A stretch of 64,000 bases of DNA, taken from NCBI RefSeq assembly GCF_019649055.1, contig NW_026570440.1, forward strand, positions 1-64,000. The letters run 5' to 3'. The translations under genes were made by a program, and so were the position numbers. Positions within the stretch are counted from its first letter, which is position 1, and the number at the start of each line of letters is the position of its first letter. The notes beneath the pieces are model-generated. The model ran no database searches, was not told the origin of the DNA, and saw only the letters and a list, made by a program, of their open reading frames with translations. Positions 1-64,000 of this stretch are shown here, in pieces. This DNA is from Paramacrobiotus metropolitanus. Taxonomy: Eukaryota > Tardigrada > Eutardigrada > Parachela > Macrobiotidae.

Positions 1-735
1 TAATTTAGATCAAATGTTCTCTGTAATTCGGCCGCATGTTTCCGCTGCTTGTTAAATTTACAATGTGATTTTTTCTTTTGTAGTTGTCCAGTTGTTTTTG
101 TATTCGCACAGGGAAGTAGTGAGACAATATAAGTGTAGTTGATACATGTGTTTCTCGGTTTATAAGACAGTACTTTATACATTCGCTGCCTTATAAAACA
201 TTCAGAATTAAAAACCGCCGCCCGCTTGCCCTAAGGGCGTATGAAACCTTATACTATATACTGTAGCAAGAACTTACTATAGGTAGAGGACTGAGAAGCG
301 ACTCTGCAACGGTCGACTACGTCATCACTGCCGCATACAGAATGCACTGGTGTGCTATTGCTTACCATAGGCCCACAGATTTTACTGTCCCTTTTTAAAG
401 ATATTCTCAGTTCCTTTCTCCTCTAAAGCTTCTGATATTTTAACAGAAGATATTGAATTTAGAAACCCAAACATGAGGGGCTAGAAATAGAAGAGAAAAG
501 AAATATGCTGAGAAAACTGACAAAAACCGTAAAAAACGCGCATCTGTCACCATGGCAGCCGCCCTCCCGTGTATGCGAGAGTGATGACGTCAAACGGTAG
601 GTTACCAGTCCTCCTCACACTATAGTAAGAGTAAGTACTTGCCTTTAGTTAACATTTTTCGGTGAGATATCGAGCGTGGCTCTGTTCGTTAGGTTGCCGG
701 CTGTACGGAGAATATCTTACGATATTCTGCTGTAC
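1..735. other. Intergenic, no gene seen
   Basis: I see no ORF of note, splice structure or repeat in this stretch. It is AT-leaning DNA upstream of the tRNA-like sequence. Confidence 0.5.
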
Positions 736-805
736 GCCGATAGCCTAGTGGTGCCTCTCTCGGCTTTAGAGTATAGAGGACGCGGGTTCGATTCCCGCAA
801 TCGGC
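736..805 (+). tRNA. tRNA-like sequence, probably a pseudogene
   Basis: A 70-nt stretch has the outline of a tRNA. The 5' end GCCGAT pairs with ATCGGC at the 3' end. A perfect T-arm (GCGGG, loop TTCGATT, CCCGC) contains the B box GGTTCGATTCC, and a D-loop-like TAGTGGT follows the acceptor stem. The middle does not fold normally. The best stem, CCTCT with AGAGG, encloses a 16-nt loop instead of 7 nt and leaves a shrunken D arm, so no anticodon can be assigned. It may be a decayed tRNA, a SINE head, or an unusual tRNA that needs covariance scoring. Confidence 0.35.
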
Positions 806-1928
806 AGATTTTTTGCGAGTTATGTAGTCAGCAGCGACCAGTCTGGCATATCGCTCGCGCTCGGTGCACGATGTGGTTATCAACCAGCAACTAGTAAATA
901 ATAAAGAGAAAGCACTAGCGATTGTCTGAGACATACAATGCGACTAATATTATTAAAAGCTACGGGTTTAATAGGGTATGCACTTAGCGAAGACAGCGAA
1001 AACCGGTCTGTACAGCTAGTGCGCGCACAGCCACAATCGTACGTGTGTAAAGTGCGAGCGGATTAAATCACTCGCAAACACATGACAATTGTGCCGATCG
1101 ATCGATACAGCATGCCAGCATTCAGCTTGTGCTTTAGGGCAGCACTGGAATCCGCTGTCTTCGGTCTATACTCTATATATATGTCATTCAATACTCTATT
1201 TAATTTTATAGTCTCACGAGAAGCTGCAGTGATCAACCCGCCACAGCGGGCAAAACAGGCTGTTCTCTCGCTTTTTAACATTAACCGTAGCCTCTTCATT
1301 TGCCCGCATTGTACCTATCGCGTTTTAGCGATAATTCCGACAGAAATGTGTTCGAATTACTTTTTAAAAACCAGATTTATCTTCGAAAACGTCGCACATT
1401 AAATCGATGTTTTGGGTTATTCGTCGAGGTTGCACAGTCACTTATCCAATGCTGTGCGACACTTTTCATCAAGCTGAAACCAAGGACTTCCTGCATTCCA
1501 TTTCGGAATCCAAGCCAGCCTGTTCATGAGTGTCTAGAGCGCAAATCTGGAAATTCCATTCCACGAATGGAAATGGAATGACGTATATCCGTACATTTCC
1601 AATTTCGCTGTTACCCGACTGTTGCCGATGTTGCATTTTGCACACGGTTTTATTTTACGGATTTGTAGCGAAAATCGAAGACGTTTATGCTTTTGAAAGC
1701 AGTCAAAGCACAGTAAAGATTTATCGAAAAGACTGGTAACATTCTGCTTGCGGTACGTATGAAAAGTTGAAGTATATCCTTAAGCTCGATAATTTGCCTA
1801 CGTGATATAACATTCGGCCTTTCGTAAACATTACTAACCTTGGCCAACGCTTTCCCAGGAATTATGTAAATACGCGATATACTTATTGCAACATTCCGAA
1901 TAACTACACGACCCGTCTGCCACCGAAC
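806..1928. other. Intergenic upstream of paralog A
   Basis: Only short random ORFs are present. No promoter element can be named with confidence. The stretch ends at the start codon of paralog A. Confidence 0.45.
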
Positions 1929-4298
1929 ATGCCCACCACAATGCGTTACTTTGGGAACAGTGCTCGGATGCGCGCGAGATGAACTACGGGAACACGGTGC
2001 TAGTGCGGCGCGACAACGACCAATGGTGGCTGGGATACGTTCAGGATATTGACAGCGATCAGTTCTTCATCGACTTCGATGCCAGCACAGTCAGCGCCGA
2101 GTGGATTCATGCTAAAGATGTGTGCCCTCATTACTTCATCGGTGACCTGGACCGTCTTCCGCTTCCGGGCTTATCCGCGCATGTGGCGCTGCGAAACGAG
2201 GACAACGGTCCGCTGGTCTTCCAACCGGCCACTATCATGGAGAATCTCCACTGCAAGTTCTGCGCTGTACACCTGGGTGATTCCCGCGACCGCCGCATCG
2301 TGCCGGTGCGTCAGCTGACAACCCAACTGCAGCCCGCGGGTAGTCCGCCAAGTTTCTTCGGAAAGCATAACGGACTCGTCTACCGGAAGCATGTCGTCCA
2401 GTTCGGCAAGGCCCACCTTTTGCGTCACCTAAAGTTCTTCCCCCAGCTCATGGTTGAGGCGTGCCAGTTAGAGTGGGCCACTGGTAATCGCCACTGCAGT
2501 GCCAGCTGTCGCTTTAGCATCCTTCCGCATGGAATGGATAGGTTTTACTTTCACTGTTGGAGTGGGCATTCTGGGCAGTATGAGTTTGGTGTACGCGTGT
2601 TTGTGCGGGCGGCAACGGACACGGTGACGTTCATCTGCGCCGAAGTGCACGGTGATTCCGCCGGGTACAGTGCTTTCTGGACCGTGGACTCTCTGAAGAA
2701 AGCCTGCCAGACGTATCTCTCCCAACAGCAGTCCTTGCAACGGAAGCTAGAGCCGAGCACGAGCGCTAAATTTTTTGCTCAGATTGGTGGTGGCTTTGCA
2801 GCGGCTGGTCGCAAACTGTTCACGTCTGCCGACTCCCCAAAAGTTCCGTTGCAACATGGTAAGTGTAACGGCATCCGTAGTACTCCTGCCGAAATTGGGC
2901 TCTTTCGGGAAAGATTCCACTTATAACGTGGTGTTGTTGCAGAGTCAGAAATGTGCATCACCGATCTATCGGCTACTGTTCTTGAGTGTGTTTTGGGGAA
3001 TACGGATGTTGTTACTGAATTCCGGGTCAGCCAGTAAGTTAGCAGAACTCGTTTGCTTATGTTAAACGAAACATTAAAGCTGAACTTCGCAATGGACATA
3101 GAATCATTCGGTTGCGCTGGAATCATATGAATTGATAATATGTAGCGGAAACAGAATTTGTTCATGAGTCGGTTTCCGTCTAATTGTCGCTTGCAGGGTG
3201 TGTGCGTTATGGAGACTTGTGCTGCCGAAATCTAACAGCGAGCGTTGCGTGATGTACGTCCTCCGTCCGGTGTCCATTCGGGAACCGGGTGACTACCACA
3301 TTACTGCGGAACTGAGCGTCAATGAACGCTACAAATTCTCTGCGATAATGGAACGCAGCATTTCTCCGAACACGCGAGCGGTAGCGTTGGTAGATGGAAG
3401 AACATTCAAAAAGCGCAGCTACGATTTCCAGGATGACTTGTTCGCATCACGAATGCAGAGCATCATCGAGTTATTAGAAAAGAAATCCCTTCGTGTGCCG
3501 CTTTTCATCGCCAAAAACTTCATCGAGAATCCGGCGCGTGAGTGTGCTGCGTTCTTGAGACTAGGTCTCAATGCTCAGACGGGGAATTACGAATGCCGGG
3601 AGCTGTCGTCAGAACGCGGATGGATGTCCATGTGTGACGAACTGCGGCTGATAAACTACACCGTCTGCGACGGAGTCGAATTCTCGTCTTTGGGGATGCA
3701 GTGGCAAACCAGGGACGCCATGGCCGGATACTGAGAGGAAGATTGTCTGGAAACGATTTGGCGATAGAGGACAGCTGGACGTGGTGATCCCGTTCGTGCG
3801 CTTCCGTGGCACGGAGACCGCCGCGGAGCATTGCCGAGGCTTCATCGCAGCGGCCAACAACGCCTGCCCAGTCGTTTCGCCGCGAGTGCTGAAAAAGGTC
3901 ACGGCGATGCAGCAGCGGTGGGTGCGGACGTTGGCCTATCCCGAAGAGTGGGCGGCGATCCGCAATCTTTTCCGGATGTAAGTATGGTTGATCATTGCGT
4001 GCTGCCTAAAAAACTGGCGAAAACTGCGCAGGTGGTGTCTTTTGTAAACGTGTTCCGTAAAAACTGCCCGTATAATTTTTGGCGGGAATTTTACTTGTAC
4101 ATTTTTGGTCGACTAAGTCATAAGTAGAATTTATGTAAACGTTCGGTTCCGATGGCGATTTTTGTGTTGAGTAGGTTCAACAGTTTCCACGCCGACGACA
4201 TCCCGCAATCCTGGGATGAAGTCGATTTGCGCGTGCTGGACTTGTCGCGGTTGAGCAGCTTGACCTTCGCCGCTCTAGACGCTTATTACAAAGACTGA
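1929..4298 (+). pseudogene. Tudor-like tandem family, paralog A (disrupted)
   Basis: Four exons: 1929-2858, 2943-3033, 3197-3977 and 4175-4298. The introns (84, 163 and 197 bp) have GT-AG ends; the last exon ends in TGA. The start at 1929 is chosen because it gives the same 8-residue lead as paralog E before the RYF motif. Exon 1 encodes a segment with the pattern GNTVLV-R-x-QWWLGYVQDI followed by DFDAS and EWIH, resembling a Tudor/Agenet barrel. Later blocks include FVRAATDTVTF and C-terminal RWVRTLAYP and FAALDAYY. The full protein would be about 640 aa and I do not recognise it. Two single-base frameshifts (near 1950, just after RYF, and near 3690-3715) break the frame. It is either a pseudogene or carries uncorrected sequencing indels; all splice sites are intact. 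Confidence 0.7.
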
Positions 4299-5038
4299 GC
4301 AGGGTTCTATCTTGCGTCATTCCAAAAGGGCATGATTGTGTTGTAGGGGGATTTATAGTGGGCTAGTTCTCAGTTATGTTTTGCTGTTTGCTTTTTGTTG
4401 TCTGATATGTTGCGTTGGAGGAAGAGATTAATTCATGAGTGGTTGTTTGCCCCCAAGGATGTTCGGTAGTACGTGCTGTGTTCTGTAATCTGGCTCTTCC
4501 ATCATGTATTTTTCTTTCCTACTGTACCTGTCTGATATTATAATAATTTCATTACTTTGTACCTCTTATTTTGAGTGTGGACAAATTTCGATCGTCATTC
4601 ATCAAAGGACGATTTACTGTCAGCGGGAATTTTGTTGATTCACGGTATTGCCCTTCACTTCGGTCTGTTTTTGCGTGAATGGTAATGGGAACATTGGTTG
4701 TCAGTTACATAATAGTATTCGCCTTTTCAGAAGCAATGCACATGAGTTACGTTCTCTTGGCTGTTTTATTGTTGTTTTATACTCGGCTTGTTTTCTTTAA
4801 TGGATGGCATGCGTCCTGATTGTTGTGGCTATTGTTTGTTGAGCAATAGTGTTGCAGCTGTGCAGCCTGTGCATACTTTAAGCGCCTGCAACGCCTATCG
4901 GATGTGGAATTAGGACTCCTGTTAATCGACTTTAGGCTGGAATATCTTAGTCTCTGATCTTGATTTACCATTTTGATGTATCTTTTCTCCATTATCCCTT
5001 CTTACCTTTTCATGAAGAAAATCCATTATTAATTGTAG
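4299..5038. other. Intergenic between paralog A and element I
   Basis: No coding signal found. The stretch ends at the 5-bp target duplication GGACG (5039-5043) of element I. Confidence 0.45.
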
Positions 5039-5043
5039 GGACG

Positions 5044-5162
5044 TGTCGTATATTATCATACATAATATATTTATTAGGCGTGCCACGATGTACACTGAAT
5101 GTTTACATGATCTTACAGTCGCAGCTGTATTGGTTGCTATGTAAAGGTCATGCACTATCACA
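5044..5162 (-). repeat. 3' LTR of element I
   Basis: It matches 9375-9496 apart from a 3-bp indel and a few substitutions. The end adjoining the purine tract carries AAAGGTCATGCA on the + strand, which is TGCATGACCTTT at the start of U3 in element sense. Confidence 0.9.
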
Positions 5163-5272
5163 CCTCCCCCAGTGGGAAAAACCCACTCAAACAACAACAA
5201 ACATAATTAACCGAAATTGGGGTCTTGAATTAACCGCTTCGGATTTACTCCAAAATTTGCACGCGCCGTCCT

Positions 5273-8200
5273 TCATAGCTCCGGGACGGCTTCCGCTGGC
5301 ATTTTCTCTGGTACGTGCTTCTTCGGTTTGTTCTTCTTCGTCTCTTTCGTTGGCGGCTGCGTTGGTTCATTCTTGCTTTCAGCGTTTAACTGTGCACTGT
5401 GTTCTACCGCGGTATTCTGACTTCCGTCGGCCGCATCGGCCTGCGTTGTGCCGCTTTCCACTGGCGCTTCCGCCTTCACTTCGCCGGCGGGTACATTCTG
5501 GTTAGGTTCTACGGCCAGCGGTGAATTTCCCTTCGGCTCATCTGGTACGTCCAGATCCACATGTTCACCAGCGGTTAGCCAGTGACGCGGTCGCAGTTGA
5601 TTCTCGTGTCTGCGCCAGGTTATACCGTTTACCAGCACCTGCCATATTCGCGTGCCTTCTCGCTTCAGCAATTTCCCACTGACCCAGTCTACCAGTCGGT
5701 TTAGCCGGTAGTCGCGCGTCAGCACCATCTGACCAGGCTAGAAATTCTTTGGCTTGGTGTTTTCGTCAAAATTACGCTGGTATCGCTGTCGATTTTTCTC
5801 AGTCGTGGTGAGCATGACTGGCACTAGCAAATCCATGGTGGAACGCATTTTGCGACCGATGAACTTCTCCGCTGGCGATACTCCTGTTGTCGCGTGCGGT
5901 ACGCTCCGGTAACGCCATAGGAACTGTCGGAGAGCGACCGGAAGTGACTTTCCGTCTTATCGCAGCTTTGCGATACCGTCCTTCACGGTTTGCACGAACC
6001 GTTCCGCTTGTCCGTTGGACTGTGGGTGTCCAGGCGGCGTCCGTATGTGCTTGATTCCGAACTGTGCACAAAACTGGGCAAACGGTTCCGATGTGAATTG
6101 CGTCCCGTTGTCAGACACAATTTCGGCACATATCCCGTATCGACTGAACAGATTCAGAAACGATTCGATCACCCCGTCCGTCGTGGCGTGTTTCATGGGG
6201 ATGACCTCTGGCCACTTTGACAGGGCGTCCACCACGATGAACAGCATCGTGCCCTGATACGGCCCCGCAAAGTCGATATGAATGCGCTTCCACGGCGCTT
6301 CCGGTATGGTCCACTGTGACAAAGGAACTTTCGCCGTCTCCTTGGCGCGTTCCGAGCAGATCCGGCAACCACCTGCCAGTCGCTCGATGTCTCTGTCCAT
6401 CAGCGGCCACCAGCAATAGCCGCGCGCTTCCGCTTTCATCTTGCTGGCGCCCATGTGCGCGTCATGCAAGTGCGCCAGGATGGCGGGACGGAGCTTTTCA
6501 GGGATGACTGTCCGCATTCCCCAACAAATGCATCCGTTGACCAGTACTAACTCCCGCTCCAGCCGCTTGTACGGCTTCAGTCAGTCACCTGCTGATACTG
6601 GAGTGTTTCGCAGACTCTCAGTGTGCACATCACTGACGATGTTGTCCATCCCCAGGTCAGGGAGTCCACTCAGCTGTGTGGAGTGCATGGGCAGTCTGCT
6701 GAGACCGTCGGCTTGACCAAACTCCTCAGTGCGGCAGTACTGTATGGAAAACGTGTAACCCATTAACAACAGTGCCCATCTCTGTAGCCGGTTTGCGGTG
6801 ATGACTGGGATGCCTTTCCAGCTTCCAAACACACTAAGAAGTGGTTTGTGGTCAGTCAGCAACGTGAATTCTCGGCCGGCAATGTACTGATGAAATTTGC
6901 GACATCCAAATACAAGTGCCAACGCCTCTTTCTCAATTTGCCCATAGTTCTTCTCCGCCGGGCTGAGCGTCTTGGATGCGTGCGCGATGGGACGTTCGGT
7001 GCCATCGGGGAAACGGTGACACAATACCGCCCCGACACCATACTGTGAGGCGTCCGCCGCTAACACCAGCGGCATGTCCGGATCGAAATGGACAAGGAAC
7101 GTGGCCCGGGCGATTTCCTCCTTCAGCCCGTTGAAATTGGCTTCGCACACTTTCGACCATTCCCACGTAACACCCGCCTTCAGCAGGCTGTGGAATTCAT
7201 TGCACTTTGAAGATAGGTCCGGCAGGAATTTGCCGTAGTGGTTCACAAGTCCGAGAAACGCTCGGAGCTCACTCACGTTCGTCGGCCTGTTCATGTCCAA
7301 CAAGGCTTTGACGCGATCGCGCGAAATGTGGCGGCCTCGTTTGTCAACGACAAACCCAAGGTATTCTACGGAATTCTGCATGAAACGACACTTGGCTTGT
7401 TTAAGAGTAAGCCCGTGTTCTTCCAACCATTGTAACACCTTCTCCAAGTTATGGAGATGTTCTTCTTCGGTTCGGCCTGTGATGATGATGTCATCCAGGT
7501 ACACGGCCACTCCCTCGCATCCCTGCAGGATCTTCTCCATGATCTGCTGGAAAATGCTTGGGCCACTGGATACACCGAATGGTAACCGGTTGTAACGGAA
7601 GAGACCTTTATGCGTATTGATAACGACGAGTTGCTTGCTGTCTTCCTCAAGCTCCACTTGTGCGTATGCTTCCGCTAAGTCCAGTGTGCTAAACGTTTGC
7701 CCTCCATTCAATTTGGCAAACAGCTCATCTGGAGTAGGAAGCGGGTACTGCTGCGCGTCCAAGGAGTCATTTAAACCGGTACTTAAATCTGCGCAGGTCC
7801 GGATATCACCGGCGCGCTTCTGCACCGACACCGTGGGAGCTGCCCAATCCGCGTGGTCGACCGGCGTTAGGATGCCTCACTGCACCAACCGGTCCAGGTC
7901 CTTCTCCACGGCGTCACGGAACGCAAACGGCACCGTCCTTGCTTTGCAGAACACCGGACGGGCGCCAGGCTTCAAATACAAACGAGCCTTGTAATGCTTG
8001 CAGAGTCCTAGCTCGTCTCGGAACACTGCCTTGTGGCGCTCCAGGATCTCCTTCAACTTTGGGTTGCTGCTCACAGCGCACACGGAAGTGTCCTGAAGGT
8101 CGCGTAGACTCAGGTGACTGAGATCCAGAGCGGCAATCCAGTCGCGCCCGAGGACATTTCCACCGCGGCCGACTACCACCACCGGCAGCGCCTTCTGTGT

Positions 8201-8425
8201 ACGGCCATGCACAACCTCCAGTGTTGCCGTTCCGATGACACTCAGCGGATGTCCTGTAAAACTTCGCAGGGGATGGGAGTACGGGCTCAATCTGGGCGCT
8301 CCGATACTTCTCCATGTGTCTGCCGTGATAATCGTCACCGCAGATCCGGTATCCAGCACAGGTGACACGGCTGTCCCGTTCAGCTTCAGTGGCACGTGGA
8401 TCGATCCACCAACCACCGCATTCAC
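5273..8425 (-). pseudogene. Element I pol (protease, RT, RNase H, integrase), broken
   Basis: Read leftwards from 8425. An aspartic protease motif VLDTGSA is followed by reverse transcriptase with the YLDD active site, RNase H (LAADAS, then TDHKPLL), the integrase zinc-binding region ending CRIC, and a D,D,E core with HPQSNGQAE. The C-terminal part matches element II. Lesions: an in-frame TGA at 7877-7879 between protease and RT; a deletion of roughly 100 bp near 6580-6600, between RNase H and integrase, joined to a TGA; and stop codons near 5955 and 5740. By comparison with element II these are true losses, so no enzyme is expected. The stop-separated segments stay largely in one frame. Confidence 0.85.
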
Positions 8426-8460
8426 TGACAGGACATCACCGCATTCACTGACAGGACGTC
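8415..8460. repeat. 23-bp tandem duplication at the gag-protease junction
   Basis: Two 23-bp units (8415-8437 and 8438-8460) differ at one base. The duplication adds a non-multiple of three and separates the gag and protease frames, which are continuous in element II. Confidence 0.85.
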
Positions 8461-9303
8461 AAATTCCTGCTCGACTGCCCAGGTGCGTCGTCCGTCCTGG
8501 CCTCGTGGCTGTTGCTGCTTCGGACTGCGGCATACTTTCGCGATGTGACCTTTCTTGTTGCAGTTTCTGCACACAAGATCCTTTGCCCAACAGTCTCCGC
8601 GGGCATGCGTAGCAGAACCACATCCCGAGCACGCTGCCGAGCCAGCTGCCGTGCTTTGGCTAGACGGGTTTCCACGCCCTCTCATTCCTCCGCGGCGGTT
8701 CCCGCGATTTCGATTCGCACCACCGCCCCGTCGTTGACCTCCGTCTACACGCGCAACTTCCACCGTTGCTTGACCGCGTTTCGTACTCCGCGTTAGCTCG
8801 TACTGTTGAGCTAGTTCCAATGCCTTCTCCAGGGTGGTGAAATCTTTGGACATTAAATGTTGGCGCGTGGTGTCATTCGCCAGTCCATTCAGGAAGGTCG
8901 AAGACATATTCTTTTCCAGCACGTCTGCTGGAAAAGAACAGTGGATCGCTTTCCTGCGGAGCTTGTTTGAGAAGTCCAATAGGGTTTCTCCTGGCTCTTG
9001 AGAGATGCGAAAATAATTCGCCCACTCTGTGGTGGCATTGGTCTTCTTCACATACGCTGCTTCGAGCTTGTCAACAATTTGCGCAGTCGTGTACTCGTCT
9101 GGATCCTTGGGCAAGCACATGGAGTGCACCATCTCCATTGCTTCAACACCAAGAGAATCCAGGAGCAGAGCTTTCTGCTCATCACTGTCGGTGACCTTCT
9201 TTAGCTTAACATAATTACGATATCGAAATTGCCATGATCGCCACGTCATGGATGATGGCTCGAATCGCAAAAGGCCCGAAACGCTCTCTTCCTTGGGAGG
9301 CAT
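8422..9303 (-). pseudogene. Element I gag with two zinc knuckles
   Basis: A 293-aa ORF starts with ATG at 9303. The N-terminal half resembles the capsid region of mag-like Gag (WRSWQFRYRNYVKL). The C-terminal half is Arg/Gly-rich and holds two CX2CX4HX4C knuckles (CSGCGSATHARGDC and CRNCNKKGHIAKVC), which bind packaged RNA. In element II the same region runs straight into protease. Here a 23-bp tandem duplication at 8415-8460 shifts the frame and ends Gag early, so Gag-Pol fusion is lost. Otherwise the Gag frame itself is open. Confidence 0.85.
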
Positions 9304-9374
9304 GCTGGAGGTTGGCTGGTTAGGATCCAGATCAAATTAGTCCGTATGAGTAAGAACTTCCTTCACGCCAGTTA

Positions 9375-9496
9375 TGTCATATTATGTTATCATACATAAT
9401 ATATTTATTAGGCGCGCCACGATGTACACTGAATGTTTACATGATCTTACAGTCGCAGCTGTATTGGTTGCTATGTAAAGGTCATGCACTATCACA
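9375..9496 (-). repeat. 5' LTR of element I
   Basis: Near-identical partner of 5044-5162. It begins TGT and ends ACA and is followed by the GGACG target duplication at 9497-9501. Confidence 0.9.
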
Positions 9497-10360
9497 GGAC
9501 GCCCCATGTTTCCCCATGCTGCAGACTTATAGGATCTTAAAACTGCTTGTTAGGACCAGTTAGGTACAGCTTGCTCGTTTTGTTCAGTTTGATGCTATTT
9601 TTTCCGGTCAGGTTTGAAATCCCATGCTATCGTAGCTGTACTGCTTCCCTGGCCGGAAATGGGTTACCTGCTTTAAGGCGAAATCAAACTACACAAACGT
9701 AACTGCTGTGCGCCAGAAATTTTCCTGGTGCATTAGACTTCTGTTAAATTAGACAGAGTTGAATGAAAGGTGCTAGGGATGGAATTATGGATACAAAGAT
9801 AAATGATAACAACTAAACCTCCTGCTTAGTACGGCTGCTTTTTCAGAAATTAGCAGTACTACTCGGTCAGTTTGCCAACTCCAGCTTGAAGGTGAACACT
9901 GAATAACTGTCATGTTTACAGCGCTGCACCACGTTGGAAGAAGCCAGGGAGATCAGTCGCAGCAGACGACTGACCAGTTTCTCAGAGAGGTTTTATTGTC
10001 AACCTCTGAAGAATGACTTATTTTTATTATCTTAGTCTAGTTCTACGTACAGTATTACCTGTCTCGGCTGCCTGGGAAGAGCTAATTCATTTTGGAATTT
10101 TGGCGCCAGTTTGTGAGCTGTCGTGTTCAGTCATTCCAGCGCACTTTTTTCTTACTGAAGCTTAAAATATTCTGCAGCGATTCAATTTTTTTTAACTTCC
10201 TTGTACATACAGTATTACAGTGCCTTTGTTTTACTTAAGTGTTCTCCTACTGACCAGACTTTGAGTTTATTTCTAAAACGATTTTCTAAACCGAGTTTAT
10301 CTTTTTTAAACAAACTCTAAGCAGGGCGCAATCCGAGGGAACCGAGGAACGGCTGAAAAA
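9497..10360. other. Intergenic between element I and the tRNA-like sequence
   Basis: Begins with the second GGACG target duplication (9497-9501). No convincing ORF, repeat or RNA gene seen. Confidence 0.45.
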
Positions 10361-10361
10361 G

Positions 10362-10432
10362 GCGCCGATGGGGGAATCGAACACCGGCTACCACGTTAGA
10401 TCCGCGTAGGCAGTACTACTGCACCACGGCGC
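10362..10432 (-). tRNA. tRNA-like sequence, degenerate
   Basis: Read from the - strand, GCGCCG at the 5' end pairs with CGGCGC at the 3' end, and a T-loop TTCGATT sits in a GGTGTTCGATTCCCCC context. The T stem has two mismatches. The D region GCAGTAGTACTGC can fold on itself. An anticodon loop containing TCT can be drawn, but position 33 is A, not T. It is most likely a tRNA-derived pseudogene. It lies about 240 bp upstream of paralog B. Confidence 0.3.
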
Positions 10433-10668
10433 AATACGTTGATATCCTTTGAAAGATTTTGTCGCTGTACGTGAGCCGCTTCTCCGCTCACAAAACATTC
10501 CTGTATTTGAAACAAGTGAGATATCGGAGAACGGATGAGGCGTTCACTTCTTATGCATTTTTTTGCGAAAGCTCTATGAGCCTGACTGCACCGCATAATC
10601 AAAACATCGACTGCACGAAATCGTCTACTGAATTCTTTTCCAGATCCCCTTTTCTTCACAGCATTAAG

Positions 10669-13600
10669 ATGTCAAACACGCTACGCTACTTTCGAGAGCT
10701 GCGCTCCAGTGCACGCGAAGTTAATTATGGCAATACGGTACTGGTGCGCCGCGATAACGGCCAGTGGTGGCTGGGATACGTTCAGGACATAGACGGCGAC
10801 TATTTCTTTGTTGACTTCGACGCCAGCACTGTCAGCGCAGAATGGATACATTTTAAACATCTGTGGCCGCATCATCTACGCTATTTCTGTGGCATGCCAA
10901 GCCATTCGGTGCACGTGGCGAACCAGGCGGACCTATGGTTTTCCGGCCCGCCATCATTTTTAAGCGCTTCTACAGGTGCTACATGTTCTACGCTGTTAGT
11001 CTGCATCAGTCAAGCCAAAACGGTTCAGATGAACAGCGCATCGTGCCTTGGTTTCAGCTAACCACACAGCTAGCGCCAACAAATACTGAGCCAAGTTTCG
11101 CTCATCAAGCCAGCGGCCTCTTCTACCGGAAGCATGTTGTGGCCTTCGACAAGGCGCATCTGTTGAATCATGTGAAATTTATGCCGAAGTTTCTGGTTCC
11201 TGCTTGCCAAGTAATACTGAACCGGGATGGCCCCTGCAACATGCGCTGTCGGCTAGACAGGAGCAACTACACGGTGCGCTTTGTTTTCCGTTGTAATGAA
11301 AGGCCACACTGGACGAATGGTAGGTATGAATTCAATGTCGGTTGCCGTGTGTTTGTGCGAGCGGGAATCGATACGGTCACCTTCGTTTGCGCCGAAGTGC
11401 ATGGTGATGCAGCGGGACGCAGTATGTTCTGGACTCAAGATTCTCTAAGGGGCTTGCCAAAGCTATCTCGCCGAACAACTGTCAAGGGAGTTAGAGTATG
11501 CCGGACCGATTGTGGCCGGAAACTTGCCAACGACATCTTTTTCACCTGGTAAGAGTACCATGGGCGTAGTATCGGTCCACCGGACGCTGAATGCCTCGGT
11601 TGAAGTGAAACTAGAACTCCCGTTAACTCATTTTTCAGAAGTGGAAGAAATGTCCATTTCCGGCGTTACGGCTGGGATCCTTACCGGTGTCTTTATCGGC
11701 ATAGATGTAATCTCCCAGCTACGACTGAGTCAGTAAGTCAGCTGCACTTTTTGTTACGCAAAGCAGCGAATACGTATCTAAACACGCTCAGGGCCTCAGG
11801 CCCAGAAGTCGCTCATAATCCACAAGGCCGCGGTGATTTAGCACGTTCTTTTCTTATTTATTTGTATCGTTACTGTGTTGTGCTTTCTTGTGTTCCCTTG
11901 ATGTTTGGTTGTCTATAGAAGTAGTCTTGCATGACTGTGTCAGAGACCGCTCACTCGAGGCGGTAGACACCTCTTGTGGCTTTCTCTGTCGCCTGCCCGC
12001 ACATGGCACCGCCATTCGTGCCGCTATATTACGCTGCTCACTCAGCGTATACTTTGTCTACGCTGACCAATCAGCGCATTTCAGCACTCTTGGGGGCGTA
12101 GCCCAGCGCTTACGAGCGATTCCATGCTTTGCGGCATCAGCTGTTGCATACCCGCAGCACGCTGAATCATTATCACGATTCTAGCTAGCGCGCTGGCAGG
12201 CACTTTTTCCACAGCTTTATCCCTATCGGGTTTTCTGTTGGTTTGGTGTTGTTGTTGCTTTATTGCTTACACAATAAAGGCATATTTTGCCCCCATTTTC
12301 TTCCTGCTTCTGTGTCCTATCTGACAACTGTATCTTCCGACGCCAAGCAACCCAAACATAAAGCCATAGTTACGAATAATTAATCCACCTAGCTGTCCGT
12401 ATGGGTCGGCGACCTGAGCTGTTCCGTGCTTCGCTTCGGTCTTATATTGCTAGCCTATGGTGCGCTTCCCTCATTAGCATCTTGTTTTTTGGTTGCAGAG
12501 TGGGCGCGTTGTAGAGGCTGATTTCGCGCGACTACGTCCACAACCGCCACATAATTTTTGTCGTCCCTTCTCTGTGCGTAACGCCTGACTGGGATGGCTC
12601 GATCTTTCTGGTTTTGGACAGCATTACAGAATACAAAATCGCTAGGATGCTGGAGCGAACCGTTTCCCACAAGACGCGTGCCCTGGCACTGGTGGACGGA
12701 AGGACGGCGGCTGACCGCAGGCATGCCGAAAGTGGGTGCGAATTCAAAGAGAAACTGTTCACGATACGCGGCGCACTGGCAAACATGGGCCGTATTCTGC
12801 CGCTGTTCATTATCAAGTACGGCAACGAAACGGTGTCAGCGCTGGACTGCCCCTTCGGAACCGATCACCATGGGCGGTTAGATTACCAGAGCGTGTGGTG
12901 TTGGGTGCCCCAGTGCGAGGAAATGCTGCTTATCAACCACAACGCAGCCGATCGTTTCGGCGGCAGTTGTCTATTGCGGATGCTATTTGACAGTGACGGA
13001 TTGGCATGGCCGGACAGCGACACTGCTTTTATGCGGACTGACACGGGTTGGGACCTGGTTGTGGTTATTCCTTTGCTGCGCTTTCGCTCGCTGGAGACTG
13101 CCCCGGAGCAGCGCCAACGCCTCGTAGCCACGCTGAACGACAGTTGCCCGGCCGTTACGCAACGGGTGTGGGAAAAGGTCACCGGGGTGCATGGGCGCTG
13201 GGTGCGGACGTTGGCCTATCCCGAACAGTGGGCGGGAATTCGCAGCTTCTTCCAGATGTGAGTAGGGCAGTGACAGTGTTGAGCTTAGCGTAGCTAATCT
13301 ATTAACCGTTCTAATACCGATGGGGTGACTTTTAGGCAAAACAGTTTTATAAATTCCTAAAGAATTGTTACAAAAATATTTCGCTTAGTCAAACCTTAAT
13401 GTTTGATTGTGAAATTTTTTGCTCTATGTTTTTCATCTAATGTTGAAAGTAATTTGACCAGTGGTCAGGGCTGTGAGCATGGGGGCAACTTTTAGGCGAG
13501 TTCTGGCCGCCTCAGCTATAACCGCCAGTACTTAAGAACCCGTGCATAAAAAATTAAACAAAAAAATCGTTTCTCGCAATAATGTTTCTGCTACAAAATA

Positions 13601-13981
13601 AAATGGTTGGCAGCAAAGTACAATAAACGACAGCCAAGATATCACGGAATTACTCGGGAGCGTTTAGAACGCACTTTCAGAGCGAAAAACTGGCACTGAA
13701 ACCGCTTCTGCGTGCGGTAGCGATTAAATAGCTGCTAACGTGGCTCTTTCCGTGAGGCGGTTGTGAGCTACATACTAAAACTTGCCCGCGTGGTATTTGA
13801 AACAGCCAAAGTCGGTCGGTAATACAAGGGTTAAAATGGCAAATTCTTGCTGTTTAGGTTCAACGGGGTTGGTCCGGACGGAATTCCACAGCGCTGGGAT
13901 GACGTCGACTTGCGACAGCTGGATTTGTGGAAGCTGAACAAGTTAACCTTTGCTGCTCTCGATGTGTACTACGTGGACTGA
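10669..13981 (+). pseudogene. Tudor-like tandem family, paralog B (disrupted)
   Basis: Exons 10669-11548, 11639-11732, 12499-13257 and 13858-13981, all with GT-AG junctions at the same positions as the other copies. Exon 1 opens MSNTLRYFRE, then the Tudor-like QWWLGYVQDIDGD block and FVRAGIDTVTFVCAEVHGD. The last exon ends FAALDVYYVD. Three lesions are visible: a single-base frameshift near 10915, a second near 11450, and TGG to TAG at about 12513, replacing the conserved Trp of the ALWRL motif at the start of exon 3. Introns 2 (766 bp) and 3 (600 bp) are longer than in other copies, and intron 2 probably holds an insertion. Function unknown; the copy looks inactive. Confidence 0.68.
11733..12498. 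other. Enlarged intron 2 of paralog B, possible solo LTR
   Basis: The matching intron is 163 bp in paralog A. Here about 600 extra bases contain a GC-rich segment and an AATAAA signal near 12271, a layout that resembles a solo LTR. I could not define ends or a target duplication, so this stays a suggestion. Confidence 0.3.
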
Positions 13982-14479
13982 CGCGCACGTCAAACAACCG
14001 TGTAAATACTGACACTGGATGCTTAATGCTTACTGTTATTACTGAGCAGTGGCTGAACCTCCATTTCTTTAATTCGTTTCCTCTTTTAATTTTACATTAA
14101 GATTTCCTGATCAAACGTTTTAACATGCCACATATTTTATTTATTTATTATTTATTTATTATATTTGCCTTAGCACGCTTCCAAGTACGTCTGCCATATT
14201 GTGCCGCGATGCATTTTATATTTCCAGTTATCTGCTTTGCGCCATGCCCTTGCATTTTGCAAGAATTGTTATTACGCAAGTGTTCTCAATAAATTGCACG
14301 ATGTCTGCAGTTTAACGGCATAACTGTTTGCGTGTAAAAACCGACCGAAAGATGACCCACAAGTAATATTATTAATTGTACAAACGGAAGTATAGGAAAA
14401 CATACGTTATTTGGCTTTTCGTGTTGCACGAAAATTCTTCCATAACATCGACAGAAATTACCGGACCAACTTGTACACG
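13982..14479. other. Intergenic, short (ATTT)n tract
   Basis: No gene seen. A short ATTT/ATT microsatellite lies at about 14136-14165. Confidence 0.45.
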
Positions 14480-15111
14480 TTACACTTACATCTCCAGGAA
14501 TCTCGTTCCACTGCTCGGGTTATGATAACGTCCGCACCCAATGCGCATACACCGCCGGACCTTGAACAGGACCTACGGTGTAATGGCCGAGCTACAATCG
14601 TTAACCGCTGCGATGAAGCGCCAGAGTGCGCGTGATGGTGGCGTGCGTACGGAATGACCACATCCAGCCGCACGGCATTCACCGGGACCGAGGTTGAGGA
14701 AGATTGCGCAGGTGGCATGGGCGGCCTCATAGCGGTTCTGGGCAATCAAGAGCGGCAGACCACGACACGGCACACTATGTGCATTTCCTTCACGAAGTCC
14801 TTCTGTGACCGGTCGCAGTATGCTCTTTCGCTCCCCATAGCTACCACGCGCGTGCGACAGGATACGATTTGTCCGAGCAGAGCGGTCAGTTTGTAGACAG
14901 TGACGGCTTCATGTTCCGCTGACACCAAATCCCCACGGCGTCGGCGCCTCGATGCTCTGTGTGCGGATGGTAAAGATGAAGGAAGACGTGGCCGCCGTCG
15001 AAGTCCTGCACGTATCCCAGCCATCCACTGACCGGTATTGCGCTGCTCCACCACCGTGTTCCCAAAGTTGACCTCGCGTATACCAGTGGGTAGTTCTCGA
15101 AAGTATCGCAT
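14480..15111 (-). pseudogene. Inverted, internally deleted remnant of the Tudor-like family (F)
   Basis: The - strand from 15111 reads MRYFRELPTGIREVNFGNTV, then a GQW block. After a frameshift the reading continues as LGYVQDFDGG, all matching exon 1 of the + strand paralogs. The sequence then jumps to the exon 3 region (LLIAQNRYEAAHATCAIFLNLG, RLDVVIPYAR, FIAAVNDC), so most of exon 1, exon 2 and the introns are gone. Multiple frameshifts remain. It is the only inverted copy in the cluster and clearly dead. Confidence 0.75.
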
Positions 15112-15885
15112 GGTGGCGTACACGGTCACGGGCCATCTGGATTGCGATTGCAATAATCAAAAACCAATTTTGCAGTTATGTCAGTTATCCACAGATGAGT
15201 GGTGACAGAACACAAAAGGCTGTAGTGTATATAAGCACTCGTACAAAGGTTGTGTACGAGTATCTCGTGAAATGGATAATGGCCTATGGCTAATGTGCCG
15301 TAGCAACGGTATTGTTGTTGTCCGTTATTGTGGCCATGTGTAGTGTTTGGTTGGTTGTTTGTTGCTGTCTCGAGCGGACATAATAAAAGATTATGCCGTT
15401 CGTTCAATACATGACAGTCACGTTCTACGTTCCCACCAATGGTCAGTTTTACATACATGCGGCACTGGCACACATGCCCCTATTACAGTACGCAGAATTC
15501 AATGCGCGTTTCACAGTAAGTAGAATCTTTTGCAGATTACCAGGCACGTAAGCAGTGTACTTGCATAGAAAGTTTTATAGTAGTAAAGAATTTTTATCTT
15601 GGTCGTTCCAACTGTGGTGCTTTATATCAGCTCACCCGGCGGCGCCTTGAGTCGTTCTGGAGGAAAGCAGGTATAATAGGCTAAACTTATATCGGTCATT
15701 CTGCGGCCAATGCCGCAGGCAAGCCGACGACTGGTTTCGACTTTTCGTACTGTTAACAGACTCGAAATTATAAGTACCAGCGAGACATACTATCTGTAAA
15801 GCGCACTGTAGAAAAGCCTAGAGAATAATTCTACGAGAATTTTTGACTGATGCACTCCTTGTTAACCACGAATTCTGTCGTCGCT
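15112..15885. other. Intergenic upstream of element II
   Basis: No ORF with coding character seen. The last 12 bases (15874-15885) form a near-perfect repeat with the bases after element II. Confidence 0.45.
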
Positions 15886-16022
15886 TGTCACGAAGTAGGG
15901 AATAAATAGTAATATTTATTTGGTACGCGCGCGCTGCTCTACTGACTGGATCAATCAACAATATCTCACAGCATGGTAGTCGTTGCTAGGTAAAAGGTCA
16001 TGCAATACTGCACGGCATCACA
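15886..16022 (-). repeat. 3' LTR of element II
   Basis: 137 bp, three differences from 20313-20449. Contains AAAAGGTCATGCA near the U3 start. Confidence 0.9.
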
Positions 16023-16045
16023 CCTCCCCCAGTGGGGAAACCCAC

Positions 16046-19000
16046 TCAAAACAACAGTAACTGTTTGCCAAAATTCGGATCTTCTATTAATCTCGGCGTT
16101 AATCGTTGGCCTGCGTTGCTTCTGGCAGTTTTACGCAGCTCTGGTTCCGGTTGTTTAGGGGGTGGTATTGCGCGCTTCTGCGGTGGTTTACTCGGCGGTA
16201 ACTTCACCTCGGTGGCGGCCGGTTCGACAGTGAGCTCCGTTTTCGGTGTCACAGCCGGTTGTTCGGTTGTGGCTGTTGCAGGCAGTTGCTCCGTCTGTTG
16301 CGTTGCGTCGGGAACCACACTGTTGCCGCGGGGTATGTTGTTTCCGGTATTCACTGGCAATGCAACCGGTGCGGGCAGTGAGGAATCCGCCACCTGCCGC
16401 TTATCCGGCTGCAGCCAGTATCTCGGTCGGATCTGGTTCAGGTGTCTGCGCCAGATGGCGCCTTCGACAGACACTTCCCATATCCGGGTGCCTTCACGTC
16501 TGACCAGCCGGCCGCTGGTCCAGTCGACGGTTCGGTTGAGACGGTAATCGCGAACCATTACCAAGTCGCCAGGCGTAAAACTCTTCCGCTTGGTGCGCTT
16601 GTCGAAATTGTGCTGGTATCGTTGGCGGTTTCTCTCCGTATGTGTGAACATAACAGGAGACAACAGGTCGAGCTGAGTACGGAATTTTCTACCCAGGAAC
16701 AACTCCGCTGGCGACTTTCCGGTTGTTGCATGCGGCGCGCCTCGGTATCTCCAGAGGAACTGCCGCAGTGCTTCGGACAGGTTCTTCCGGTCAGCCATGA
16801 GTTTCGCAACTCCGTCCTTGATGGTCTGGACATACCGCTCCGCCTGTCCATTCGATTGTGGGTGTCCCGGTGGTGTCCTGAGATGCTTTATTCCGTGTTC
16901 CGCACAGAAGTTTGCGAACTCCTGTGACGTAAACGGGGTGCCGTTGTCCGTAACGATTTCGGTACAAGCGCCGTACCGACTGAACAGGTTGCGCAAAGTT
17001 TCCAACACGCCACCGGATGTAGCGTGTTTCATTTGCGCCACTTCCGGCCATTTGGACATGGCATCGACCACCAGCAGCAGCATTGTGCCGTGGTATGGAC
17101 CGGCAAAATCCATGTGCAGCCTCATCCATGGGCTTTCGGGCACTTCCCACTGCGAGAGTGGTGCTTTGGCCGTTTCCTTAGCGCGTTCCGAGCAGATCCG
17201 GCACTCACGAGACATGTGCTCGATGTCTTTATCCATCTGTGGCCACCAGCAATAGGCTCGTGCCTCGCCTTTCATCTTACCGGCTCCCATGTGCGCTTCA
17301 TGCAGGTAGTCCAGTATCTGCCGACGCTGCTTGACCGGAATTACCGTGCGCGATCCCCAGCAAATGCAGTTGTTGGTCAGCACCAATTCATTCTCTAGTC
17401 GTTTGTAGGGACGCAACCGCTCATCAACCGTGGCCGGCCATCCATGCAGGATGTAACCGTGGACCGTGGACAGATCCTGGTCTTCGGCGGTTGCTTTGGC
17501 AATGGCTTCTGCTTTGACAGGCAAGCGTGACACGTTGTCTTCGTGTACCGCATTCACCACTTTGTCCATTCCCAGCCCGCTCAGTCCATCCAGTTCGGTC
17601 GAATGGAGTGGCAGGCTACTCAGGCCGTCGGCTTGGCCGAAATCCTCGGTGCGCCGGTACTCGATTGAGAAGGAGTAGCCCATGAGAAGTAGTGCCCATC
17701 GCTGGAGTCGGTTGGCTGTCACGACCGGAACTCCTTTGTTGCTTCCGAAGACACTCAGCAGCGGCTTGTGGTCCGTGCACAACGTGAATTCGCGACCAGC
17801 AATATACTGGCGGAATTTGCGGCAGCCAAAAACCAGGGCAAGTGCCTCCTTCTCTATTTGCCCGTAGTTCTTCTCAGCTGCGGTGAGTGTTCTTGATGCG
17901 TGCGCAATCGGTCGTTCCGTGCCGTCCGGGAACCGATGACACAGCACGGCGCCCACACCGTACTGCGAGGCGTCCGCTGCCAGGACAAGAGGCATTTCGG
18001 GATCATAATGCACCAAAAGCGTTGCCCGTACTATTTCTTCTTTGATGGCCAGAAACTGTGACTCGCATTCTTTGGACCATGACCACTAAACTCCCGCTTT
18101 CAGCAGCTGGTGAAATGGACAGCATTTCGTCGAAAGGTCACGCACGTACTTGCCGTAGTGGTTAACCAGCCCGAGGAATGCACGTAACTGACTTACGTTG
18201 GCCGGGCGGTCCATGTCCAAGAGCGCCTTCACTTGGTCGCGTGAGATGTGTCGGCCTCGGCTGTCCACCACGAACCCGAGGTATTCTACCGAGTCCTGGA
18301 GGAACTGACACTTGGAGCGCTTCAGCCTGAGTCCGTATTCCTCGAGGCGTTGTAGGACCCGCTCCAGGTTCCGGAGGTGCTCTTCATCAGTCGCACCTGT
18401 GACGATGATGTCGTCCATATAGATGGCGACGCCTTCGCACCCCTGGAGGATCCGTTCCATGATTTGTTGGAAGATGCTCGGGCCGCTGGCTACACCAAAC
18501 GGCATGCGGTTGTACTGGAAGTGGGTGTTGATCACCACCAGCGCCTTGCTTTCTTCGTCAAGCTCCACTTGCGCATAGGCCTCCGCCAGGTCGAGCGTGC
18601 TAAACTTCTGACCGCCGTTGAGCTTTGCAAACAGCTCGTCGGGCGTCGGAAGGGGATACTGTTGCACATCCAGTGCGTCATTAAGCCCCGTGCTCAAATC
18701 CGCGCACGTCCGGATGTCCTCAGCACGCTTCAGCGCTGCGACGATCGGTGCTGCCCACTTTGCATGCTCCACTGGTGAGAGAATCCCCTTCTCTACCAGT
18801 CGGTCAATGTCGCGTCCCACGGCCTCCCGGAAGGCGAACGGAACCGGTCGCGCCTTGCGGAATACCGGCGTGGCACTTGGCTTTAGGTGCAGATGGGCTT
18901 TATAGTGCTTGCACTGGCCCAGTTCCTCGCGAAAGACAGCACTGTGCTTGGCAAAGATCTGTTTCAGCTGGACGTTTCCCGAGACAGCACACACCGCTGG

Positions 19001-20256
19001 GATTTGGAGGTCACGCAAACTCAGCTGACTTAAATTCAACGCGTGTATCCAATCTCGTCCAGGTACATTTCCACGCGTTGCTACCACAATCACCGGCAGC
19101 GTCTTCCGCGTTCTCGCGTGGGCCACTTCCACCATCGCTGTGCCGATGACCTTTAAGGTATGGCCAGTAAAAATCTTCAGTGGATTGGTGTACGGTGATA
19201 ATTTTGGAGAGCCGATCGATCTCCAGGTTTCCGAGGCGACAATGGTGACGCCAGAGCCAGTATCCAGCACTGGTGACACCGGTACAGCATTTATTTTCAC
19301 CGGTACGTGATTGGCGCGCCCGCTGGTGGCATCGACAGAGAGCACTTCATACTCTTCCTCCACCAAAAACGTTCGGCGCCCATCGCGTCCCTGTCGGCCG
19401 CTGGAGCTCTGTGCGCTCCGGCAGACCTTCGCTATATGGCCGCGCTTTTTGCACTTTCTGCACTCCGCATCTTTCGCCCAGCAGTCGCTTTGTGCGTGCT
19501 GCGTGGATCCGCAGCCGTCACAGGCTGCACCCTTGCCACCTTCTGCGCCAGCAGGCTTGCGTGCACCACCAAGGTCACGGCCTCGTTGTCCGCCACGAGC
19601 GCCGTCACGCCTTCTGTAGCCATTACCCGCTGGGTTTCGCTTCCCGCTTTCCACGCGCGCCACATCGACAGTGGTTTGACCCTTTCTGGTGCTACGCCGG
19701 AGCTCGTACTTCTCCGCAATATCCAGCGCTTCCTCCAACGTGGAGTACGTTTTTGACTGGGGATGCTCCCGTACAGCGTCGCTGGCGAGACCATTAAGAA
19801 AGGTCGCCGACATGTTCTTTTCAAGAACATCGGCTGGAAAACCACACGGAAAGGCCTTGCGGCGGAGCTTATTGGAATAATCCAACAGGGATTCACCCTG
19901 TTCTTGTTTGAGCTTAAAATAATTGGCCCACTCGGTGGCAACGTTGGTCTTCTTCACGAAGGCGTGTTCAAGTTTGTCTACAATTTGCGCTGTGGTGAAA
20001 TCGTCCGGGTTCCCGGCAAACACATAGAGAAAAGCATTTCTCCAGCCTCGACGCCGACGGAATCGAAAAGTAGACATTTCTGGTCTTCGCCATCCGTGAT
20101 TTTGTGTAGTTTGACGTAATTCCTATACTGGAATTGCCACCAGCGCCAGGTCATTTTGGAAGGTTCAAATTTAATCAGGCCGGAGGCGTCCTTTTCTTTC
20201 GCTGCACTCGCGGCGACGGTGGTGTTGGTGGTTGAGGCGGGTACTGATGGCGTCAT
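16046..20256 (-). pseudogene. Element II gag-pol polyprotein, nearly intact
   Basis: Starts at ATG 20256 and would give a single polyprotein of about 1400 aa. Order: capsid-like Gag; two CX2CX4HX4C zinc knuckles (CDGCGSTQHAQSDC and CRKCKKRGHIAKVC); protease VLDTGSG; reverse transcriptase with YMDD; RNase H with TDHKPLL; integrase with CRIC zinc ligands and a D,D,E core ending HPQSNGQAE; then a proline-rich tail. Gag and Pol share one frame, so no frameshift signal is needed. Lesions: a frameshift near 20030-20050 early in Gag, an in-frame TAG at 18086-18088 between RT and RNase H, and three residues missing before the FQYNRMPFGV motif compared with element I. Confidence 0.85.
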
Positions 20257-20312
20257 TTATAAGGGAGAAGGGAGTATGACCGTGCGTGAGTTCGAAATAC
20301 TTCACGCCAGTT

Positions 20313-20449
20313 TGTCACGAAGTAGGGAATAAAGAGTAATATTTATCTGGTACGCGCGCGCTGCTCTACTGACTGAATCAATCAACAATATCTCACAGCA
20401 TGGTAGTCGTTGCTAGGTAAAAGGTCATGCAATACTGCACGGCATCACA
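20313..20449 (-). repeat. 5' LTR of element II
   Basis: 137 bp, begins TGT and ends ACA. It carries the same AAAAGGTCATGCA block as its partner. Confidence 0.9.
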
Positions 20450-20809
20450 TCTGTCGTCACTTTTTCAAATTGACCTAGATTGTACATACCGTAACAAACG
20501 TAAATACTGCGACAGGCAAGGCCAACTGGAAACTCTTTTAAGCACAGTCAGACAATTGCGCCCTTCATTTATTCGGAATTCTACTGTGTTGCAAGTGGAA
20601 TAACTCGTTCTTCAATCTTCCCATGTAATACTGGAGTAACGCAGGATATCATTTAAGTTGAAGTCTGAAGCAGATCGGGTTTGAGAGGAATCTGTTCAAT
20701 ATTCTGCCTTATACTCCTATAAATTTTTTTAACCTAAACTTTGCAGTGATTGAAAATAATTCCCGTAATAGATTTCACAAAAAGCATTTTTCCATAACTC
20801 TGCATCCCC
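20450..20809. other. Intergenic upstream of paralog C
   Basis: Begins with the right copy of the 12-bp repeat (20450-20461). No gene seen. Confidence 0.45.
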
Positions 20810-23212
20810 ATGAATGCAGCAACTCCCCTATACCTTCGCCGGTTATGTTCCGGTGAGCGAGAAGTCAACTACGGGAACACGGTGCTGGTGCAGCGCGACA
20901 GCGGCCAGTGGTGGCTGGGATACGTGCAGGATATTGACGGCGACAACTTTTTTTGTGGACTTCGATGCCGTGACGGTCAATCCAGAATGGATTCATTCTC
21001 GGTATCTGTTCCACCATCGGTTCACGCGCCCTTTTGCTGGCGACCGTTCGTTTTCGGCGGCGCTTCGCGAAGGGCCAGATGGCCCTATGGTGCTCCGCCC
21101 GGCTGTCATCCTCCACAACCTGTACTCCACATTCTTCGTCGTGCATGTGGATGAAGAAAGTGCTCCCCCGCAAAACCCCCGGACCTGCCAGCTGGTACAC
21201 CATACTCTATTCGCCAAAAGATCGCCACCGCCGGGCGACTGCTTTTTCGGGAGATCTACAGGGATTCTCTACAAAAAGCATGTGATCAAGTTCCCCCAAG
21301 CCCATCTGTATCGTGATGTAGATTTTTTCCCCACCTTTCTGGTCAGGAAATGCCAGCTGGGTTTGCAGCCAGGGGCTTTGTGCAGCCCTACCTGTGAGTA
21401 TATGCGCAGCGACGCGCTTGACCATTTTGTTTTCACTTGCACTAGAGCAGTACATAAGGGGTCGTTTCCTCTTAATGAACATGAATTCGATGTCGGCTGT
21501 CGGGTGTTTGTGCGAGTGGATACCGATACCGTCACGTTGGTTTGCGCTGAAGTGCACAAGGCGGCATGCCGAAATCCTATATATCGGCGTAACGAACGTG
21601 CCGCCGAGAACAGTATGTTCTGGGACGGAGAATCCCTGATGGAAGCCTGCGAAGACTATCTCAGCAAACAACTGGCAGAACGTTCCACCCTCATCGACAT
21701 TTCTTCAAAGATCTCGCTTGAGCATGGGCATGGTTAGTGTGCTGTGTTTAGAAACTCCTGCTGTTTTACGTACTTTCTAATTCAGACTGAACTAATTCAG
21801 TGAATAATCTGTTCCACGCTTCCATGTTTTTTTTTCGAGATGTTGACAGTCTTGACTCACTAAATGTTCTACAGGCATGTATGACCCGTGCATCAGCGAT
21901 CTTGCACTCCCGATTTTATCTGATATTTTTCTTAATCTGGACATTGATGCACAGCTCCGGATACACCGGTATGTTGACGTGGAACAATTTTAGAGCCATT
22001 CGCGCCACAAAAGTGTAATGCGAAAGTTGACCGGCAAAGGTGACCGCCGGATGCACTGGCCAGTAAGGACGCTTTTGTCGGCAAAACCGTCAACAGGTCT
22101 AAAAAACTTTACCGTAAACTTTTCGGAAGGTTTAGGGGATGGTTTCACAGGACTGTACGTAAAATAATTTTGGGACGAAGGGGACGTGTATTTATACTGT
22201 GCGGACGGTTTTGCCGATACAGAATCTTGTATGTTTTTTTCAAAAAGCTTTGCTCCTTAGGGCGTGTACTCTATGGAGGCTTCTCCTGGTGGAACCGATA
22301 AACCGTCGTGACATCTTTCCTTGACTGTCGTCGACTGTGCCAAAAGAACCCTTACGACCAGGATTCCATGCTTGAAGGATCCTTCTGCACCTGGAAATTC
22401 GCGACCATTCTAAACCGCATGCTGACTCCACAGACACGAACGCTGGCGCTGACTGACGCCGACAGCCCCTTCCGTTCCACCGGCCGCATTAATGTCGACG
22501 CTGAACTGTCAGTTAGTTCAATATTATTGCAAACCAAAGGTCTTCATGTGCCGCGAATCATTGTCAGGAACAGGGTAGATGCACCATCGTATGCAGGTTC
22601 CTTCTTGACCTATAACTACAACAGGCAGAGCGGGAATATGAATGCTGGACGCTGTCGAATGTGTTATCGGTGTATGAGGAACTGCTGGTGATCAACTACA
22701 AGGCCGTAAAAGCCATCACAAAAACCGCGGAGAACATATTGTATCATGATGAATCAACGTCGCTGGTACGCGAGTTGGGTTTCACACCCAGTGGTGACTG
22801 GCCTCCCGAATACTTTCAGCCGCATGCTGTCATCCCGTTTCTACGCTTCCGCTCCACGGAAACGACCGATGAACAGTGGCAACGCTTTATAACCGCCGCC
22901 AGTGACATCTGTCCGGCGGTTACGCAGAGTGTACGTGAAAAGGTCACCGCGATAATTGCGCGCTGGCGGCGGACGTTGGCCTATCCCGACGAGTGGAGCG
23001 GCATTCGATACTTCTTGAAGCGGTGAGTGGGGTACACGTGGACTTTGTTTAACGTTAACCCAACGTTAAACGCTTGTTGAGTCCGCAGGTTTAACAGTGT
23101 GGCTCGCGATGACAATCCTCAGCGGTGGGATGCGATGGATCTTCGTCAACTGGACATTGGCATGCTGAGCCGCGCGACTTTTGTCGCAGTGAATGAATGC
23201 TGGAGTAAATGA
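20810..23212 (+). pseudogene. Tudor-like tandem family, paralog C (disrupted)
   Basis: Exons 20810-21732, 21875-21968, 22261-23022 and 23089-23212. Exon 1 opens MNAATPLYLRRLCSGEREVN, then the QWWLGYVQDIDGDN block and FVRVDTDTVTLVCAEVHK. Exon 2 encodes MYDPCISDL; exon 3 ends in the conserved RWRRTLAYP region; exon 4 gives WDAMDLRQLD. Three single-base frameshifts occur: an extra T in a T8 run near 20948, one near 22315, and a missing G in a G run near 22643. Each repairs to a good match with the other copies. All splice sites are intact. The homopolymer contexts make sequencing error a real alternative to pseudogenisation. Confidence 0.7.
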
Positions 23213-24037
23213 AACAGCAAGAGTACATCAATTGAGCTTCGTGCTAATTTGCTATATCAGTTTTCTTCGTGCTATATCAGTTTTCTTCACTTGGGATCTT
23301 CTCACCGTATTCATATTCATTCGTTCTGCTTTTGAGAGAAATGCTTTCCGTTTCCGTCGACGTGCAGTTCTGGTGAAGTTTTCTTGACGTAGCTTAGAAT
23401 GCCATTGTGGAATGATTTTGTACGGTTTGGCTACTTAAATTTAGCGTCGTAGGTTCCGTAGCGGTTGTAAAATATGTAATAGTTACAAAATAATCGCAAC
23501 GTGCGGCATTTTAATCCAGCATAGTCACAGTGAAAAAAACCCGTACGATTGTCAATTCTGCACTAAAGAGATCGCGCACAACAGCTTGAAGTCTCCCGCG
23601 CTGAATTTCTATAGGAACCGGTTGAGGCAGACCGAAAGATACAAAAAAAATGAGACTACAGAACTGCAGATACTTACGAGTAGGCAAGTAGGGCCCAGAC
23701 TCCACTCAGCTCCTTGTGTACCACAAATCGTATCGTCTCTTTCATACCTAGCTGACCTAGATAAAATGAAGCGATACCGATAGGCGACATTCGTCTCTGA
23801 ACTCTCTTTGGAGCAGGTAGAGAACGCCATGCCGTATCTGTCATTCTGCAGCTGTGTAACGCTGCAGGTGGACACCAATCACCCACAACGATATTTAAAT
23901 ACATGGCTCACGCCGAAGCGGGTCGGTTGTTCTGAAACCCCCAATCCGTAAAGAATTTCGAAGGTCCTCCTTGCACCTCAATCAAAACTAGCCTCGTGAG
24001 TAGAATAACAACTTTTGACACGTACCTCGGCATCATC
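23213..24037. other. Intergenic between paralogs C and D
   Basis: No coding signal, RNA gene or transposon end recognised. Confidence 0.45.
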
Positions 24038-26603
24038 ATGAACGCAACGCCCCGATACTTTCGCCGGTTGTATTCCGGCGCACGCCAAGTCAACTACGGG
24101 AACACGGTGCTCGTGCAACGGGATAACGGCCAGTGGTGGCTGGGATACGTTCAGGATATGGCGGCGACAATTTCTTCGTCGACTTCGATGCCAGCGCAAT
24201 CGACGCAGAATGGATTCACTCCCGCCATCTGTTCCACCATGAACTCACGGACCCGCTAAGTAACCGTTCGGTGTCGGCGGCGCTGCGCGACGAGCCAGGT
24301 GGCCCTCTGGTGTTCCGCCCAGCCACCGTCCTCCGCTCTCTGTTTCGAATGTTCTACATCGTACGTGTGAAGATGAAAAAGTTCGGATCAAAATGCGCGG
24401 ACCTGCCACCTTGTACACCATAATCGGTTCGCCAGTGGATCGCCACTGCCGGGCGACTGCTTTTTCGGGAGAACTACCGGGATTCTGTACAAAAAGCATG
24501 TGATCAAATTCCCCAACGCCCACCTGCTGCGCGATCTGGGTTTCGTGCCCCTTTTCTGGCGGATACATGTCAGTTGGAGTTGCAGCCGGGCGCACTGTGC
24601 AATTCCGCGTGTGAATATGAACGGATGGAATCGCGCGATCGTCTTTTATTCATTTGCAAAAAAACCCATCGGACGTTTGGTTGGAGGGAGCATGAGGTTA
24701 ATGTCGGCTGCCGGATGTTTGTGCGAGTGGATGCCGATACGGTCACACTGGTGTGCCTTGAATTTCAAAGGATACACGCTGGTACCTTTTCTGGCATAAC
24801 GAACACGCCACTGCAAACGGTATGTTTGGGACGGAGCATCTCTGAGGAATGCCTGCGAAAGCTATCTCAGCGAACAACTAGCGGAACGGTCTACTGTTGT
24901 TCTCGTTCCTCTACAGGGATTTCTTAAACATGGTCAGTGATCCAGCAAGTACCTTCATTTTGTCGATGTTTCATTTCACCTAAATATATTTGCAGTTTTG
25001 GATGAGCCGTGCATCACCGATCTCCTACACCCAGTCCTGTGTGATAGTCTGCTTAATATGGATATCGAAACACAGCTAAGGACGCATCGGTATGTCAACG
25101 TGCAATAGTTAAAATAAGGTTTAACGAATGTGACCCAGTATATGGCATCAAATTCATGTTTATGCGCGAATTTTCGCTTTCGTCCCCAAAGTTTTTGCAC
25201 TGATATTTCGCAGCCAAATGACCTATTTGTATTGCCGTCAAAATCGTTTTTGGGGGTTGTCGATGAAATAAAATTCCAAAGCGTTTGAATGCAAACAGAG
25301 GGTGCGTTCGCTTTTATTAGTAACTGATCTTCTTGAATTTTTGCACTTAAAAGCGTATTAAAATGTGTATCATTTTACACCCATCCAGGTTCTGTCATTT
25401 CTTCTAAATTGTAAATCAAATTTTAAACTTTTCCACTTCATTTCAACATTTTTACATTTTCACCAGCCTGGCACCGTGTACCGGGTCACTTCTGTCGACT
25501 AACCACGCGTTTGCACTAATTTGCACTGGAATAATGCACTACTCAATACTCATTATCAGCTTTGCTGTACGTGTACAGATACACAGCTTTCCGTTTTTCA
25601 AACAAAGGCATTAATAATTGCTCCATAGAGTGTGCGCACTGTGGAGGCTTCTCCTGGTGGAACCGATAAACCGTCGGGACATCATCTTCGACAGCCGGCA
25701 AAAGTGCCAAAGGCAACCGTATAATCAGGATTTCATGGGTGAAAAGTATTTCCGCATCTGGAAATTGGTGACCATTCTGAACCACACACTGAATAAGCAG
25801 ACCCGAACGCTGGTGCTGATTGACAACGATAAGTCTAGCTCGAAATTAACCGCCCGCTTTAACGTCAAAGATAAACTCGTTAGCCATCAAAATGCTGCTG
25901 CTAGCCAAAGGCATTCGTCTGCCGCGAATCATTGCTGTGAACGGTTGGCATGACGCGGATACATCCTCGTGTGCCCTCTTGACCTTTACGCGCAGTAAAC
26001 ACAGCGGGGACTACGAATGCTGGACTTTGTCCTATCTGATGTCGGTGTGTCAGGAAATACTGCTGATCCAATTACAACGCATCCGCAGCCATCACGGGAA
26101 CCGCTCTGGACATACTGTACCACGATGAATCAGCCTTGTCGCAACGCGAAAAGGGTTTACTACGTCGCCACGACGGCATTCAGTCGAACGTTGTTATTCC
26201 TATCCTGCGCTTTCCGCTCCACGGAAACGGCTGCGGAACAGTGTCGACGCTTTCTAACCGCCGCCAACGAGAACTGCCTTGCTGTCGCTCAACATGTGCG
26301 TGCAAGCTTCACCGCGCTACATGCACGCTGGGTGCGGACGGTGTGCTATCCGGACGCGTGGACCGCCATTCGTCAGTTCCTGCAACTGTGAGTGACCACC
26401 ACGTTTTGCTTTCAGGGTAAATTTTGCTAGATTTATACTGAATGACCGCTTTTTGTTCAAGCAGGTTTAACGGCTTCACTCCCGGCGACAATCCACAGCG
26501 ATGGGATGTGATGGATCTCCGTCAACTGGACACGGACACATTGACCAATGTGACATTCGCTGCATTGTACGGATTTTTGGTAGAGCTTACGTTGAGGCAG
26601 TAA
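24038..26603 (+). pseudogene. Tudor-like tandem family, paralog D (heavily disrupted)
   Basis: Exons 24038-24932, 24996-25089, 25629-26387 and 26465-26603, with GT-AG borders matching the family. Exon 1 starts MNATPRYFRRLYSGARQVNY. Exon 2 encodes LDEPCITDLLHPVLCD; exon 4 ends FAALYGFLVELTLRQ. About seven single-base indels break the frame: four in exon 1 (near 24165, 24390, 24560 and 24820) and three in exon 3 (near 25880, 26055 and 26220). This is the most damaged full-length copy, although nucleotide similarity to C and E remains high. Intron 2 is 539 bp and holds nothing I recognise. Confidence 0.68.
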
Positions 26604-29600
26604 GCATTGCGCTGTGTTGTTCTGTGGCAGCTTTGAACCATGCTCTGGATAAACTGCTTTGGATCTTTTCGAAAAGATAATGCTGCTTGCTCGTCGTTCT
26701 TCTTTTTCAAGAAGCGGTTGCGACTGTTTTCCTGCTAACATGCATTACCAACTGTTCCTATCGAGTAGCCTGCAACCCCGATGTGAATACTATTATGCGG
26801 GCTGAGAAATTTTACCATGTTCTGGAGCGGTTTGGTCCTTTTTTACAGTAGCATAGTTCGCACTTGCACAGCACTTATGAAATAATGGCACATATAAAAT
26901 AGCCGGTCGAGGTGCCGGTGTCCGTTTGTTATAGTCACAATGGCAGATTCGTATATACTCAACATCATCATCGTGAGCAGAAGGCTCCATACTTATTCTT
27001 AGTTGTAGTTTCGTCACATTAATTAGTCACATTAATTGGTATTTGCCAGAATTTGTTTAGAACCAGACAGGACCCACGAGTTTCCTATCGGAGCGTGAGA
27101 CTACACCATGGTGCTTCACTGAAATGAGTGAATGAGGAATAACCCATGCCCACATAATTATGCAAACTTTCTTACCCAGTCTGCCGCTGCTTCTGATTTC
27201 ACTGCATTCTGTAAAAAAGGCACACGCCCTACTCCTACTGATAAGTCACGTATCATCACATGAACGCAGAGTCGCAAAACAAGTTGACAATACATTTCAC
27301 TTTAAGAACTTAAAGTTATCGTAGAGTTTCGGAGAGAACTATTTGACAGCAGTTAGTTTCTCCGTTGGTTTCACAACAATTAATATCTCCTTGGTCGTAA
27401 TTTGTTCAACCCCTATTTAGCGCAGATTTTGGAGTTTGTGGTCAGATGCACTTAGTAATTTTGCGTTTACTTAAGGCCATGGCTATGTCGACTTAATTCG
27501 TTTAGAAAATGCAACATTCATAGTTATTCGAAAACTTAAACAGCTTCTCGATCTGCCTGTTTACATAGTTAAATCCGAGAAAAATTCAGTACTAACAAAC
27601 CGAGACATAAATCGAGCGAGTCACTTTAAAATCGGCCTCAAAGTTACCACCCCAAAAAAACTAACTAGTCCGAACACACTCAGGGGAGATTTGGGGAAGT
27701 CTAGTCACAATGTGGACAATAAAAACCCCAGCACCTTGCGAGAGCTTTTTTGAAAAAACTAAATTTTAAAGTTGTAAATAGCGATAAACACTTTTCTAGT
27801 TGCTTCTTACAGCAATAACTTCGGTAAAACTTAGTTTTTTCAAAATCGCTCTCGCAGTTAAACTTTTGAGATGTTCACCCACCGACTGTGTGATTTTTGT
27901 AATAAAAAATGTGCTCCGTAAATGACTAGTTACGTTTCAAAGCTTATCGACCGCTTTTTAAACGGGTGCCTTTGAAAGTTCATGCAAGTTTACATCAGTC
28001 ATGTGCATGCTGACTGTTACAGCCCACCAAATGTATCAAACCAAGGAGACTATCCAGACAGGCGATTGTCCGCTTCCTACCACACGTATGTGTGACCAAA
28101 ATCTATTGTCTTTCGGTGTTTGCTTTCATTCTACTGACCAGTGCTCGATTTATGGCTGTCATTAAAACAAAAGATGTAGATCTCCGATCTTTGCTTCCCA
28201 TTGCTTTCATTGAATATGCGCAAACTCGTATATGCGTACGTAATGGTGAGCCGAGCAAGTCACTGCTTCCACCGTTACTTCGTTTATTTGGTTGACTTAA
28301 AAATTCATATTTCATAACCCCGCAATCCTGTCACTTCGGTGTTCCTGCCATCTAACAAAGCGGTCTCCGATCTGTATAGCGGCTTCTTTTTGCAAAATGG
28401 CATTTTAGAATTAAAGCCATCATAGCCATCCCTTAAGTACGTACTTATTTTGCGGTTACTTACTTTGTGGCATGTTAACCTATCTATGTGAACATACTAT
28501 GCTTTGTTTAACACTGAAACTTTGAATTTGCAGTATAAATTTGAATACCGTAAGAGTATAATCGAAAGACCGCATCCTTATTATTTTAACGTTAGACTTC
28601 TACACCATTCTGAAAGAATAGTTTGCGCCGTTCGTACTATTATCGCAAAATCAACAAAAACCCCAGAAAACGCTTGGTCGTTTACCGTTGTTACGGGAAG
28701 CGTTGCGGGCTCAGCCGGCTGTATTAATGGGAAGGATGGTAGGATTTCCAGAGACTTTGTTATTTTAAGCGTACTCTGTACATGTATTGATGTCATCGCA
28801 TGTTCGTATACGGTACAGCCGGTATACACTGATGACTGATGTATTATGCGGTGCAACCGGTACTCTTTAAGCTCGGCTCAGCCGGCAAAAGAACCAGTCG
28901 GGGCAACCGGCAATATTTTCCAATAAAAACATTCCAGTATGTTATACCGCTTTCATGTTCCGCCGTACTCGTAAGATCAGTATACAGTAGATACTTATTA
29001 AGCCGCACGGGACTTAATAAGGAACACCTATGGCAGAGTTTTTATTGCTTTTCAGTGTATCGGTTTTTGTTAATCATGAAAATAATACTCTGTGCCTAGT
29101 ATTATCAATGCTTATGCACTTGTTGTTATTTCGGTGTCTGGTCAAGAATAAACAGAATGGTCGTTGACTCGTTAGTATACTGGACAATATAGTTTATTCG
29201 GCTCAGCAGTCAAATCTGGGGGCCAGCACAGCCTTCATCAGAGCTGATTAACTCACGATTCGCAGTGCAAAAGCTAGAGGGAGAGAGCTGTCTGACGTCT
29301 GTTATTGCTTCTTTATAAGCACGACTGGTGTCGTTGCATTTTCAAGCTAACCTAGATAATTAATTCATACTACTTCGCTCTCTGAGAGCGAAAGCCATAT
29401 TCTGCAAATTGATTTCTCTTCTGACAAGTAAACAGCGTCAGATCGCCAAGCCTTTTTTTCAAGCTATCTTCACTTGTTCTTAACTTTATAGTTTTTTATC
29501 TACCGCTCGATTACTGTATATCTGTATTCACCAAGCGATTGTACAAAATCGTAACATCGTCCGTAATTACATGTTTGAGCACGGCGTGTATGTAATTGTC

Positions 29601-29768
29601 CAACCCGTCCAAACGGCTTACTAGTTCAGAATCCCTACAGAATTTACATGGTAGATTTGGCAGTGAACTGACAATAAACTCCCTATAGTGTCAGATCCTC
29701 CCACTAGGGCTTAGATCTTTCCTACAGTATTCCTGCAGTTTGACATCTGCGATTCGTACTACGGAACC
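26604..29768. other. 3.2-kb intergenic stretch upstream of paralog E
   Basis: AT-rich, with only short unconvincing ORFs. Short GCCGG-rich repeats occur near 28700-28910. A stretch from about 29140 to 29420 has an LTR-like look, but I could not find paired ends. No gene is supported. Confidence 0.4.
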
Positions 29769-30669
29769 ATGAACGCGACGCCCCGATACTTTCGGCAACT
29801 ATATTCCGGTGCACGTCAAGTGAATTATGGTAACACGGTGCTGGTGTGCCGGGGCCCCGGCCAATGGTGGCTGGGATACGTTCAGGATATTGATGGCGAA
29901 CGCTTCTTAATTGACTTTGACGCCAGTACAGTCAATGCAGAATGGATTCACTCACACAGTCTGCTCCATCATCACTTCACTTTGATGAGGAACCGCGATC
30001 GCTCGGAAATGGTGGCGCTGCGTATTGTGGAAGGAGGCCCCATGGTGCTACACCCGGCCACCATAATCCACATGCTGAGTTTAAGTTTCTACGTCGTGCG
30101 TGTGGATGGTCAGGGTACTGAGAGGCCAAGTGCGCAGCAGGCAACCTATCTTGTGCACTTCACTCAGTTTACCCGTAGGCCGAGAGCCAGCGACAGCTTG
30201 TCTGGGGAATGCACAGGGATTGTGTACAAGAAACACGTCCTCAGCTTTCCCAAAGCTCATTTGCTTCGCGATATGGATTTCATGCCCAGCTTTCTGGTCA
30301 AAACCTGCCAGCTAGGGTTGGATGTGGGTGCGATGTGCTACTCCAGCTGTCGGCATACACAAGAAGAGCGTACGGATGAGTTTACTTTTAGTTGCACCAC
30401 AACACATATGCCGCCTTTCGGAGAGGATTATGGATTCATTGTCGGCTGCCGAGTGTTTGTGCGAGCGAATATCGATACCATCACTCTGGTTTGCGCCGAA
30501 GTTCACAAGTACGTCTGCCGGCGTAGTTCATGGCTGTACAGTCATGCAGCTTGCAGTATGTTCTGGAGCGTAGATTCACTAAGGGAAGCCTGCGAAAACT
30601 ATCTCAGTGTGCAACTAGCCGAACAGCCTAATATCGTCCAGGTGCCTTTACAGGACTTTCTTGACCATG
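29769..30669 (+). CDS. Tudor-like tandem family, paralog E, exon 1 (intact)
   Basis: The only copy whose first exon is fully open: 300 codons from ATG to a donor CATG|GTGAGT at 30670. It contains the Tudor-like segment (about residues 16-60: GNTVLV, QWWLGYVQDIDG, DFDAS, EWIHS), a middle block YKKHVLSFPKAHLLRDMDF, and FVRANIDTITLVCAEVH, then SMFWSVDSLREACENYLS. Intron 1 should be about 80-140 bp but now spans 29.3 kb because of nested transposons. The downstream part (59972-60751) is deleted internally, so a complete protein is unlikely. Cellular role unknown. Confidence 0.7.
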
Positions 30670-30828
30670 GTGAGTGTTTTGACTCTATGATGTATCAGTA
30701 TGAGGTTTTGTGAGTCTAACTACATTAAGAGTACAGTAAAACCTGTGACTTTGAACACTCGCGTAAATTGAACACTGGTGTACATTGAACGGTTATTACG
30801 GAACCGACGCGTCTCGTAGACTAATAAT

Positions 30829-31690
30829 CAGTGTTGTATTTACTATTGCCCCAAAACCTTACTTACTTTTTCCTTTTCGTCTGGCCATTGATTTTACTAT
30901 TTACTTTGCTATTTACTTTTCATAATCTTCCTTCTTTACTTTTACTTACTTTTTACTTTTTTTATCGTAACCTTACTTACTTTTACTAACTTAGTAATCA
31001 GTAGTAAAATAGTATTTACTATTCGTGTTTTGCGACAAATCGCAGTACGCAACAAAAGTTTTCAGTTTTGCCATATTCGTTTCTGAAGCATATTACGTAC
31101 CTAAAACAAAAATAACTGCTTGTACTACTCTGGGACAGTGTGTACACCGATTAATTTTAATTTGTGCTCAGAAATTTGTTTCAATGAAGCGATTTGGTTC
31201 CGTGTAAAATTACAGTACTTATGTTTTGACAAAAATTAGCAAAAGTCATTACACCGTATCGGGTGTAAAGGTAAGCATTGCAGTGAAGCGGCACTAGCTA
31301 GTATGCCTGGCAGTCACGTAACTCGCCCACCTAAGCGGTTCAAAGCGCGTCTGCAGTGCAGCGAAATTTTTGGTGATTCAGAAGAAAACCTGTACTGCCA
31401 AATGTAACTGCCATGGAAAAAATCATGTTCAGCAGAATTCTGATGACGCTCGTCACTTTTATCTGTTGCGGACGCTTAGTAAAAAGAATGTTTTACTAAT
31501 TAAACTATTCCCTTTTCGCGCCTCTTACTTTTACTTACTATTTACTTTTCAAGCCTCGGCTGCTCTTACTTTTACTTTACTTTTACTTTTCCGTTTTGCT
31601 GCTTACTTACTTTTTACTTAATTAGTAAGAGGCAAAAATGGCTTACTAAGTACGGTTTACTATTTACTTTTACTAAGTAAAGCAACACTA
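30829..31690. mobile_element. hAT-like MITE with TTTACTTAC-type subterminal repeats
   Basis: The ends CAGTGTTGTATTTACT and, inverted, TAGTGTTGCTTTACTT are similar to hAT termini. Both sides carry dense degenerate repeats of TTACTTTTAC type (30855-31020 and 31495-31680), which in hAT elements serve as transposase sites. The flanks TAGACTAA (30817-30824) and TAGACTAT (31691-31698) form a 7/8 match of the 8-bp size expected for hAT, offset by four bases on the left. There is no transposase ORF. It lies inside the pogo-like element. Confidence 0.6.
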
Positions 31691-31907
31691 TAGACTATAA
31701 CACAGGGGGGCCCTCGCGTATACTGAACAACTCCCTAAAGTGAACATTGAACAAATTAGCTGGAACGGATCTAACTATTTACTAATATTTAGACCTTTGA
31801 GAAGGAACAAAGCGTCGGAATCTGGTTTCGAGAGCGAAAAAAGCACGAAAAAAGCGCGTAACGGACCAGAGTTTATTAGACATTCGCTGGTTACAACATT
31901 AACTCCA

Positions 31908-32267
31908 TCTAAAGCTAGATCCAGAATGGATCCAGAGACGGAGACAGAAACGGCATCTATCCCATGGAAGCGAGCGATACGATATGGATCGCGAGCTATG
32001 CGGAAACACAAACGTCGCACCGTAAATCGCTGACTTTTAATAATATTGAAAGTCTGCACAACAGAAATCAACAAGTGATCGGCACAACTCGATCGTAACA
32101 CGTAGAGCCCGTTCAACAGTGTGCAACACCGTGCAGCACGTGCTATGCCGCGCCCACTATCAAAACGCAAGCCAATCAGAAGAGACACAACACAGACACG
32201 TAATCCTAAGGCGTAGCGCCACAGGCGTAGCGCCACTGACGTGAACGCTAGTGATCCCGGTCTCACA
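31908..32267 (-). repeat. 3' LTR of the giant element
   Basis: 360 bp. In element sense it begins TGTGAGACC and ends TTTAGA, so the terminal CA is lacking. A direct repeat GTGGCGCTACGCCT occurs twice near the U3 start. Preceded by TCCA at 31904-31907. Confidence 0.92.
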
Positions 32268-33605
32268 TGCCTCTGGGGGGATGCCGAGCTCCTGTGAGGC
32301 TGGACACACTCCCGAATCCACGAGAAGACGACGGTCGCCAGTGTCTGTGTGTGCTCAAAAGAAAACATCAAATTCCTTATTCCATTTTATCACATCAATT
32401 CCATAAAGGCACAATTCCATTTAATACAATGTAAAATAAAGAGATCCAATTATAAAAATACTATCAAATCATTAGGAACAGATCAACAAAAGTATTAATC
32501 AAATGTAGACTAGGATCCTCCATTTCTGACTCGTAAAGGTCACAGGTCCTGTCCACCGTTTTCCGCACTTTGGCCCATTCCGCTCTGTTGAGCAATCCTG
32601 CGCATCCATAATGCGACTTCATCACAATCAGCTTGAGAATCGGGTGCGTATCAAGTACGACTTAGGAATACTGCTTCAATCTTTGGAATAAGGTGCGTAT
32701 CAATTGTACGACTTCAAATGAGATCCATAAAAGGTCATGGAGGGACGTCGTGTAGACAAGCGTAGTTCGCTTCCTCCCTGGTAAAGGTCATCCTTTATTG
32801 AGATGATCCGTTGAGCTGTGCGACTCATCTGGGTTAATGGTCCCAAAAGGTCATGCGACTTAGATTCCGATACGGTGACTCTGTTGGGCAATTGATGATC
32901 CCAAAGGTCATCCGACTTTTCTTCAAACTTCCATTAAAGGTCATGGAGGGACTTAGCCAATTTTCTGCGGCTTTCAAGCACTTCTTTGCTTGCCTCTCTG
33001 GTAAAGACTTGATTTGACCTTTCCGTCGCACATCCAACTTCAACATGCCTCGAGCGGCCAGAGTGCCGGCAAGTCTTGTTCGCCGCTTGTGCCGCTTGTG
33101 GCTTACGTTATTACGAAATCCGGCTTGGTTACCGTAGTTTTCTCGTTTTAATTTTGTCACTGAATCGCTTAAAAGAGTGCCGGCATAGTTTACCGTAACA
33201 ACTCTAATGAGGCCGGCTGGTTGCCGCATTAAGTTAACCTCATCAATATTCCACCTGTTGTCTTTCTCTTTTCGCCGCTTGTGGCCCTTTCGTCTTCAAG
33301 AGATCCGGCTTGATTACCGTCGTTTCTCTTGTCAATTTATAACACTGAATCGCTTAAGGAGGAGAGCCGGCTAACTGCCGTAACTACTCCCTTGGGGCCG
33401 GCTTTATAGACCGAATCAATTTCAACCCCAATAACACTCCACATGATTTCTTTTAGGCAATTCTGTGCTATAAACGCTGCAAACAACAAATACACAAATA
33501 CAATTAATGTTAACATGTCACATATCACGCCCTTTATACAACACCATTTTTCATCTTTGTGACGTACCGACAAAATGCCGTAGACGTCCTTTCAATAGTG
33601 TGATC
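32268..33605 (-). other. Giant element 3' non-coding region with octamers and a 185-bp repeat
   Basis: Holds about six AAAGGTCA octamers between 32535 and 32942 on the + strand and one in the opposite sense near 33014. A diverged tandem repeat of about 185 bp follows (units from about 33090 and 33275, marked by CCGCTTGTGG, CCGGCTT and TGAATCGCTT). No clear polypurine tract precedes the 3' LTR; the purine-rich strand here is the opposite one (CTGGGGGGATG). Confidence 0.6.
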
Positions 33606-33998
33606 CTAACGATCAGCACTATTCCATTTCATTTGAATCGCCCTCGCCATCTCTTGGCGGGCGTTTCTTGGCACTTTCGGGTTGATTACGGTCAGATGTT
33701 CGATCAATTGGTTCAGTTGAATCAACTTCCATGACCTTTGACGGGTCAACTTCTCGCTGGCCACGACCTTTTCCTTGACGGCTCCGCTTAACCGCCTCAA
33801 GTCGATGGCGTGCGTCATTTTCTTCCAGTCGTAATTTCGGTTATCAGGGTCGCTGGCCAATCGACGTTGCACATCAGCGAGATTATCCCGAAGCTGCTGG
33901 TTCCGTATACCGCGTCGTCCCATCTGGTTAGGAGCGCGTTCCGAGCGGTCGCTTTTCTTCACCAGGAATTCATCGATGTACGTTTCAACTCCGTCCAC
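33606..33998 (-). CDS. Giant element ORF m: 130-aa basic helical protein
   Basis: Last ORF before the 3' non-coding end, ATG at 33998. Highly charged, helical (QQLRDNLADVQRRLASD, AVKEKVVASEKLTRQRSW). It may be the C-terminal part of ORF l shifted by an indel. No domain recognised. Confidence 0.45.
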   Translation of the reverse strand: MDGVETYIDEFLVKKSDRSERAPNQMGRRGIRNQQLRDNLADVQRRLASDPDNRNYDWKKMTHAIDLRRLSGAVKEKVVASEKLTRQRSWKLIQLNQLIEHLTVINPKVPRNARQEMARAIQMKWNSADR

Positions 33999-34074
33999 TG
34001 GTTCGACGTAGTCACTTCCCAGGAATCTTTGATCTTATTGACCCTTTCTTCAACTTGGGAGGCATGGCGCTGTA

Positions 34075-34923
34075 TCAAGTTGCCCTTTCCATTCGTGTCT
34101 TACACTTTTTCAGCGCCTTTCGAGCTGTATGCGCTATGCTGATATGTTCCATCGGTTGTCCCAATTTAGCGACATGAGCTCGGAAGAACGGTGGAATGTC
34201 GTCCTTCATAGTATTAGACACCAATTGATTCTGTGTCTTGTAATGTGCCAGTCTCGCGGCAAAGACCTTTTGCCCCATCCTTTTTGCGGCATAGTCCTTA
34301 GGATCCACCTGTAGTCCTATCGATGCTCTTGCTGCATGCAACTTGAAGGCTGGATTCACATGTCGTAAAACGTACTGAGCCACATATTCTTGTCGTTCGG
34401 GATAATCTGTGTAATAAAATTGTGTCATCCCAATTGGGTCAGTCGTATCCAGCGGCACATCCAATAGACTCAAATCCACTAAACTGTGTAGCCCATTCCG
34501 GTGGATAGGGAGATAACAATCTCGCGCAGAGTCGCGAGGGATGTATAGTCGATGGAATTTTCCTTCTTCCACTTCCTGTTTAATCTCTCTCGCATATCCT
34601 GAGTCAAGTAAGAATTGGCGCAGCTGATTCAGTATCATACCGATCTTGTTAGCTTCGGCCGAATCCGACTCTATTCCGAAGTATCGACAAATTTCAACTG
34701 TTTGCTCGTCAATATCATTCATATTATATTCCATATCGATGATATCCGGTTGTCGGTTATTGAATCTGGAGTTCTGTCGCTGTTCAGCCTGGCGACGATT
34801 ATCCGGTTCACGAGGACCTTCTGATTCACGTCGATCTCCTGATTCGGGCTGCGACGGTTCGTTACTCGCCGGTGTAGCCGGTTGAAGGTCACTATCCAGA
34901 ATCACATTTCGTCGATGGGTCAC
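34075..34923 (-). CDS. Giant element ORF l: 282-aa, folded-looking
   Basis: Overlaps the end of k by 32 nt in another frame. After a disordered N terminus it shows a compact, low-repeat region (VEICRYFGIESDSAEANKIG, FHRLYIPRDSARDCYLPIHR, FYYTDYPERQEYVAQYVLRH). It looks like a real globular domain, possibly a capsid-like or replication protein, but I cannot assign it. The start used is GTG; the true start may lie upstream by fusion with k. Confidence 0.55.
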   Translation of the reverse strand: MTHRRNVILDSDLQPATPASNEPSQPESGDRRESEGPREPDNRRQAEQRQNSRFNNRQPDIIDMEYNMNDIDEQTVEICRYFGIESDSAEANKIGMILNQLRQFLLDSGYAREIKQEVEEGKFHRLYIPRDSARDCYLPIHRNGLHSLVDLSLLDVPLDTTDPIGMTQFYYTDYPERQEYVAQYVLRHVNPAFKLHAARASIGLQVDPKDYAAKRMGQKVFAARLAHYKTQNQLVSNTMKDDIPPFFRAHVAKLGQPMEHISIAHTARKALKKCKTRMERAT

Positions 34924-36349
34924 GTTTCTTGAGACGTTTCCGCAATCGAGCTGGTCCTTCCATCAAGTCATCTTCTTGTACGACACTCACAATTGGATCC
35001 ACTACATGAACCATTGACTCCACCCGCTGATACTTTGGGGGTGAATCTTCCCTTTCCGCGCTCGATGACCTTTTACTCGCGCCAGATTCGAAACTCGCAT
35101 AATACTTGGTTCGTTCTTGCCATCTCTTATCGTGTGGGTCTGGTGTTCGGTTTCGCGTATGTTCGCGTCTTTTATCCCATGACCTTTCAGGTGTTGACAT
35201 TCTGACATTGCGGTTACGGAATGCAACTCCCATCGGCACCTAATGCCCTTGCTTTTCAGGTTCCGTACGGAATGTCTCCGCACGCCGTTTTTCTTCTCTT
35301 TCCCTTGTCGCTGCCAGAATCTTGGCTGTATCAATCTTCCGCTGGATGGTCATTTCTGTTATTTCATCTCCGTGGCGCACCCATCCTCTTCCGCCGCGGT
35401 AATCCCGGTCGCGAGAGCGTTCGCGTAACCTTTCAGTACGGTACTCACGTGTCCTTTCACGAGAGTGTTCACGTGACCTTTCACTCCGTCGTTCCGAAGT
35501 CCATTCATGTTCGCGTGAATGTCCGCGTGACCTTTCTCTATGCGGAGGCGATCGAGGTCGAATAAAACCTTCGTCCCGTTTGAAACTTCTGAGCGCCTGC
35601 AGCACATCGCTTTCAGTTTGGCGAGATTTTCGTAATTCGTCCATACGTCTTTCCACTTCCTTCTTTATGTATGGTGCCGGCGCGAATCCGTCTTGCAGTC
35701 GTTTTTTCTCCCGCAACAGCACTTTTAATAACTCGTCTGGCATAGCGGCTGGATCTTTCGTTAACGTTTCGATTTGAATGATTAGGGACTGACGTGTCAG
35801 ATGCACTTCTTCTTCATTAAGGCTGGCTGTAGGGGGTACAGCTGAACTCGATGAACTGGGCAGCGCCTCTCGTGCAGCCTGTTCACTTGCTCTCTTATTT
35901 TCCGCATTAATTTTCGCGCGGATTTCATCCTCCATTTGCTGAACTCGCATCTTCTCTTGATCTTCTTCAAACTTCTTCCGATATGCGTCTGTTTGTGGAC
36001 ATTTCAACGGCTCCAAGGTGTCATCCCAACCAGGTTCATTGTTCCGGATCGCTTCTCGATAACGATCTTCGAATAGCATTCGCTCTTCTACTGGGATGCT
36101 GCCGTAATTTCTTGCGCTTATCAAGTTGCGGAAGACGTCCAGGTTCCCAGGTTTGGCTTCCGAGATCCCAACGAGTGAAACAATATGTGGGTCCTCCAGT
36201 TTGTGAATGCATGTATAGCACGGGAATTTCTTATCAACCTTTTTGTTATTCCGTAAACAGTTCGGACACTTTGGGTTATAGCCCGTAGACCGATCGATAT
36301 CTGCCGTCGTTCCTGGACGTTTAGAAGTGGCTTGACCTTTCTGTGCCAT
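34892..36349 (-). CDS. Giant element ORF j/k: Cys4 motif and Arg/Ser/Glu-rich protein
   Basis: ATG at 36349. Near the N terminus a CPNCLRNNKKVDKKFPCYTC motif (CX2C, 12 residues, CX2C) looks like a small zinc finger. A coiled coil follows (RVQQMEDEIRAKINAENKRA), then an RS/RE-rich tract like that of splicing factors (SRGHSREHEW and similar). The frame ends at a single TAG (35240-35242) and remains open for another 115 codons, so j and k form one frame split by a stop. RNA binding is plausible; this is inference. Confidence 0.58.
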
Positions 36350-36703
36350 CTTTTCGCTTCAACCTGCAATTATAAAACAATCCGTCATAGTAACCTTTTC
36401 CACGTCAATCTTTTCCATTCCTATCCATATCATGGCTTTTCTATCATTTTTACGCCTATTCCGCTACTGAGCTGAGACTTTCCTAGCTCCTGCTGCCCCT
36501 TTCTATCACTGTAACGTGGTGACCTTTCTCACGTTATCAGCACTTTCTGACTACTGTGACCTTTTCTATTAGTCTTATCACTGTTCAAATTAAACTCTTC
36601 ACGTTCCATTCCCGTAACACTTTCTCTTTCGTTTTTGTACTGTTTTATGCTTTTTCTGTAATATGCAGGGTTCATTACTCGCTGCATATTACACTCGTCC
36701 CGT

Positions 36704-38656
36704 TTACTCGGATTCCTTCGCCGGTGGTTTGTACGGCTTGAAGTCGATTCGACCATCTGGATTAATATGAAGCACTTCGTCTGCGATCAAGGCTTCGACG
36801 GCGTTCTTAATCCACTCTTTATCACTTTCAATATTCAACTCTCCCAATTCATAATTGACGGCCATGAAGTTCGAAAGGTCATTCCATGACGCTCCATTGG
36901 TACCGCCAATGGCGTCCAAAGCCACGTCTGTGATGGCTATCTTCCAGGCCTCCAGTTCCATTTTCAGTCTGGGCGTTCGTTCCTGACCCTGGTTCGGAAG
37001 GTAGTAGACGACTTTTATGTCCTTGTTGTATTTACATCCCAACTTTCCTTCCTTATATGCTCGTTTCAGGGCTCGTTCAGTCATGTTGAGTGACGACCTT
37101 CCGTTCGTATTTATTGCCACTTGTCTTTTCAAGTCTGTACCGAGCATTTCTTTTTCTCGAATGATCTGGAGCGCAGCCTGGACTTCGTTCCATGTACGAT
37201 TGTTCACGTCCAATGCTGGTCCTAGCGTGTAATCTGTAGCCTCCTTTCTTGGCGTACCGCTACTCTTCTGTGAGGATGCCGAATCCGTTGGGTCAGTTGT
37301 CGCTGTTTCGTCAATCCTCAGCTTTGCCAATGATCCTGATGATGACCCCGCCGATTTCGGTTCTGCTGTCTTCTTTTCCTCTTGTGGCAAAGTCTCATGA
37401 CCTCCCACTTCACCTGCTGACTTCGATCGCTTTTTCTCGAAGACTTCCTTTAGTGGTATGAACAATGATTTCTGAAACACCTGGCGCGCAGAGGCCGCTT
37501 CTGCTTCTGCCGCTGCTTTGTCCATCGGGAGCATGACCTTTTCTTTCTCCCGCTTTTCTCCCGAAGTCTCGTGACCTTTCGGTTGAACTTCTGCGGCGGT
37601 TCCAGATGTTTTCTGACCTTTTGACTGTTCGTCTTTTTCTGTCACAGTTCCAGAAGGAGCCGTTACTGTAGTATCGTCATCGCTTCCCGATTCCGAGTCC
37701 ATTGGTCCTTTTTTCCTCGACACTTTCGGGACTTGTGATTTCAGCCTCGCCGCTTCTTCTTCAGCCGTTTTCCGTGCAATCTGATCCAATATCGGAGTTG
37801 ACGGGTCTCCGCTCAATGGAACTGTGACCTTTTCCGTGTCCTGACTGTCAGACATATGACAGTGGATCTGTCTTTCCGGTGGTATCAAACCAACTCTCGT
37901 GTATCGGATTGGATATCCTTTATTTGCGTTTGTTGTAGCAAGGACATTCTGTTTAATCAGTCTCGGCAGTACACGCTCAGTTGCCGTATCGATTTCTTTT
38001 ATCATTCCGATTCCATCGTTCCGAACTGCGTTGATGTATTGGCTGATCCGGTGACTCGTTGACCCTAACGGGCTTGTCATCCCTGCGATTGCCCTTTCTA
38101 CTCGCATTGGGACGGCTTCGTTCGGCGTTGTCAGCGCTTTATCCGAACTAGCTGGTCTGAACAACTTGGCCTCATACGAAAAACTCCGGTGCTTCTGTAT
38201 AAGTTTTCCTGCGTTCCGCGCGAATTCCAATACGACGTCGAACTTTCGTTTAGTGAAGCTACGACGTTGTTTCTTCAAATATGTCTTCAGGCCCGCTTTG
38301 AATTTGGATGTCACCGATGCTGTTCTTATTCGTGTGAAATTTTTCTCAGCTCCGTTATACGCGTTGATGATTTCATCGACCGTGGTCAAATTATCATCAT
38401 CTGGACCATCAAATTCTTCATCCGAGGTGAAGTCCAGTTCGCTCTCTCCATCTGGTTCAGTATAATTAACCAGCGCCAATGCATCGATTTTCGTAACTGT
38501 CTTGCCCTTTCCTTTGGTTTTAACGGGTTCGCTCTTTGCTTTTTTCCCTTTATCCAAAGCCTCCGCTAGACTTCTTGGTTCAGTAGTCCTTGATCGTGTC
38601 GTTTTCGAATCCGTATGTGACCTCGCACTAACCGTCGAAGTGCTTGGAAGGCTCAC
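36704..38656 (-). CDS. Giant element ORF i: 650-aa protein of unknown function
   Basis: ATG at 38656, 28 nt after the end of ORF h. Acidic N-terminal stretch (DFTSDEEFDGPDDDN), a helical central domain of about 200 residues (KFKAGLKTYLKKQRRSFTK and following), a disordered Lys/Glu/Ser middle, and a globular-looking C terminus (WNDLSNFMAVNYELGELNIE). Also open to its end without lesions. Composition and AAAGGTCA content match the rest of the element, so it belongs to it rather than being a captured host gene of recent origin. Confidence 0.6.
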   Translation of the reverse strand: MSLPSTSTVSARSHTDSKTTRSRTTEPRSLAEALDKGKKAKSEPVKTKGKGKTVTKIDALALVNYTEPDGESELDFTSDEEFDGPDDDNLTTVDEIINAYNGAEKNFTRIRTASVTSKFKAGLKTYLKKQRRSFTKRKFDVVLEFARNAGKLIQKHRSFSYEAKLFRPASSDKALTTPNEAVPMRVERAIAGMTSPLGSTSHRISQYINAVRNDGIGMIKEIDTATERVLPRLIKQNVLATTNANKGYPIRYTRVGLIPPERQIHCHMSDSQDTEKVTVPLSGDPSTPILDQIARKTAEEEAARLKSQVPKVSRKKGPMDSESGSDDDTTVTAPSGTVTEKDEQSKGQKTSGTAAEVQPKGHETSGEKREKEKVMLPMDKAAAEAEAASARQVFQKSLFIPLKEVFEKKRSKSAGEVGGHETLPQEEKKTAEPKSAGSSSGSLAKLRIDETATTDPTDSASSQKSSGTPRKEATDYTLGPALDVNNRTWNEVQAALQIIREKEMLGTDLKRQVAINTNGRSSLNMTERALKRAYKEGKLGCKYNKDIKVVYYLPNQGQERTPRLKMELEAWKIAITDVALDAIGGTNGASWNDLSNFMAVNYELGELNIESDKEWIKNAVEALIADEVLHINPDGRIDFKPYKPPAKESE

Positions 38657-38683
38657 TTCCGATGCCTCCGATTCACGCGAAGT

Positions 38684-40843
38684 CTACCGTTTCGCTTTTT
38701 CGCGGATCTGTTTGTCCTTACGCTCTTTTGGCGTGAATGCAGAGATGACGATGGGGACAACTTGTTTCACTGCTATGACCTTTCCTTTGGGTTTTGACGG
38801 CTCTGCTGTAGCCGATTGGATAACTTTCTTTGAATTCGTAGGTGTCGATGACCTTTCTTCAACTTCGCCGACTGACTCGTCCAATATCTCAACATCATGA
38901 GACGCTGGTTCATCTCTTTTCTTTGATCCTTCCCTTTTCTTCATTCCGGTGCTTGTGCTATCGCTTTCATCACCGCTCTTTTTCTTCTTATCTTCTTCCT
39001 CCTGTCGTTTCTTCTTCTCTTCTTCTTCCCTTCGTTTTTTGAGGAAATCGCCTTTCTTAACCTTCTCGCGGTTCATAGCTTCTTCCAGTTTTGGCGCTTT
39101 CCTCGGTCTTGACTGCTTTTGAGGGCTTTTTGTGTTTCTCCGCCATTTCCTCATCTGAGTCTTCTTCTTCAGCTGAGTCCTCATCTTCCGACTCTGGTTC
39201 AACATCACCAGGTGGATTAAATGGGCGCAGTTTGGTTCGTCACACTGAAGGTGATCATGGCTTCCTTGGGCAATCTCGAGTACTCTTTGTAGCGAACGTC
39301 TGGCCCCTCCGGTTTCAGTTACGTTTGCCGATGTGCCCTGCGCCTCTTCCGTCTCTCCGGCTCCGCCTTCTTGTGCCGGGGGCTGAATTTCCAAGTGCGC
39401 TGTCTCTTTCAGCTGTCCCTGTGAGACGACCTCCCACAAAGGGTTTTTCTTGGCGTCATAAAACACCGTTTTGTACGATCCATCTTCCATTCGTCTTGTG
39501 AGTCGGAAATGCGCTTCGTCGATCTCCGCTCGATGCCTCATCATGCTGATCAATGTACTCGCTTGAACTACGGCATCTGTTCGGTCACTTTCAGGTATCA
39601 GATCCCATAGCTGCTCAATGGCTGCCTGATTCGCGGTTCGGGCGCTTTCCTCTGATACATCCCATGGAGCATATGGAATCGGGTCTCCTGTTATCGGATC
39701 AACTATCACTGCAGTTATGGTTTCCTGAGCTTCTCCGTTACCAGCAAAAAGTCTGAGGGTGACCTTTCTACTTGTCGCCTCTGTATATCTCAGGACCGAC
39801 TCATAATCATCTGACGATCGTTTCTTCGGATCTGGATCCGCCGTCGGTTTTGAGCGAGTTCTCTCTTTGGTCAACAATTTGCCGTCCGTTGTGTATGTAT
39901 ATGCCAAGTGGTCGTCATTTGTGCCCACTTTGATACGGATCCATGCATCTTCTTCAGTCGCAACTTTAGATACCACGTGTTTCAGCATCTGAATGAGAAC
40001 CCTTGGATTATGACGTTCTTCTGGGGGAATAAACTGTAGCGCCTCGTTGACTACCGTTTTTGACTCTTCCCCAATGGCATCCTTGACTGACCTATCCGCG
40101 AGGGGATTATACGAGTCGATCTCTTTGTTCGTTTTCTTATCGACTATTCGTGCCGTAACCTTTCGTTCTTTATGGTCTTCCCCAGTGTATTTGGCCGTAA
40201 AACTTCTGCACTTCGGGAATCGGATCTGACCTTCTGTTCCGGACGGCGTGGGTGGTACACTCTTTCTACCCACTGGGACTGGTCCTTGTGGCTTAACCGG
40301 CGGTGCTTTAGTCGTCGTGACCTTTTTGGTACGCTGCTCCTTTTTGTCAGTTTCTTTTGGGCTTGTCGTCGGTGGTCGTACTCTTTTTCCACTTTTCGCT
40401 GTCCCGCTAGACGGTTCCGTAACCGAACTGGTCCGTCCTCGTGTTGATCCTGCAGTCGAGCTGGCCCGTGACCTTTCTGCTCGTTCAGTTAATTCGGCAT
40501 CAATCTTTCTCTTTGTTGCCAACAGGTCCTCGTCCGTCATTTCATCGACCGGGGCGTCCTTTTCAGCTATTGGTTTGGATGGTCCCGCGACGCTGGTAGT
40601 CGGCGTCTGTCTTGTTTCTGGGAACACCTTGAGATATCTAAGGATCTTTTCGACAGTCTCCGGCCACCTTCTACCTTTTATTGTCGGATGATATTGCCAC
40701 ATCGATGCAACTTGGATTGCGTATTCCTTGCGCTTTGCTTCAACCTGTTTCGTCTTATCTTTCATGGCAATGTGGCATGGTTTGATAACAGCTTCCAAGC
40801 TGATTAACTTTCCATACCATGCGTGTTCGTCTTCAACTCGCAT
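38684..40843 (-). CDS. Giant element ORF h: 719-aa protein, two similar central segments
   Basis: ATG at 40843, but the open frame runs upstream to overlap ORF g. The N-terminal 80 residues look folded (WQYHPTIKGRRWPETVEKIL), then comes a Ser/Thr/Lys-rich linker. Two central segments share a layout: VTARIVDKKTNKEIDSYNPL and ITAVIVDPITGDPIPYAPWD, each followed by a helical block, suggesting an internal duplicated domain. The C terminus is a highly charged Lys/Arg/Glu coiled region. No known family recognised. Confidence 0.6.
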   Translation of the reverse strand: MRVEDEHAWYGKLISLEAVIKPCHIAMKDKTKQVEAKRKEYAIQVASMWQYHPTIKGRRWPETVEKILRYLKVFPETRQTPTTSVAGPSKPIAEKDAPVDEMTDEDLLATKRKIDAELTERAERSRASSTAGSTRGRTSSVTEPSSGTAKSGKRVRPPTTSPKETDKKEQRTKKVTTTKAPPVKPQGPVPVGRKSVPPTPSGTEGQIRFPKCRSFTAKYTGEDHKERKVTARIVDKKTNKEIDSYNPLADRSVKDAIGEESKTVVNEALQFIPPEERHNPRVLIQMLKHVVSKVATEEDAWIRIKVGTNDDHLAYTYTTDGKLLTKERTRSKPTADPDPKKRSSDDYESVLRYTEATSRKVTLRLFAGNGEAQETITAVIVDPITGDPIPYAPWDVSEESARTANQAAIEQLWDLIPESDRTDAVVQASTLISMMRHRAEIDEAHFRLTRRMEDGSYKTVFYDAKKNPLWEVVSQGQLKETAHLEIQPPAQEGGAGETEEAQGTSANVTETGGARRSLQRVLEIAQGSHDHLQCDEPNCAHLIHLVMLNQSRKMRTQLKKKTQMRKWRRNTKSPQKQSRPRKAPKLEEAMNREKVKKGDFLKKRREEEEKKKRQEEEDKKKKSGDESDSTSTGMKKREGSKKRDEPASHDVEILDESVGEVEERSSTPTNSKKVIQSATAEPSKPKGKVIAVKQVVPIVISAFTPKERKDKQIREKAKR

Positions 40844-40908
40844 GTGGATTCTGTAAAGGTCACGGCATTTCCGATTGAAGTCGCGGATGGCTTCTAAGTC
40901 GGCTTCCG

Positions 40909-41697
40909 TCAGTTTTTCCTTTTATCCACTATTAAATTCAGGTTCGGGTCATCATCTCTCAAGTCCAAAGGAAGCTTCGGTGCGTATTCATGTATTGAGG
41001 GTTCGCCTGTGGGCGTAAGCCGTAAACCATCTGGTCCAGTCTGATCCAAATTGGGACCCAGTGACGGTAAAATGCCTCTCGGTCGCCTTCCTCCTCTGTG
41101 TGGCGAATTACGATGAGGGCGCTGCGCTCCAAGTTGCTGCGGTGTTCTCATGCGAGGCGCTCCGATGTCCGACAGTGACAAGCCTCCCGTCTCCGGAAAA
41201 GGTGGTAATATCGGGGATGACCTTTGTGATCGCGCTGGAGTTACCATCATTCCGCCGAATCCTCCCTGTCCCGTAAATCGGCTCGGTGTAGTCTGTTGCG
41301 GTGGCGGCATCAACATTCTTGCCGGTCCCATTATCACCTGTGAGGGTCCCGACGGTGGAGTATACGATCCCGGGTACGGTTCATAAGGGGTGCCCGTTAC
41401 TTGTCCCGAATACTGGGTTCCGGCAGGTGAGCCGTGGTGCACCCAGCTAACCGTGTCCTGGTAATTCATCTGCTGTCCTGGATCGTGATACACGTAATAC
41501 CCTTGGTCGCCGTAGTAACCTCCTTGAACTGTTCCAGGTTCATTCTGAGCCGTTCCCGCTGACGACGTCGATCCCTCACCGTATGAGGTGTCGTAACCGT
41601 ATTCACCTTCCATTCTTATAGGTGTCGATGCTTTTAATGGGTTTCCAATACTTTCCGAATCAGAATTATCCGAGTTTTGCCGTTCCAGTCTTTCCAT
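40909..41697 (-). CDS. Giant element ORF g: Gly/Pro/Tyr/Gln-rich 262-aa protein
   Basis: First ORF 3' of integrase, ATG at 41697. Prion-like composition: Gly, Tyr, Gln, Ser and Pro (VQGGYYGDQGYYVYHDPGQQ), then proline-rich with Met. It resembles neither a typical env nor a known enzyme. No signal peptide or transmembrane segment is seen, which argues against an envelope gene. The next ORF's open frame starts at the end of g in the -1 frame. Role unknown. Confidence 0.55.
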   Translation of the reverse strand: MERLERQNSDNSDSESIGNPLKASTPIRMEGEYGYDTSYGEGSTSSAGTAQNEPGTVQGGYYGDQGYYVYHDPGQQMNYQDTVSWVHHGSPAGTQYSGQVTGTPYEPYPGSYTPPSGPSQVIMGPARMLMPPPQQTTPSRFTGQGGFGGMMVTPARSQRSSPILPPFPETGGLSLSDIGAPRMRTPQQLGAQRPHRNSPHRGGRRPRGILPSLGPNLDQTGPDGLRLTPTGEPSIHEYAPKLPLDLRDDDPNLNLIVDKRKN

Positions 41698-41825
41698 TAA
41701 CTGTGCTTAGCTTCTATAAAAATGAAACAATAAAGGTTAACTTTTTTGCACAGTGGTGACCTTTCTTTTTGCCTTCCCAACTCCTATTTTTAATCTAATG
41801 TGACCCCTTATTTATGTCTATGTGG

Positions 41826-43876
41826 TTATTTGTTCTCGCGTCCTTTAGTTATCCGATCAAGAAGTTCCTTCTCGGTTGCATCCTCAGGTTCGCCTTTTTG
41901 GGTCAGTAGTTCCGTAGGAGTTGGTTTCTTCTTCTTCTGCTTGACCTTTCGCTCATTGATTGCTTTCGCTATATCGCGGCCCAATTGTTCAGCTTTTGAT
42001 TTGACCGCCTCTATTTCCTCTTCTCTCTTTCTTATGAGGTCGTTCTCATTGCCGGTAGCAGTGCGTGGTTCGAAAAAATTCGAATCGCGCTCTGATATCT
42101 CAGCGCCAGTTCGCTGTTTCGGAAGGTCATCCTTATCTCCGGTAGCAGTGCGTGGTTCGAAAAAGGATTGTTGCAAGTCCTTTTCGGAAGTACGCTCTGG
42201 TACTTTGAAACTCGGTTCGGTATCTTTTTCCAGTGACCTTTCTGCTAAGTTTCCAGCTTCTGCGTTCAGCTTTATCGTAACTGCCGTTTCGAAATCCTTA
42301 TCCTCTTTCTTTTTTCTTCCTCTTTTGTTTCTCGGTTTATCTCCGTTTAACGTATTCGTTTGGCCTTCTCCCATTTCGGGTAGCGGAGGTGGTTCGAAAA
42401 ATGGCTTCTGTTGTGTAACTGAGTCATTTTTCGGACTCCGCTCTGATTCGTCTTCTTTTCCGCTAACATTCTCCATTTCAGGTAGCAGAGGTGGTTCGAA
42501 AAATTGATTGGTACCATTTTTCGAAGCATGCTCGGCTTCTTCCGTTTCTTTTTCGTTCAACGTTCGTTGCGAATTTTTCTCGTCGGGTAATGGCGGATGC
42601 CATGGTTTCAAGCGATCAATGGAAACTACTTTTAAGTCTGCTTCTTTCTTCGGGTTCTGTTCAATGACCTCGGCTTCGTTTGGTCGCGGGAAACTGAGAA
42701 TCTTCCAAACTTTATCGTACTTCGATTTAAAGTCCGATTGGTTTTCTTTCTTCCCTTGTTTCGTATCCTTTGGTAATCGTATCAATACAAAATCTCCCAT
42801 TTTGAAGTTCGGTTCCGATTTCTTCTTATTGTAAATTTCCGCGTTTTTCTCATAAGCGTCTTTGATGTTACATCTCGCAACTTCTTCAGCAAAGGTCAAG
42901 TTTTTTTTCATGGTCTCAACCCATTCATCTGGAGTGCCATAGTCATCCGGTATATTCGTTTTTGTGACCACATCCTCCGGCATTGTCATTTCTCTGCCGT
43001 GTAGCATATAGTATGCTGAATATCCAGTTGTGGCGTGCACAACTCTGTTCATTGCCGAAATAACATATGGAAGGTACTTATTGAACTTTCTTTCGTTTCC
43101 CGCTTTCAGGTATTGCGCCAAGCCGTCCGCAATTGTCTGCATCTGCCTTTCAACTTGGCCTTGACCTTCTGGGTGATATGCGGTTCCGAATGTGTGTTTA
43201 ATCTTAAACACATTGGTGACCTTTGCCAATACTTCAGCTGTAAAGTGTCGTCCGCGATCCGTATGCAGGATGTGCGGTGCTCCGTGTACCAATATCACGT
43301 GCTTCACGAACACTTTAGCGAATTCTTTAGCCGTTGCTGTCTTCATCGGTACCGCAATCACATATTTCGTCAGTTGGTCGATAAACACCGCTATGTACTT
43401 GTATCCGCGTTTCTTCGTTGGTAACAGCGGTCCTTTCAGATCAGCGTACACTCGGAAGAACGGATGTCCAACTTTAATCTCTTGCAATTTTCCGGGTGGG
43501 CATTTCCTCGGTGTTTTGCGGAACTGGCAACCTTGGCACGCGAGTATGTAATTCTTCACGTCTGTACTCATCCTGTCCCAGTAATATCGTAGTCGGATTG
43601 CAGATAATGTCTTTCAAATCCCAGATGTCCTGCTGCTTTCTCGTCGTGCAATGCGTGGATTATCGCTCTTCGCATTGACAACGGTACGACATATGACCTT
43701 TCAAGTTTCCCATTTTTATCTTTTACTCGGTACAATATGCCGTTCCACAACTGGTAATGCACTTCGAATTTCGATCTTGTTTCCGCGTCTGGTAGATGTT
43801 CCAATTCGTCTATGATCATTGCCAGATGAGGATCTTTCAACTGTTTATTGCGCAATTGCAAGTTCGAGTCATCCAC
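41826..43876 (-). pseudogene. Giant element integrase with long disordered tail
   Basis: Two pieces: 43876-43568 (zinc-binding HALHDEKAAGHLGFE region) and 43571-41826. A single missing base in an A run near 43610-43620 separates them. The second piece supplies CQGC zinc ligands and the catalytic triad D44, D105, E141 (spacing 35 between the last two) in YADLKG, HTDRGRHF and GQGQVERQ, numbered from its first Met. The core would be fully typical of Gypsy integrase. The last 300 or so residues are Lys/Glu/Asn-rich with four FFEP modules, far longer than a usual integrase tail. Confidence 0.85.
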
Positions 43877-43928
43877 TTCTTCTTCATCACCTTGCAGGTT
43901 AACAATGCGGACTGTCGCTGTACTGAGT

Positions 43929-45023
43929 TCATTCCAATCCTTTGATGACCTTGCAGCGTGGTAACGGTTTGTACCTCTTTTTCGTCTGTTTTGGGAATCT
44001 CAGCAGTTTGATCGGACATTCGTTCAACGCTTGTGCCACTTTATCCGTTTCCCAAAGGTCATCTCTATTCTCCGCTCTATCATCAAGTCCTGTGACCTTT
44101 CCATTCTGCATTTTAGATTCCGCGTCAAGTCCGGTGACCTTTAAGTCACTGACCGTGGGCAACCAGCTTTTCACTCGGTTCACTTTCGCTTCGTTTTCAG
44201 CCGACTCATTCGCCGTAACTGAAGTGACCTTTAATCGTCTCTCTCTCTGTTCCACCATCTGCAGGAACAGCTGTCCAATTTCAATTGCTGGTTCTTTCGT
44301 GTCAAATTCCTTCTTGTAGTCCTCGAAATTTGGAATCTCATCAAATTCCTCCTCTTGGCATGTTGGCCCTTCAATCGGCGCTCTCGATAACGCGTCCGCA
44401 TTGTCACAGTACTTTCCCGGTTTGTATTCAATTTTAAACTGATGACCTTGTAATGCCATTGCCCATCGTGTCAAACGCGGGTTCATTCCTACTTTATTCG
44501 TTTCTGACCTCAGCAAGTTCGTCAGCGCCTGATGATCCGTCCTTACGGTGAATTCTGCGTAATCGATATACGGCTTAAATTTCCTGACAGCGAACACTAC
44601 TGCCAGAAACTCCCATTCCGTTACACCGTAATTTTTCTCCGCTCTATGTAGGACGCGACTGGCGTACGCGATCGGATGTCCATCTTGTGACAGTACGGCT
44701 CCGATTCCTTCTTTGCTCGCGTCGCATTCAATGACGGTCGGTTTTGCGGGGTCAAACTTTGCCAGTACTGGACCTTCACACAACAACTTCTTCAAACTAT
44801 TGAACTCTTCTTCATGTACTGGAGTCCAGTCCTTTTTCACGTGTTTATCTTGTCTCAGCAACTCATACAAGTGGCAAGTCTTCTGTGCGTATCCCATTAT
44901 GAACTTGCGATAATAATTCGCCAGTCCAAGGAATGACCTTAACTGCCTTTCTGTTTGAGGCCGTTTAAATTCTGAGACCGCGGTGAGTGACCTTTTCGGG
45001 GTCCATTCTGATTCCATCTTCAC
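43929..45023 (-). pseudogene. Giant element pol: connection and RNase H
   Basis: Continues pol after the 4-bp duplication. The RT thumb/connection (RQLRSFLGLANYYRKFI) is followed by RNase H with its acidic residues in VIECDASKEGIGAVL, GVTEWEFLAVVFAVRKF and TVRTDHQALTNLL, then NADALSRAP. The tail of about 140 residues leads toward integrase. AAAGGTCA copies here appear as KVT tripeptides. Confidence 0.85.
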
Positions 45024-46815
45024 TGAGTATGTGACCCAGAAATCCCATTTGTCTCATTCCGAATTCGCATTTCGTTGGTTTTATTGTGAATCCCGCTTCG
45101 ACCAGGCTCATTAGGACGTTTCTCAGGTTCTGCATGAAGATCGCCCAAGTCTTTCCGGGGAAGATAACGTCATCAATGTACCCGAAAACGCAACCCTTTC
45201 TTTTTGCTTTCGAGAGAACTTTATCCATACACAATTGAAATGTTGCTGGTCCATTGCAAACTCCAAATGGCATTCTTTTAAACCGGTACATTCCATCTTG
45301 TGTTACAAAGGTCGTCTTATTGATTGACGCTGGGTCCATTGGAACCTGCCAGAATCCACTTTGTAGATCCATTTTTCCGTAATATTTGTTGCCTGCGCAC
45401 GCGTCGAGCAACTCATCTGGGTTCGGTAGCGGGTAGTTATTCTTTCTCGTCAGCTTATTAAGCATGATGTAATTGACACAAAATCTGGTTCCCATTGTTC
45501 CGTCGCCATTTTTCTTTATCGCAAATACGACTGGGAAACTCCACTCGGCGTCTGACGGCTCAGTTACATCTTGTGCCAACATCTCTTCGATATGCTTCGT
45601 TATAAACTCGCGGCCTGTCCAACTCGTTCTGGCCGGGTTGCATTTAACTGGTTTCGCATCTCCCGTATCGATTACGTGGGTGACCCCTTTCACATCTCCA
45701 TACGGTTTCTTTGATGTGGGTAAGACCTTCCAGAATTCCCAGAACGCGTTATACACATCATTCTTCTGTTCTTGGGTAAGGTCAGGTCCTAATTTCAAAT
45801 TTTCGATTATCTGTGTAAGTTCAGCTTTCGTTGTATCATCCACCTCAGGGTCCTCGAGTACGTTCTTTACTGTCCCTGCGTTGACCTTTACATTTTCCAT
45901 ATGTTCATACAGCTCAACGTAGCCGAGAAGCTGATTTTTCTTCACAATCCGGTATTTGCTACTATGATTCGCAATGACGATTTCGAAGTATTTTCCTCTG
46001 TGGTCAGTCACTCCTGCCAACGGTTGCACTTCAGTTTCCACTTGTGGGACCGGTGTAAACATCAGCTTGTTTTGGGCTGGTGCATATTTTCCCATCTTGA
46101 CCTTTACCCTTGTGCAGTTTGACGGTTTCAATTTAATTCTTTGATCACTGTAGACTTTAATCACATCTTTCGACATTCTGTCTTTTTCCACTTTCAACCT
46201 TCTGACTTTAATATCCTTTTCTTTTTCCTCATCTACTTCGTCATCCTCATCCAAGTCCATTAAATCCTCTTGCTCCGAAAGGTCACTTACACCTGAATCT
46301 TCCGAAGTTGTTGAGTTATCACTTGAACTCATCCACTCTGAATCTGAGTTACTGCTCTCATATTCTTGTACAGTAGCTTGACCTTTGTTAGCTTTTTCGA
46401 GTGGGCGTTCGTCAACTCCTTCGTCTTCTGATGAAAGATCACTTTCGTTTTCCCGCGAATCGCTAAGTTTTTTCGCTTTCGAATTTTTGAGCAGAGGTTT
46501 GTCCCCTTCTTTTGCCTTTCGTCCGTTTTGTGCGGCAACTCTTGGGTGACTCCTTGCTACCCGGATTTTCGTTGGTGACCTTTCTGATTGTTCGGAGTTT
46601 GCCCTTTCTTCGTCCGATTTTGACTTTTCCCATTCATTTATTTCTTCAAGGCTCGTTAATGGCTTTTCGGTCAACTCGACCGGCGGACATTCCTCACCGT
46701 TATCGAGTGACCTTTCCCCGTTTTTTGCCTCCGTTACTGGGTTTTGTTGTTCATTCGATATCCTCTCAACTTCCTCTTTGAACTTCTTCCACATTTGTCC
46801 TCTATCTGTTAACAT
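44965..46815 (-). pseudogene. Giant element pol: acidic N-terminal region and reverse transcriptase
   Basis: Listed from the first ATG (46815), but the frame is open back to 46920. An acidic, Ser-rich N-terminal part of about 220 residues precedes a linker typical of Gypsy pol. Reverse transcriptase follows: THVIDTGDAKPV entry motif, RFCVNYIMLNKLT, GKMDLQSGFWQVPM, RMPFGVCNGPATFQ and the catalytic GYIDDVIF. I see no aspartic protease D-T/S-G motif before it. The frame is broken near 44990 by a 4-bp TCAC duplication, after which the connection to RNase H continues in another frame. By conserved motifs the RT would be functional apart from this lesion. Confidence 0.85.
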
Positions 46816-46874
46816 CCGTGCGATGTCGAAAGCCGACTTTGAACTTTCTTCCGTTTCGTTCGATCCTCCTTCGA

Positions 46875-47600
46875 CTATCTCTTCAACTGGTTCTCTTTCC
46901 CTGTTTCTTTTGCTGTCCCCTTATCAACTTCATCCTGTTGAACTGTTTCGTAACCTTTAGGTCGTTTAGGACCAACAAAGATGCAGTTTGCCATCAGCTC
47001 TTCGGTGACCCATTCATCATTTGGAATCGTTTCATACATGCACCATGTATCACCGCCTCGTTCGGGGTAGTCCACTCCATCTGGATCTGGTGCAAAGGTC
47101 ACCTTTTTCTTTTGCATTAATCCCGGTAGCCTTCTTTTCCGGGTTACTTGTAGTTCTCGCATCTCTTTTACGTCGAATTTGGGGATTTCTTCCTCGAATT
47201 TCTTCCAGTATTTCTCGAATGCTTTTTCGTTTCCCTCTTTTAACGCGTTGTAGTATACTTCAAGTGATTCGTAGACAGGTGTACCAAGTCCTGCCGGGAA
47301 GATAATCGTCCTTCCTTCACCTTTATACATGTGGTTCACACGGAAGTCCCAGAAAAGGTCAACTCTCGCTTCTTCCCACATTTCTCCTTCTTCGGTCATC
47401 TCTTCTATCTCTCGTTCAAATCTTCTTTCTGTTGCTACCGGATCGAGAGGATCTTGGATTCCTTTCTCGACCCGTTGCAACCAATGGTTTAGCCATCTGC
47501 CTCTTCCGATTATAAAACTTTCCACGCATGACAACCACGTTCGATATCTATTCCAATGATACCGTTCGATGTGTGGTTTCCACATTTCGTTTGTCCGCAT
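46875..47600 (-). CDS. Giant element ORF d: Trp-rich 241-aa protein, candidate capsid
   Basis: Same frame as ORF c after a single TGA. Helix-rich and well-ordered by composition: many Trp/Tyr/Arg (HIERYHWNRYRTWL, WLNHWLQRVEKG, VDLFWDFRVNHMY) and no low-complexity tract until the tail. Lying directly upstream of pol, it is the best place for a capsid domain, but I cannot match it by eye. Its end overlaps the open pol frame by about 44 nt (46877-46920) in the -1 frame, the usual gag-pol arrangement of Gypsy elements. Confidence 0.55.
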   Translation of the reverse strand: MRTNEMWKPHIERYHWNRYRTWLSCVESFIIGRGRWLNHWLQRVEKGIQDPLDPVATERRFEREIEEMTEEGEMWEEARVDLFWDFRVNHMYKGEGRTIIFPAGLGTPVYESLEVYYNALKEGNEKAFEKYWKKFEEEIPKFDVKEMRELQVTRKRRLPGLMQKKKVTFAPDPDGVDYPERGGDTWCMYETIPNDEWVTEELMANCIFVGPKRPKGYETVQQDEVDKGTAKETGKENQLKR

Positions 47601-47663
47601 GATGCTTTTCTCTTCCTTTTGGGCATGACCTTTAAGGTCTGCTAATGCGGCGTTACATTTCGG

Positions 47664-48368
47664 TCATTCTGAAAGGTCATCTCGAGATGCATTTTCACAA
47701 CATTCTGCACATTCCCATTGTGGTTGTATTCTGCACGGGTCTTCAAAGTAGCCGTGATGACAACCCCTAGCTCGCTCATCTGGAGTTAGTGTCCTTTCAC
47801 TCGCTCGCGGTTTAACTTCTTCCTGTGCTTTAGTATCTTCCTCACATTCAGTTTGGGTCACGCTTTTGTCCTCAGAGGATATGTCGATGACCTCTGGTTC
47901 TTTTTGTGTTCGGTGACCTTTCAACTGTTCGAGCGCCTTGTTACGAATTTCACTTGTGAACATCTGCTCCTCTTCGGCAATTCGTTTCAATACCCGTAAC
48001 CTTTCACTCTTTTTATCCTTCCACACTTTAGCCGTCTTTATTCCCAGTGCCTCTGGTACTGGGATAGGCTTTGCCCACTCCATGTCTGGCACAAGCGATT
48101 GTTTCGCTGCAACTGCCGCTTCTTTCTGTGTTGCAATTATCTCTTCAAGCGTTGGTGACCTTTCGGTAGCAGGACGTGGTTCGAAAAGGTTCGAAGTACG
48201 CTCTGGTTCCAAGTTCTCAACTGTCGCTGGTGACCTTTCGTCTTCCTTTCCCAGTGCCTCTGGTGCTGGGGTAACTTCTTCAACACATTCTTTTTCTGTG
48301 GCTCCTTGTTTACAGTCATCTGCGATCATACTTCTCCCGTCCGGGAGAAATATGATCGCCTCATCCAT
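47664..48368 (-). CDS. Giant element ORF c: 234 aa, Cys/His-rich C terminus
   Basis: ATG at 48368, overlapping the end of ORF b by 8 nt. Acidic and Glu/Lys-rich, with FEPRPAT and PEALG modules that recur elsewhere in the element. The C-terminal end CHHGYFEDPC and CAECC could bind a metal ion. The frame stops at TGA (47664-47666) and is open again straight into ORF d, so c and d may once have been, or may still be, one protein by readthrough. Identity unknown. Confidence 0.55.
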   Translation of the reverse strand: MDEAIIFLPDGRSMIADDCKQGATEKECVEEVTPAPEALGKEDERSPATVENLEPERTSNLFEPRPATERSPTLEEIIATQKEAAVAAKQSLVPDMEWAKPIPVPEALGIKTAKVWKDKKSERLRVLKRIAEEEQMFTSEIRNKALEQLKGHRTQKEPEVIDISSEDKSVTQTECEEDTKAQEEVKPRASERTLTPDERARGCHHGYFEDPCRIQPQWECAECCENASRDDLSE

Positions 48369-48468
48369 GTCTGGCGCAAGCGGTTCCTTTTTCCTGTCGT
48401 TGACATTTTTGACCTTTCCACTTCCACTTTTCTTCTCCGGTGCCTCTGGTACCGGAGAAGAAAAGTGG
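48043..48468 (-). other. Cluster of strong hairpins inside coding sequence
   Basis: 48424-48468 is a perfect 18-bp stem with a 9-nt loop GCCTCTGGT. 48043-48063 and 48250-48270 carry the same loop on 6-bp stems (CCCAGT with ACTGGG or GCTGGG). 48322-48359 is an 18-bp stem with one mismatch and a 2-nt loop. The shared loop with altered stems suggests RNA structure, across ORFs b and c. Confidence 0.75.
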
Positions 48469-50130
48469 CTTTTCTTTATTTGTTCGCTTCTCTGTCGTCA
48501 TTTTACCACCGGTGGCCTTTTCCACATTCTGCACTTGCTCATTTGCTTTTGTGCTGTGCACGTGACCTTTAGTCACTTTGTTTACCGTTTGATGGATCAG
48601 TTCCTCTTTACGGTTTTCATTTCGCTTATCTCGCAGCTTCTCGATGACTTCGGTTGTTATTTGGTCGGCTTGTTTCAGTTCATCTGCTTCACTGTTTTTC
48701 ATCTCATCTGGTGACCTTTCGTATGTAACCATGTCATATCCTTTTTCGGTCATCCATTGCATCACTTTTGCAGATACTTCATTATTCGTTTTCGTTGGGT
48801 CAATTTGCGAAGACATCCCGTCTGTTCGGGCTGGTGACTTGTCGTTAGCGTCCTTCTGTAGTGCTTGCGATAAGTCCCGTGACCTTTCGACTGCGTTACT
48901 CTGTTGCGTTTGCGCCATCTCGTTTGATCGTTCTTTTTGTTCGTTTTCCGCTAAGTCCTGTGACCTTTCGTTGCGCTTCATGACAAATCCGCCGCCCGTC
49001 AACTTTTGTATGGGGACTTTTTCTCCATAATTCGGCGGTTTATCCTGTGGCGGAGCGTTACGTGAGTAAATCCAATCGGCGAATGTCTTCTTATATTCCT
49101 CTGCATTGAATGCTGGGACTGGGTTCGGTGACCCTTGGGCTGGTTTCCCGGTAACCAACTCTTCTAATCTTTTCCTCTCGTGTTGCGTTCGCAATTCTTG
49201 CATGTCCCAGTAATCTTCTTGTGACATTCGCGCTTTCTGTTTTGCTTTTGGCGTCACGGGTATCCACATTCCGTGATTCCCATTTGGTCTGTAGGCCACT
49301 TTTTGCCACCTTTCCTTCTGTTGCAGTGTTACTGCGTCCACAAGTGAGTCGTCGGAGTTCTGTGCCATTTCATTATTCTTTTGCTGCGCTGTTCGCAGTG
49401 TCAAGTCTGTTTCTTGACCTTTTAACAGGACGCTGTCGCCGTGACCTTTAGCATTCACACTCGCTCCTTGACCTTTCACTTGGACTTTTCCAACGGAAGG
49501 TGACCTTTCATCTTTACTACTAACGGTGATATTCTGCTTAATCCATTCTTGCCTTGCCAGCTTCTCTGCTTCGTCTTCTGAACAATTCCAAAACTTTGGC
49601 TTTGGCTCCCCGTAACAATCGCAACTTGGCTCATTCGCCTTATCGTTTTCTGCCAAAAATTTCCAAAATTTCGCATGCTGCTCGTTTTCTTCTTGCGCAG
49701 TATCGTTCTGCGGTTTCTTCTGATTCAGCAGCGCCTGTTTAATCTTTGCGTTCCGTTGTGCGCGTCGTTGCGCTAACACTTCTTCGCTGCAATACGGTGA
49801 CCTTTCATTTTGCTGCACTTTTTGCAGTGTCGCGCTACCGTCACGACAATTTCCACTCGCAGTACCATTCTGCGGTGACCTTTGGTCCCGTTGCGCGTTT
49901 CCACTCGCAGTACCATTCTGCGGTGACCTTTTGTCCACTTGAACGTTTCCACTCGCAGTACCATTCTGCGGTGACCTTTGATTCTGTGACGGTATCCCTA
50001 TAACCGTTCCATTTCCTTTTTGCGAAGACGACATCCATATAGCCGTTTCTCTTTGCTGTGGCGGCATCCATCTAGCTGTTTCCTTTTGCGCTGACGGCAT
50101 CCATATAGCCGTTGCAGTGGTCACATTCAC
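48361..50130 (-). CDS. Giant element ORF b: 589-aa low-complexity protein
   Basis: ATG at 50130. The N terminus has three 12-residue repeats of TAIWMPSAQKE type, then three 16-residue repeats containing RSPQNGTASGN. The body is rich in Gln, Asn, Lys and Glu and looks disordered, with a short Cys patch (CDCYGEPKPKFWNC). ERSP, KGH and KVT tripeptides recur because the DNA carries AAAGGTCA in different frames. It overlaps ORF c by 8 nt. I recognise no domain. It could be part of an expanded Gag. Confidence 0.6.
   Translation of the reverse strand: MNVTTATAIWMPSAQKETARWMPPQQRETAIWMSSSQKGNGTVIGIPSQNQRSPQNGTASGNVQVDKRSPQNGTASGNAQRDQRSPQNGTASGNCRDGSATLQKVQQNERSPYCSEEVLAQRRAQRNAKIKQALLNQKKPQNDTAQEENEQHAKFWKFLAENDKANEPSCDCYGEPKPKFWNCSEDEAEKLARQEWIKQNITVSSKDERSPSVGKVQVKGQGASVNAKGHGDSVLLKGQETDLTLRTAQQKNNEMAQNSDDSLVDAVTLQQKERWQKVAYRPNGNHGMWIPVTPKAKQKARMSQEDYWDMQELRTQHERKRLEELVTGKPAQGSPNPVPAFNAEEYKKTFADWIYSRNAPPQDKPPNYGEKVPIQKLTGGGFVMKRNERSQDLAENEQKERSNEMAQTQQSNAVERSRDLSQALQKDANDKSPARTDGMSSQIDPTKTNNEVSAKVMQWMTEKGYDMVTYERSPDEMKNSEADELKQADQITTEVIEKLRDKRNENRKEELIHQTVNKVTKGHVHSTKANEQVQNVEKATGGKMTTEKRTNKEKPLFFSGTRGTGEEKWKWKGQKCQRQEKGTACARHG
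49853..49996 (-). repeat. Three 48-bp tandem repeats in ORF b
   Basis: Units begin at 49853, 49901 and 49949 with CCACTCGCAG on the + strand. Each encodes 16 residues and each contains one AAAGGTCA octamer. Confidence 0.85.
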
Positions 50131-50189
50131 TGCAGTACCATTCTGCAGTGGTGACCTTTCCCTTTTATCCGGTGGTTTAGGGTCGGGAC

Positions 50190-50219
50190 GATCAGTAGGC
50201 TCACCGGTGCCTACTGATC
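50190..50219 (-). other. Perfect 11-bp hairpin between ORFs a and b
   Basis: GATCAGTAGGC and GCCTACTGATC flank an 8-nt loop TCACCGGT. The hairpin sits at the 3' end of ORF a, upstream of the ATG of ORF b at 50130. Confidence 0.7.
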
Positions 50220-50732
50220 TTGCCCGTTTCCCTGAACCGGCGCCCCACCTTGTTGCACGCCTTGCACATTTCCTTGCACATTTCCTTGTTGTTGTCCAAT
50301 ATCGTTTGCCGGGTTAGGATTCTGTCCGTTGCCATTGTTGTATTGGCCACCACCCTGTTGGTAGTTACCTTGGCCGCCTCCATTGTTCTGGCCTCCTCTG
50401 AAATTTCCGCGGCCGAAGCCTCTGCCCCTTCCTCTGAAGCCGCCGCGCCCAAAGCCACCACGGCCGTAGCCGCCATTCTGGCCACCGCCATTTCCATTTC
50501 CGTAGTTCCCGTTTCCATTCCCTTGTTGGTTTTGGAAGTTTGCTTTGTGCTGATACCATTGGGTGATGAGGTCATATCCGTTATTCACCGCTAGGCGCCA
50601 AGCACCAAGCCCGCGCAGTCGTTGCCACTCGTTGAAGGCGAACAGGTTCGGGTTCTGGTCCGGTGGTGTGTTGGCGAACTTGCATCCTTGTGTTTGGTGA
50701 TTGCCACTGTTGATCACTTTCAACACTTTCAA
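50211..50732 (-). CDS. Giant element ORF a: RGG-rich, possible nucleocapsid
   Basis: 173 codons open on the - strand, with no ATG at the start, so the beginning may lie in another frame or exon. The N-terminal third has a folded-looking motif (FAFNEWQRLRGLGAWRLAVNNGYD). The rest is Gly/Arg/Asn/Gln-rich, with RGG/GRG boxes (GGFGRGGFRGRGRGFGRG), then Gln/Asn-rich. RGG boxes bind RNA, and spumavirus Gag uses Gly/Arg boxes in place of zinc knuckles, so a nucleocapsid role is plausible. That is inference. It is the first ORF after the leader. Confidence 0.6.
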   Translation of the reverse strand: MKVLKVINSGNHQTQGCKFANTPPDQNPNLFAFNEWQRLRGLGAWRLAVNNGYDLITQWYQHKANFQNQQGNGNGNYGNGNGGGQNGGYGRGGFGRGGFRGRGRGFGRGNFRGGQNNGGGQGNYQQGGGQYNNGNGQNPNPANDIGQQQGNVQGNVQGVQQGGAPVQGNGQDQ

Positions 50733-51009
50733 AGGTCACTGTCGATCACTTTCAGATCGTAAAGGTCACTAAAATGGGTCAATTTGATCAATTCCAACTT
50801 TTTGGTAAAGGTCACTTTTCAAAGTCAAAAGTCAACTTCTGGTCTCAAAGGTCACTTTCCAGCTCAGTTTTCAAGTTAAAGGTCTATTTCCAGCTCAATT
50901 CTATCAAAGGTCACTTTCTAGCTCGGTTTCGATCAAAGGTCACTTTTCCTTTGTCTGAACGTAAAAGGTCACTTCTCGACTCAATTCAAGTTTAAAGGTC
51001 AGTTTCCCG
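50731..51009. promoter_or_regulatory. Array of AAAGGTCA octamers in the giant leader
   Basis: About eight copies of AAAGGTCA (first at 50731-50738, last near 50993) plus one variant, spaced roughly 30-45 bp, all on the + strand and so antisense to the element. The octamer equals the monomer site of NR4A-type nuclear receptors. No ORF occupies the stretch. From here to the primer site (51010-51875) I see only the leader hairpins. Confidence 0.65.
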
Positions 51010-51562
51010 CTCAATTATCTCATCTTAAATCAAGTTTCCCCTTACGACTCGAGTTCAACGGAAAATCCCCATTCGGGTTGTTTACTTCGTTCTGATTGGT
51101 CCGCTAGCTCAAAATATTCAGTTCAAATTTCGGCCAATCACGGCTCAGATAACTGACCAATCACACTGAACCATTTAAATTTTATATTAGCCTGACGTCA
51201 CGGTCAACGGCCAGACATGCGCGCCGCGTGCAAAACTCCGCCTACTTCTACGCTCAGCTCAGTACGGACCAATAGAAATTGTCAATTTTACCAACTAGCC
51301 AATCCCGTAATTAATAACGGTTTTTCTACCTGTTAACCGTCCGTTCCACGGAAAAGTGATCCAGATGATCCAATTCTTCTCCACCGTCCGTTCCCGCGCT
51401 GCCGCTTTTCCGTAGCGGTTGTGCCGCCCGCTTTTTGTATGCTACTGTGCCGGCTGACTGCCTTAGCAACAGTAGTGGTGCTCTACTCCAGTTTGGAGGA
51501 GTCTGATCTGGTCTTTTCCGTGCGCCCCTTTTGGCGCTTCGCCGCTTGTGGCCCACGGCTTA

Positions 51563-51699
51563 GGCTTCGCTGAAGCCTTGCCGAGTATCAGTGACACCAG
51601 TGTAGGTCTTCGCTGAAGACTCTACACCGAAGAACACTGACGACTGAGATCTTGCACTCTTGCACAGCTAAGGAAACAGCACGGGTCTTCGCTGAAGAC
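51563..51699 (-). other. Three related hairpins in the giant leader
   Basis: GGCTTC-GCT-GAAGCC (51563-51577), then GTCTTC-GCT-GAAGAC (51606-51620 and 51685-51699, given on the + strand). The loop is constant, and the second base pair changes from G-C to T-A with both sides altered together. The middle hairpin extends with TGTAG/CTACA. The position just after the primer site suggests an RNA packaging, dimerisation or translation signal. Confidence 0.6.
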
Positions 51700-51875
51700 A
51701 CTGTACCGAAAACCAAAGCTGGTGGAATCCGCGTTCGGTTGAGGAAATTGCACCGCTTGTGGTGTGCGCTTTGCTGTCTATGCAGACCTGTGCCTTACTG
51801 GTAACAGAAAACACGTCGGATAACAGGCCAACTTTGCCTGACACAAATCAAATCAAATCAGAGAACCGCTGTCGG

Positions 51876-51886
51876 CTCTGCTACCA
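51876..51886 (-). promoter_or_regulatory. Primer binding site, initiator tRNA-Met type
   Basis: Directly after the 5' LTR the element strand reads TGGTAGCAGAG, complementary over 11 nt to the ...CTCTGCTACCA 3' end of animal initiator tRNA-Met. This fixes the inner LTR border and the orientation of the element. Confidence 0.8.
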
Positions 51887-52246
51887 TCTAAAGCTAGATC
51901 CAGAATGGATCCAGAGACGGAGACAGAAACGGAATCTATCCCGTGGAAGCGAGCGATACGATATGGATCGCGAGCTATGCGGAAACACAAACGTCGCACC
52001 GTAAATCGCTGACTTTTAATAATATTGAAGGTCTGCACAACAGAAATCAACAAGTGATCGGCACAGCTCGATCGTAACACGTAGAGCCCGTTCAACAGTG
52101 TGCAACACCGTGCAGCACGTGCTATGCCGCGCCCACTATCAAAATGCAAGCCAACCAGAAGAGACACAACACAGACACGTAATCCTAAGGCGTAGCGCCA
52201 CAGGCGTAGCGCCACTGACGTGAACGCTAGTGATCCCGGTCTCACA
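51887..52246 (-). repeat. 5' LTR of the giant element
   Basis: 360 bp, same ends as 31908-32267, six substitutions between the two. Followed by TCCA at 52247-52250. Confidence 0.92.
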
Positions 52247-52427
52247 TCCACATGATTTTTGATTTTTATGCGCGAAAATAGCGTAAAAAAGGCCTGCTAA
52301 CGGGACTGTCCCCCTTGAGGCGGCGCCTGTTCGCTTTCAGGGGCAGCTTTAAAACGCAGAAGCGTTGGCTCCACGGGCGCCCGCATTGAACAGGCGTCAA
52401 AAAATTTGGAATCGCAGGTGTTCAAAG

Positions 52428-53016
52428 TAGAGGTGGGAACAGGACGGCTATCTTGCCCTGAACCTGTACTTTTTCGATTTTTCTCCTCCCTGAACCTGTC
52501 CTGTCCCTGAAATTTACCGTGTTGACCAACCTGAACCTGTCCTGAGCCTGGTAATACTCACCCTGAGCCTGACCTGAGACCCTGAACGCATTAAAAATTA
52601 GATATAGTTTTTTGGATTTTTTACGCATTTGCGAAACTGTAAGACGAAAAATTGCTGGTAACGTAACAAGCTACCGCGCATTTGTGGGTTTAGCGTAACG
52701 AGGTAGCGTGTGCGTTTTCACCTTAAGGCGCTTATTGTACTTTTCGGGGGTCTTGACCCCCGAGTTTTAACTTACGGGCACCATGATTGTTACTGGTAAC
52801 TTTGTGGAGTTTCGGTAAGCTTAGTTTTTAAAATAATTCAGGATTCCTGCAGGAATGAGTTGCGCCCTGTCCCTGAACTGTCAGGGAGTTTAACCGCCCT
52901 GAGCCTGAACCTGAATCAAATTTCAGGTCAGCATTTTACCCTGAACCTGTCCTGCAGGGACAGGATCCTGCAGGTTCAGGACAGGATCCCTGACCCCTGT
53001 CCTGCGCCCACCTCTA
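52428..53016. mobile_element. hAT-like MITE with CCTGAACCTGTC subterminal repeats
   Basis: The ends TAGAGGTGGGAACAGGAC and, inverted, TAGAGGTGGGCGCAGGAC agree at 16 of 18 positions. Near both ends variants of CCTGAACCTGTCC recur many times. The flanks GTTCAAAG (52420-52427) and CTTCAAAG (53019-53026) are a 7/8 match of 8 bp, two bases off the right end. No coding sequence. It interrupts the right terminus of the pogo-like element. The 52251-52427 stretch to its left is remaining pogo-like sequence. Confidence 0.7.
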
Positions 53017-53044
53017 GACTTCAAAGTACGCAGGTTTTACTGTA

Positions 53045-53462
53045 CTTTCATCAAGTTTTTTGCAGAAAGGTAGAATAGGTCCACAGCTGGTGCGATTCCA
53101 GTAAAGTCAGAATAAAAAATTAATCACACAATCAAAAATTGGCCATTGTTTCTGGGTAACAGCATGAATTGTTTTAATTCGTTTTGGTGTTAATAAGCAC
53201 TGAATTAGCTCTCCTTTGAGTAGCTCACTTTAACTTTTAAGCATACTGCTTAGATATTTTATCTTCTGCAGAAAATGAGTTTTTCGGCATTTTGACCGTG
53301 CCTTGTTTAGTGACACCTGTAGCGTGTTTAGTTCCCCGCCAAAAGGCGACTGCCCTGCTCGTAAGACAAACATCCCCGGTTTTAGAATGTTTTACAGTGA
53401 TACCGGCTAGGTGGAGTCTGTTTCTGCTGGGGAAATGATAGCGCCGTCGGTTTCACTGACTG
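53045..53462. other. Residual intron 1 of paralog E
   Basis: Sequence between the pogo-like element and element III. No ORF or repeat seen. It is longer than the normal intron, so it may hide one more old insertion. Confidence 0.4.
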
Positions 53463-53466
53463 CCTG

Positions 53467-53864
53467 TGTAACATGATTTATCATGTGTACATGCACAACG
53501 TATGTACTGGTCGTTGGCATAACAGCAACAGTGAGTTGTTACACAACTCACTGGCCAACAGAGTTGTTACACAATGCATAAGTGCCGGTTGGCGTTCGAG
53601 CCACAGTGCGTTGCTGTATAACGCACTGGCCAACAAAGGCATATTACGCAACACGGAAGTGCATCCGTTTGAATGTCATAACTTCTATTCACTATACGCC
53701 AATAACGTTGTGTAACTGGACGTTGGCTTGTCCATCTGTTCTCATATATAAGTCCTATGTTTTCAATACTAAAAATCGTTGATAGTTTTAGTCAGTCTTA
53801 GATCAATAAAGACTTATACCATCTAGCCAGCTTTGAGTTACAGTTAGTAAGAACCTACGTTACA
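53467..53864 (+). repeat. 5' LTR of element III
   Basis: 398 bp, TGTAACATG to CGTTACA. TATATA at 53745-53750 and AATAAA at 53805-53810 mark a promoter and poly(A) signal. Contains an 80-codon ORF (53473-53715) and a 78-bp diverged tandem duplication (53509-53586 and 53587-53664), each unit with an inverted repeat around CAGTGAGTTG or CAGTGCGTT. Confidence 0.92.
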
Positions 53865-54141
53865 AATGGTGGCTCCAGTGGTCTTTAAAGTGTTTACTAT
53901 CAACCTCCATTGACCTTTCCACACTGATCCCACTGTATCTACCGATCTTTATGGATTACAATGGATTACATTTGACCTTTATGTACTAAACTGACATCAT
54001 AGTTCCATACAGCTTACAACATAAGTGAACTATCGGTTCCGATCCAGCTGTCTACATCTGACATTTCAGTCCGATTCTTGTTTCTGCTATAACCCTGACC
54101 TTTCCATATTTGTCCACCATATGTACTGAACGGATTACTCT

Positions 54142-54672
54142 GTGACCTCTTATCAGTTGATGCCGAACACTCGTAGTAACACCGACATACCGGATAAGAA
54201 TTTTGAGCAAACCGACATCGAGCTGCGCCTTGCCAACCAGGCAGGTAAGACACGCAATACTGACAATAGAGCGACAGACACAGACAGTGACCTTTCCACA
54301 ACATCAACGCCAAATCCAGCAACAATGACCACTATCACATTTGAGGATACCCAAGTGCAAGCAATCCATACAGGACTACAACCACTGATTTCAAAACACG
54401 ACATCCTCAGACGGTTTAGCCTAAACGACATCCCAATCCTAATTGACCTTTACAACGTGATCACTGTTACTGACGAAGCTGACGCACTATCCCAACTCCA
54501 AAATGGAACTTTTCCATTCAAGATGTCCAAGGCTGACCTTAAAGCATTGTATCTAACAACAAAGGATAGGGCCTTCCAGTCATTAATCAACACAAACAAT
54601 GTGTACGGAAGAAAGATCGACCAACTTCTTCAAGAAATGACCTCACTTAAACAACAACAACAGCAACAACAA

Positions 54673-54716
<44 letters not shown>

Positions 54717-55724
54717 CCAACAACAACAGCAACAAACTGGATCAACTCCCATTACTACCATTCTTCAAACGTCCGGAATGCAACTTTCTCCTAAAGATTT
54801 CCCGAAATTTGGCGGTGAGTCACACGAAGATGTACGCGAGTTTACCGAACGCTACGAAAGTTTTACCCGAGTTTATGGATGGACGGAAGCGACAAAACTG
54901 ACGAATCTTAACTTGTGCTTCATCAACAATGCCTTAAGATGGTGGGAATCGGAGCAAACCAAACATGTAACCTGGATCAGCGCGAAGAACGCCCTGCTTA
55001 AAATTTTGGCCCTACTGACCTGGACTACGACCTGAAGAAGGAAGAATACCAGAACCTAGCGAAGTCGGATCCTCCATCATACGTCACGAAAGTCCTGAAA
55101 ATGTTTGATGTCATCAACCCTACAGCCACTGAGCACGAAAAGGCGAACGAATTATTTCGTGAACTCCCGACACGCATGAAATCGAACTTTGTCACCAATC
55201 GACCGACAACCGTAGCCCAGTTCCTGGACAAGCTGAAGACCGAGGCAACTAAGGAGCAGTACAAGGAAAAGGCCCAAAGGGAATCAGAGGCTGATGACTC
55301 AAAAGCAAAGGTTTTCTTTACGGAAACACGGAACAGCGAAATAACTGATTTGTCTAAACGCCTGGATCAAGTAGTCAACATTGTGGAAAACATGGCACGA
55401 GGATCCCAGCCCAACTTCCGGCGTAACGAAAGCCGATTTAACGGACGCAACACTCGTTCAGATGCAATATGTCACCGCTGTGGTAATAAAGGTCATATGC
55501 AGAAGGACTGTTGGACAAAATGCAATAAATGTGGAAGAAAAGGTCATGTCGCTCGCGAATGCAGAAGCCAGGGACGAAATACGGACCAGAATTACAGAAG
55601 AAACCCGAACAATTTTTCCAGGGGAGGAAATTCTAACCGCGACAGTAATAATAACAACAGGCAACCGTCGTACTTCAGCTACGAAGAACACGACGACACA
55701 CTGGAAATACCTGAGTTAAACTAA
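54142..55724 (+). pseudogene. Element III gag with polyglutamine tract and two zinc knuckles
   Basis: Two frames: 54142-55035, then a shift near 55000-55010 and continuation to 55724. The N-terminal half is followed by a run of about 28 Gln with one His. The retrotransposon Gag domain follows (FPKFGGESHEDVREFTERYE, LRWWESEQTKH). Two knuckles CHRCGNKGHMQKDC and CNKCGRKGHVARECR lie in the second piece, each CX2CX4HX4C. One indel in a T/A run explains the break. The zinc-knuckle codons themselves carry AAAGGTCA twice. Confidence 0.85.
54652..54735 (+). repeat. CAA/CAG microsatellite in element III gag
   Basis: 84 bp of CAA and CAG codons, interrupted by one CAC. It encodes polyGln just before the Gag domain. 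Confidence 0.9.
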
Positions 55725-55730
55725 AGGCCA

Positions 55731-57982
55731 TGGCAGATAAGGCTCTTTTGCTACGGTAAACAATCAACTGGTCTGTACAAATTCGACATCCGGCGCAATA
55801 ACCTGCAAAGTACGAGTTGACAATGAGCCAATAGAAGCCATCGTAGATACCGGATCAGGAATTTCAATAATAAATCAGAAATTTTTTGAGAAAAAGAATT
55901 TGACTAAACAACCATGGAACGGTACCATCGCAACGTCCGCATCAGGTGATAAACTCAACATTTCAGGATCATGCAGAGTCCCCATAGATTTATTGAAAGA
56001 GAGAGTATGGGTAAAAGCAGCCATACTAGAGGGGTTCCCATATGCCATGCTGCTTGGGACCGACTATCTTCGGTCAACACCCTTTGTGATTGATTTCAAA
56101 CAAAATAAAGTCTTCAATCTCAGGGCACGTCTAATGGCCGATTTAAAGAACACCATGCCAGTACCATCCACGAATACGCTACTCCGCAACCGGACATCCT
56201 CAGCACAACCTTTGCCCAAGTTTGGCCGATTTGGTCGGAGGGTTGGAGATGTACGAACACCCAATCAAACGCGCGATGAGAGGGTGGAGCAGCACTGTTC
56301 ATCAGTGAAGAACCTAGGAATCACTGAAGGCATGATGTTAACAAAGAAGTCTCCGGAGAAGAAAGAAGTAGAGAGAGAAGAGAAGAAAGAAGAGAGAAGA
56401 GAAAAGATTGAAGAAGAGAGAGATAAAGAAAGAGAAGAGGAGGAGAAGGCGTACGCAGAAGAGAATGGGCAATTAAGCCCGAAAGACCTCCTGGGGGACT
56501 CATCAAAATTTATAGAGGACCAGCTGTCAATGGCCGACATTGAAGATATGGTCAAGCTAGGACCGGAACTCACCGGTGAAGAGAAGAAAATGCTCCTGAA
56601 ATTACTGTTTAAATACCGCGAGATTTTTCCAACGAAGCAATCACCAATGGGACGTGCAAATTGTGCGAAGTGTTACATCGACACCGGTAATAACGAACCA
56701 ACATCAAGGCACCTGAGACGATTTTCTCAGTGGTAACGTGAGGCAATTGATAAGCAAATAGATGAATGGATACACCTAGGAATAATATCACCTTGCCAAT
56801 CCCAGTATGCAGCTAATTTAGTTCCAATACAACAAAAAGATAAAATTCGTATATGTGTGGATTATCGGGACCTCAACAAAATTACTGTCAAAGATAAATA
56901 CCCGATTCCAAGGATCGATGACTGCTTAGAATCGCTTAGAGGTAGTAAATATTTTACTAGTCTAGATCTAGTTCAAGGATACCTGCAAATTCCGATTGAA
57001 GAATCATCCAAGGTGAAAACAGCTTTCCTTACTTCGACAAACCAGTACCAATTCGAGGTGATGCCTTTTGGCCTTACCAATGCCCCGCGACATTCCAGCG
57101 CATGATGAATAAAATTTTTACCGGATTAATTGGCCAATACATCGTTATTTACCTGGATGATATAAACATCCATAGCCGGACATTTCAGGAACACCTTGAG
57201 CATTTAGAAACAGTTTTACAAAGATTAACGGCAGCAGGACTAAAACTTAAACCATCAAAGTGCAACTTTGGACACCGTGAAGTAGAATTTTGGGACATCT
57301 TGTCAATCCAGACGGCATATTTCCCAATCCCAAAAAAGTAGAAGCCATACAAAACTACCAAGCCCCGACAACCAGGAAACAACTTCGAGGATTTATCGGG
57401 ATGGTCGGATATTACAGCAAGTTTATCCCGAACCTCGCTACAATATCGGCACCCTTACATCAACTGACCTGCAAAGACACACCTTTCCAGTGGACAGAAA
57501 CACAGCAGAAAGCTTTTGAAACATTGAAGCGAGCATTAACAACGAAACCCATTCAGGCACATTTCGACCGGAATTTACGGCACATAGTGGAGACGGACGC
57601 CAGTGGTGTTGGACTCGGTGCTGTTCTACACCAAGTCGAAAACGACGGAAGGAAAACGGTCATCACCTACGCGAGTAAAGCTTTATCAAAATCCGAACGG
57701 AACTACAGCGCCACGGAACAGGAATTATTAGCAGTAGTGTGGGCACTCGACAAGTTTCGCCCATATATAGGCGATCCAAATAGAACTTTTGAAGTTATAA
57801 CGGACCACAATGCTCTGCGAGGACTTATAAACGCAAAGAATCTTACAGGACGTCACGCACGTTGGATTTTAAGGTTACGGCAGTATAATTTTAATATCGG
57901 ATACAGAGCCGGAAAAGAGAACGTTGTCGCCGATTGCCTGTCAAGATATCCTTTCGACAATTCCAACACGCCTAAAATCTGA
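55731..57982 (+). pseudogene. Element III protease, reverse transcriptase and RNase H
   Basis: Protease motif AIVDTGSGISII near 55850, then GTDYL. A Lys/Glu-rich linker (56340-56460) precedes reverse transcriptase: RICVDYRDLNKIT, FTSLDLVQGYLQIPI, and the active site YLDDINIHS. RNase H follows with VETDASGVGLGAVL and ITDHNALRGL, ending ENVVADCLSRYP. Lesions: a TAA at 56734-56736 before RT, a 1-bp loss near 57085 in the NAP-ATFQ motif, and another near 57290 in the FLGH motif. All conserved residues are otherwise present. Confidence 0.87.
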
Positions 57983-59443
57983 AATTTGCCAACCCCTTAT
58001 TTCACATAACGACTTCCAACCTAAAACAAGAGCAACAGACAGACAACTTCTGCAGGCGAATTTCCAGTATCCTTAAAGGCCCGACGCACATCGAAGCCTA
58101 TAAATACCGGCGTACACGATTCACGTTGATAGCTGACTTACTGTATCGCATAGCATACCGGAACGATAAAATGGTTACCCTGTTAGTCATCCCAAGATCA
58201 ATGCAGAGAGAAGTTTTGCATAATGCACACGACGCAAATGGACATTTTGGAACTGAGAAAATGTATCACCAACTTCACGACAAATATTACTGGCCCGGCA
58301 TGACGGACTCCATATCTGCATATATTAAACAATGTATTTCCTGTAATGTTAAAAAGCCTCCACCAGGCAAACCATCAGGTTTGATGCAACCGTTTCCCGT
58401 GGAAGGACCTTGGCACACCATCGGAATAGACTATCAAGGCCCGTATACAACATCCTCAAAGGGGAACCAATACGTTATAGTTGCAATCGACCACCTGTCC
58501 AAGTGGATAGAAACAAAAGCCGTAAGAAATGCCACAGCAGAGAACGCCGCTAAATTTATAATGGAGCAAATCATCCTACGTCATGGGGTACCAAAATACA
58601 TCGTATCCGATCGAGGGAGACATTTGTTGCAATGATCTTTTGTCACAGTTGACGAAGCTTCTAAACTGCAAACAACGGTTTACGACTTCATATCATCCAC
58701 AAAGTAATGGAATGACAGAGCGAGCAAACAAGACTATTGCCGAATGTCTGTCAAAATACTGCGACGACCACAACAAATGGGATAACTACTTGCCCTTCGT
58801 AACACACTGCATTAACACAACCGTCAACGCCACTACAAAATACTCTCCATACGAACTCCTACATGGACGCCAAGCAACATCTGCCCTCGACACAGCATTA
58901 CACCAACCGGAAGCCATTTACGACCTTGACCATTACGTAAAAGAAACTACGGAGTATATAAAAGATGCACAGGAACTAGCCAAACTACGATGTATCGATG
59001 GAAACGAAAGAAATCAAGTACCGTATAACGAGAGGAGAGTAGCTGCGCAGTACGAGCCAAATGACCTTGTGTACCGCTGGAACGTACCTCGGCTTGTTAA
59101 CAAAGATGGCAAAATTATCCCAGCCGACACTCGGCTTACCATCAAACTGCTTAAACATTGGCACGGACCGTATCGCGTAATCCGACAGTTGAACAACGTT
59201 AACTACGAAATTGAGAACATAAACGGAAAACGCAAGAAGGACGTTGTCCACGTTTCCCAACTGAAACCGTGGTACGACAAATTAGATGAAGAGGAGAATA
59301 TCCAACTCGCTAAAACGACTCCAAAAGAACAACATACAACAGAGAACAGAGACATTGGAAGCAACACCAAAACACCACACAGGGACAACAATGAGCCAAG
59401 ATACAATTTACGTGAAAGAAAAACAAGACCAGTTTATAAATAA
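57983..59443 (+). pseudogene. Element III integrase
   Basis: Zinc-binding region with NAHDANGHFGTEKMYHQLH and CISC (from about 58126), then a D,D,E core: IGIDYQGPY, IVSDRGR and, after a frameshift near 58610-58625, YHPQSNGMTERANK. A chromo-like or GPY-type C-terminal part follows (LLKHWHGPYRVIRQLNNVNYEIE), ending in a basic tail at 59443. The frameshift removes the third catalytic residue from the first frame. The stretch 57983-58125 is linker. Confidence 0.86.
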
Positions 59444-59471
59444 TTTTCAATTATTTTTTCTTTAGAAGGAG

Positions 59472-59869
59472 TGTAACATGATTTATCATGTGTACATGCA
59501 CAACGTATGTACTGGTCGTTGGCATAACAGTAACAGTGAGTTGTTACACAACTCACTGGCCAACAGAGTTGTTACACAATGCATAAGTGCCGGTTGGCGT
59601 TCGAGCCACAGTGCGTTGCTGTATAACGCACTGGCCAACAAAGGCATATTACGCAACACGGAAGTGCATCCGTTTGAATGTCATAACTTCTATTCACTAT
59701 ACGCCAATAACGTTGTGTAACTGGACGTTGGCTTGTCCATCTGTTCTCATATATAAGTCCTATGTTTTCAATACTAAAAATCGTTGATAGTTTTAGTCAG
59801 TCTTAGATCAATAAAGACTTATACCATCTAGCCAGGTTTGAGTTACAGTTAGTAAGAACCTACGTTACA
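59472..59869 (+). repeat. 3' LTR of element III
   Basis: 398 bp, two substitutions from the 5' LTR. The 80-codon ORF is kept (59478-59720); the one difference inside it is synonymous. Confidence 0.92.
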
Positions 59870-59971
59870 CCTGAATCGTTCACGTATACCATAGCTAGTG
59901 AATAAACTGAATGTGTATTTGCGTCAATACTAGTAAATACCCTAGCTATTCACTTTCTGACTATTCTACAG

Positions 59972-60751
59972 GTGTCGATGAGCCGTGCATTGGGACCGCT
60001 TTGATATGGAATATATAACGGCGGTTATCAAAATGCTGCTAGGCACCAAAGGCATTAGTCTGCGGTTGATTGTTTTAGTGAACGGAGACGAAATCGTGCA
60101 TAGTCCATGGTGTTCCGTCTTGGAAATCAGCGGCACTGAACCCAGCACGGACTTTGAATGCCCGGCGAAATCGACATTGTTGTCTGTTAGTGAGGCACTG
60201 ATACTGATCAATTATAATGCGTCTGATGCCATCCCTAAATCAACTGATGAAATTTTATTCTTCAATGACAAATCATCTTTCTGGGAGCGTGAAAGGAAAT
60301 ACATCCGATGCGATCTAGACGGTTGGCCGAATGTGACTATTCCGTTTCTACGCTTTCGTCGCACGGATACAGCTGCTGCACAGTGCCGACACTTTCTCGC
60401 CGCCGCCAACGACAATTGTCCGGCTCCTACTCGGCGTGTACGACAAAAAATCAGAGCGATATATGCGCGATGGATCCGCAAGTTTGTCTATCCTGAAAAG
60501 TGGGCAGGTATTCGGGTTTTCCTTCAAATGTAAGTAAAAGCACGTTACACCTGTTAGTTATACCTGACAGCGTTATTCGGAAGTTCTGCAAAGTTTTACA
60601 CAAACGTTTAATTAGGTTCAACTCTTTGGCTTCCGCTGATGATCCACTGCATTGGGATTCCATGGATCTTCGCCAACTGGACACTGACACTTTGAGCCAC
60701 GTGACATTCGCAGCACTGCACGCATGTCTGACAGACCGGAAGCAGCGCTGA
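59972..60751 (+). pseudogene. Paralog E, downstream exons with an internal deletion
   Basis: After the acceptor at 59970-59971, nine codons match exon 2 (VDEPCI). The sequence then jumps at about 59990 into the middle of exon 3 (matching the RFNVKDK region of D), deleting the rest of exon 2, intron 2 and about 250 bp of exon 3. The join is out of frame and meets a stop within about 10 codons. The remaining exon 3 (to 60529) is open and keeps IPFLRFRRTDTAAAQC and FVYPEKWAGI. Exon 4 (60616-60751) encodes WDSMDLRQLDTDTLSHVTFAAL and ends TGA. Confidence 0.75.
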
Positions 60752-62351
60752 CGCCAAAAAACTTTGTGCCTAATTTGTTTTTCTAGCAGTTTACCTACGC
60801 CTCTTATAATGGCTTGCCTCGCCGAGATAATGAACGCTTTTCGTCTTGCTTTTCTGAGTACTTTTGCTAGCGGTTTTCATACTTTCAAGATTTAACTCCA
60901 GCTGTTTTTATCGTATTGCCTGAGCTCTGAAACGCCGCTCTGGACTGTTGTTGTACGGCACTTCTGTTTCGTAATCTCCAGGTTATTTGTGAGTCTTTTG
61001 TTGACATTATCGCGATAACTTGCTGACTCTGCGCTGAAGAAATGATGGAACAGACAAAAATGCCAACGTTTGTGTCAGCCTAAAATTGTTCAACCGGCGA
61101 TTTTTCCGTCCGGTCTTGCTCCGACCTTGAGATCACTACCGCTTTTCATGCATCCTTCACTTATGAGCACAACAAGGAGCATGACTGGGCCCCTACAGAC
61201 CACGGTTGAAACGGCTTTTGGCTTGCAACAAATAAACGATCAGGCTACAGAACGGTGACATCAAGTGTTCGGTTTTGTTTACCGGCACATTATCTTTCCG
61301 AGCTACTCGCTCATTGCATCTTGGTTTCAAATGAAACTTAAGCCGTTACTGCCTATAAAATCTGCGCGTTGTATGAACGCCCCGAACGCTCCAAGAAGCA
61401 CGCGCGCGGAGGCGCTGGTGGTACAAGATAGCGTGCGGCGATTGAATCGCAAACGGGAGCAGGATGGGCAGTGCAGCTGTCTGCTATACCGATAAAAAAG
61501 AAACTACCAGTGGGTCATCGCGTGCCTTCCGCACAAACCTGCCCAGTTTTCTTCGCAACATCCTGGCAAGCGGGTGTGACGGGAAGAATGTTCTTTACAG
61601 AAGGACATAGGTCAAAGGTATGAAAAAACGTTTCAGAGTGCGCGAAAGTTTCAGTGTGTCTGTAAAACAAAACTGGCACTGTGTACCGGGCCATTTCCTT
61701 TACGGCTTTGTACGCAGTACGATTGAAGGTTTTTTTCTAAACATTCTGCGCGATAATTTAATATTTATCTTCCGAGCACTGCGGGTAATGGGAACGGATC
61801 AAAAACTCAGAAACAATACAGGCCAATTGATTATAAGACTAGGCAGTAACGATCACTATCGCATGGAATGGAGAAAACGGAATACTTGTCAATATGGGGG
61901 TACAATATTTTATCAGTATTTACAGAAGCAGCAGTATTACTTAGCGGCAACAGTAAAATTCATCACATTTAAGCTATCTTATCATATCGCTGTCTAACAA
62001 TATCGCGTATCTTGACCGGCGCGGTGTACTCAACAATGGCAAACCTGCTCTGCCATTAAATAGTGCAAGACGCAGCTCAGCAAGAATGCTGAACTACAAA
62101 ATACGTAGCAATGTTCATACGGATATAGTTCGTTTTTTGATGCGTTTTATTTTGGTGACAACAATTACTCAGCTTTATAAGGCTACACACACACACACTG
62201 AAAAATCATCGCTCCATACTTGATGCGGTTAGTTATCTGCGCTTTCAAATTCCAGATGTGAGTACTTGTACTGTAAAGGCAATTCAATGGAGTTCCTCCT
62301 ATTCAATTTACATCAGTGGAAACCATTTGTGTTATTCTGAAAGTTACAGAA
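60752..62351. other. Intergenic between paralog E and the kinase gene
   Basis: A 125-codon ATG ORF at 61620-61997 has no recognisable features. A short (AC)n run lies near 62190. No other signal seen. Confidence 0.4.
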
Positions 62352-64000
62352 ATGGAAGATATCGGTTCCAACGATTCCGGTGTAGTTGAGGAAATCGGTA
62401 ATTTACAATACCGCTACAGTAACACGGACTTTATTGCGAGGGGAGCATTTGGAGTAGTTTATAAAGCCGAAATCATAAAAGCAGTCACCCATTCGGAGCC
62501 AGACTTTGTAGCCGTCAAAGTGATACATGTTGCAATTAATTCCGAAAGTGATGCCGCCCAGAAAAGTTGGATGACAGCTGTAAAAAGACTGCGGCAACTC
62601 ACGGAACTGAAGCACAGACATCTTGTTGTCTATCACAAGGTCTCCATCGTCCGATGTTCAGGGGGAGCGACTGTGGAGCTAGCAATGGACTACCATAAAG
62701 GTGACCCAAGCAGCTTCTTCGCCAAATGACTATCACATTGTTTTCAGTTTTACGCAAACGGCTTTGCAGGTGATCTTGCTTTGTTTTTGAGACAAGCCAG
62801 GAAAAGCAAGACGCTTTTAAACAACTGGGAGAAAGTGCTTCGATTCACAACGGACATAACCAAGGGATTAGCATTCCTTCATCAAAAGGGCATCATTCAC
62901 GGCGATTTGAAGCCTGAAAATCTACTCTTAAGCATTTGGCCGAGTGGGAGCGAGAAACTGGCGATTGGCGATTTAGATGATCTGGTGCAAATGAAGGGAA
63001 GTGCTACCTGCTCTGCAGATATATCCCAGTTACGTGGCACAACGCGCTATATGTCACCGGAAATGCTGAGGAAATTTGTCCAGCAAGAAGCAGAGCGGCC
63101 AGGACGTAAAACAGATGTGTGGAGTCTGGGCTGCATTATTCTGGAGATGGCCGAAAGCTGTGCAGGTGTACCCAAGAAGCGACTCATAAAGGCTGGGAAT
63201 ATTATCGATGCTGGAAGCGCTCTTGAAAATTACCAGTATGCAGGTTTCATAATCGACGGTTACGTTCCGTTTGTATGCGAGGACATTGAAGACACTTTAG
63301 CATGCATTATTCGACACTGTTTGGATATTTCTAGCGCACACCGATTATCCGCCAGAGAATTACTGCAGAAGCTGCCGAAAAAAGACATCATAGTATTTTT
63401 AGGGCTCAAGCATTCCAGATACCTCTTCGTTATGATGTTCGATCCGTTAACTAATTCTGTCAATGTCCAAGACGTGCAGGGCGCACCAGAATTTGAGTGG
63501 CTTCCGGAACAACAGTTGGCTGCAACACGCAACAAAATTATATTCAGAGAACGGATACGTCATGGTGGCGCGCAAAAGGTCAAATTTCATTTCTGGAATG
63601 TCGGCGAGGGAACATGGGAACAGCAAGGACCAGTTCCTTCTTTGGATATACAATGGGATGCAAGGATGATCGCAGTGGGAGAGAAACTTTATTTTTGGGA
63701 CACAGCCAGAACCTTTACGGAAATGAACATTTCTACTGGCAGCGTCACAGCGTTAACTAATTTGAATGAAAGGTATGGCCATTTTTGTTAGAGCGTACGT
63801 TGCAGCCTTGATATCAAACGATTCAAGACATGGTATTTTTTAGCCCTTACCTCGATGCAGATGCAGTGGCTAAATGCCGTGAGCAGATATTTTACGCTAC
63901 ACAGGACACAGTGTACCAGTATGATACGGTTATAAAAAAATGGAAATACTTACCACGTCCACTGGAACTGCGCGACGATTTTGCAATGGCTGTGGTCTGC
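62352..64000 (+). CDS. Protein kinase with Kelch-like C-terminal region (partial)
   Basis: Exon 1 62352-62700, a 69-bp intron (GT at 62701, AG at 62768-62769), exon 2 62770-63772; more coding sequence runs past the window end. Kinase motifs: glycine loop GAFGVVYKA (residues about 29-37), VAVKVIH with the ATP-binding Lys near 57, catalytic loop HGDLKPEN (about 160), DLD in place of DFG (about 184), MSPEM, and DVWSLGCIILEMA. HGD instead of HRD marks a non-RD kinase. After the domain, Kelch-like blades appear (VNVQDVQGAPEF, FHFWNVGEGTWEQQGPVP, AVGEKLYFWDTA) and continue near 63900 (VYQYDTVIKKWKYLPRPLEL). A 1-bp loss in a T run near 63840 seems to break the third exon. Substrate unknown; intracellular signalling is likely. 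Confidence 0.8.

Follow-up and report, generated by a model that had tools for sequence, protein, structure and literature searches.

Dense NBRE-type octamers in a giant tardigrade retrotransposon suggest a lure for a host hormone-receptor-type protein

Retroelements that carry a few nuclear receptor sites are known, and mouse SINE B1 elements have only few Nr5a2 sites per short element. Known NBREs, the response elements of NR4A receptors, occur singly or in small numbers in a given promoter or enhancer. Outside eukaryotes, Chi and the bacterial DNA uptake sequences are exact short words scattered in coding sequence, on either strand and in more than one frame. The monomer site of NR4A is given as exactly AAAGGTCA in the available passages of PMC10419244. 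In the part of PMC11102866 accessible to us, the motif TCAAGG(C/T)CA on SINE B1 retrotransposons is described as a target of Nr5a2 in the early mouse embryo, while excerpts of PMC2374998 describe a leader of the Drosophila gypsy element in which 12 Su(Hw) sites are packed into 340 bp. According to sections of PMC6431247, the Gypsy-type LTR elements Burro of planarians and Ogre of plants can be more than 20 kb long and hold extra coding sequence.

The locus studied here lies in a 64-kb stretch of DNA from the tardigrade Paramacrobiotus metropolitanus, referred to below as the window, of which positions 32268-51886 are the inside of a Ty3/Gypsy-type LTR retrotransposon with two LTRs, a short target-site duplication and reverse transcriptase, RNase H and integrase in order. 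The giant element that a first-pass annotation had placed at 32268-51886 is real, but these positions span only the region between the LTRs and not the whole element. That annotation contained neither the identity of the element as an LTR retrotransposon, nor the use of three codon phases, nor the genome-wide over-representation of the word described below. The ends of the LTRs were placed by eye in the printed sequence, from the TCCA duplications. The features of the element are as follows.

31904-31907, target-site duplication TCCA, with its mate at 52247-52250, found by eye
31908-52246, minus strand (sense), giant LTR retrotransposon of 20.3 kb with Ty3/Gypsy-type pol, recognized by the LTR pair and the order of reverse transcriptase, RNase H and integrase
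31908-32267, minus strand, 3' LTR, 98% identical to 51887-52246 (6 mismatches over a 364-bp repeat)
32535-32943, plus strand, 3' region; each of its 6 octamers reads TGACCTTT on the sense strand
33015-50159, minus strand, body with 51 sense AAAGGTCA and 8 antisense copies; at least one octamer in 10 of the 12 open frames examined
34075-41706, minus strand, five more open frames downstream of integrase, four of them with octamers (none in 34075-34962); no Pfam match above the cut-off in the scan
41826-43613, minus strand, open frame with integrase core (Pfam PF00665)
43929-45053, minus strand, open frame with RNase H (Pfam PF17917/PF17919)
44965-46920, minus strand, open frame with reverse transcriptase (Pfam PF00078)
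48361-50313, minus strand, open frame in the Gag position with 14 octamers; no Pfam match for the scanned ORF 48361-50130
50731-51001, plus strand, leader array of 8 octamers, all TGACCTTT on the element sense strand, spaced 29-59 bases apart
51874-51886, minus strand, probable primer binding site TGGTAGCAGAGCC, directly adjoining the 5' LTR
51887-52246, minus strand, 5' LTR, 98% identical to 31908-32267 (6 mismatches over a 364-bp repeat)

Gag and aspartic protease gave no Pfam match among the ORFs of the element that were scanned. The octamer had been estimated by eye at 65-75 copies; the exact count of AAAGGTCA in 32268-51886 is 73 (22 forward and 51 reverse), whereas 200 dinucleotide-preserving shuffles of this stretch average 0.94 (sd 0.95, largest 5) and an order-2 Markov model predicts 1.46 for the inside of the element. 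The whole window holds 92 octamers against 2.87 expected, with no more than 9 in any of 100 shuffles. AAAGGTCA is the commonest 8-mer of 32268-51886, and after it is masked the runner-up, GAAGAAGA, has 14 copies. The word is dense in the giant element, at 3.7/kb, and sparse elsewhere, at 0.14/kb (28 octamers in a 200-kb sample drawn from 20 further genomic locations). Within the body the spacing of the octamers has no regularity (CV 0.96; Poisson mean 0.97). The word is also exact: words with one mismatch total 37 in the giant element, where about 25 are expected, far below the 73 exact copies, and only two of them are clearly in excess (6 against 0.8 and 4 against 0.7). In our judgement, a word this sharp is unusual for a set of transcription factor sites and counts against a receptor as its reader.

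The closest described systems each resemble this locus in part. Like the NBRE of NR4A (NGFI-B/Nurr1), the octamer is exactly AAAGGTCA and is used singly in a genome that possesses an NR4A ortholog, but here 73 putative sites stand in 20 kb, also inside ORFs. The dispersal of one exact short word over the frames and strands of coding sequence is shared with Chi and the uptake sequences, whereas the present word is in a eukaryotic retroelement, for which we know of no uptake or recombination role. As in the Nr5a2/SINE B1 case, a site of the AAGGTCA type for a monomeric orphan nuclear receptor sits on a retroelement, although the SINE B1 motif in the accessible part of that paper is TCAAGG(C/T)CA and the giant element has CAAGGTCA only twice (0.9 expected). 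The likeness to Burro and Ogre is one of type, size and extra coding sequence, and the available sections of PMC6431247 make no mention of a saturating word.

Much of the octamer set lies in coding sequence, and the codon structure there bears on its origin. The 12 open frames hold 45 sense octamers counted by frame (43 distinct, since the frames overlap in places and the bases there, two octamers included, are counted twice, as they also are in the tripeptide and third-position counts below), whereas 200 synonymous-codon shuffles of these frames gave 5.0 on average (sd 2.1, maximum 11); antisense octamers number 8 against 0.2 in such shuffles. All three codon phases are used by the sense copies (11, 20 and 14), and the octamer accounts for all 11 of the 11 KG[HQ] tripeptides, 20 of the 26 [KEQ]RS tripeptides and only 14 of the 49 KV dipeptides. 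Because all three phases are used and the 45 sense copies compare with 5.0 in synonymous shuffles, the word is maintained as DNA and not as protein, and an origin from a protein motif was rejected on the same two grounds. That the octamers are a by-product, either of tandem duplication spreading a repeat unit or of a protein motif coded by the same letters by chance, is extremely improbable. Local tandem arrays do exist at 49850-49980 and 50845-50946, the leader units resemble one another at 61-95% over 19-31 bases, and a host tandem gene family has three octamers (3894, 13174 and 22939) in a conserved coding KVT motif, for which reason they were not counted as regulatory evidence. Yet 70 of the 73 sites have no partner at 55% or more ungapped flank identity. 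A simple repeat origin was accordingly rejected for the bulk of the sites; similarity of the ungapped flanks joins one group of three, and units of the leader array are alike in part. The flank comparison, the synonymous test and the conservation at third codon positions described next largely contradict the by-product explanation.

Other copies of the element offer a second view of constraint. The alignments were restricted to plus-strand BLAST pieces of at least 80% identity that did not overlap a longer retained piece, so that 45 of the 73 octamers were compared in copy C19 and 44 in copy C16. Intact octamers number 36 in C19 and 40 in C16, against 26.5 and 19.6 for neighbouring 8-mers of the same phase (36 and 38 when insertions are scored as breaks); the excess in C19 is moderate (P 0.001 by matched neighbours). 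Third codon positions were changed at 3 of 89 and 0 of 81 sites inside octamers in the two copies, at 32 of 254 and 40 of 233 within 12 bases of them, and at 552 of 3635 and 388 of 2039 elsewhere (3/170 against 940/5674 combined; Fisher P 9e-10 for octamers against elsewhere). Intact copies were found among both the sense (26 of 33 and 25 of 27) and the antisense body octamers (6 of 6 and 3 of 3). A comparison of 3' ends, to which five of seven copies contributed (L004 and L006, on the minus strand, gave nothing, and two of the five, L002 and L007, correspond to C19 and C16), found 30 of 37 octamers intact, where the fraction for other 8-mers is 0.65. As judged from these alignments, the word is under constraint at the nucleotide level in both orientations and in all codon phases. 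The saturation is not fixed in the wider lineage, because 10 kb of L025, a diverged relative, contain 5 octamers, and 3 of the 15 octamers of C16 that lie in alignable pieces have stayed intact in it.

The orientation of the octamers is relevant to whether they act in DNA or in RNA. Retroelement RNAs need packaging, and a word scattered over the genomic RNA for its packaging, stability or processing would agree with the 51 of 59 body copies that read AAAGGTCA in the sense direction. Composition alone, however, predicts a sense bias of about 8.5:1 in the body, which the observed 51:8 fits, though a strand-specific role would also be compatible with the bias. All copies in the leader (8 of 8) and all in the 3' region (6 of 6) have the opposite orientation, although composition there favours the sense word by 9.8:1 and 3.1:1. 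Since the word is reversed in these two regions and conserved in either orientation, an RNA signal, which had been offered as an alternative on first inspection, is weakened and now seems quite unlikely. It would also not account for the excess of the word outside the giant family, to which 23 of the 28 octamers of the genome sample point by lying outside L025.

Three smaller LTR elements in the window have the octamer in their LTRs or leaders.

5049-9496, minus strand, small Gypsy-type element with one octamer per 114-bp LTR (5143 and 9477)
15885-20452, minus strand, small Gypsy-type element related to 5049-9496, with one octamer per 141-bp LTR (15993 and 20420)
53466-59869, plus strand, third LTR element with LTRs 99.5% identical; octamers at 53911, 53973 and 54096 between the 5' LTR and the first listed ORF and at 54288 and 54444 inside that ORF, all TGACCTTT on the sense strand, and at 55488 and 55539 in the other orientation than these five

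There is also a second family, P0003, with a pol protein at 55% identity. Genome-wide (169.8 Mb) there are 42,562 copies of AAAGGTCA, or 0.25/kb, and 15,522 of its reversed control, and close pairs in the same direction number 3,770 against 33 for that control. The word is therefore not confined to the giant element, being about 4.8-fold over the order-2 Markov estimate in the 200-kb sample, but at 0.14/kb in that sample and 0.25/kb genome-wide it is nowhere near as frequent as inside the element. It is very unlikely that a protein encoded by the element itself binds the octamer, for instance to compact, segregate or protect the DNA copy. The dispersal of the octamers over the whole element and the several ORFs without assigned function would suit such a binder, but the scanned proteins include no DNA-binding family besides integrase and a linker-histone match below the cut-off, and the word recurs in the LTRs or leaders of the smaller elements and in excess across the genome.

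Also unlikely is an insulator or boundary array like that of Drosophila gypsy, at which a zinc-finger or receptor protein of the host would prevent silencing instead of activating. The leader, with 8 octamers in 271 bp, resembles the gypsy 5' UTR with its clustered host-factor sites as given in the excerpts of PMC2374998. In the giant element, however, sites occupy the coding body too, where 59 of the 73 are found, as well as the 3' region, and the octamer, compared by eye, is unlike the Su(Hw) core (TC)(AG)(TC)TGCATA(CT)(TC)(TC) of those excerpts.

The identity of the word as an NR4A-type monomer site had been recognized at first inspection and agrees with the NBRE definition in the available text of PMC10419244. 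Position 1 discriminates among candidate receptors: in the giant element 73 words begin with A, against 2 with C, 4 with G and 2 with T, and genome-wide the C-, G- and T-first words total 19,908 (control 26,821), so that exact AAAGGTCA with A preferred at position 1, as in the NBRE, is found in both. The monomer site of FTZ-F1/ERR (TCAAGGTCA type) has C before AAGGTCA, which does not fit the counts of CAAGGTCA, its core, in the element or in the genome (6,332, below the 7,867 of its reversed control). FTZ-F1/ERR is thus disfavoured as reader of the word by the scarcity of CAAGGTCA, and NR4A is favoured over it by the preference for A. Selectivity for the first base is less marked in ordinary DNA than it is in the giant element, because the other words also exceed their Markov estimates in the 200-kb sample by 2.4- to 2.9-fold (CAAGGTCA 10/3.4, GAAGGTCA 9/3.4 and TAAGGTCA 9/3.7). 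The NurRE, the dimer site of NR4A in which two octamers face each other across a 6-base spacer (TGACCTTT-n6-AAAGGTCA), is absent from the giant element, where no two octamers start less than 27 bases apart. The host has an NR4A gene, identified from two exons of the DNA-binding domain at C45:296815-297648 (83% and 76% identity to human NR4A1; the exon of the C-terminal extension was not seen), the second of which has NGFI-B, NR4A1 and Nurr1 as its best PDB matches. By our reading there are also two ERR-like, two NR5-like, two RXR-like and a COUP-like receptor. The ERR, NR5, RXR and COUP families bind AGGTCA half-sites, and these receptors could accept AAAGGTCA as well.

On balance we lean towards reading the octamers as putative NBRE-type sites that a monomeric nuclear receptor of the host, with NR4A the likeliest candidate, would bind and that would keep the giant element transcribed. 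The receptor-binding platform proposed at the outset is partly supported: it is the best-supported reading, given the constraint on DNA in both orientations, the match to the NBRE and the host NR4A. The 73 exact copies, present also in coding parts, and the better preservation of the word than of its surroundings suggest that the giant element attracts a hormone-receptor-type protein of the host over a large part of its length. A Gypsy-type giant may have gathered octamers over its DNA, from the leader and 10 of the 12 open frames examined to the vicinity of the 3' LTR; a receptor bound over 20 kb might then act as a distributed enhancer and anti-silencing platform, which would hold the chromatin of the element open and allow LTR transcription in cells where the receptor is active. 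More tentatively, and with considerable doubt, one exact octamer might serve as a genome-wide DNA licensing word, by which a host nuclear receptor marks its chromatin for continued activity, and which LTR elements, the giant foremost, write through their coding DNA at a cost in protein sequence, as self-marking in an arms race. We did not find such self-marking described for any retroelement in the literature searched. In the portions available, PMC12539977 gives only the NBRE definition for AAAGGTCA in a retrotransposon context, the paper on tardigrade transposable elements PMC11071193 has no match for Paramacrobiotus, and PMC12941274 has none for NR4A, NR5A, FTZ-F1 or HR38.

The giant element appears to be a 20-kb element whose proteins are bent around one regulatory word in three codon phases, and nothing of this kind was described in the literature searched. 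If the proposed reading is true, a mobile element can spread its enhancer along its entire length and through its coding DNA, the tardigrade would offer, in natural and highly repeated form, an assay for a monomeric nuclear receptor, and the question of how giant elements stay transcribed would become testable.

The interval 32268-51886 contains 73 copies of the octamer AAAGGTCA (22 forward and 51 reverse), which bears out the roughly 70 copies, 65-75 by eye, of the first-pass annotation, and the excess holds against shuffled sequence, as 200 shuffles of the interval gave a mean of 0.94 (sd 0.95) and a maximum of 5. The word is also exact: the 24 kinds of one-mismatch word occur 0-6 times each in the giant element and sum to 37, against an expectation of ~25. 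The base directly 3' of the octamer is C in 43 cases, T in 17, A in 11 and G in 2. The interval is the interior of an LTR retrotransposon with minus-strand sense, whose direct repeats of 364 bp carry 6 mismatches and in which Pfam places RT, RNase H and integrase in Gypsy order.

31908-32267 and 51887-52246, minus strand: LTRs of the giant element, ends placed by a TCCA duplication at both outer sides

The two top database matches of the RT ORF are P. metropolitanus proteins (one 91% identical over 52% of the query, the other 97% over 37%), and all 7 protein matches of the downstream ORF 38684-40843 are named P. metropolitanus (7,994 best candidates scored). The 3' end of the element has at least 39 further matches in the genome at 89-94% identity, a lower bound on copy number because 40 of 297 candidates were scored. 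No Pfam family exceeded the cut-off in the gag-position ORFs and five downstream ORFs scanned; a linker-histone match in the ORF 36704-38656, downstream of integrase (E 6e-4, 20.4 bits, under the Pfam cut-off of 22.4), is perhaps a composition effect. A repeated plus-strand motif with GGTAGCAG and GTGGTTCGAAAA, at 42037-42164, 42371-42509 and 48148-48194, is partly similar to the primer binding site TGGTAGCAGAGCC of the element itself.

The less likely possibility that the octamer is an RNA signal has to be set beside its use in both orientations. On the sense strand, 51 of the 59 octamers of the body (33015-50159) read AAAGGTCA, while TGACCTTT is the reading of all 8 in the leader (50731-51001) and all 6 in the 3' region (32535-32943). 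From local composition a sense-word bias of 8.5:1 would be expected in the body, matching that observed; in the leader (9.8:1) and 3' region (3.1:1) it likewise favors the sense word, but the observed orientation is the opposite. The similar units of the leader array suggest local duplication. Body spacing is Poisson-like (CV 0.96), and start-to-start gaps below 27 bases number 0 in the window copy, 0 in the stretches of the copy C19 and 4 of 91 in those of the copy C16.

Another explanation, that the octamers are a by-product, is to be judged against their behavior in coding sequence. Ten of the 12 open frames examined contain octamers (none in 50211-50732 and 34075-34962), with 45 sense octamers by frame (43 distinct) in codon phases of 11, 20 and 14, whereas 200 synonymous-codon shuffles of the same proteins gave 5.0 (maximum 11); antisense octamers number 8 against 0.2. 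The octamer encodes 11 of 11 KG[HQ] and 20 of 26 [KEQ]RS tripeptides, but only 14 of 49 KV dipeptides, and the proteins of the element look as if shaped by it. A partner with similar ungapped flanks is absent for 70 of the 73 sites.

Comparison with C19 and C16, each as 10-kb stretches totaling 20,000 bases (44 and 93 octamers, respectively), shows constraint on the DNA word. Of the 73 window octamers, 45 align to C19 and 44 to C16, with 36 and 40 of them preserved intact, whereas same-phase neighboring 8-mers give 26.5 and 19.6; the observed count was reached by 0.1% of 2,000 matched-neighbor draws for C19 and by none for C16, where 38 of 44 are intact if insertions are more strictly counted as breaks. 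Per-base mismatch in C16 is 0-7% inside the word, 5% at the next two bases and mostly 9-25% beyond; the contrast in C19 is weaker (0-7% inside, 0-18% outside). The constraint extends to third codon positions.

Third positions changed in C19 / C16 (fourfold-degenerate sites have codon positions 1 and 2 unchanged; combined Fisher P, octamers versus other sites)
Fourfold sites: octamers 1/36, 0/32; flanks 14/114, 10/82; other 213/1434, 138/730; P 1.5e-4
All third positions: octamers 3/89, 0/81; flanks 32/254, 40/233; others 552/3635, 388/2039; P 9e-10

In C19 and C16, respectively, intact octamers amount to 6/6 and 3/3 of the antisense-oriented body sites, 26/33 and 25/27 of the sense-oriented body sites and 4/6 and 6/6 of the 3'-region sites; 6 of 8 leader octamers are intact in C16. 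Outside pieces alignable at >=80% lie 46 of the 93 C16 octamers, and an array of 23 in ~1.35 kb (L039, a C16 stretch, ~1747-3099) is located there. Further arrays at C1:203504-205229 have 36- and 60-base periods; the units of these amplified arrays differ, and the octamer is kept. C16 also carries ~3.5 kb between the leader and the gag-position frame (L040, another of its stretches, ~2853-6418; junction near window 50706-50731), and because the window copy lacks this segment, it may be internally deleted. L025, a sampled 10-kb piece with a diverged relative of the giant family (~65-70% DNA identity), has 5 octamers, and only 3 of 15 C16 octamers in alignable pieces are intact, two of them matching one single L025 site. 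Octamer saturation therefore varies between lineages, whether by gain or by loss.

Other LTR elements in the window also carry the octamer.

5049-9496 and 15885-20452: two mutually related small Gypsy-type elements, one octamer per LTR at corresponding places
53466-59869: third LTR element, three octamers between the 5' LTR and the first listed ORF, two within that ORF

Twenty sampled 10-kb genome pieces contain 28 octamers against 5.8 under an order-2 model, 5 of them in L025, and the C-, G- and T-first words likewise stand 2.4- to 2.9-fold above that model. The whole 169.8-Mb genome has 42,562 octamers against 15,522 for the backward-read word, and 19,908 of the three non-A first-base words combined against 26,821 for their control. 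Pairs of octamers lying close together in the same direction occur 3,770 times, whereas the reversed control has 33 such pairs; the higher single-word density would account for an estimated ~250. The 8-mer TACGAGTA/TACTCGTA is also strongly over-represented in the sampled pieces (28 against 5.1 expected). A tandem gene family (window 1926-30713 and 60338-60725; one exon conserved, BLAST pieces of the copies ~66-84% identical) has the octamer inside a coding KVT motif in three copies; two of its ORFs scanned gave no Pfam match and three no NCBIfam match.

The proposal that the octamer is an NR4A-type monomer site agrees with a report of monomeric NR4A2 binding to AAAGGTCA (PMC10419244). A PF00105 profile search of the genome gave 63 stretches; those that were translated appear, from their P-boxes and extensions, to include FTZ-F1, a second NR5-like, two ERR-like, a COUP-like, two RXR-like and a TR2/4-like receptor. 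NR4A lies in two exons at C45:296815-297648, and the top PDB matches of exon 2 are NGFI-B (1cit), NR4A1 and Nurr1, with RXR behind. TCAAGG(C/T)CA is given as an Nr5a2 site in PMC11102866; the C-first word CAAGGTCA, of FTZ-F1/ERR type, is scarce in the giant element and under its control genome-wide (6,332 against 7,867), though over the Markov estimate in the genome sample. The presence of NR4A in the host, the match to the site of monomeric NR4A2 and the scarcity of the C-first word make NR4A the best candidate reader, though another host receptor may fill this role. A protein encoded by the element itself is a less likely rival as the binding factor.

Receptor sites in retroelements (PMC11102866), a Gypsy leader with a cluster of sites for a host factor (PMC2374998) and giant Gypsy elements (PMC6431247) are known separately, and no description of an element saturated across its ORFs by one exact octamer was found in the open-licence papers searched. 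Less probably, the octamers might form an insulator-like array. In the mechanism that we propose instead, a host monomeric receptor would bind them, and the occupied sites would preserve open chromatin and transcription over the 20 kb of the element; the leader array would work close to the promoter, and the coding-region sites would serve as a distributed enhancer.
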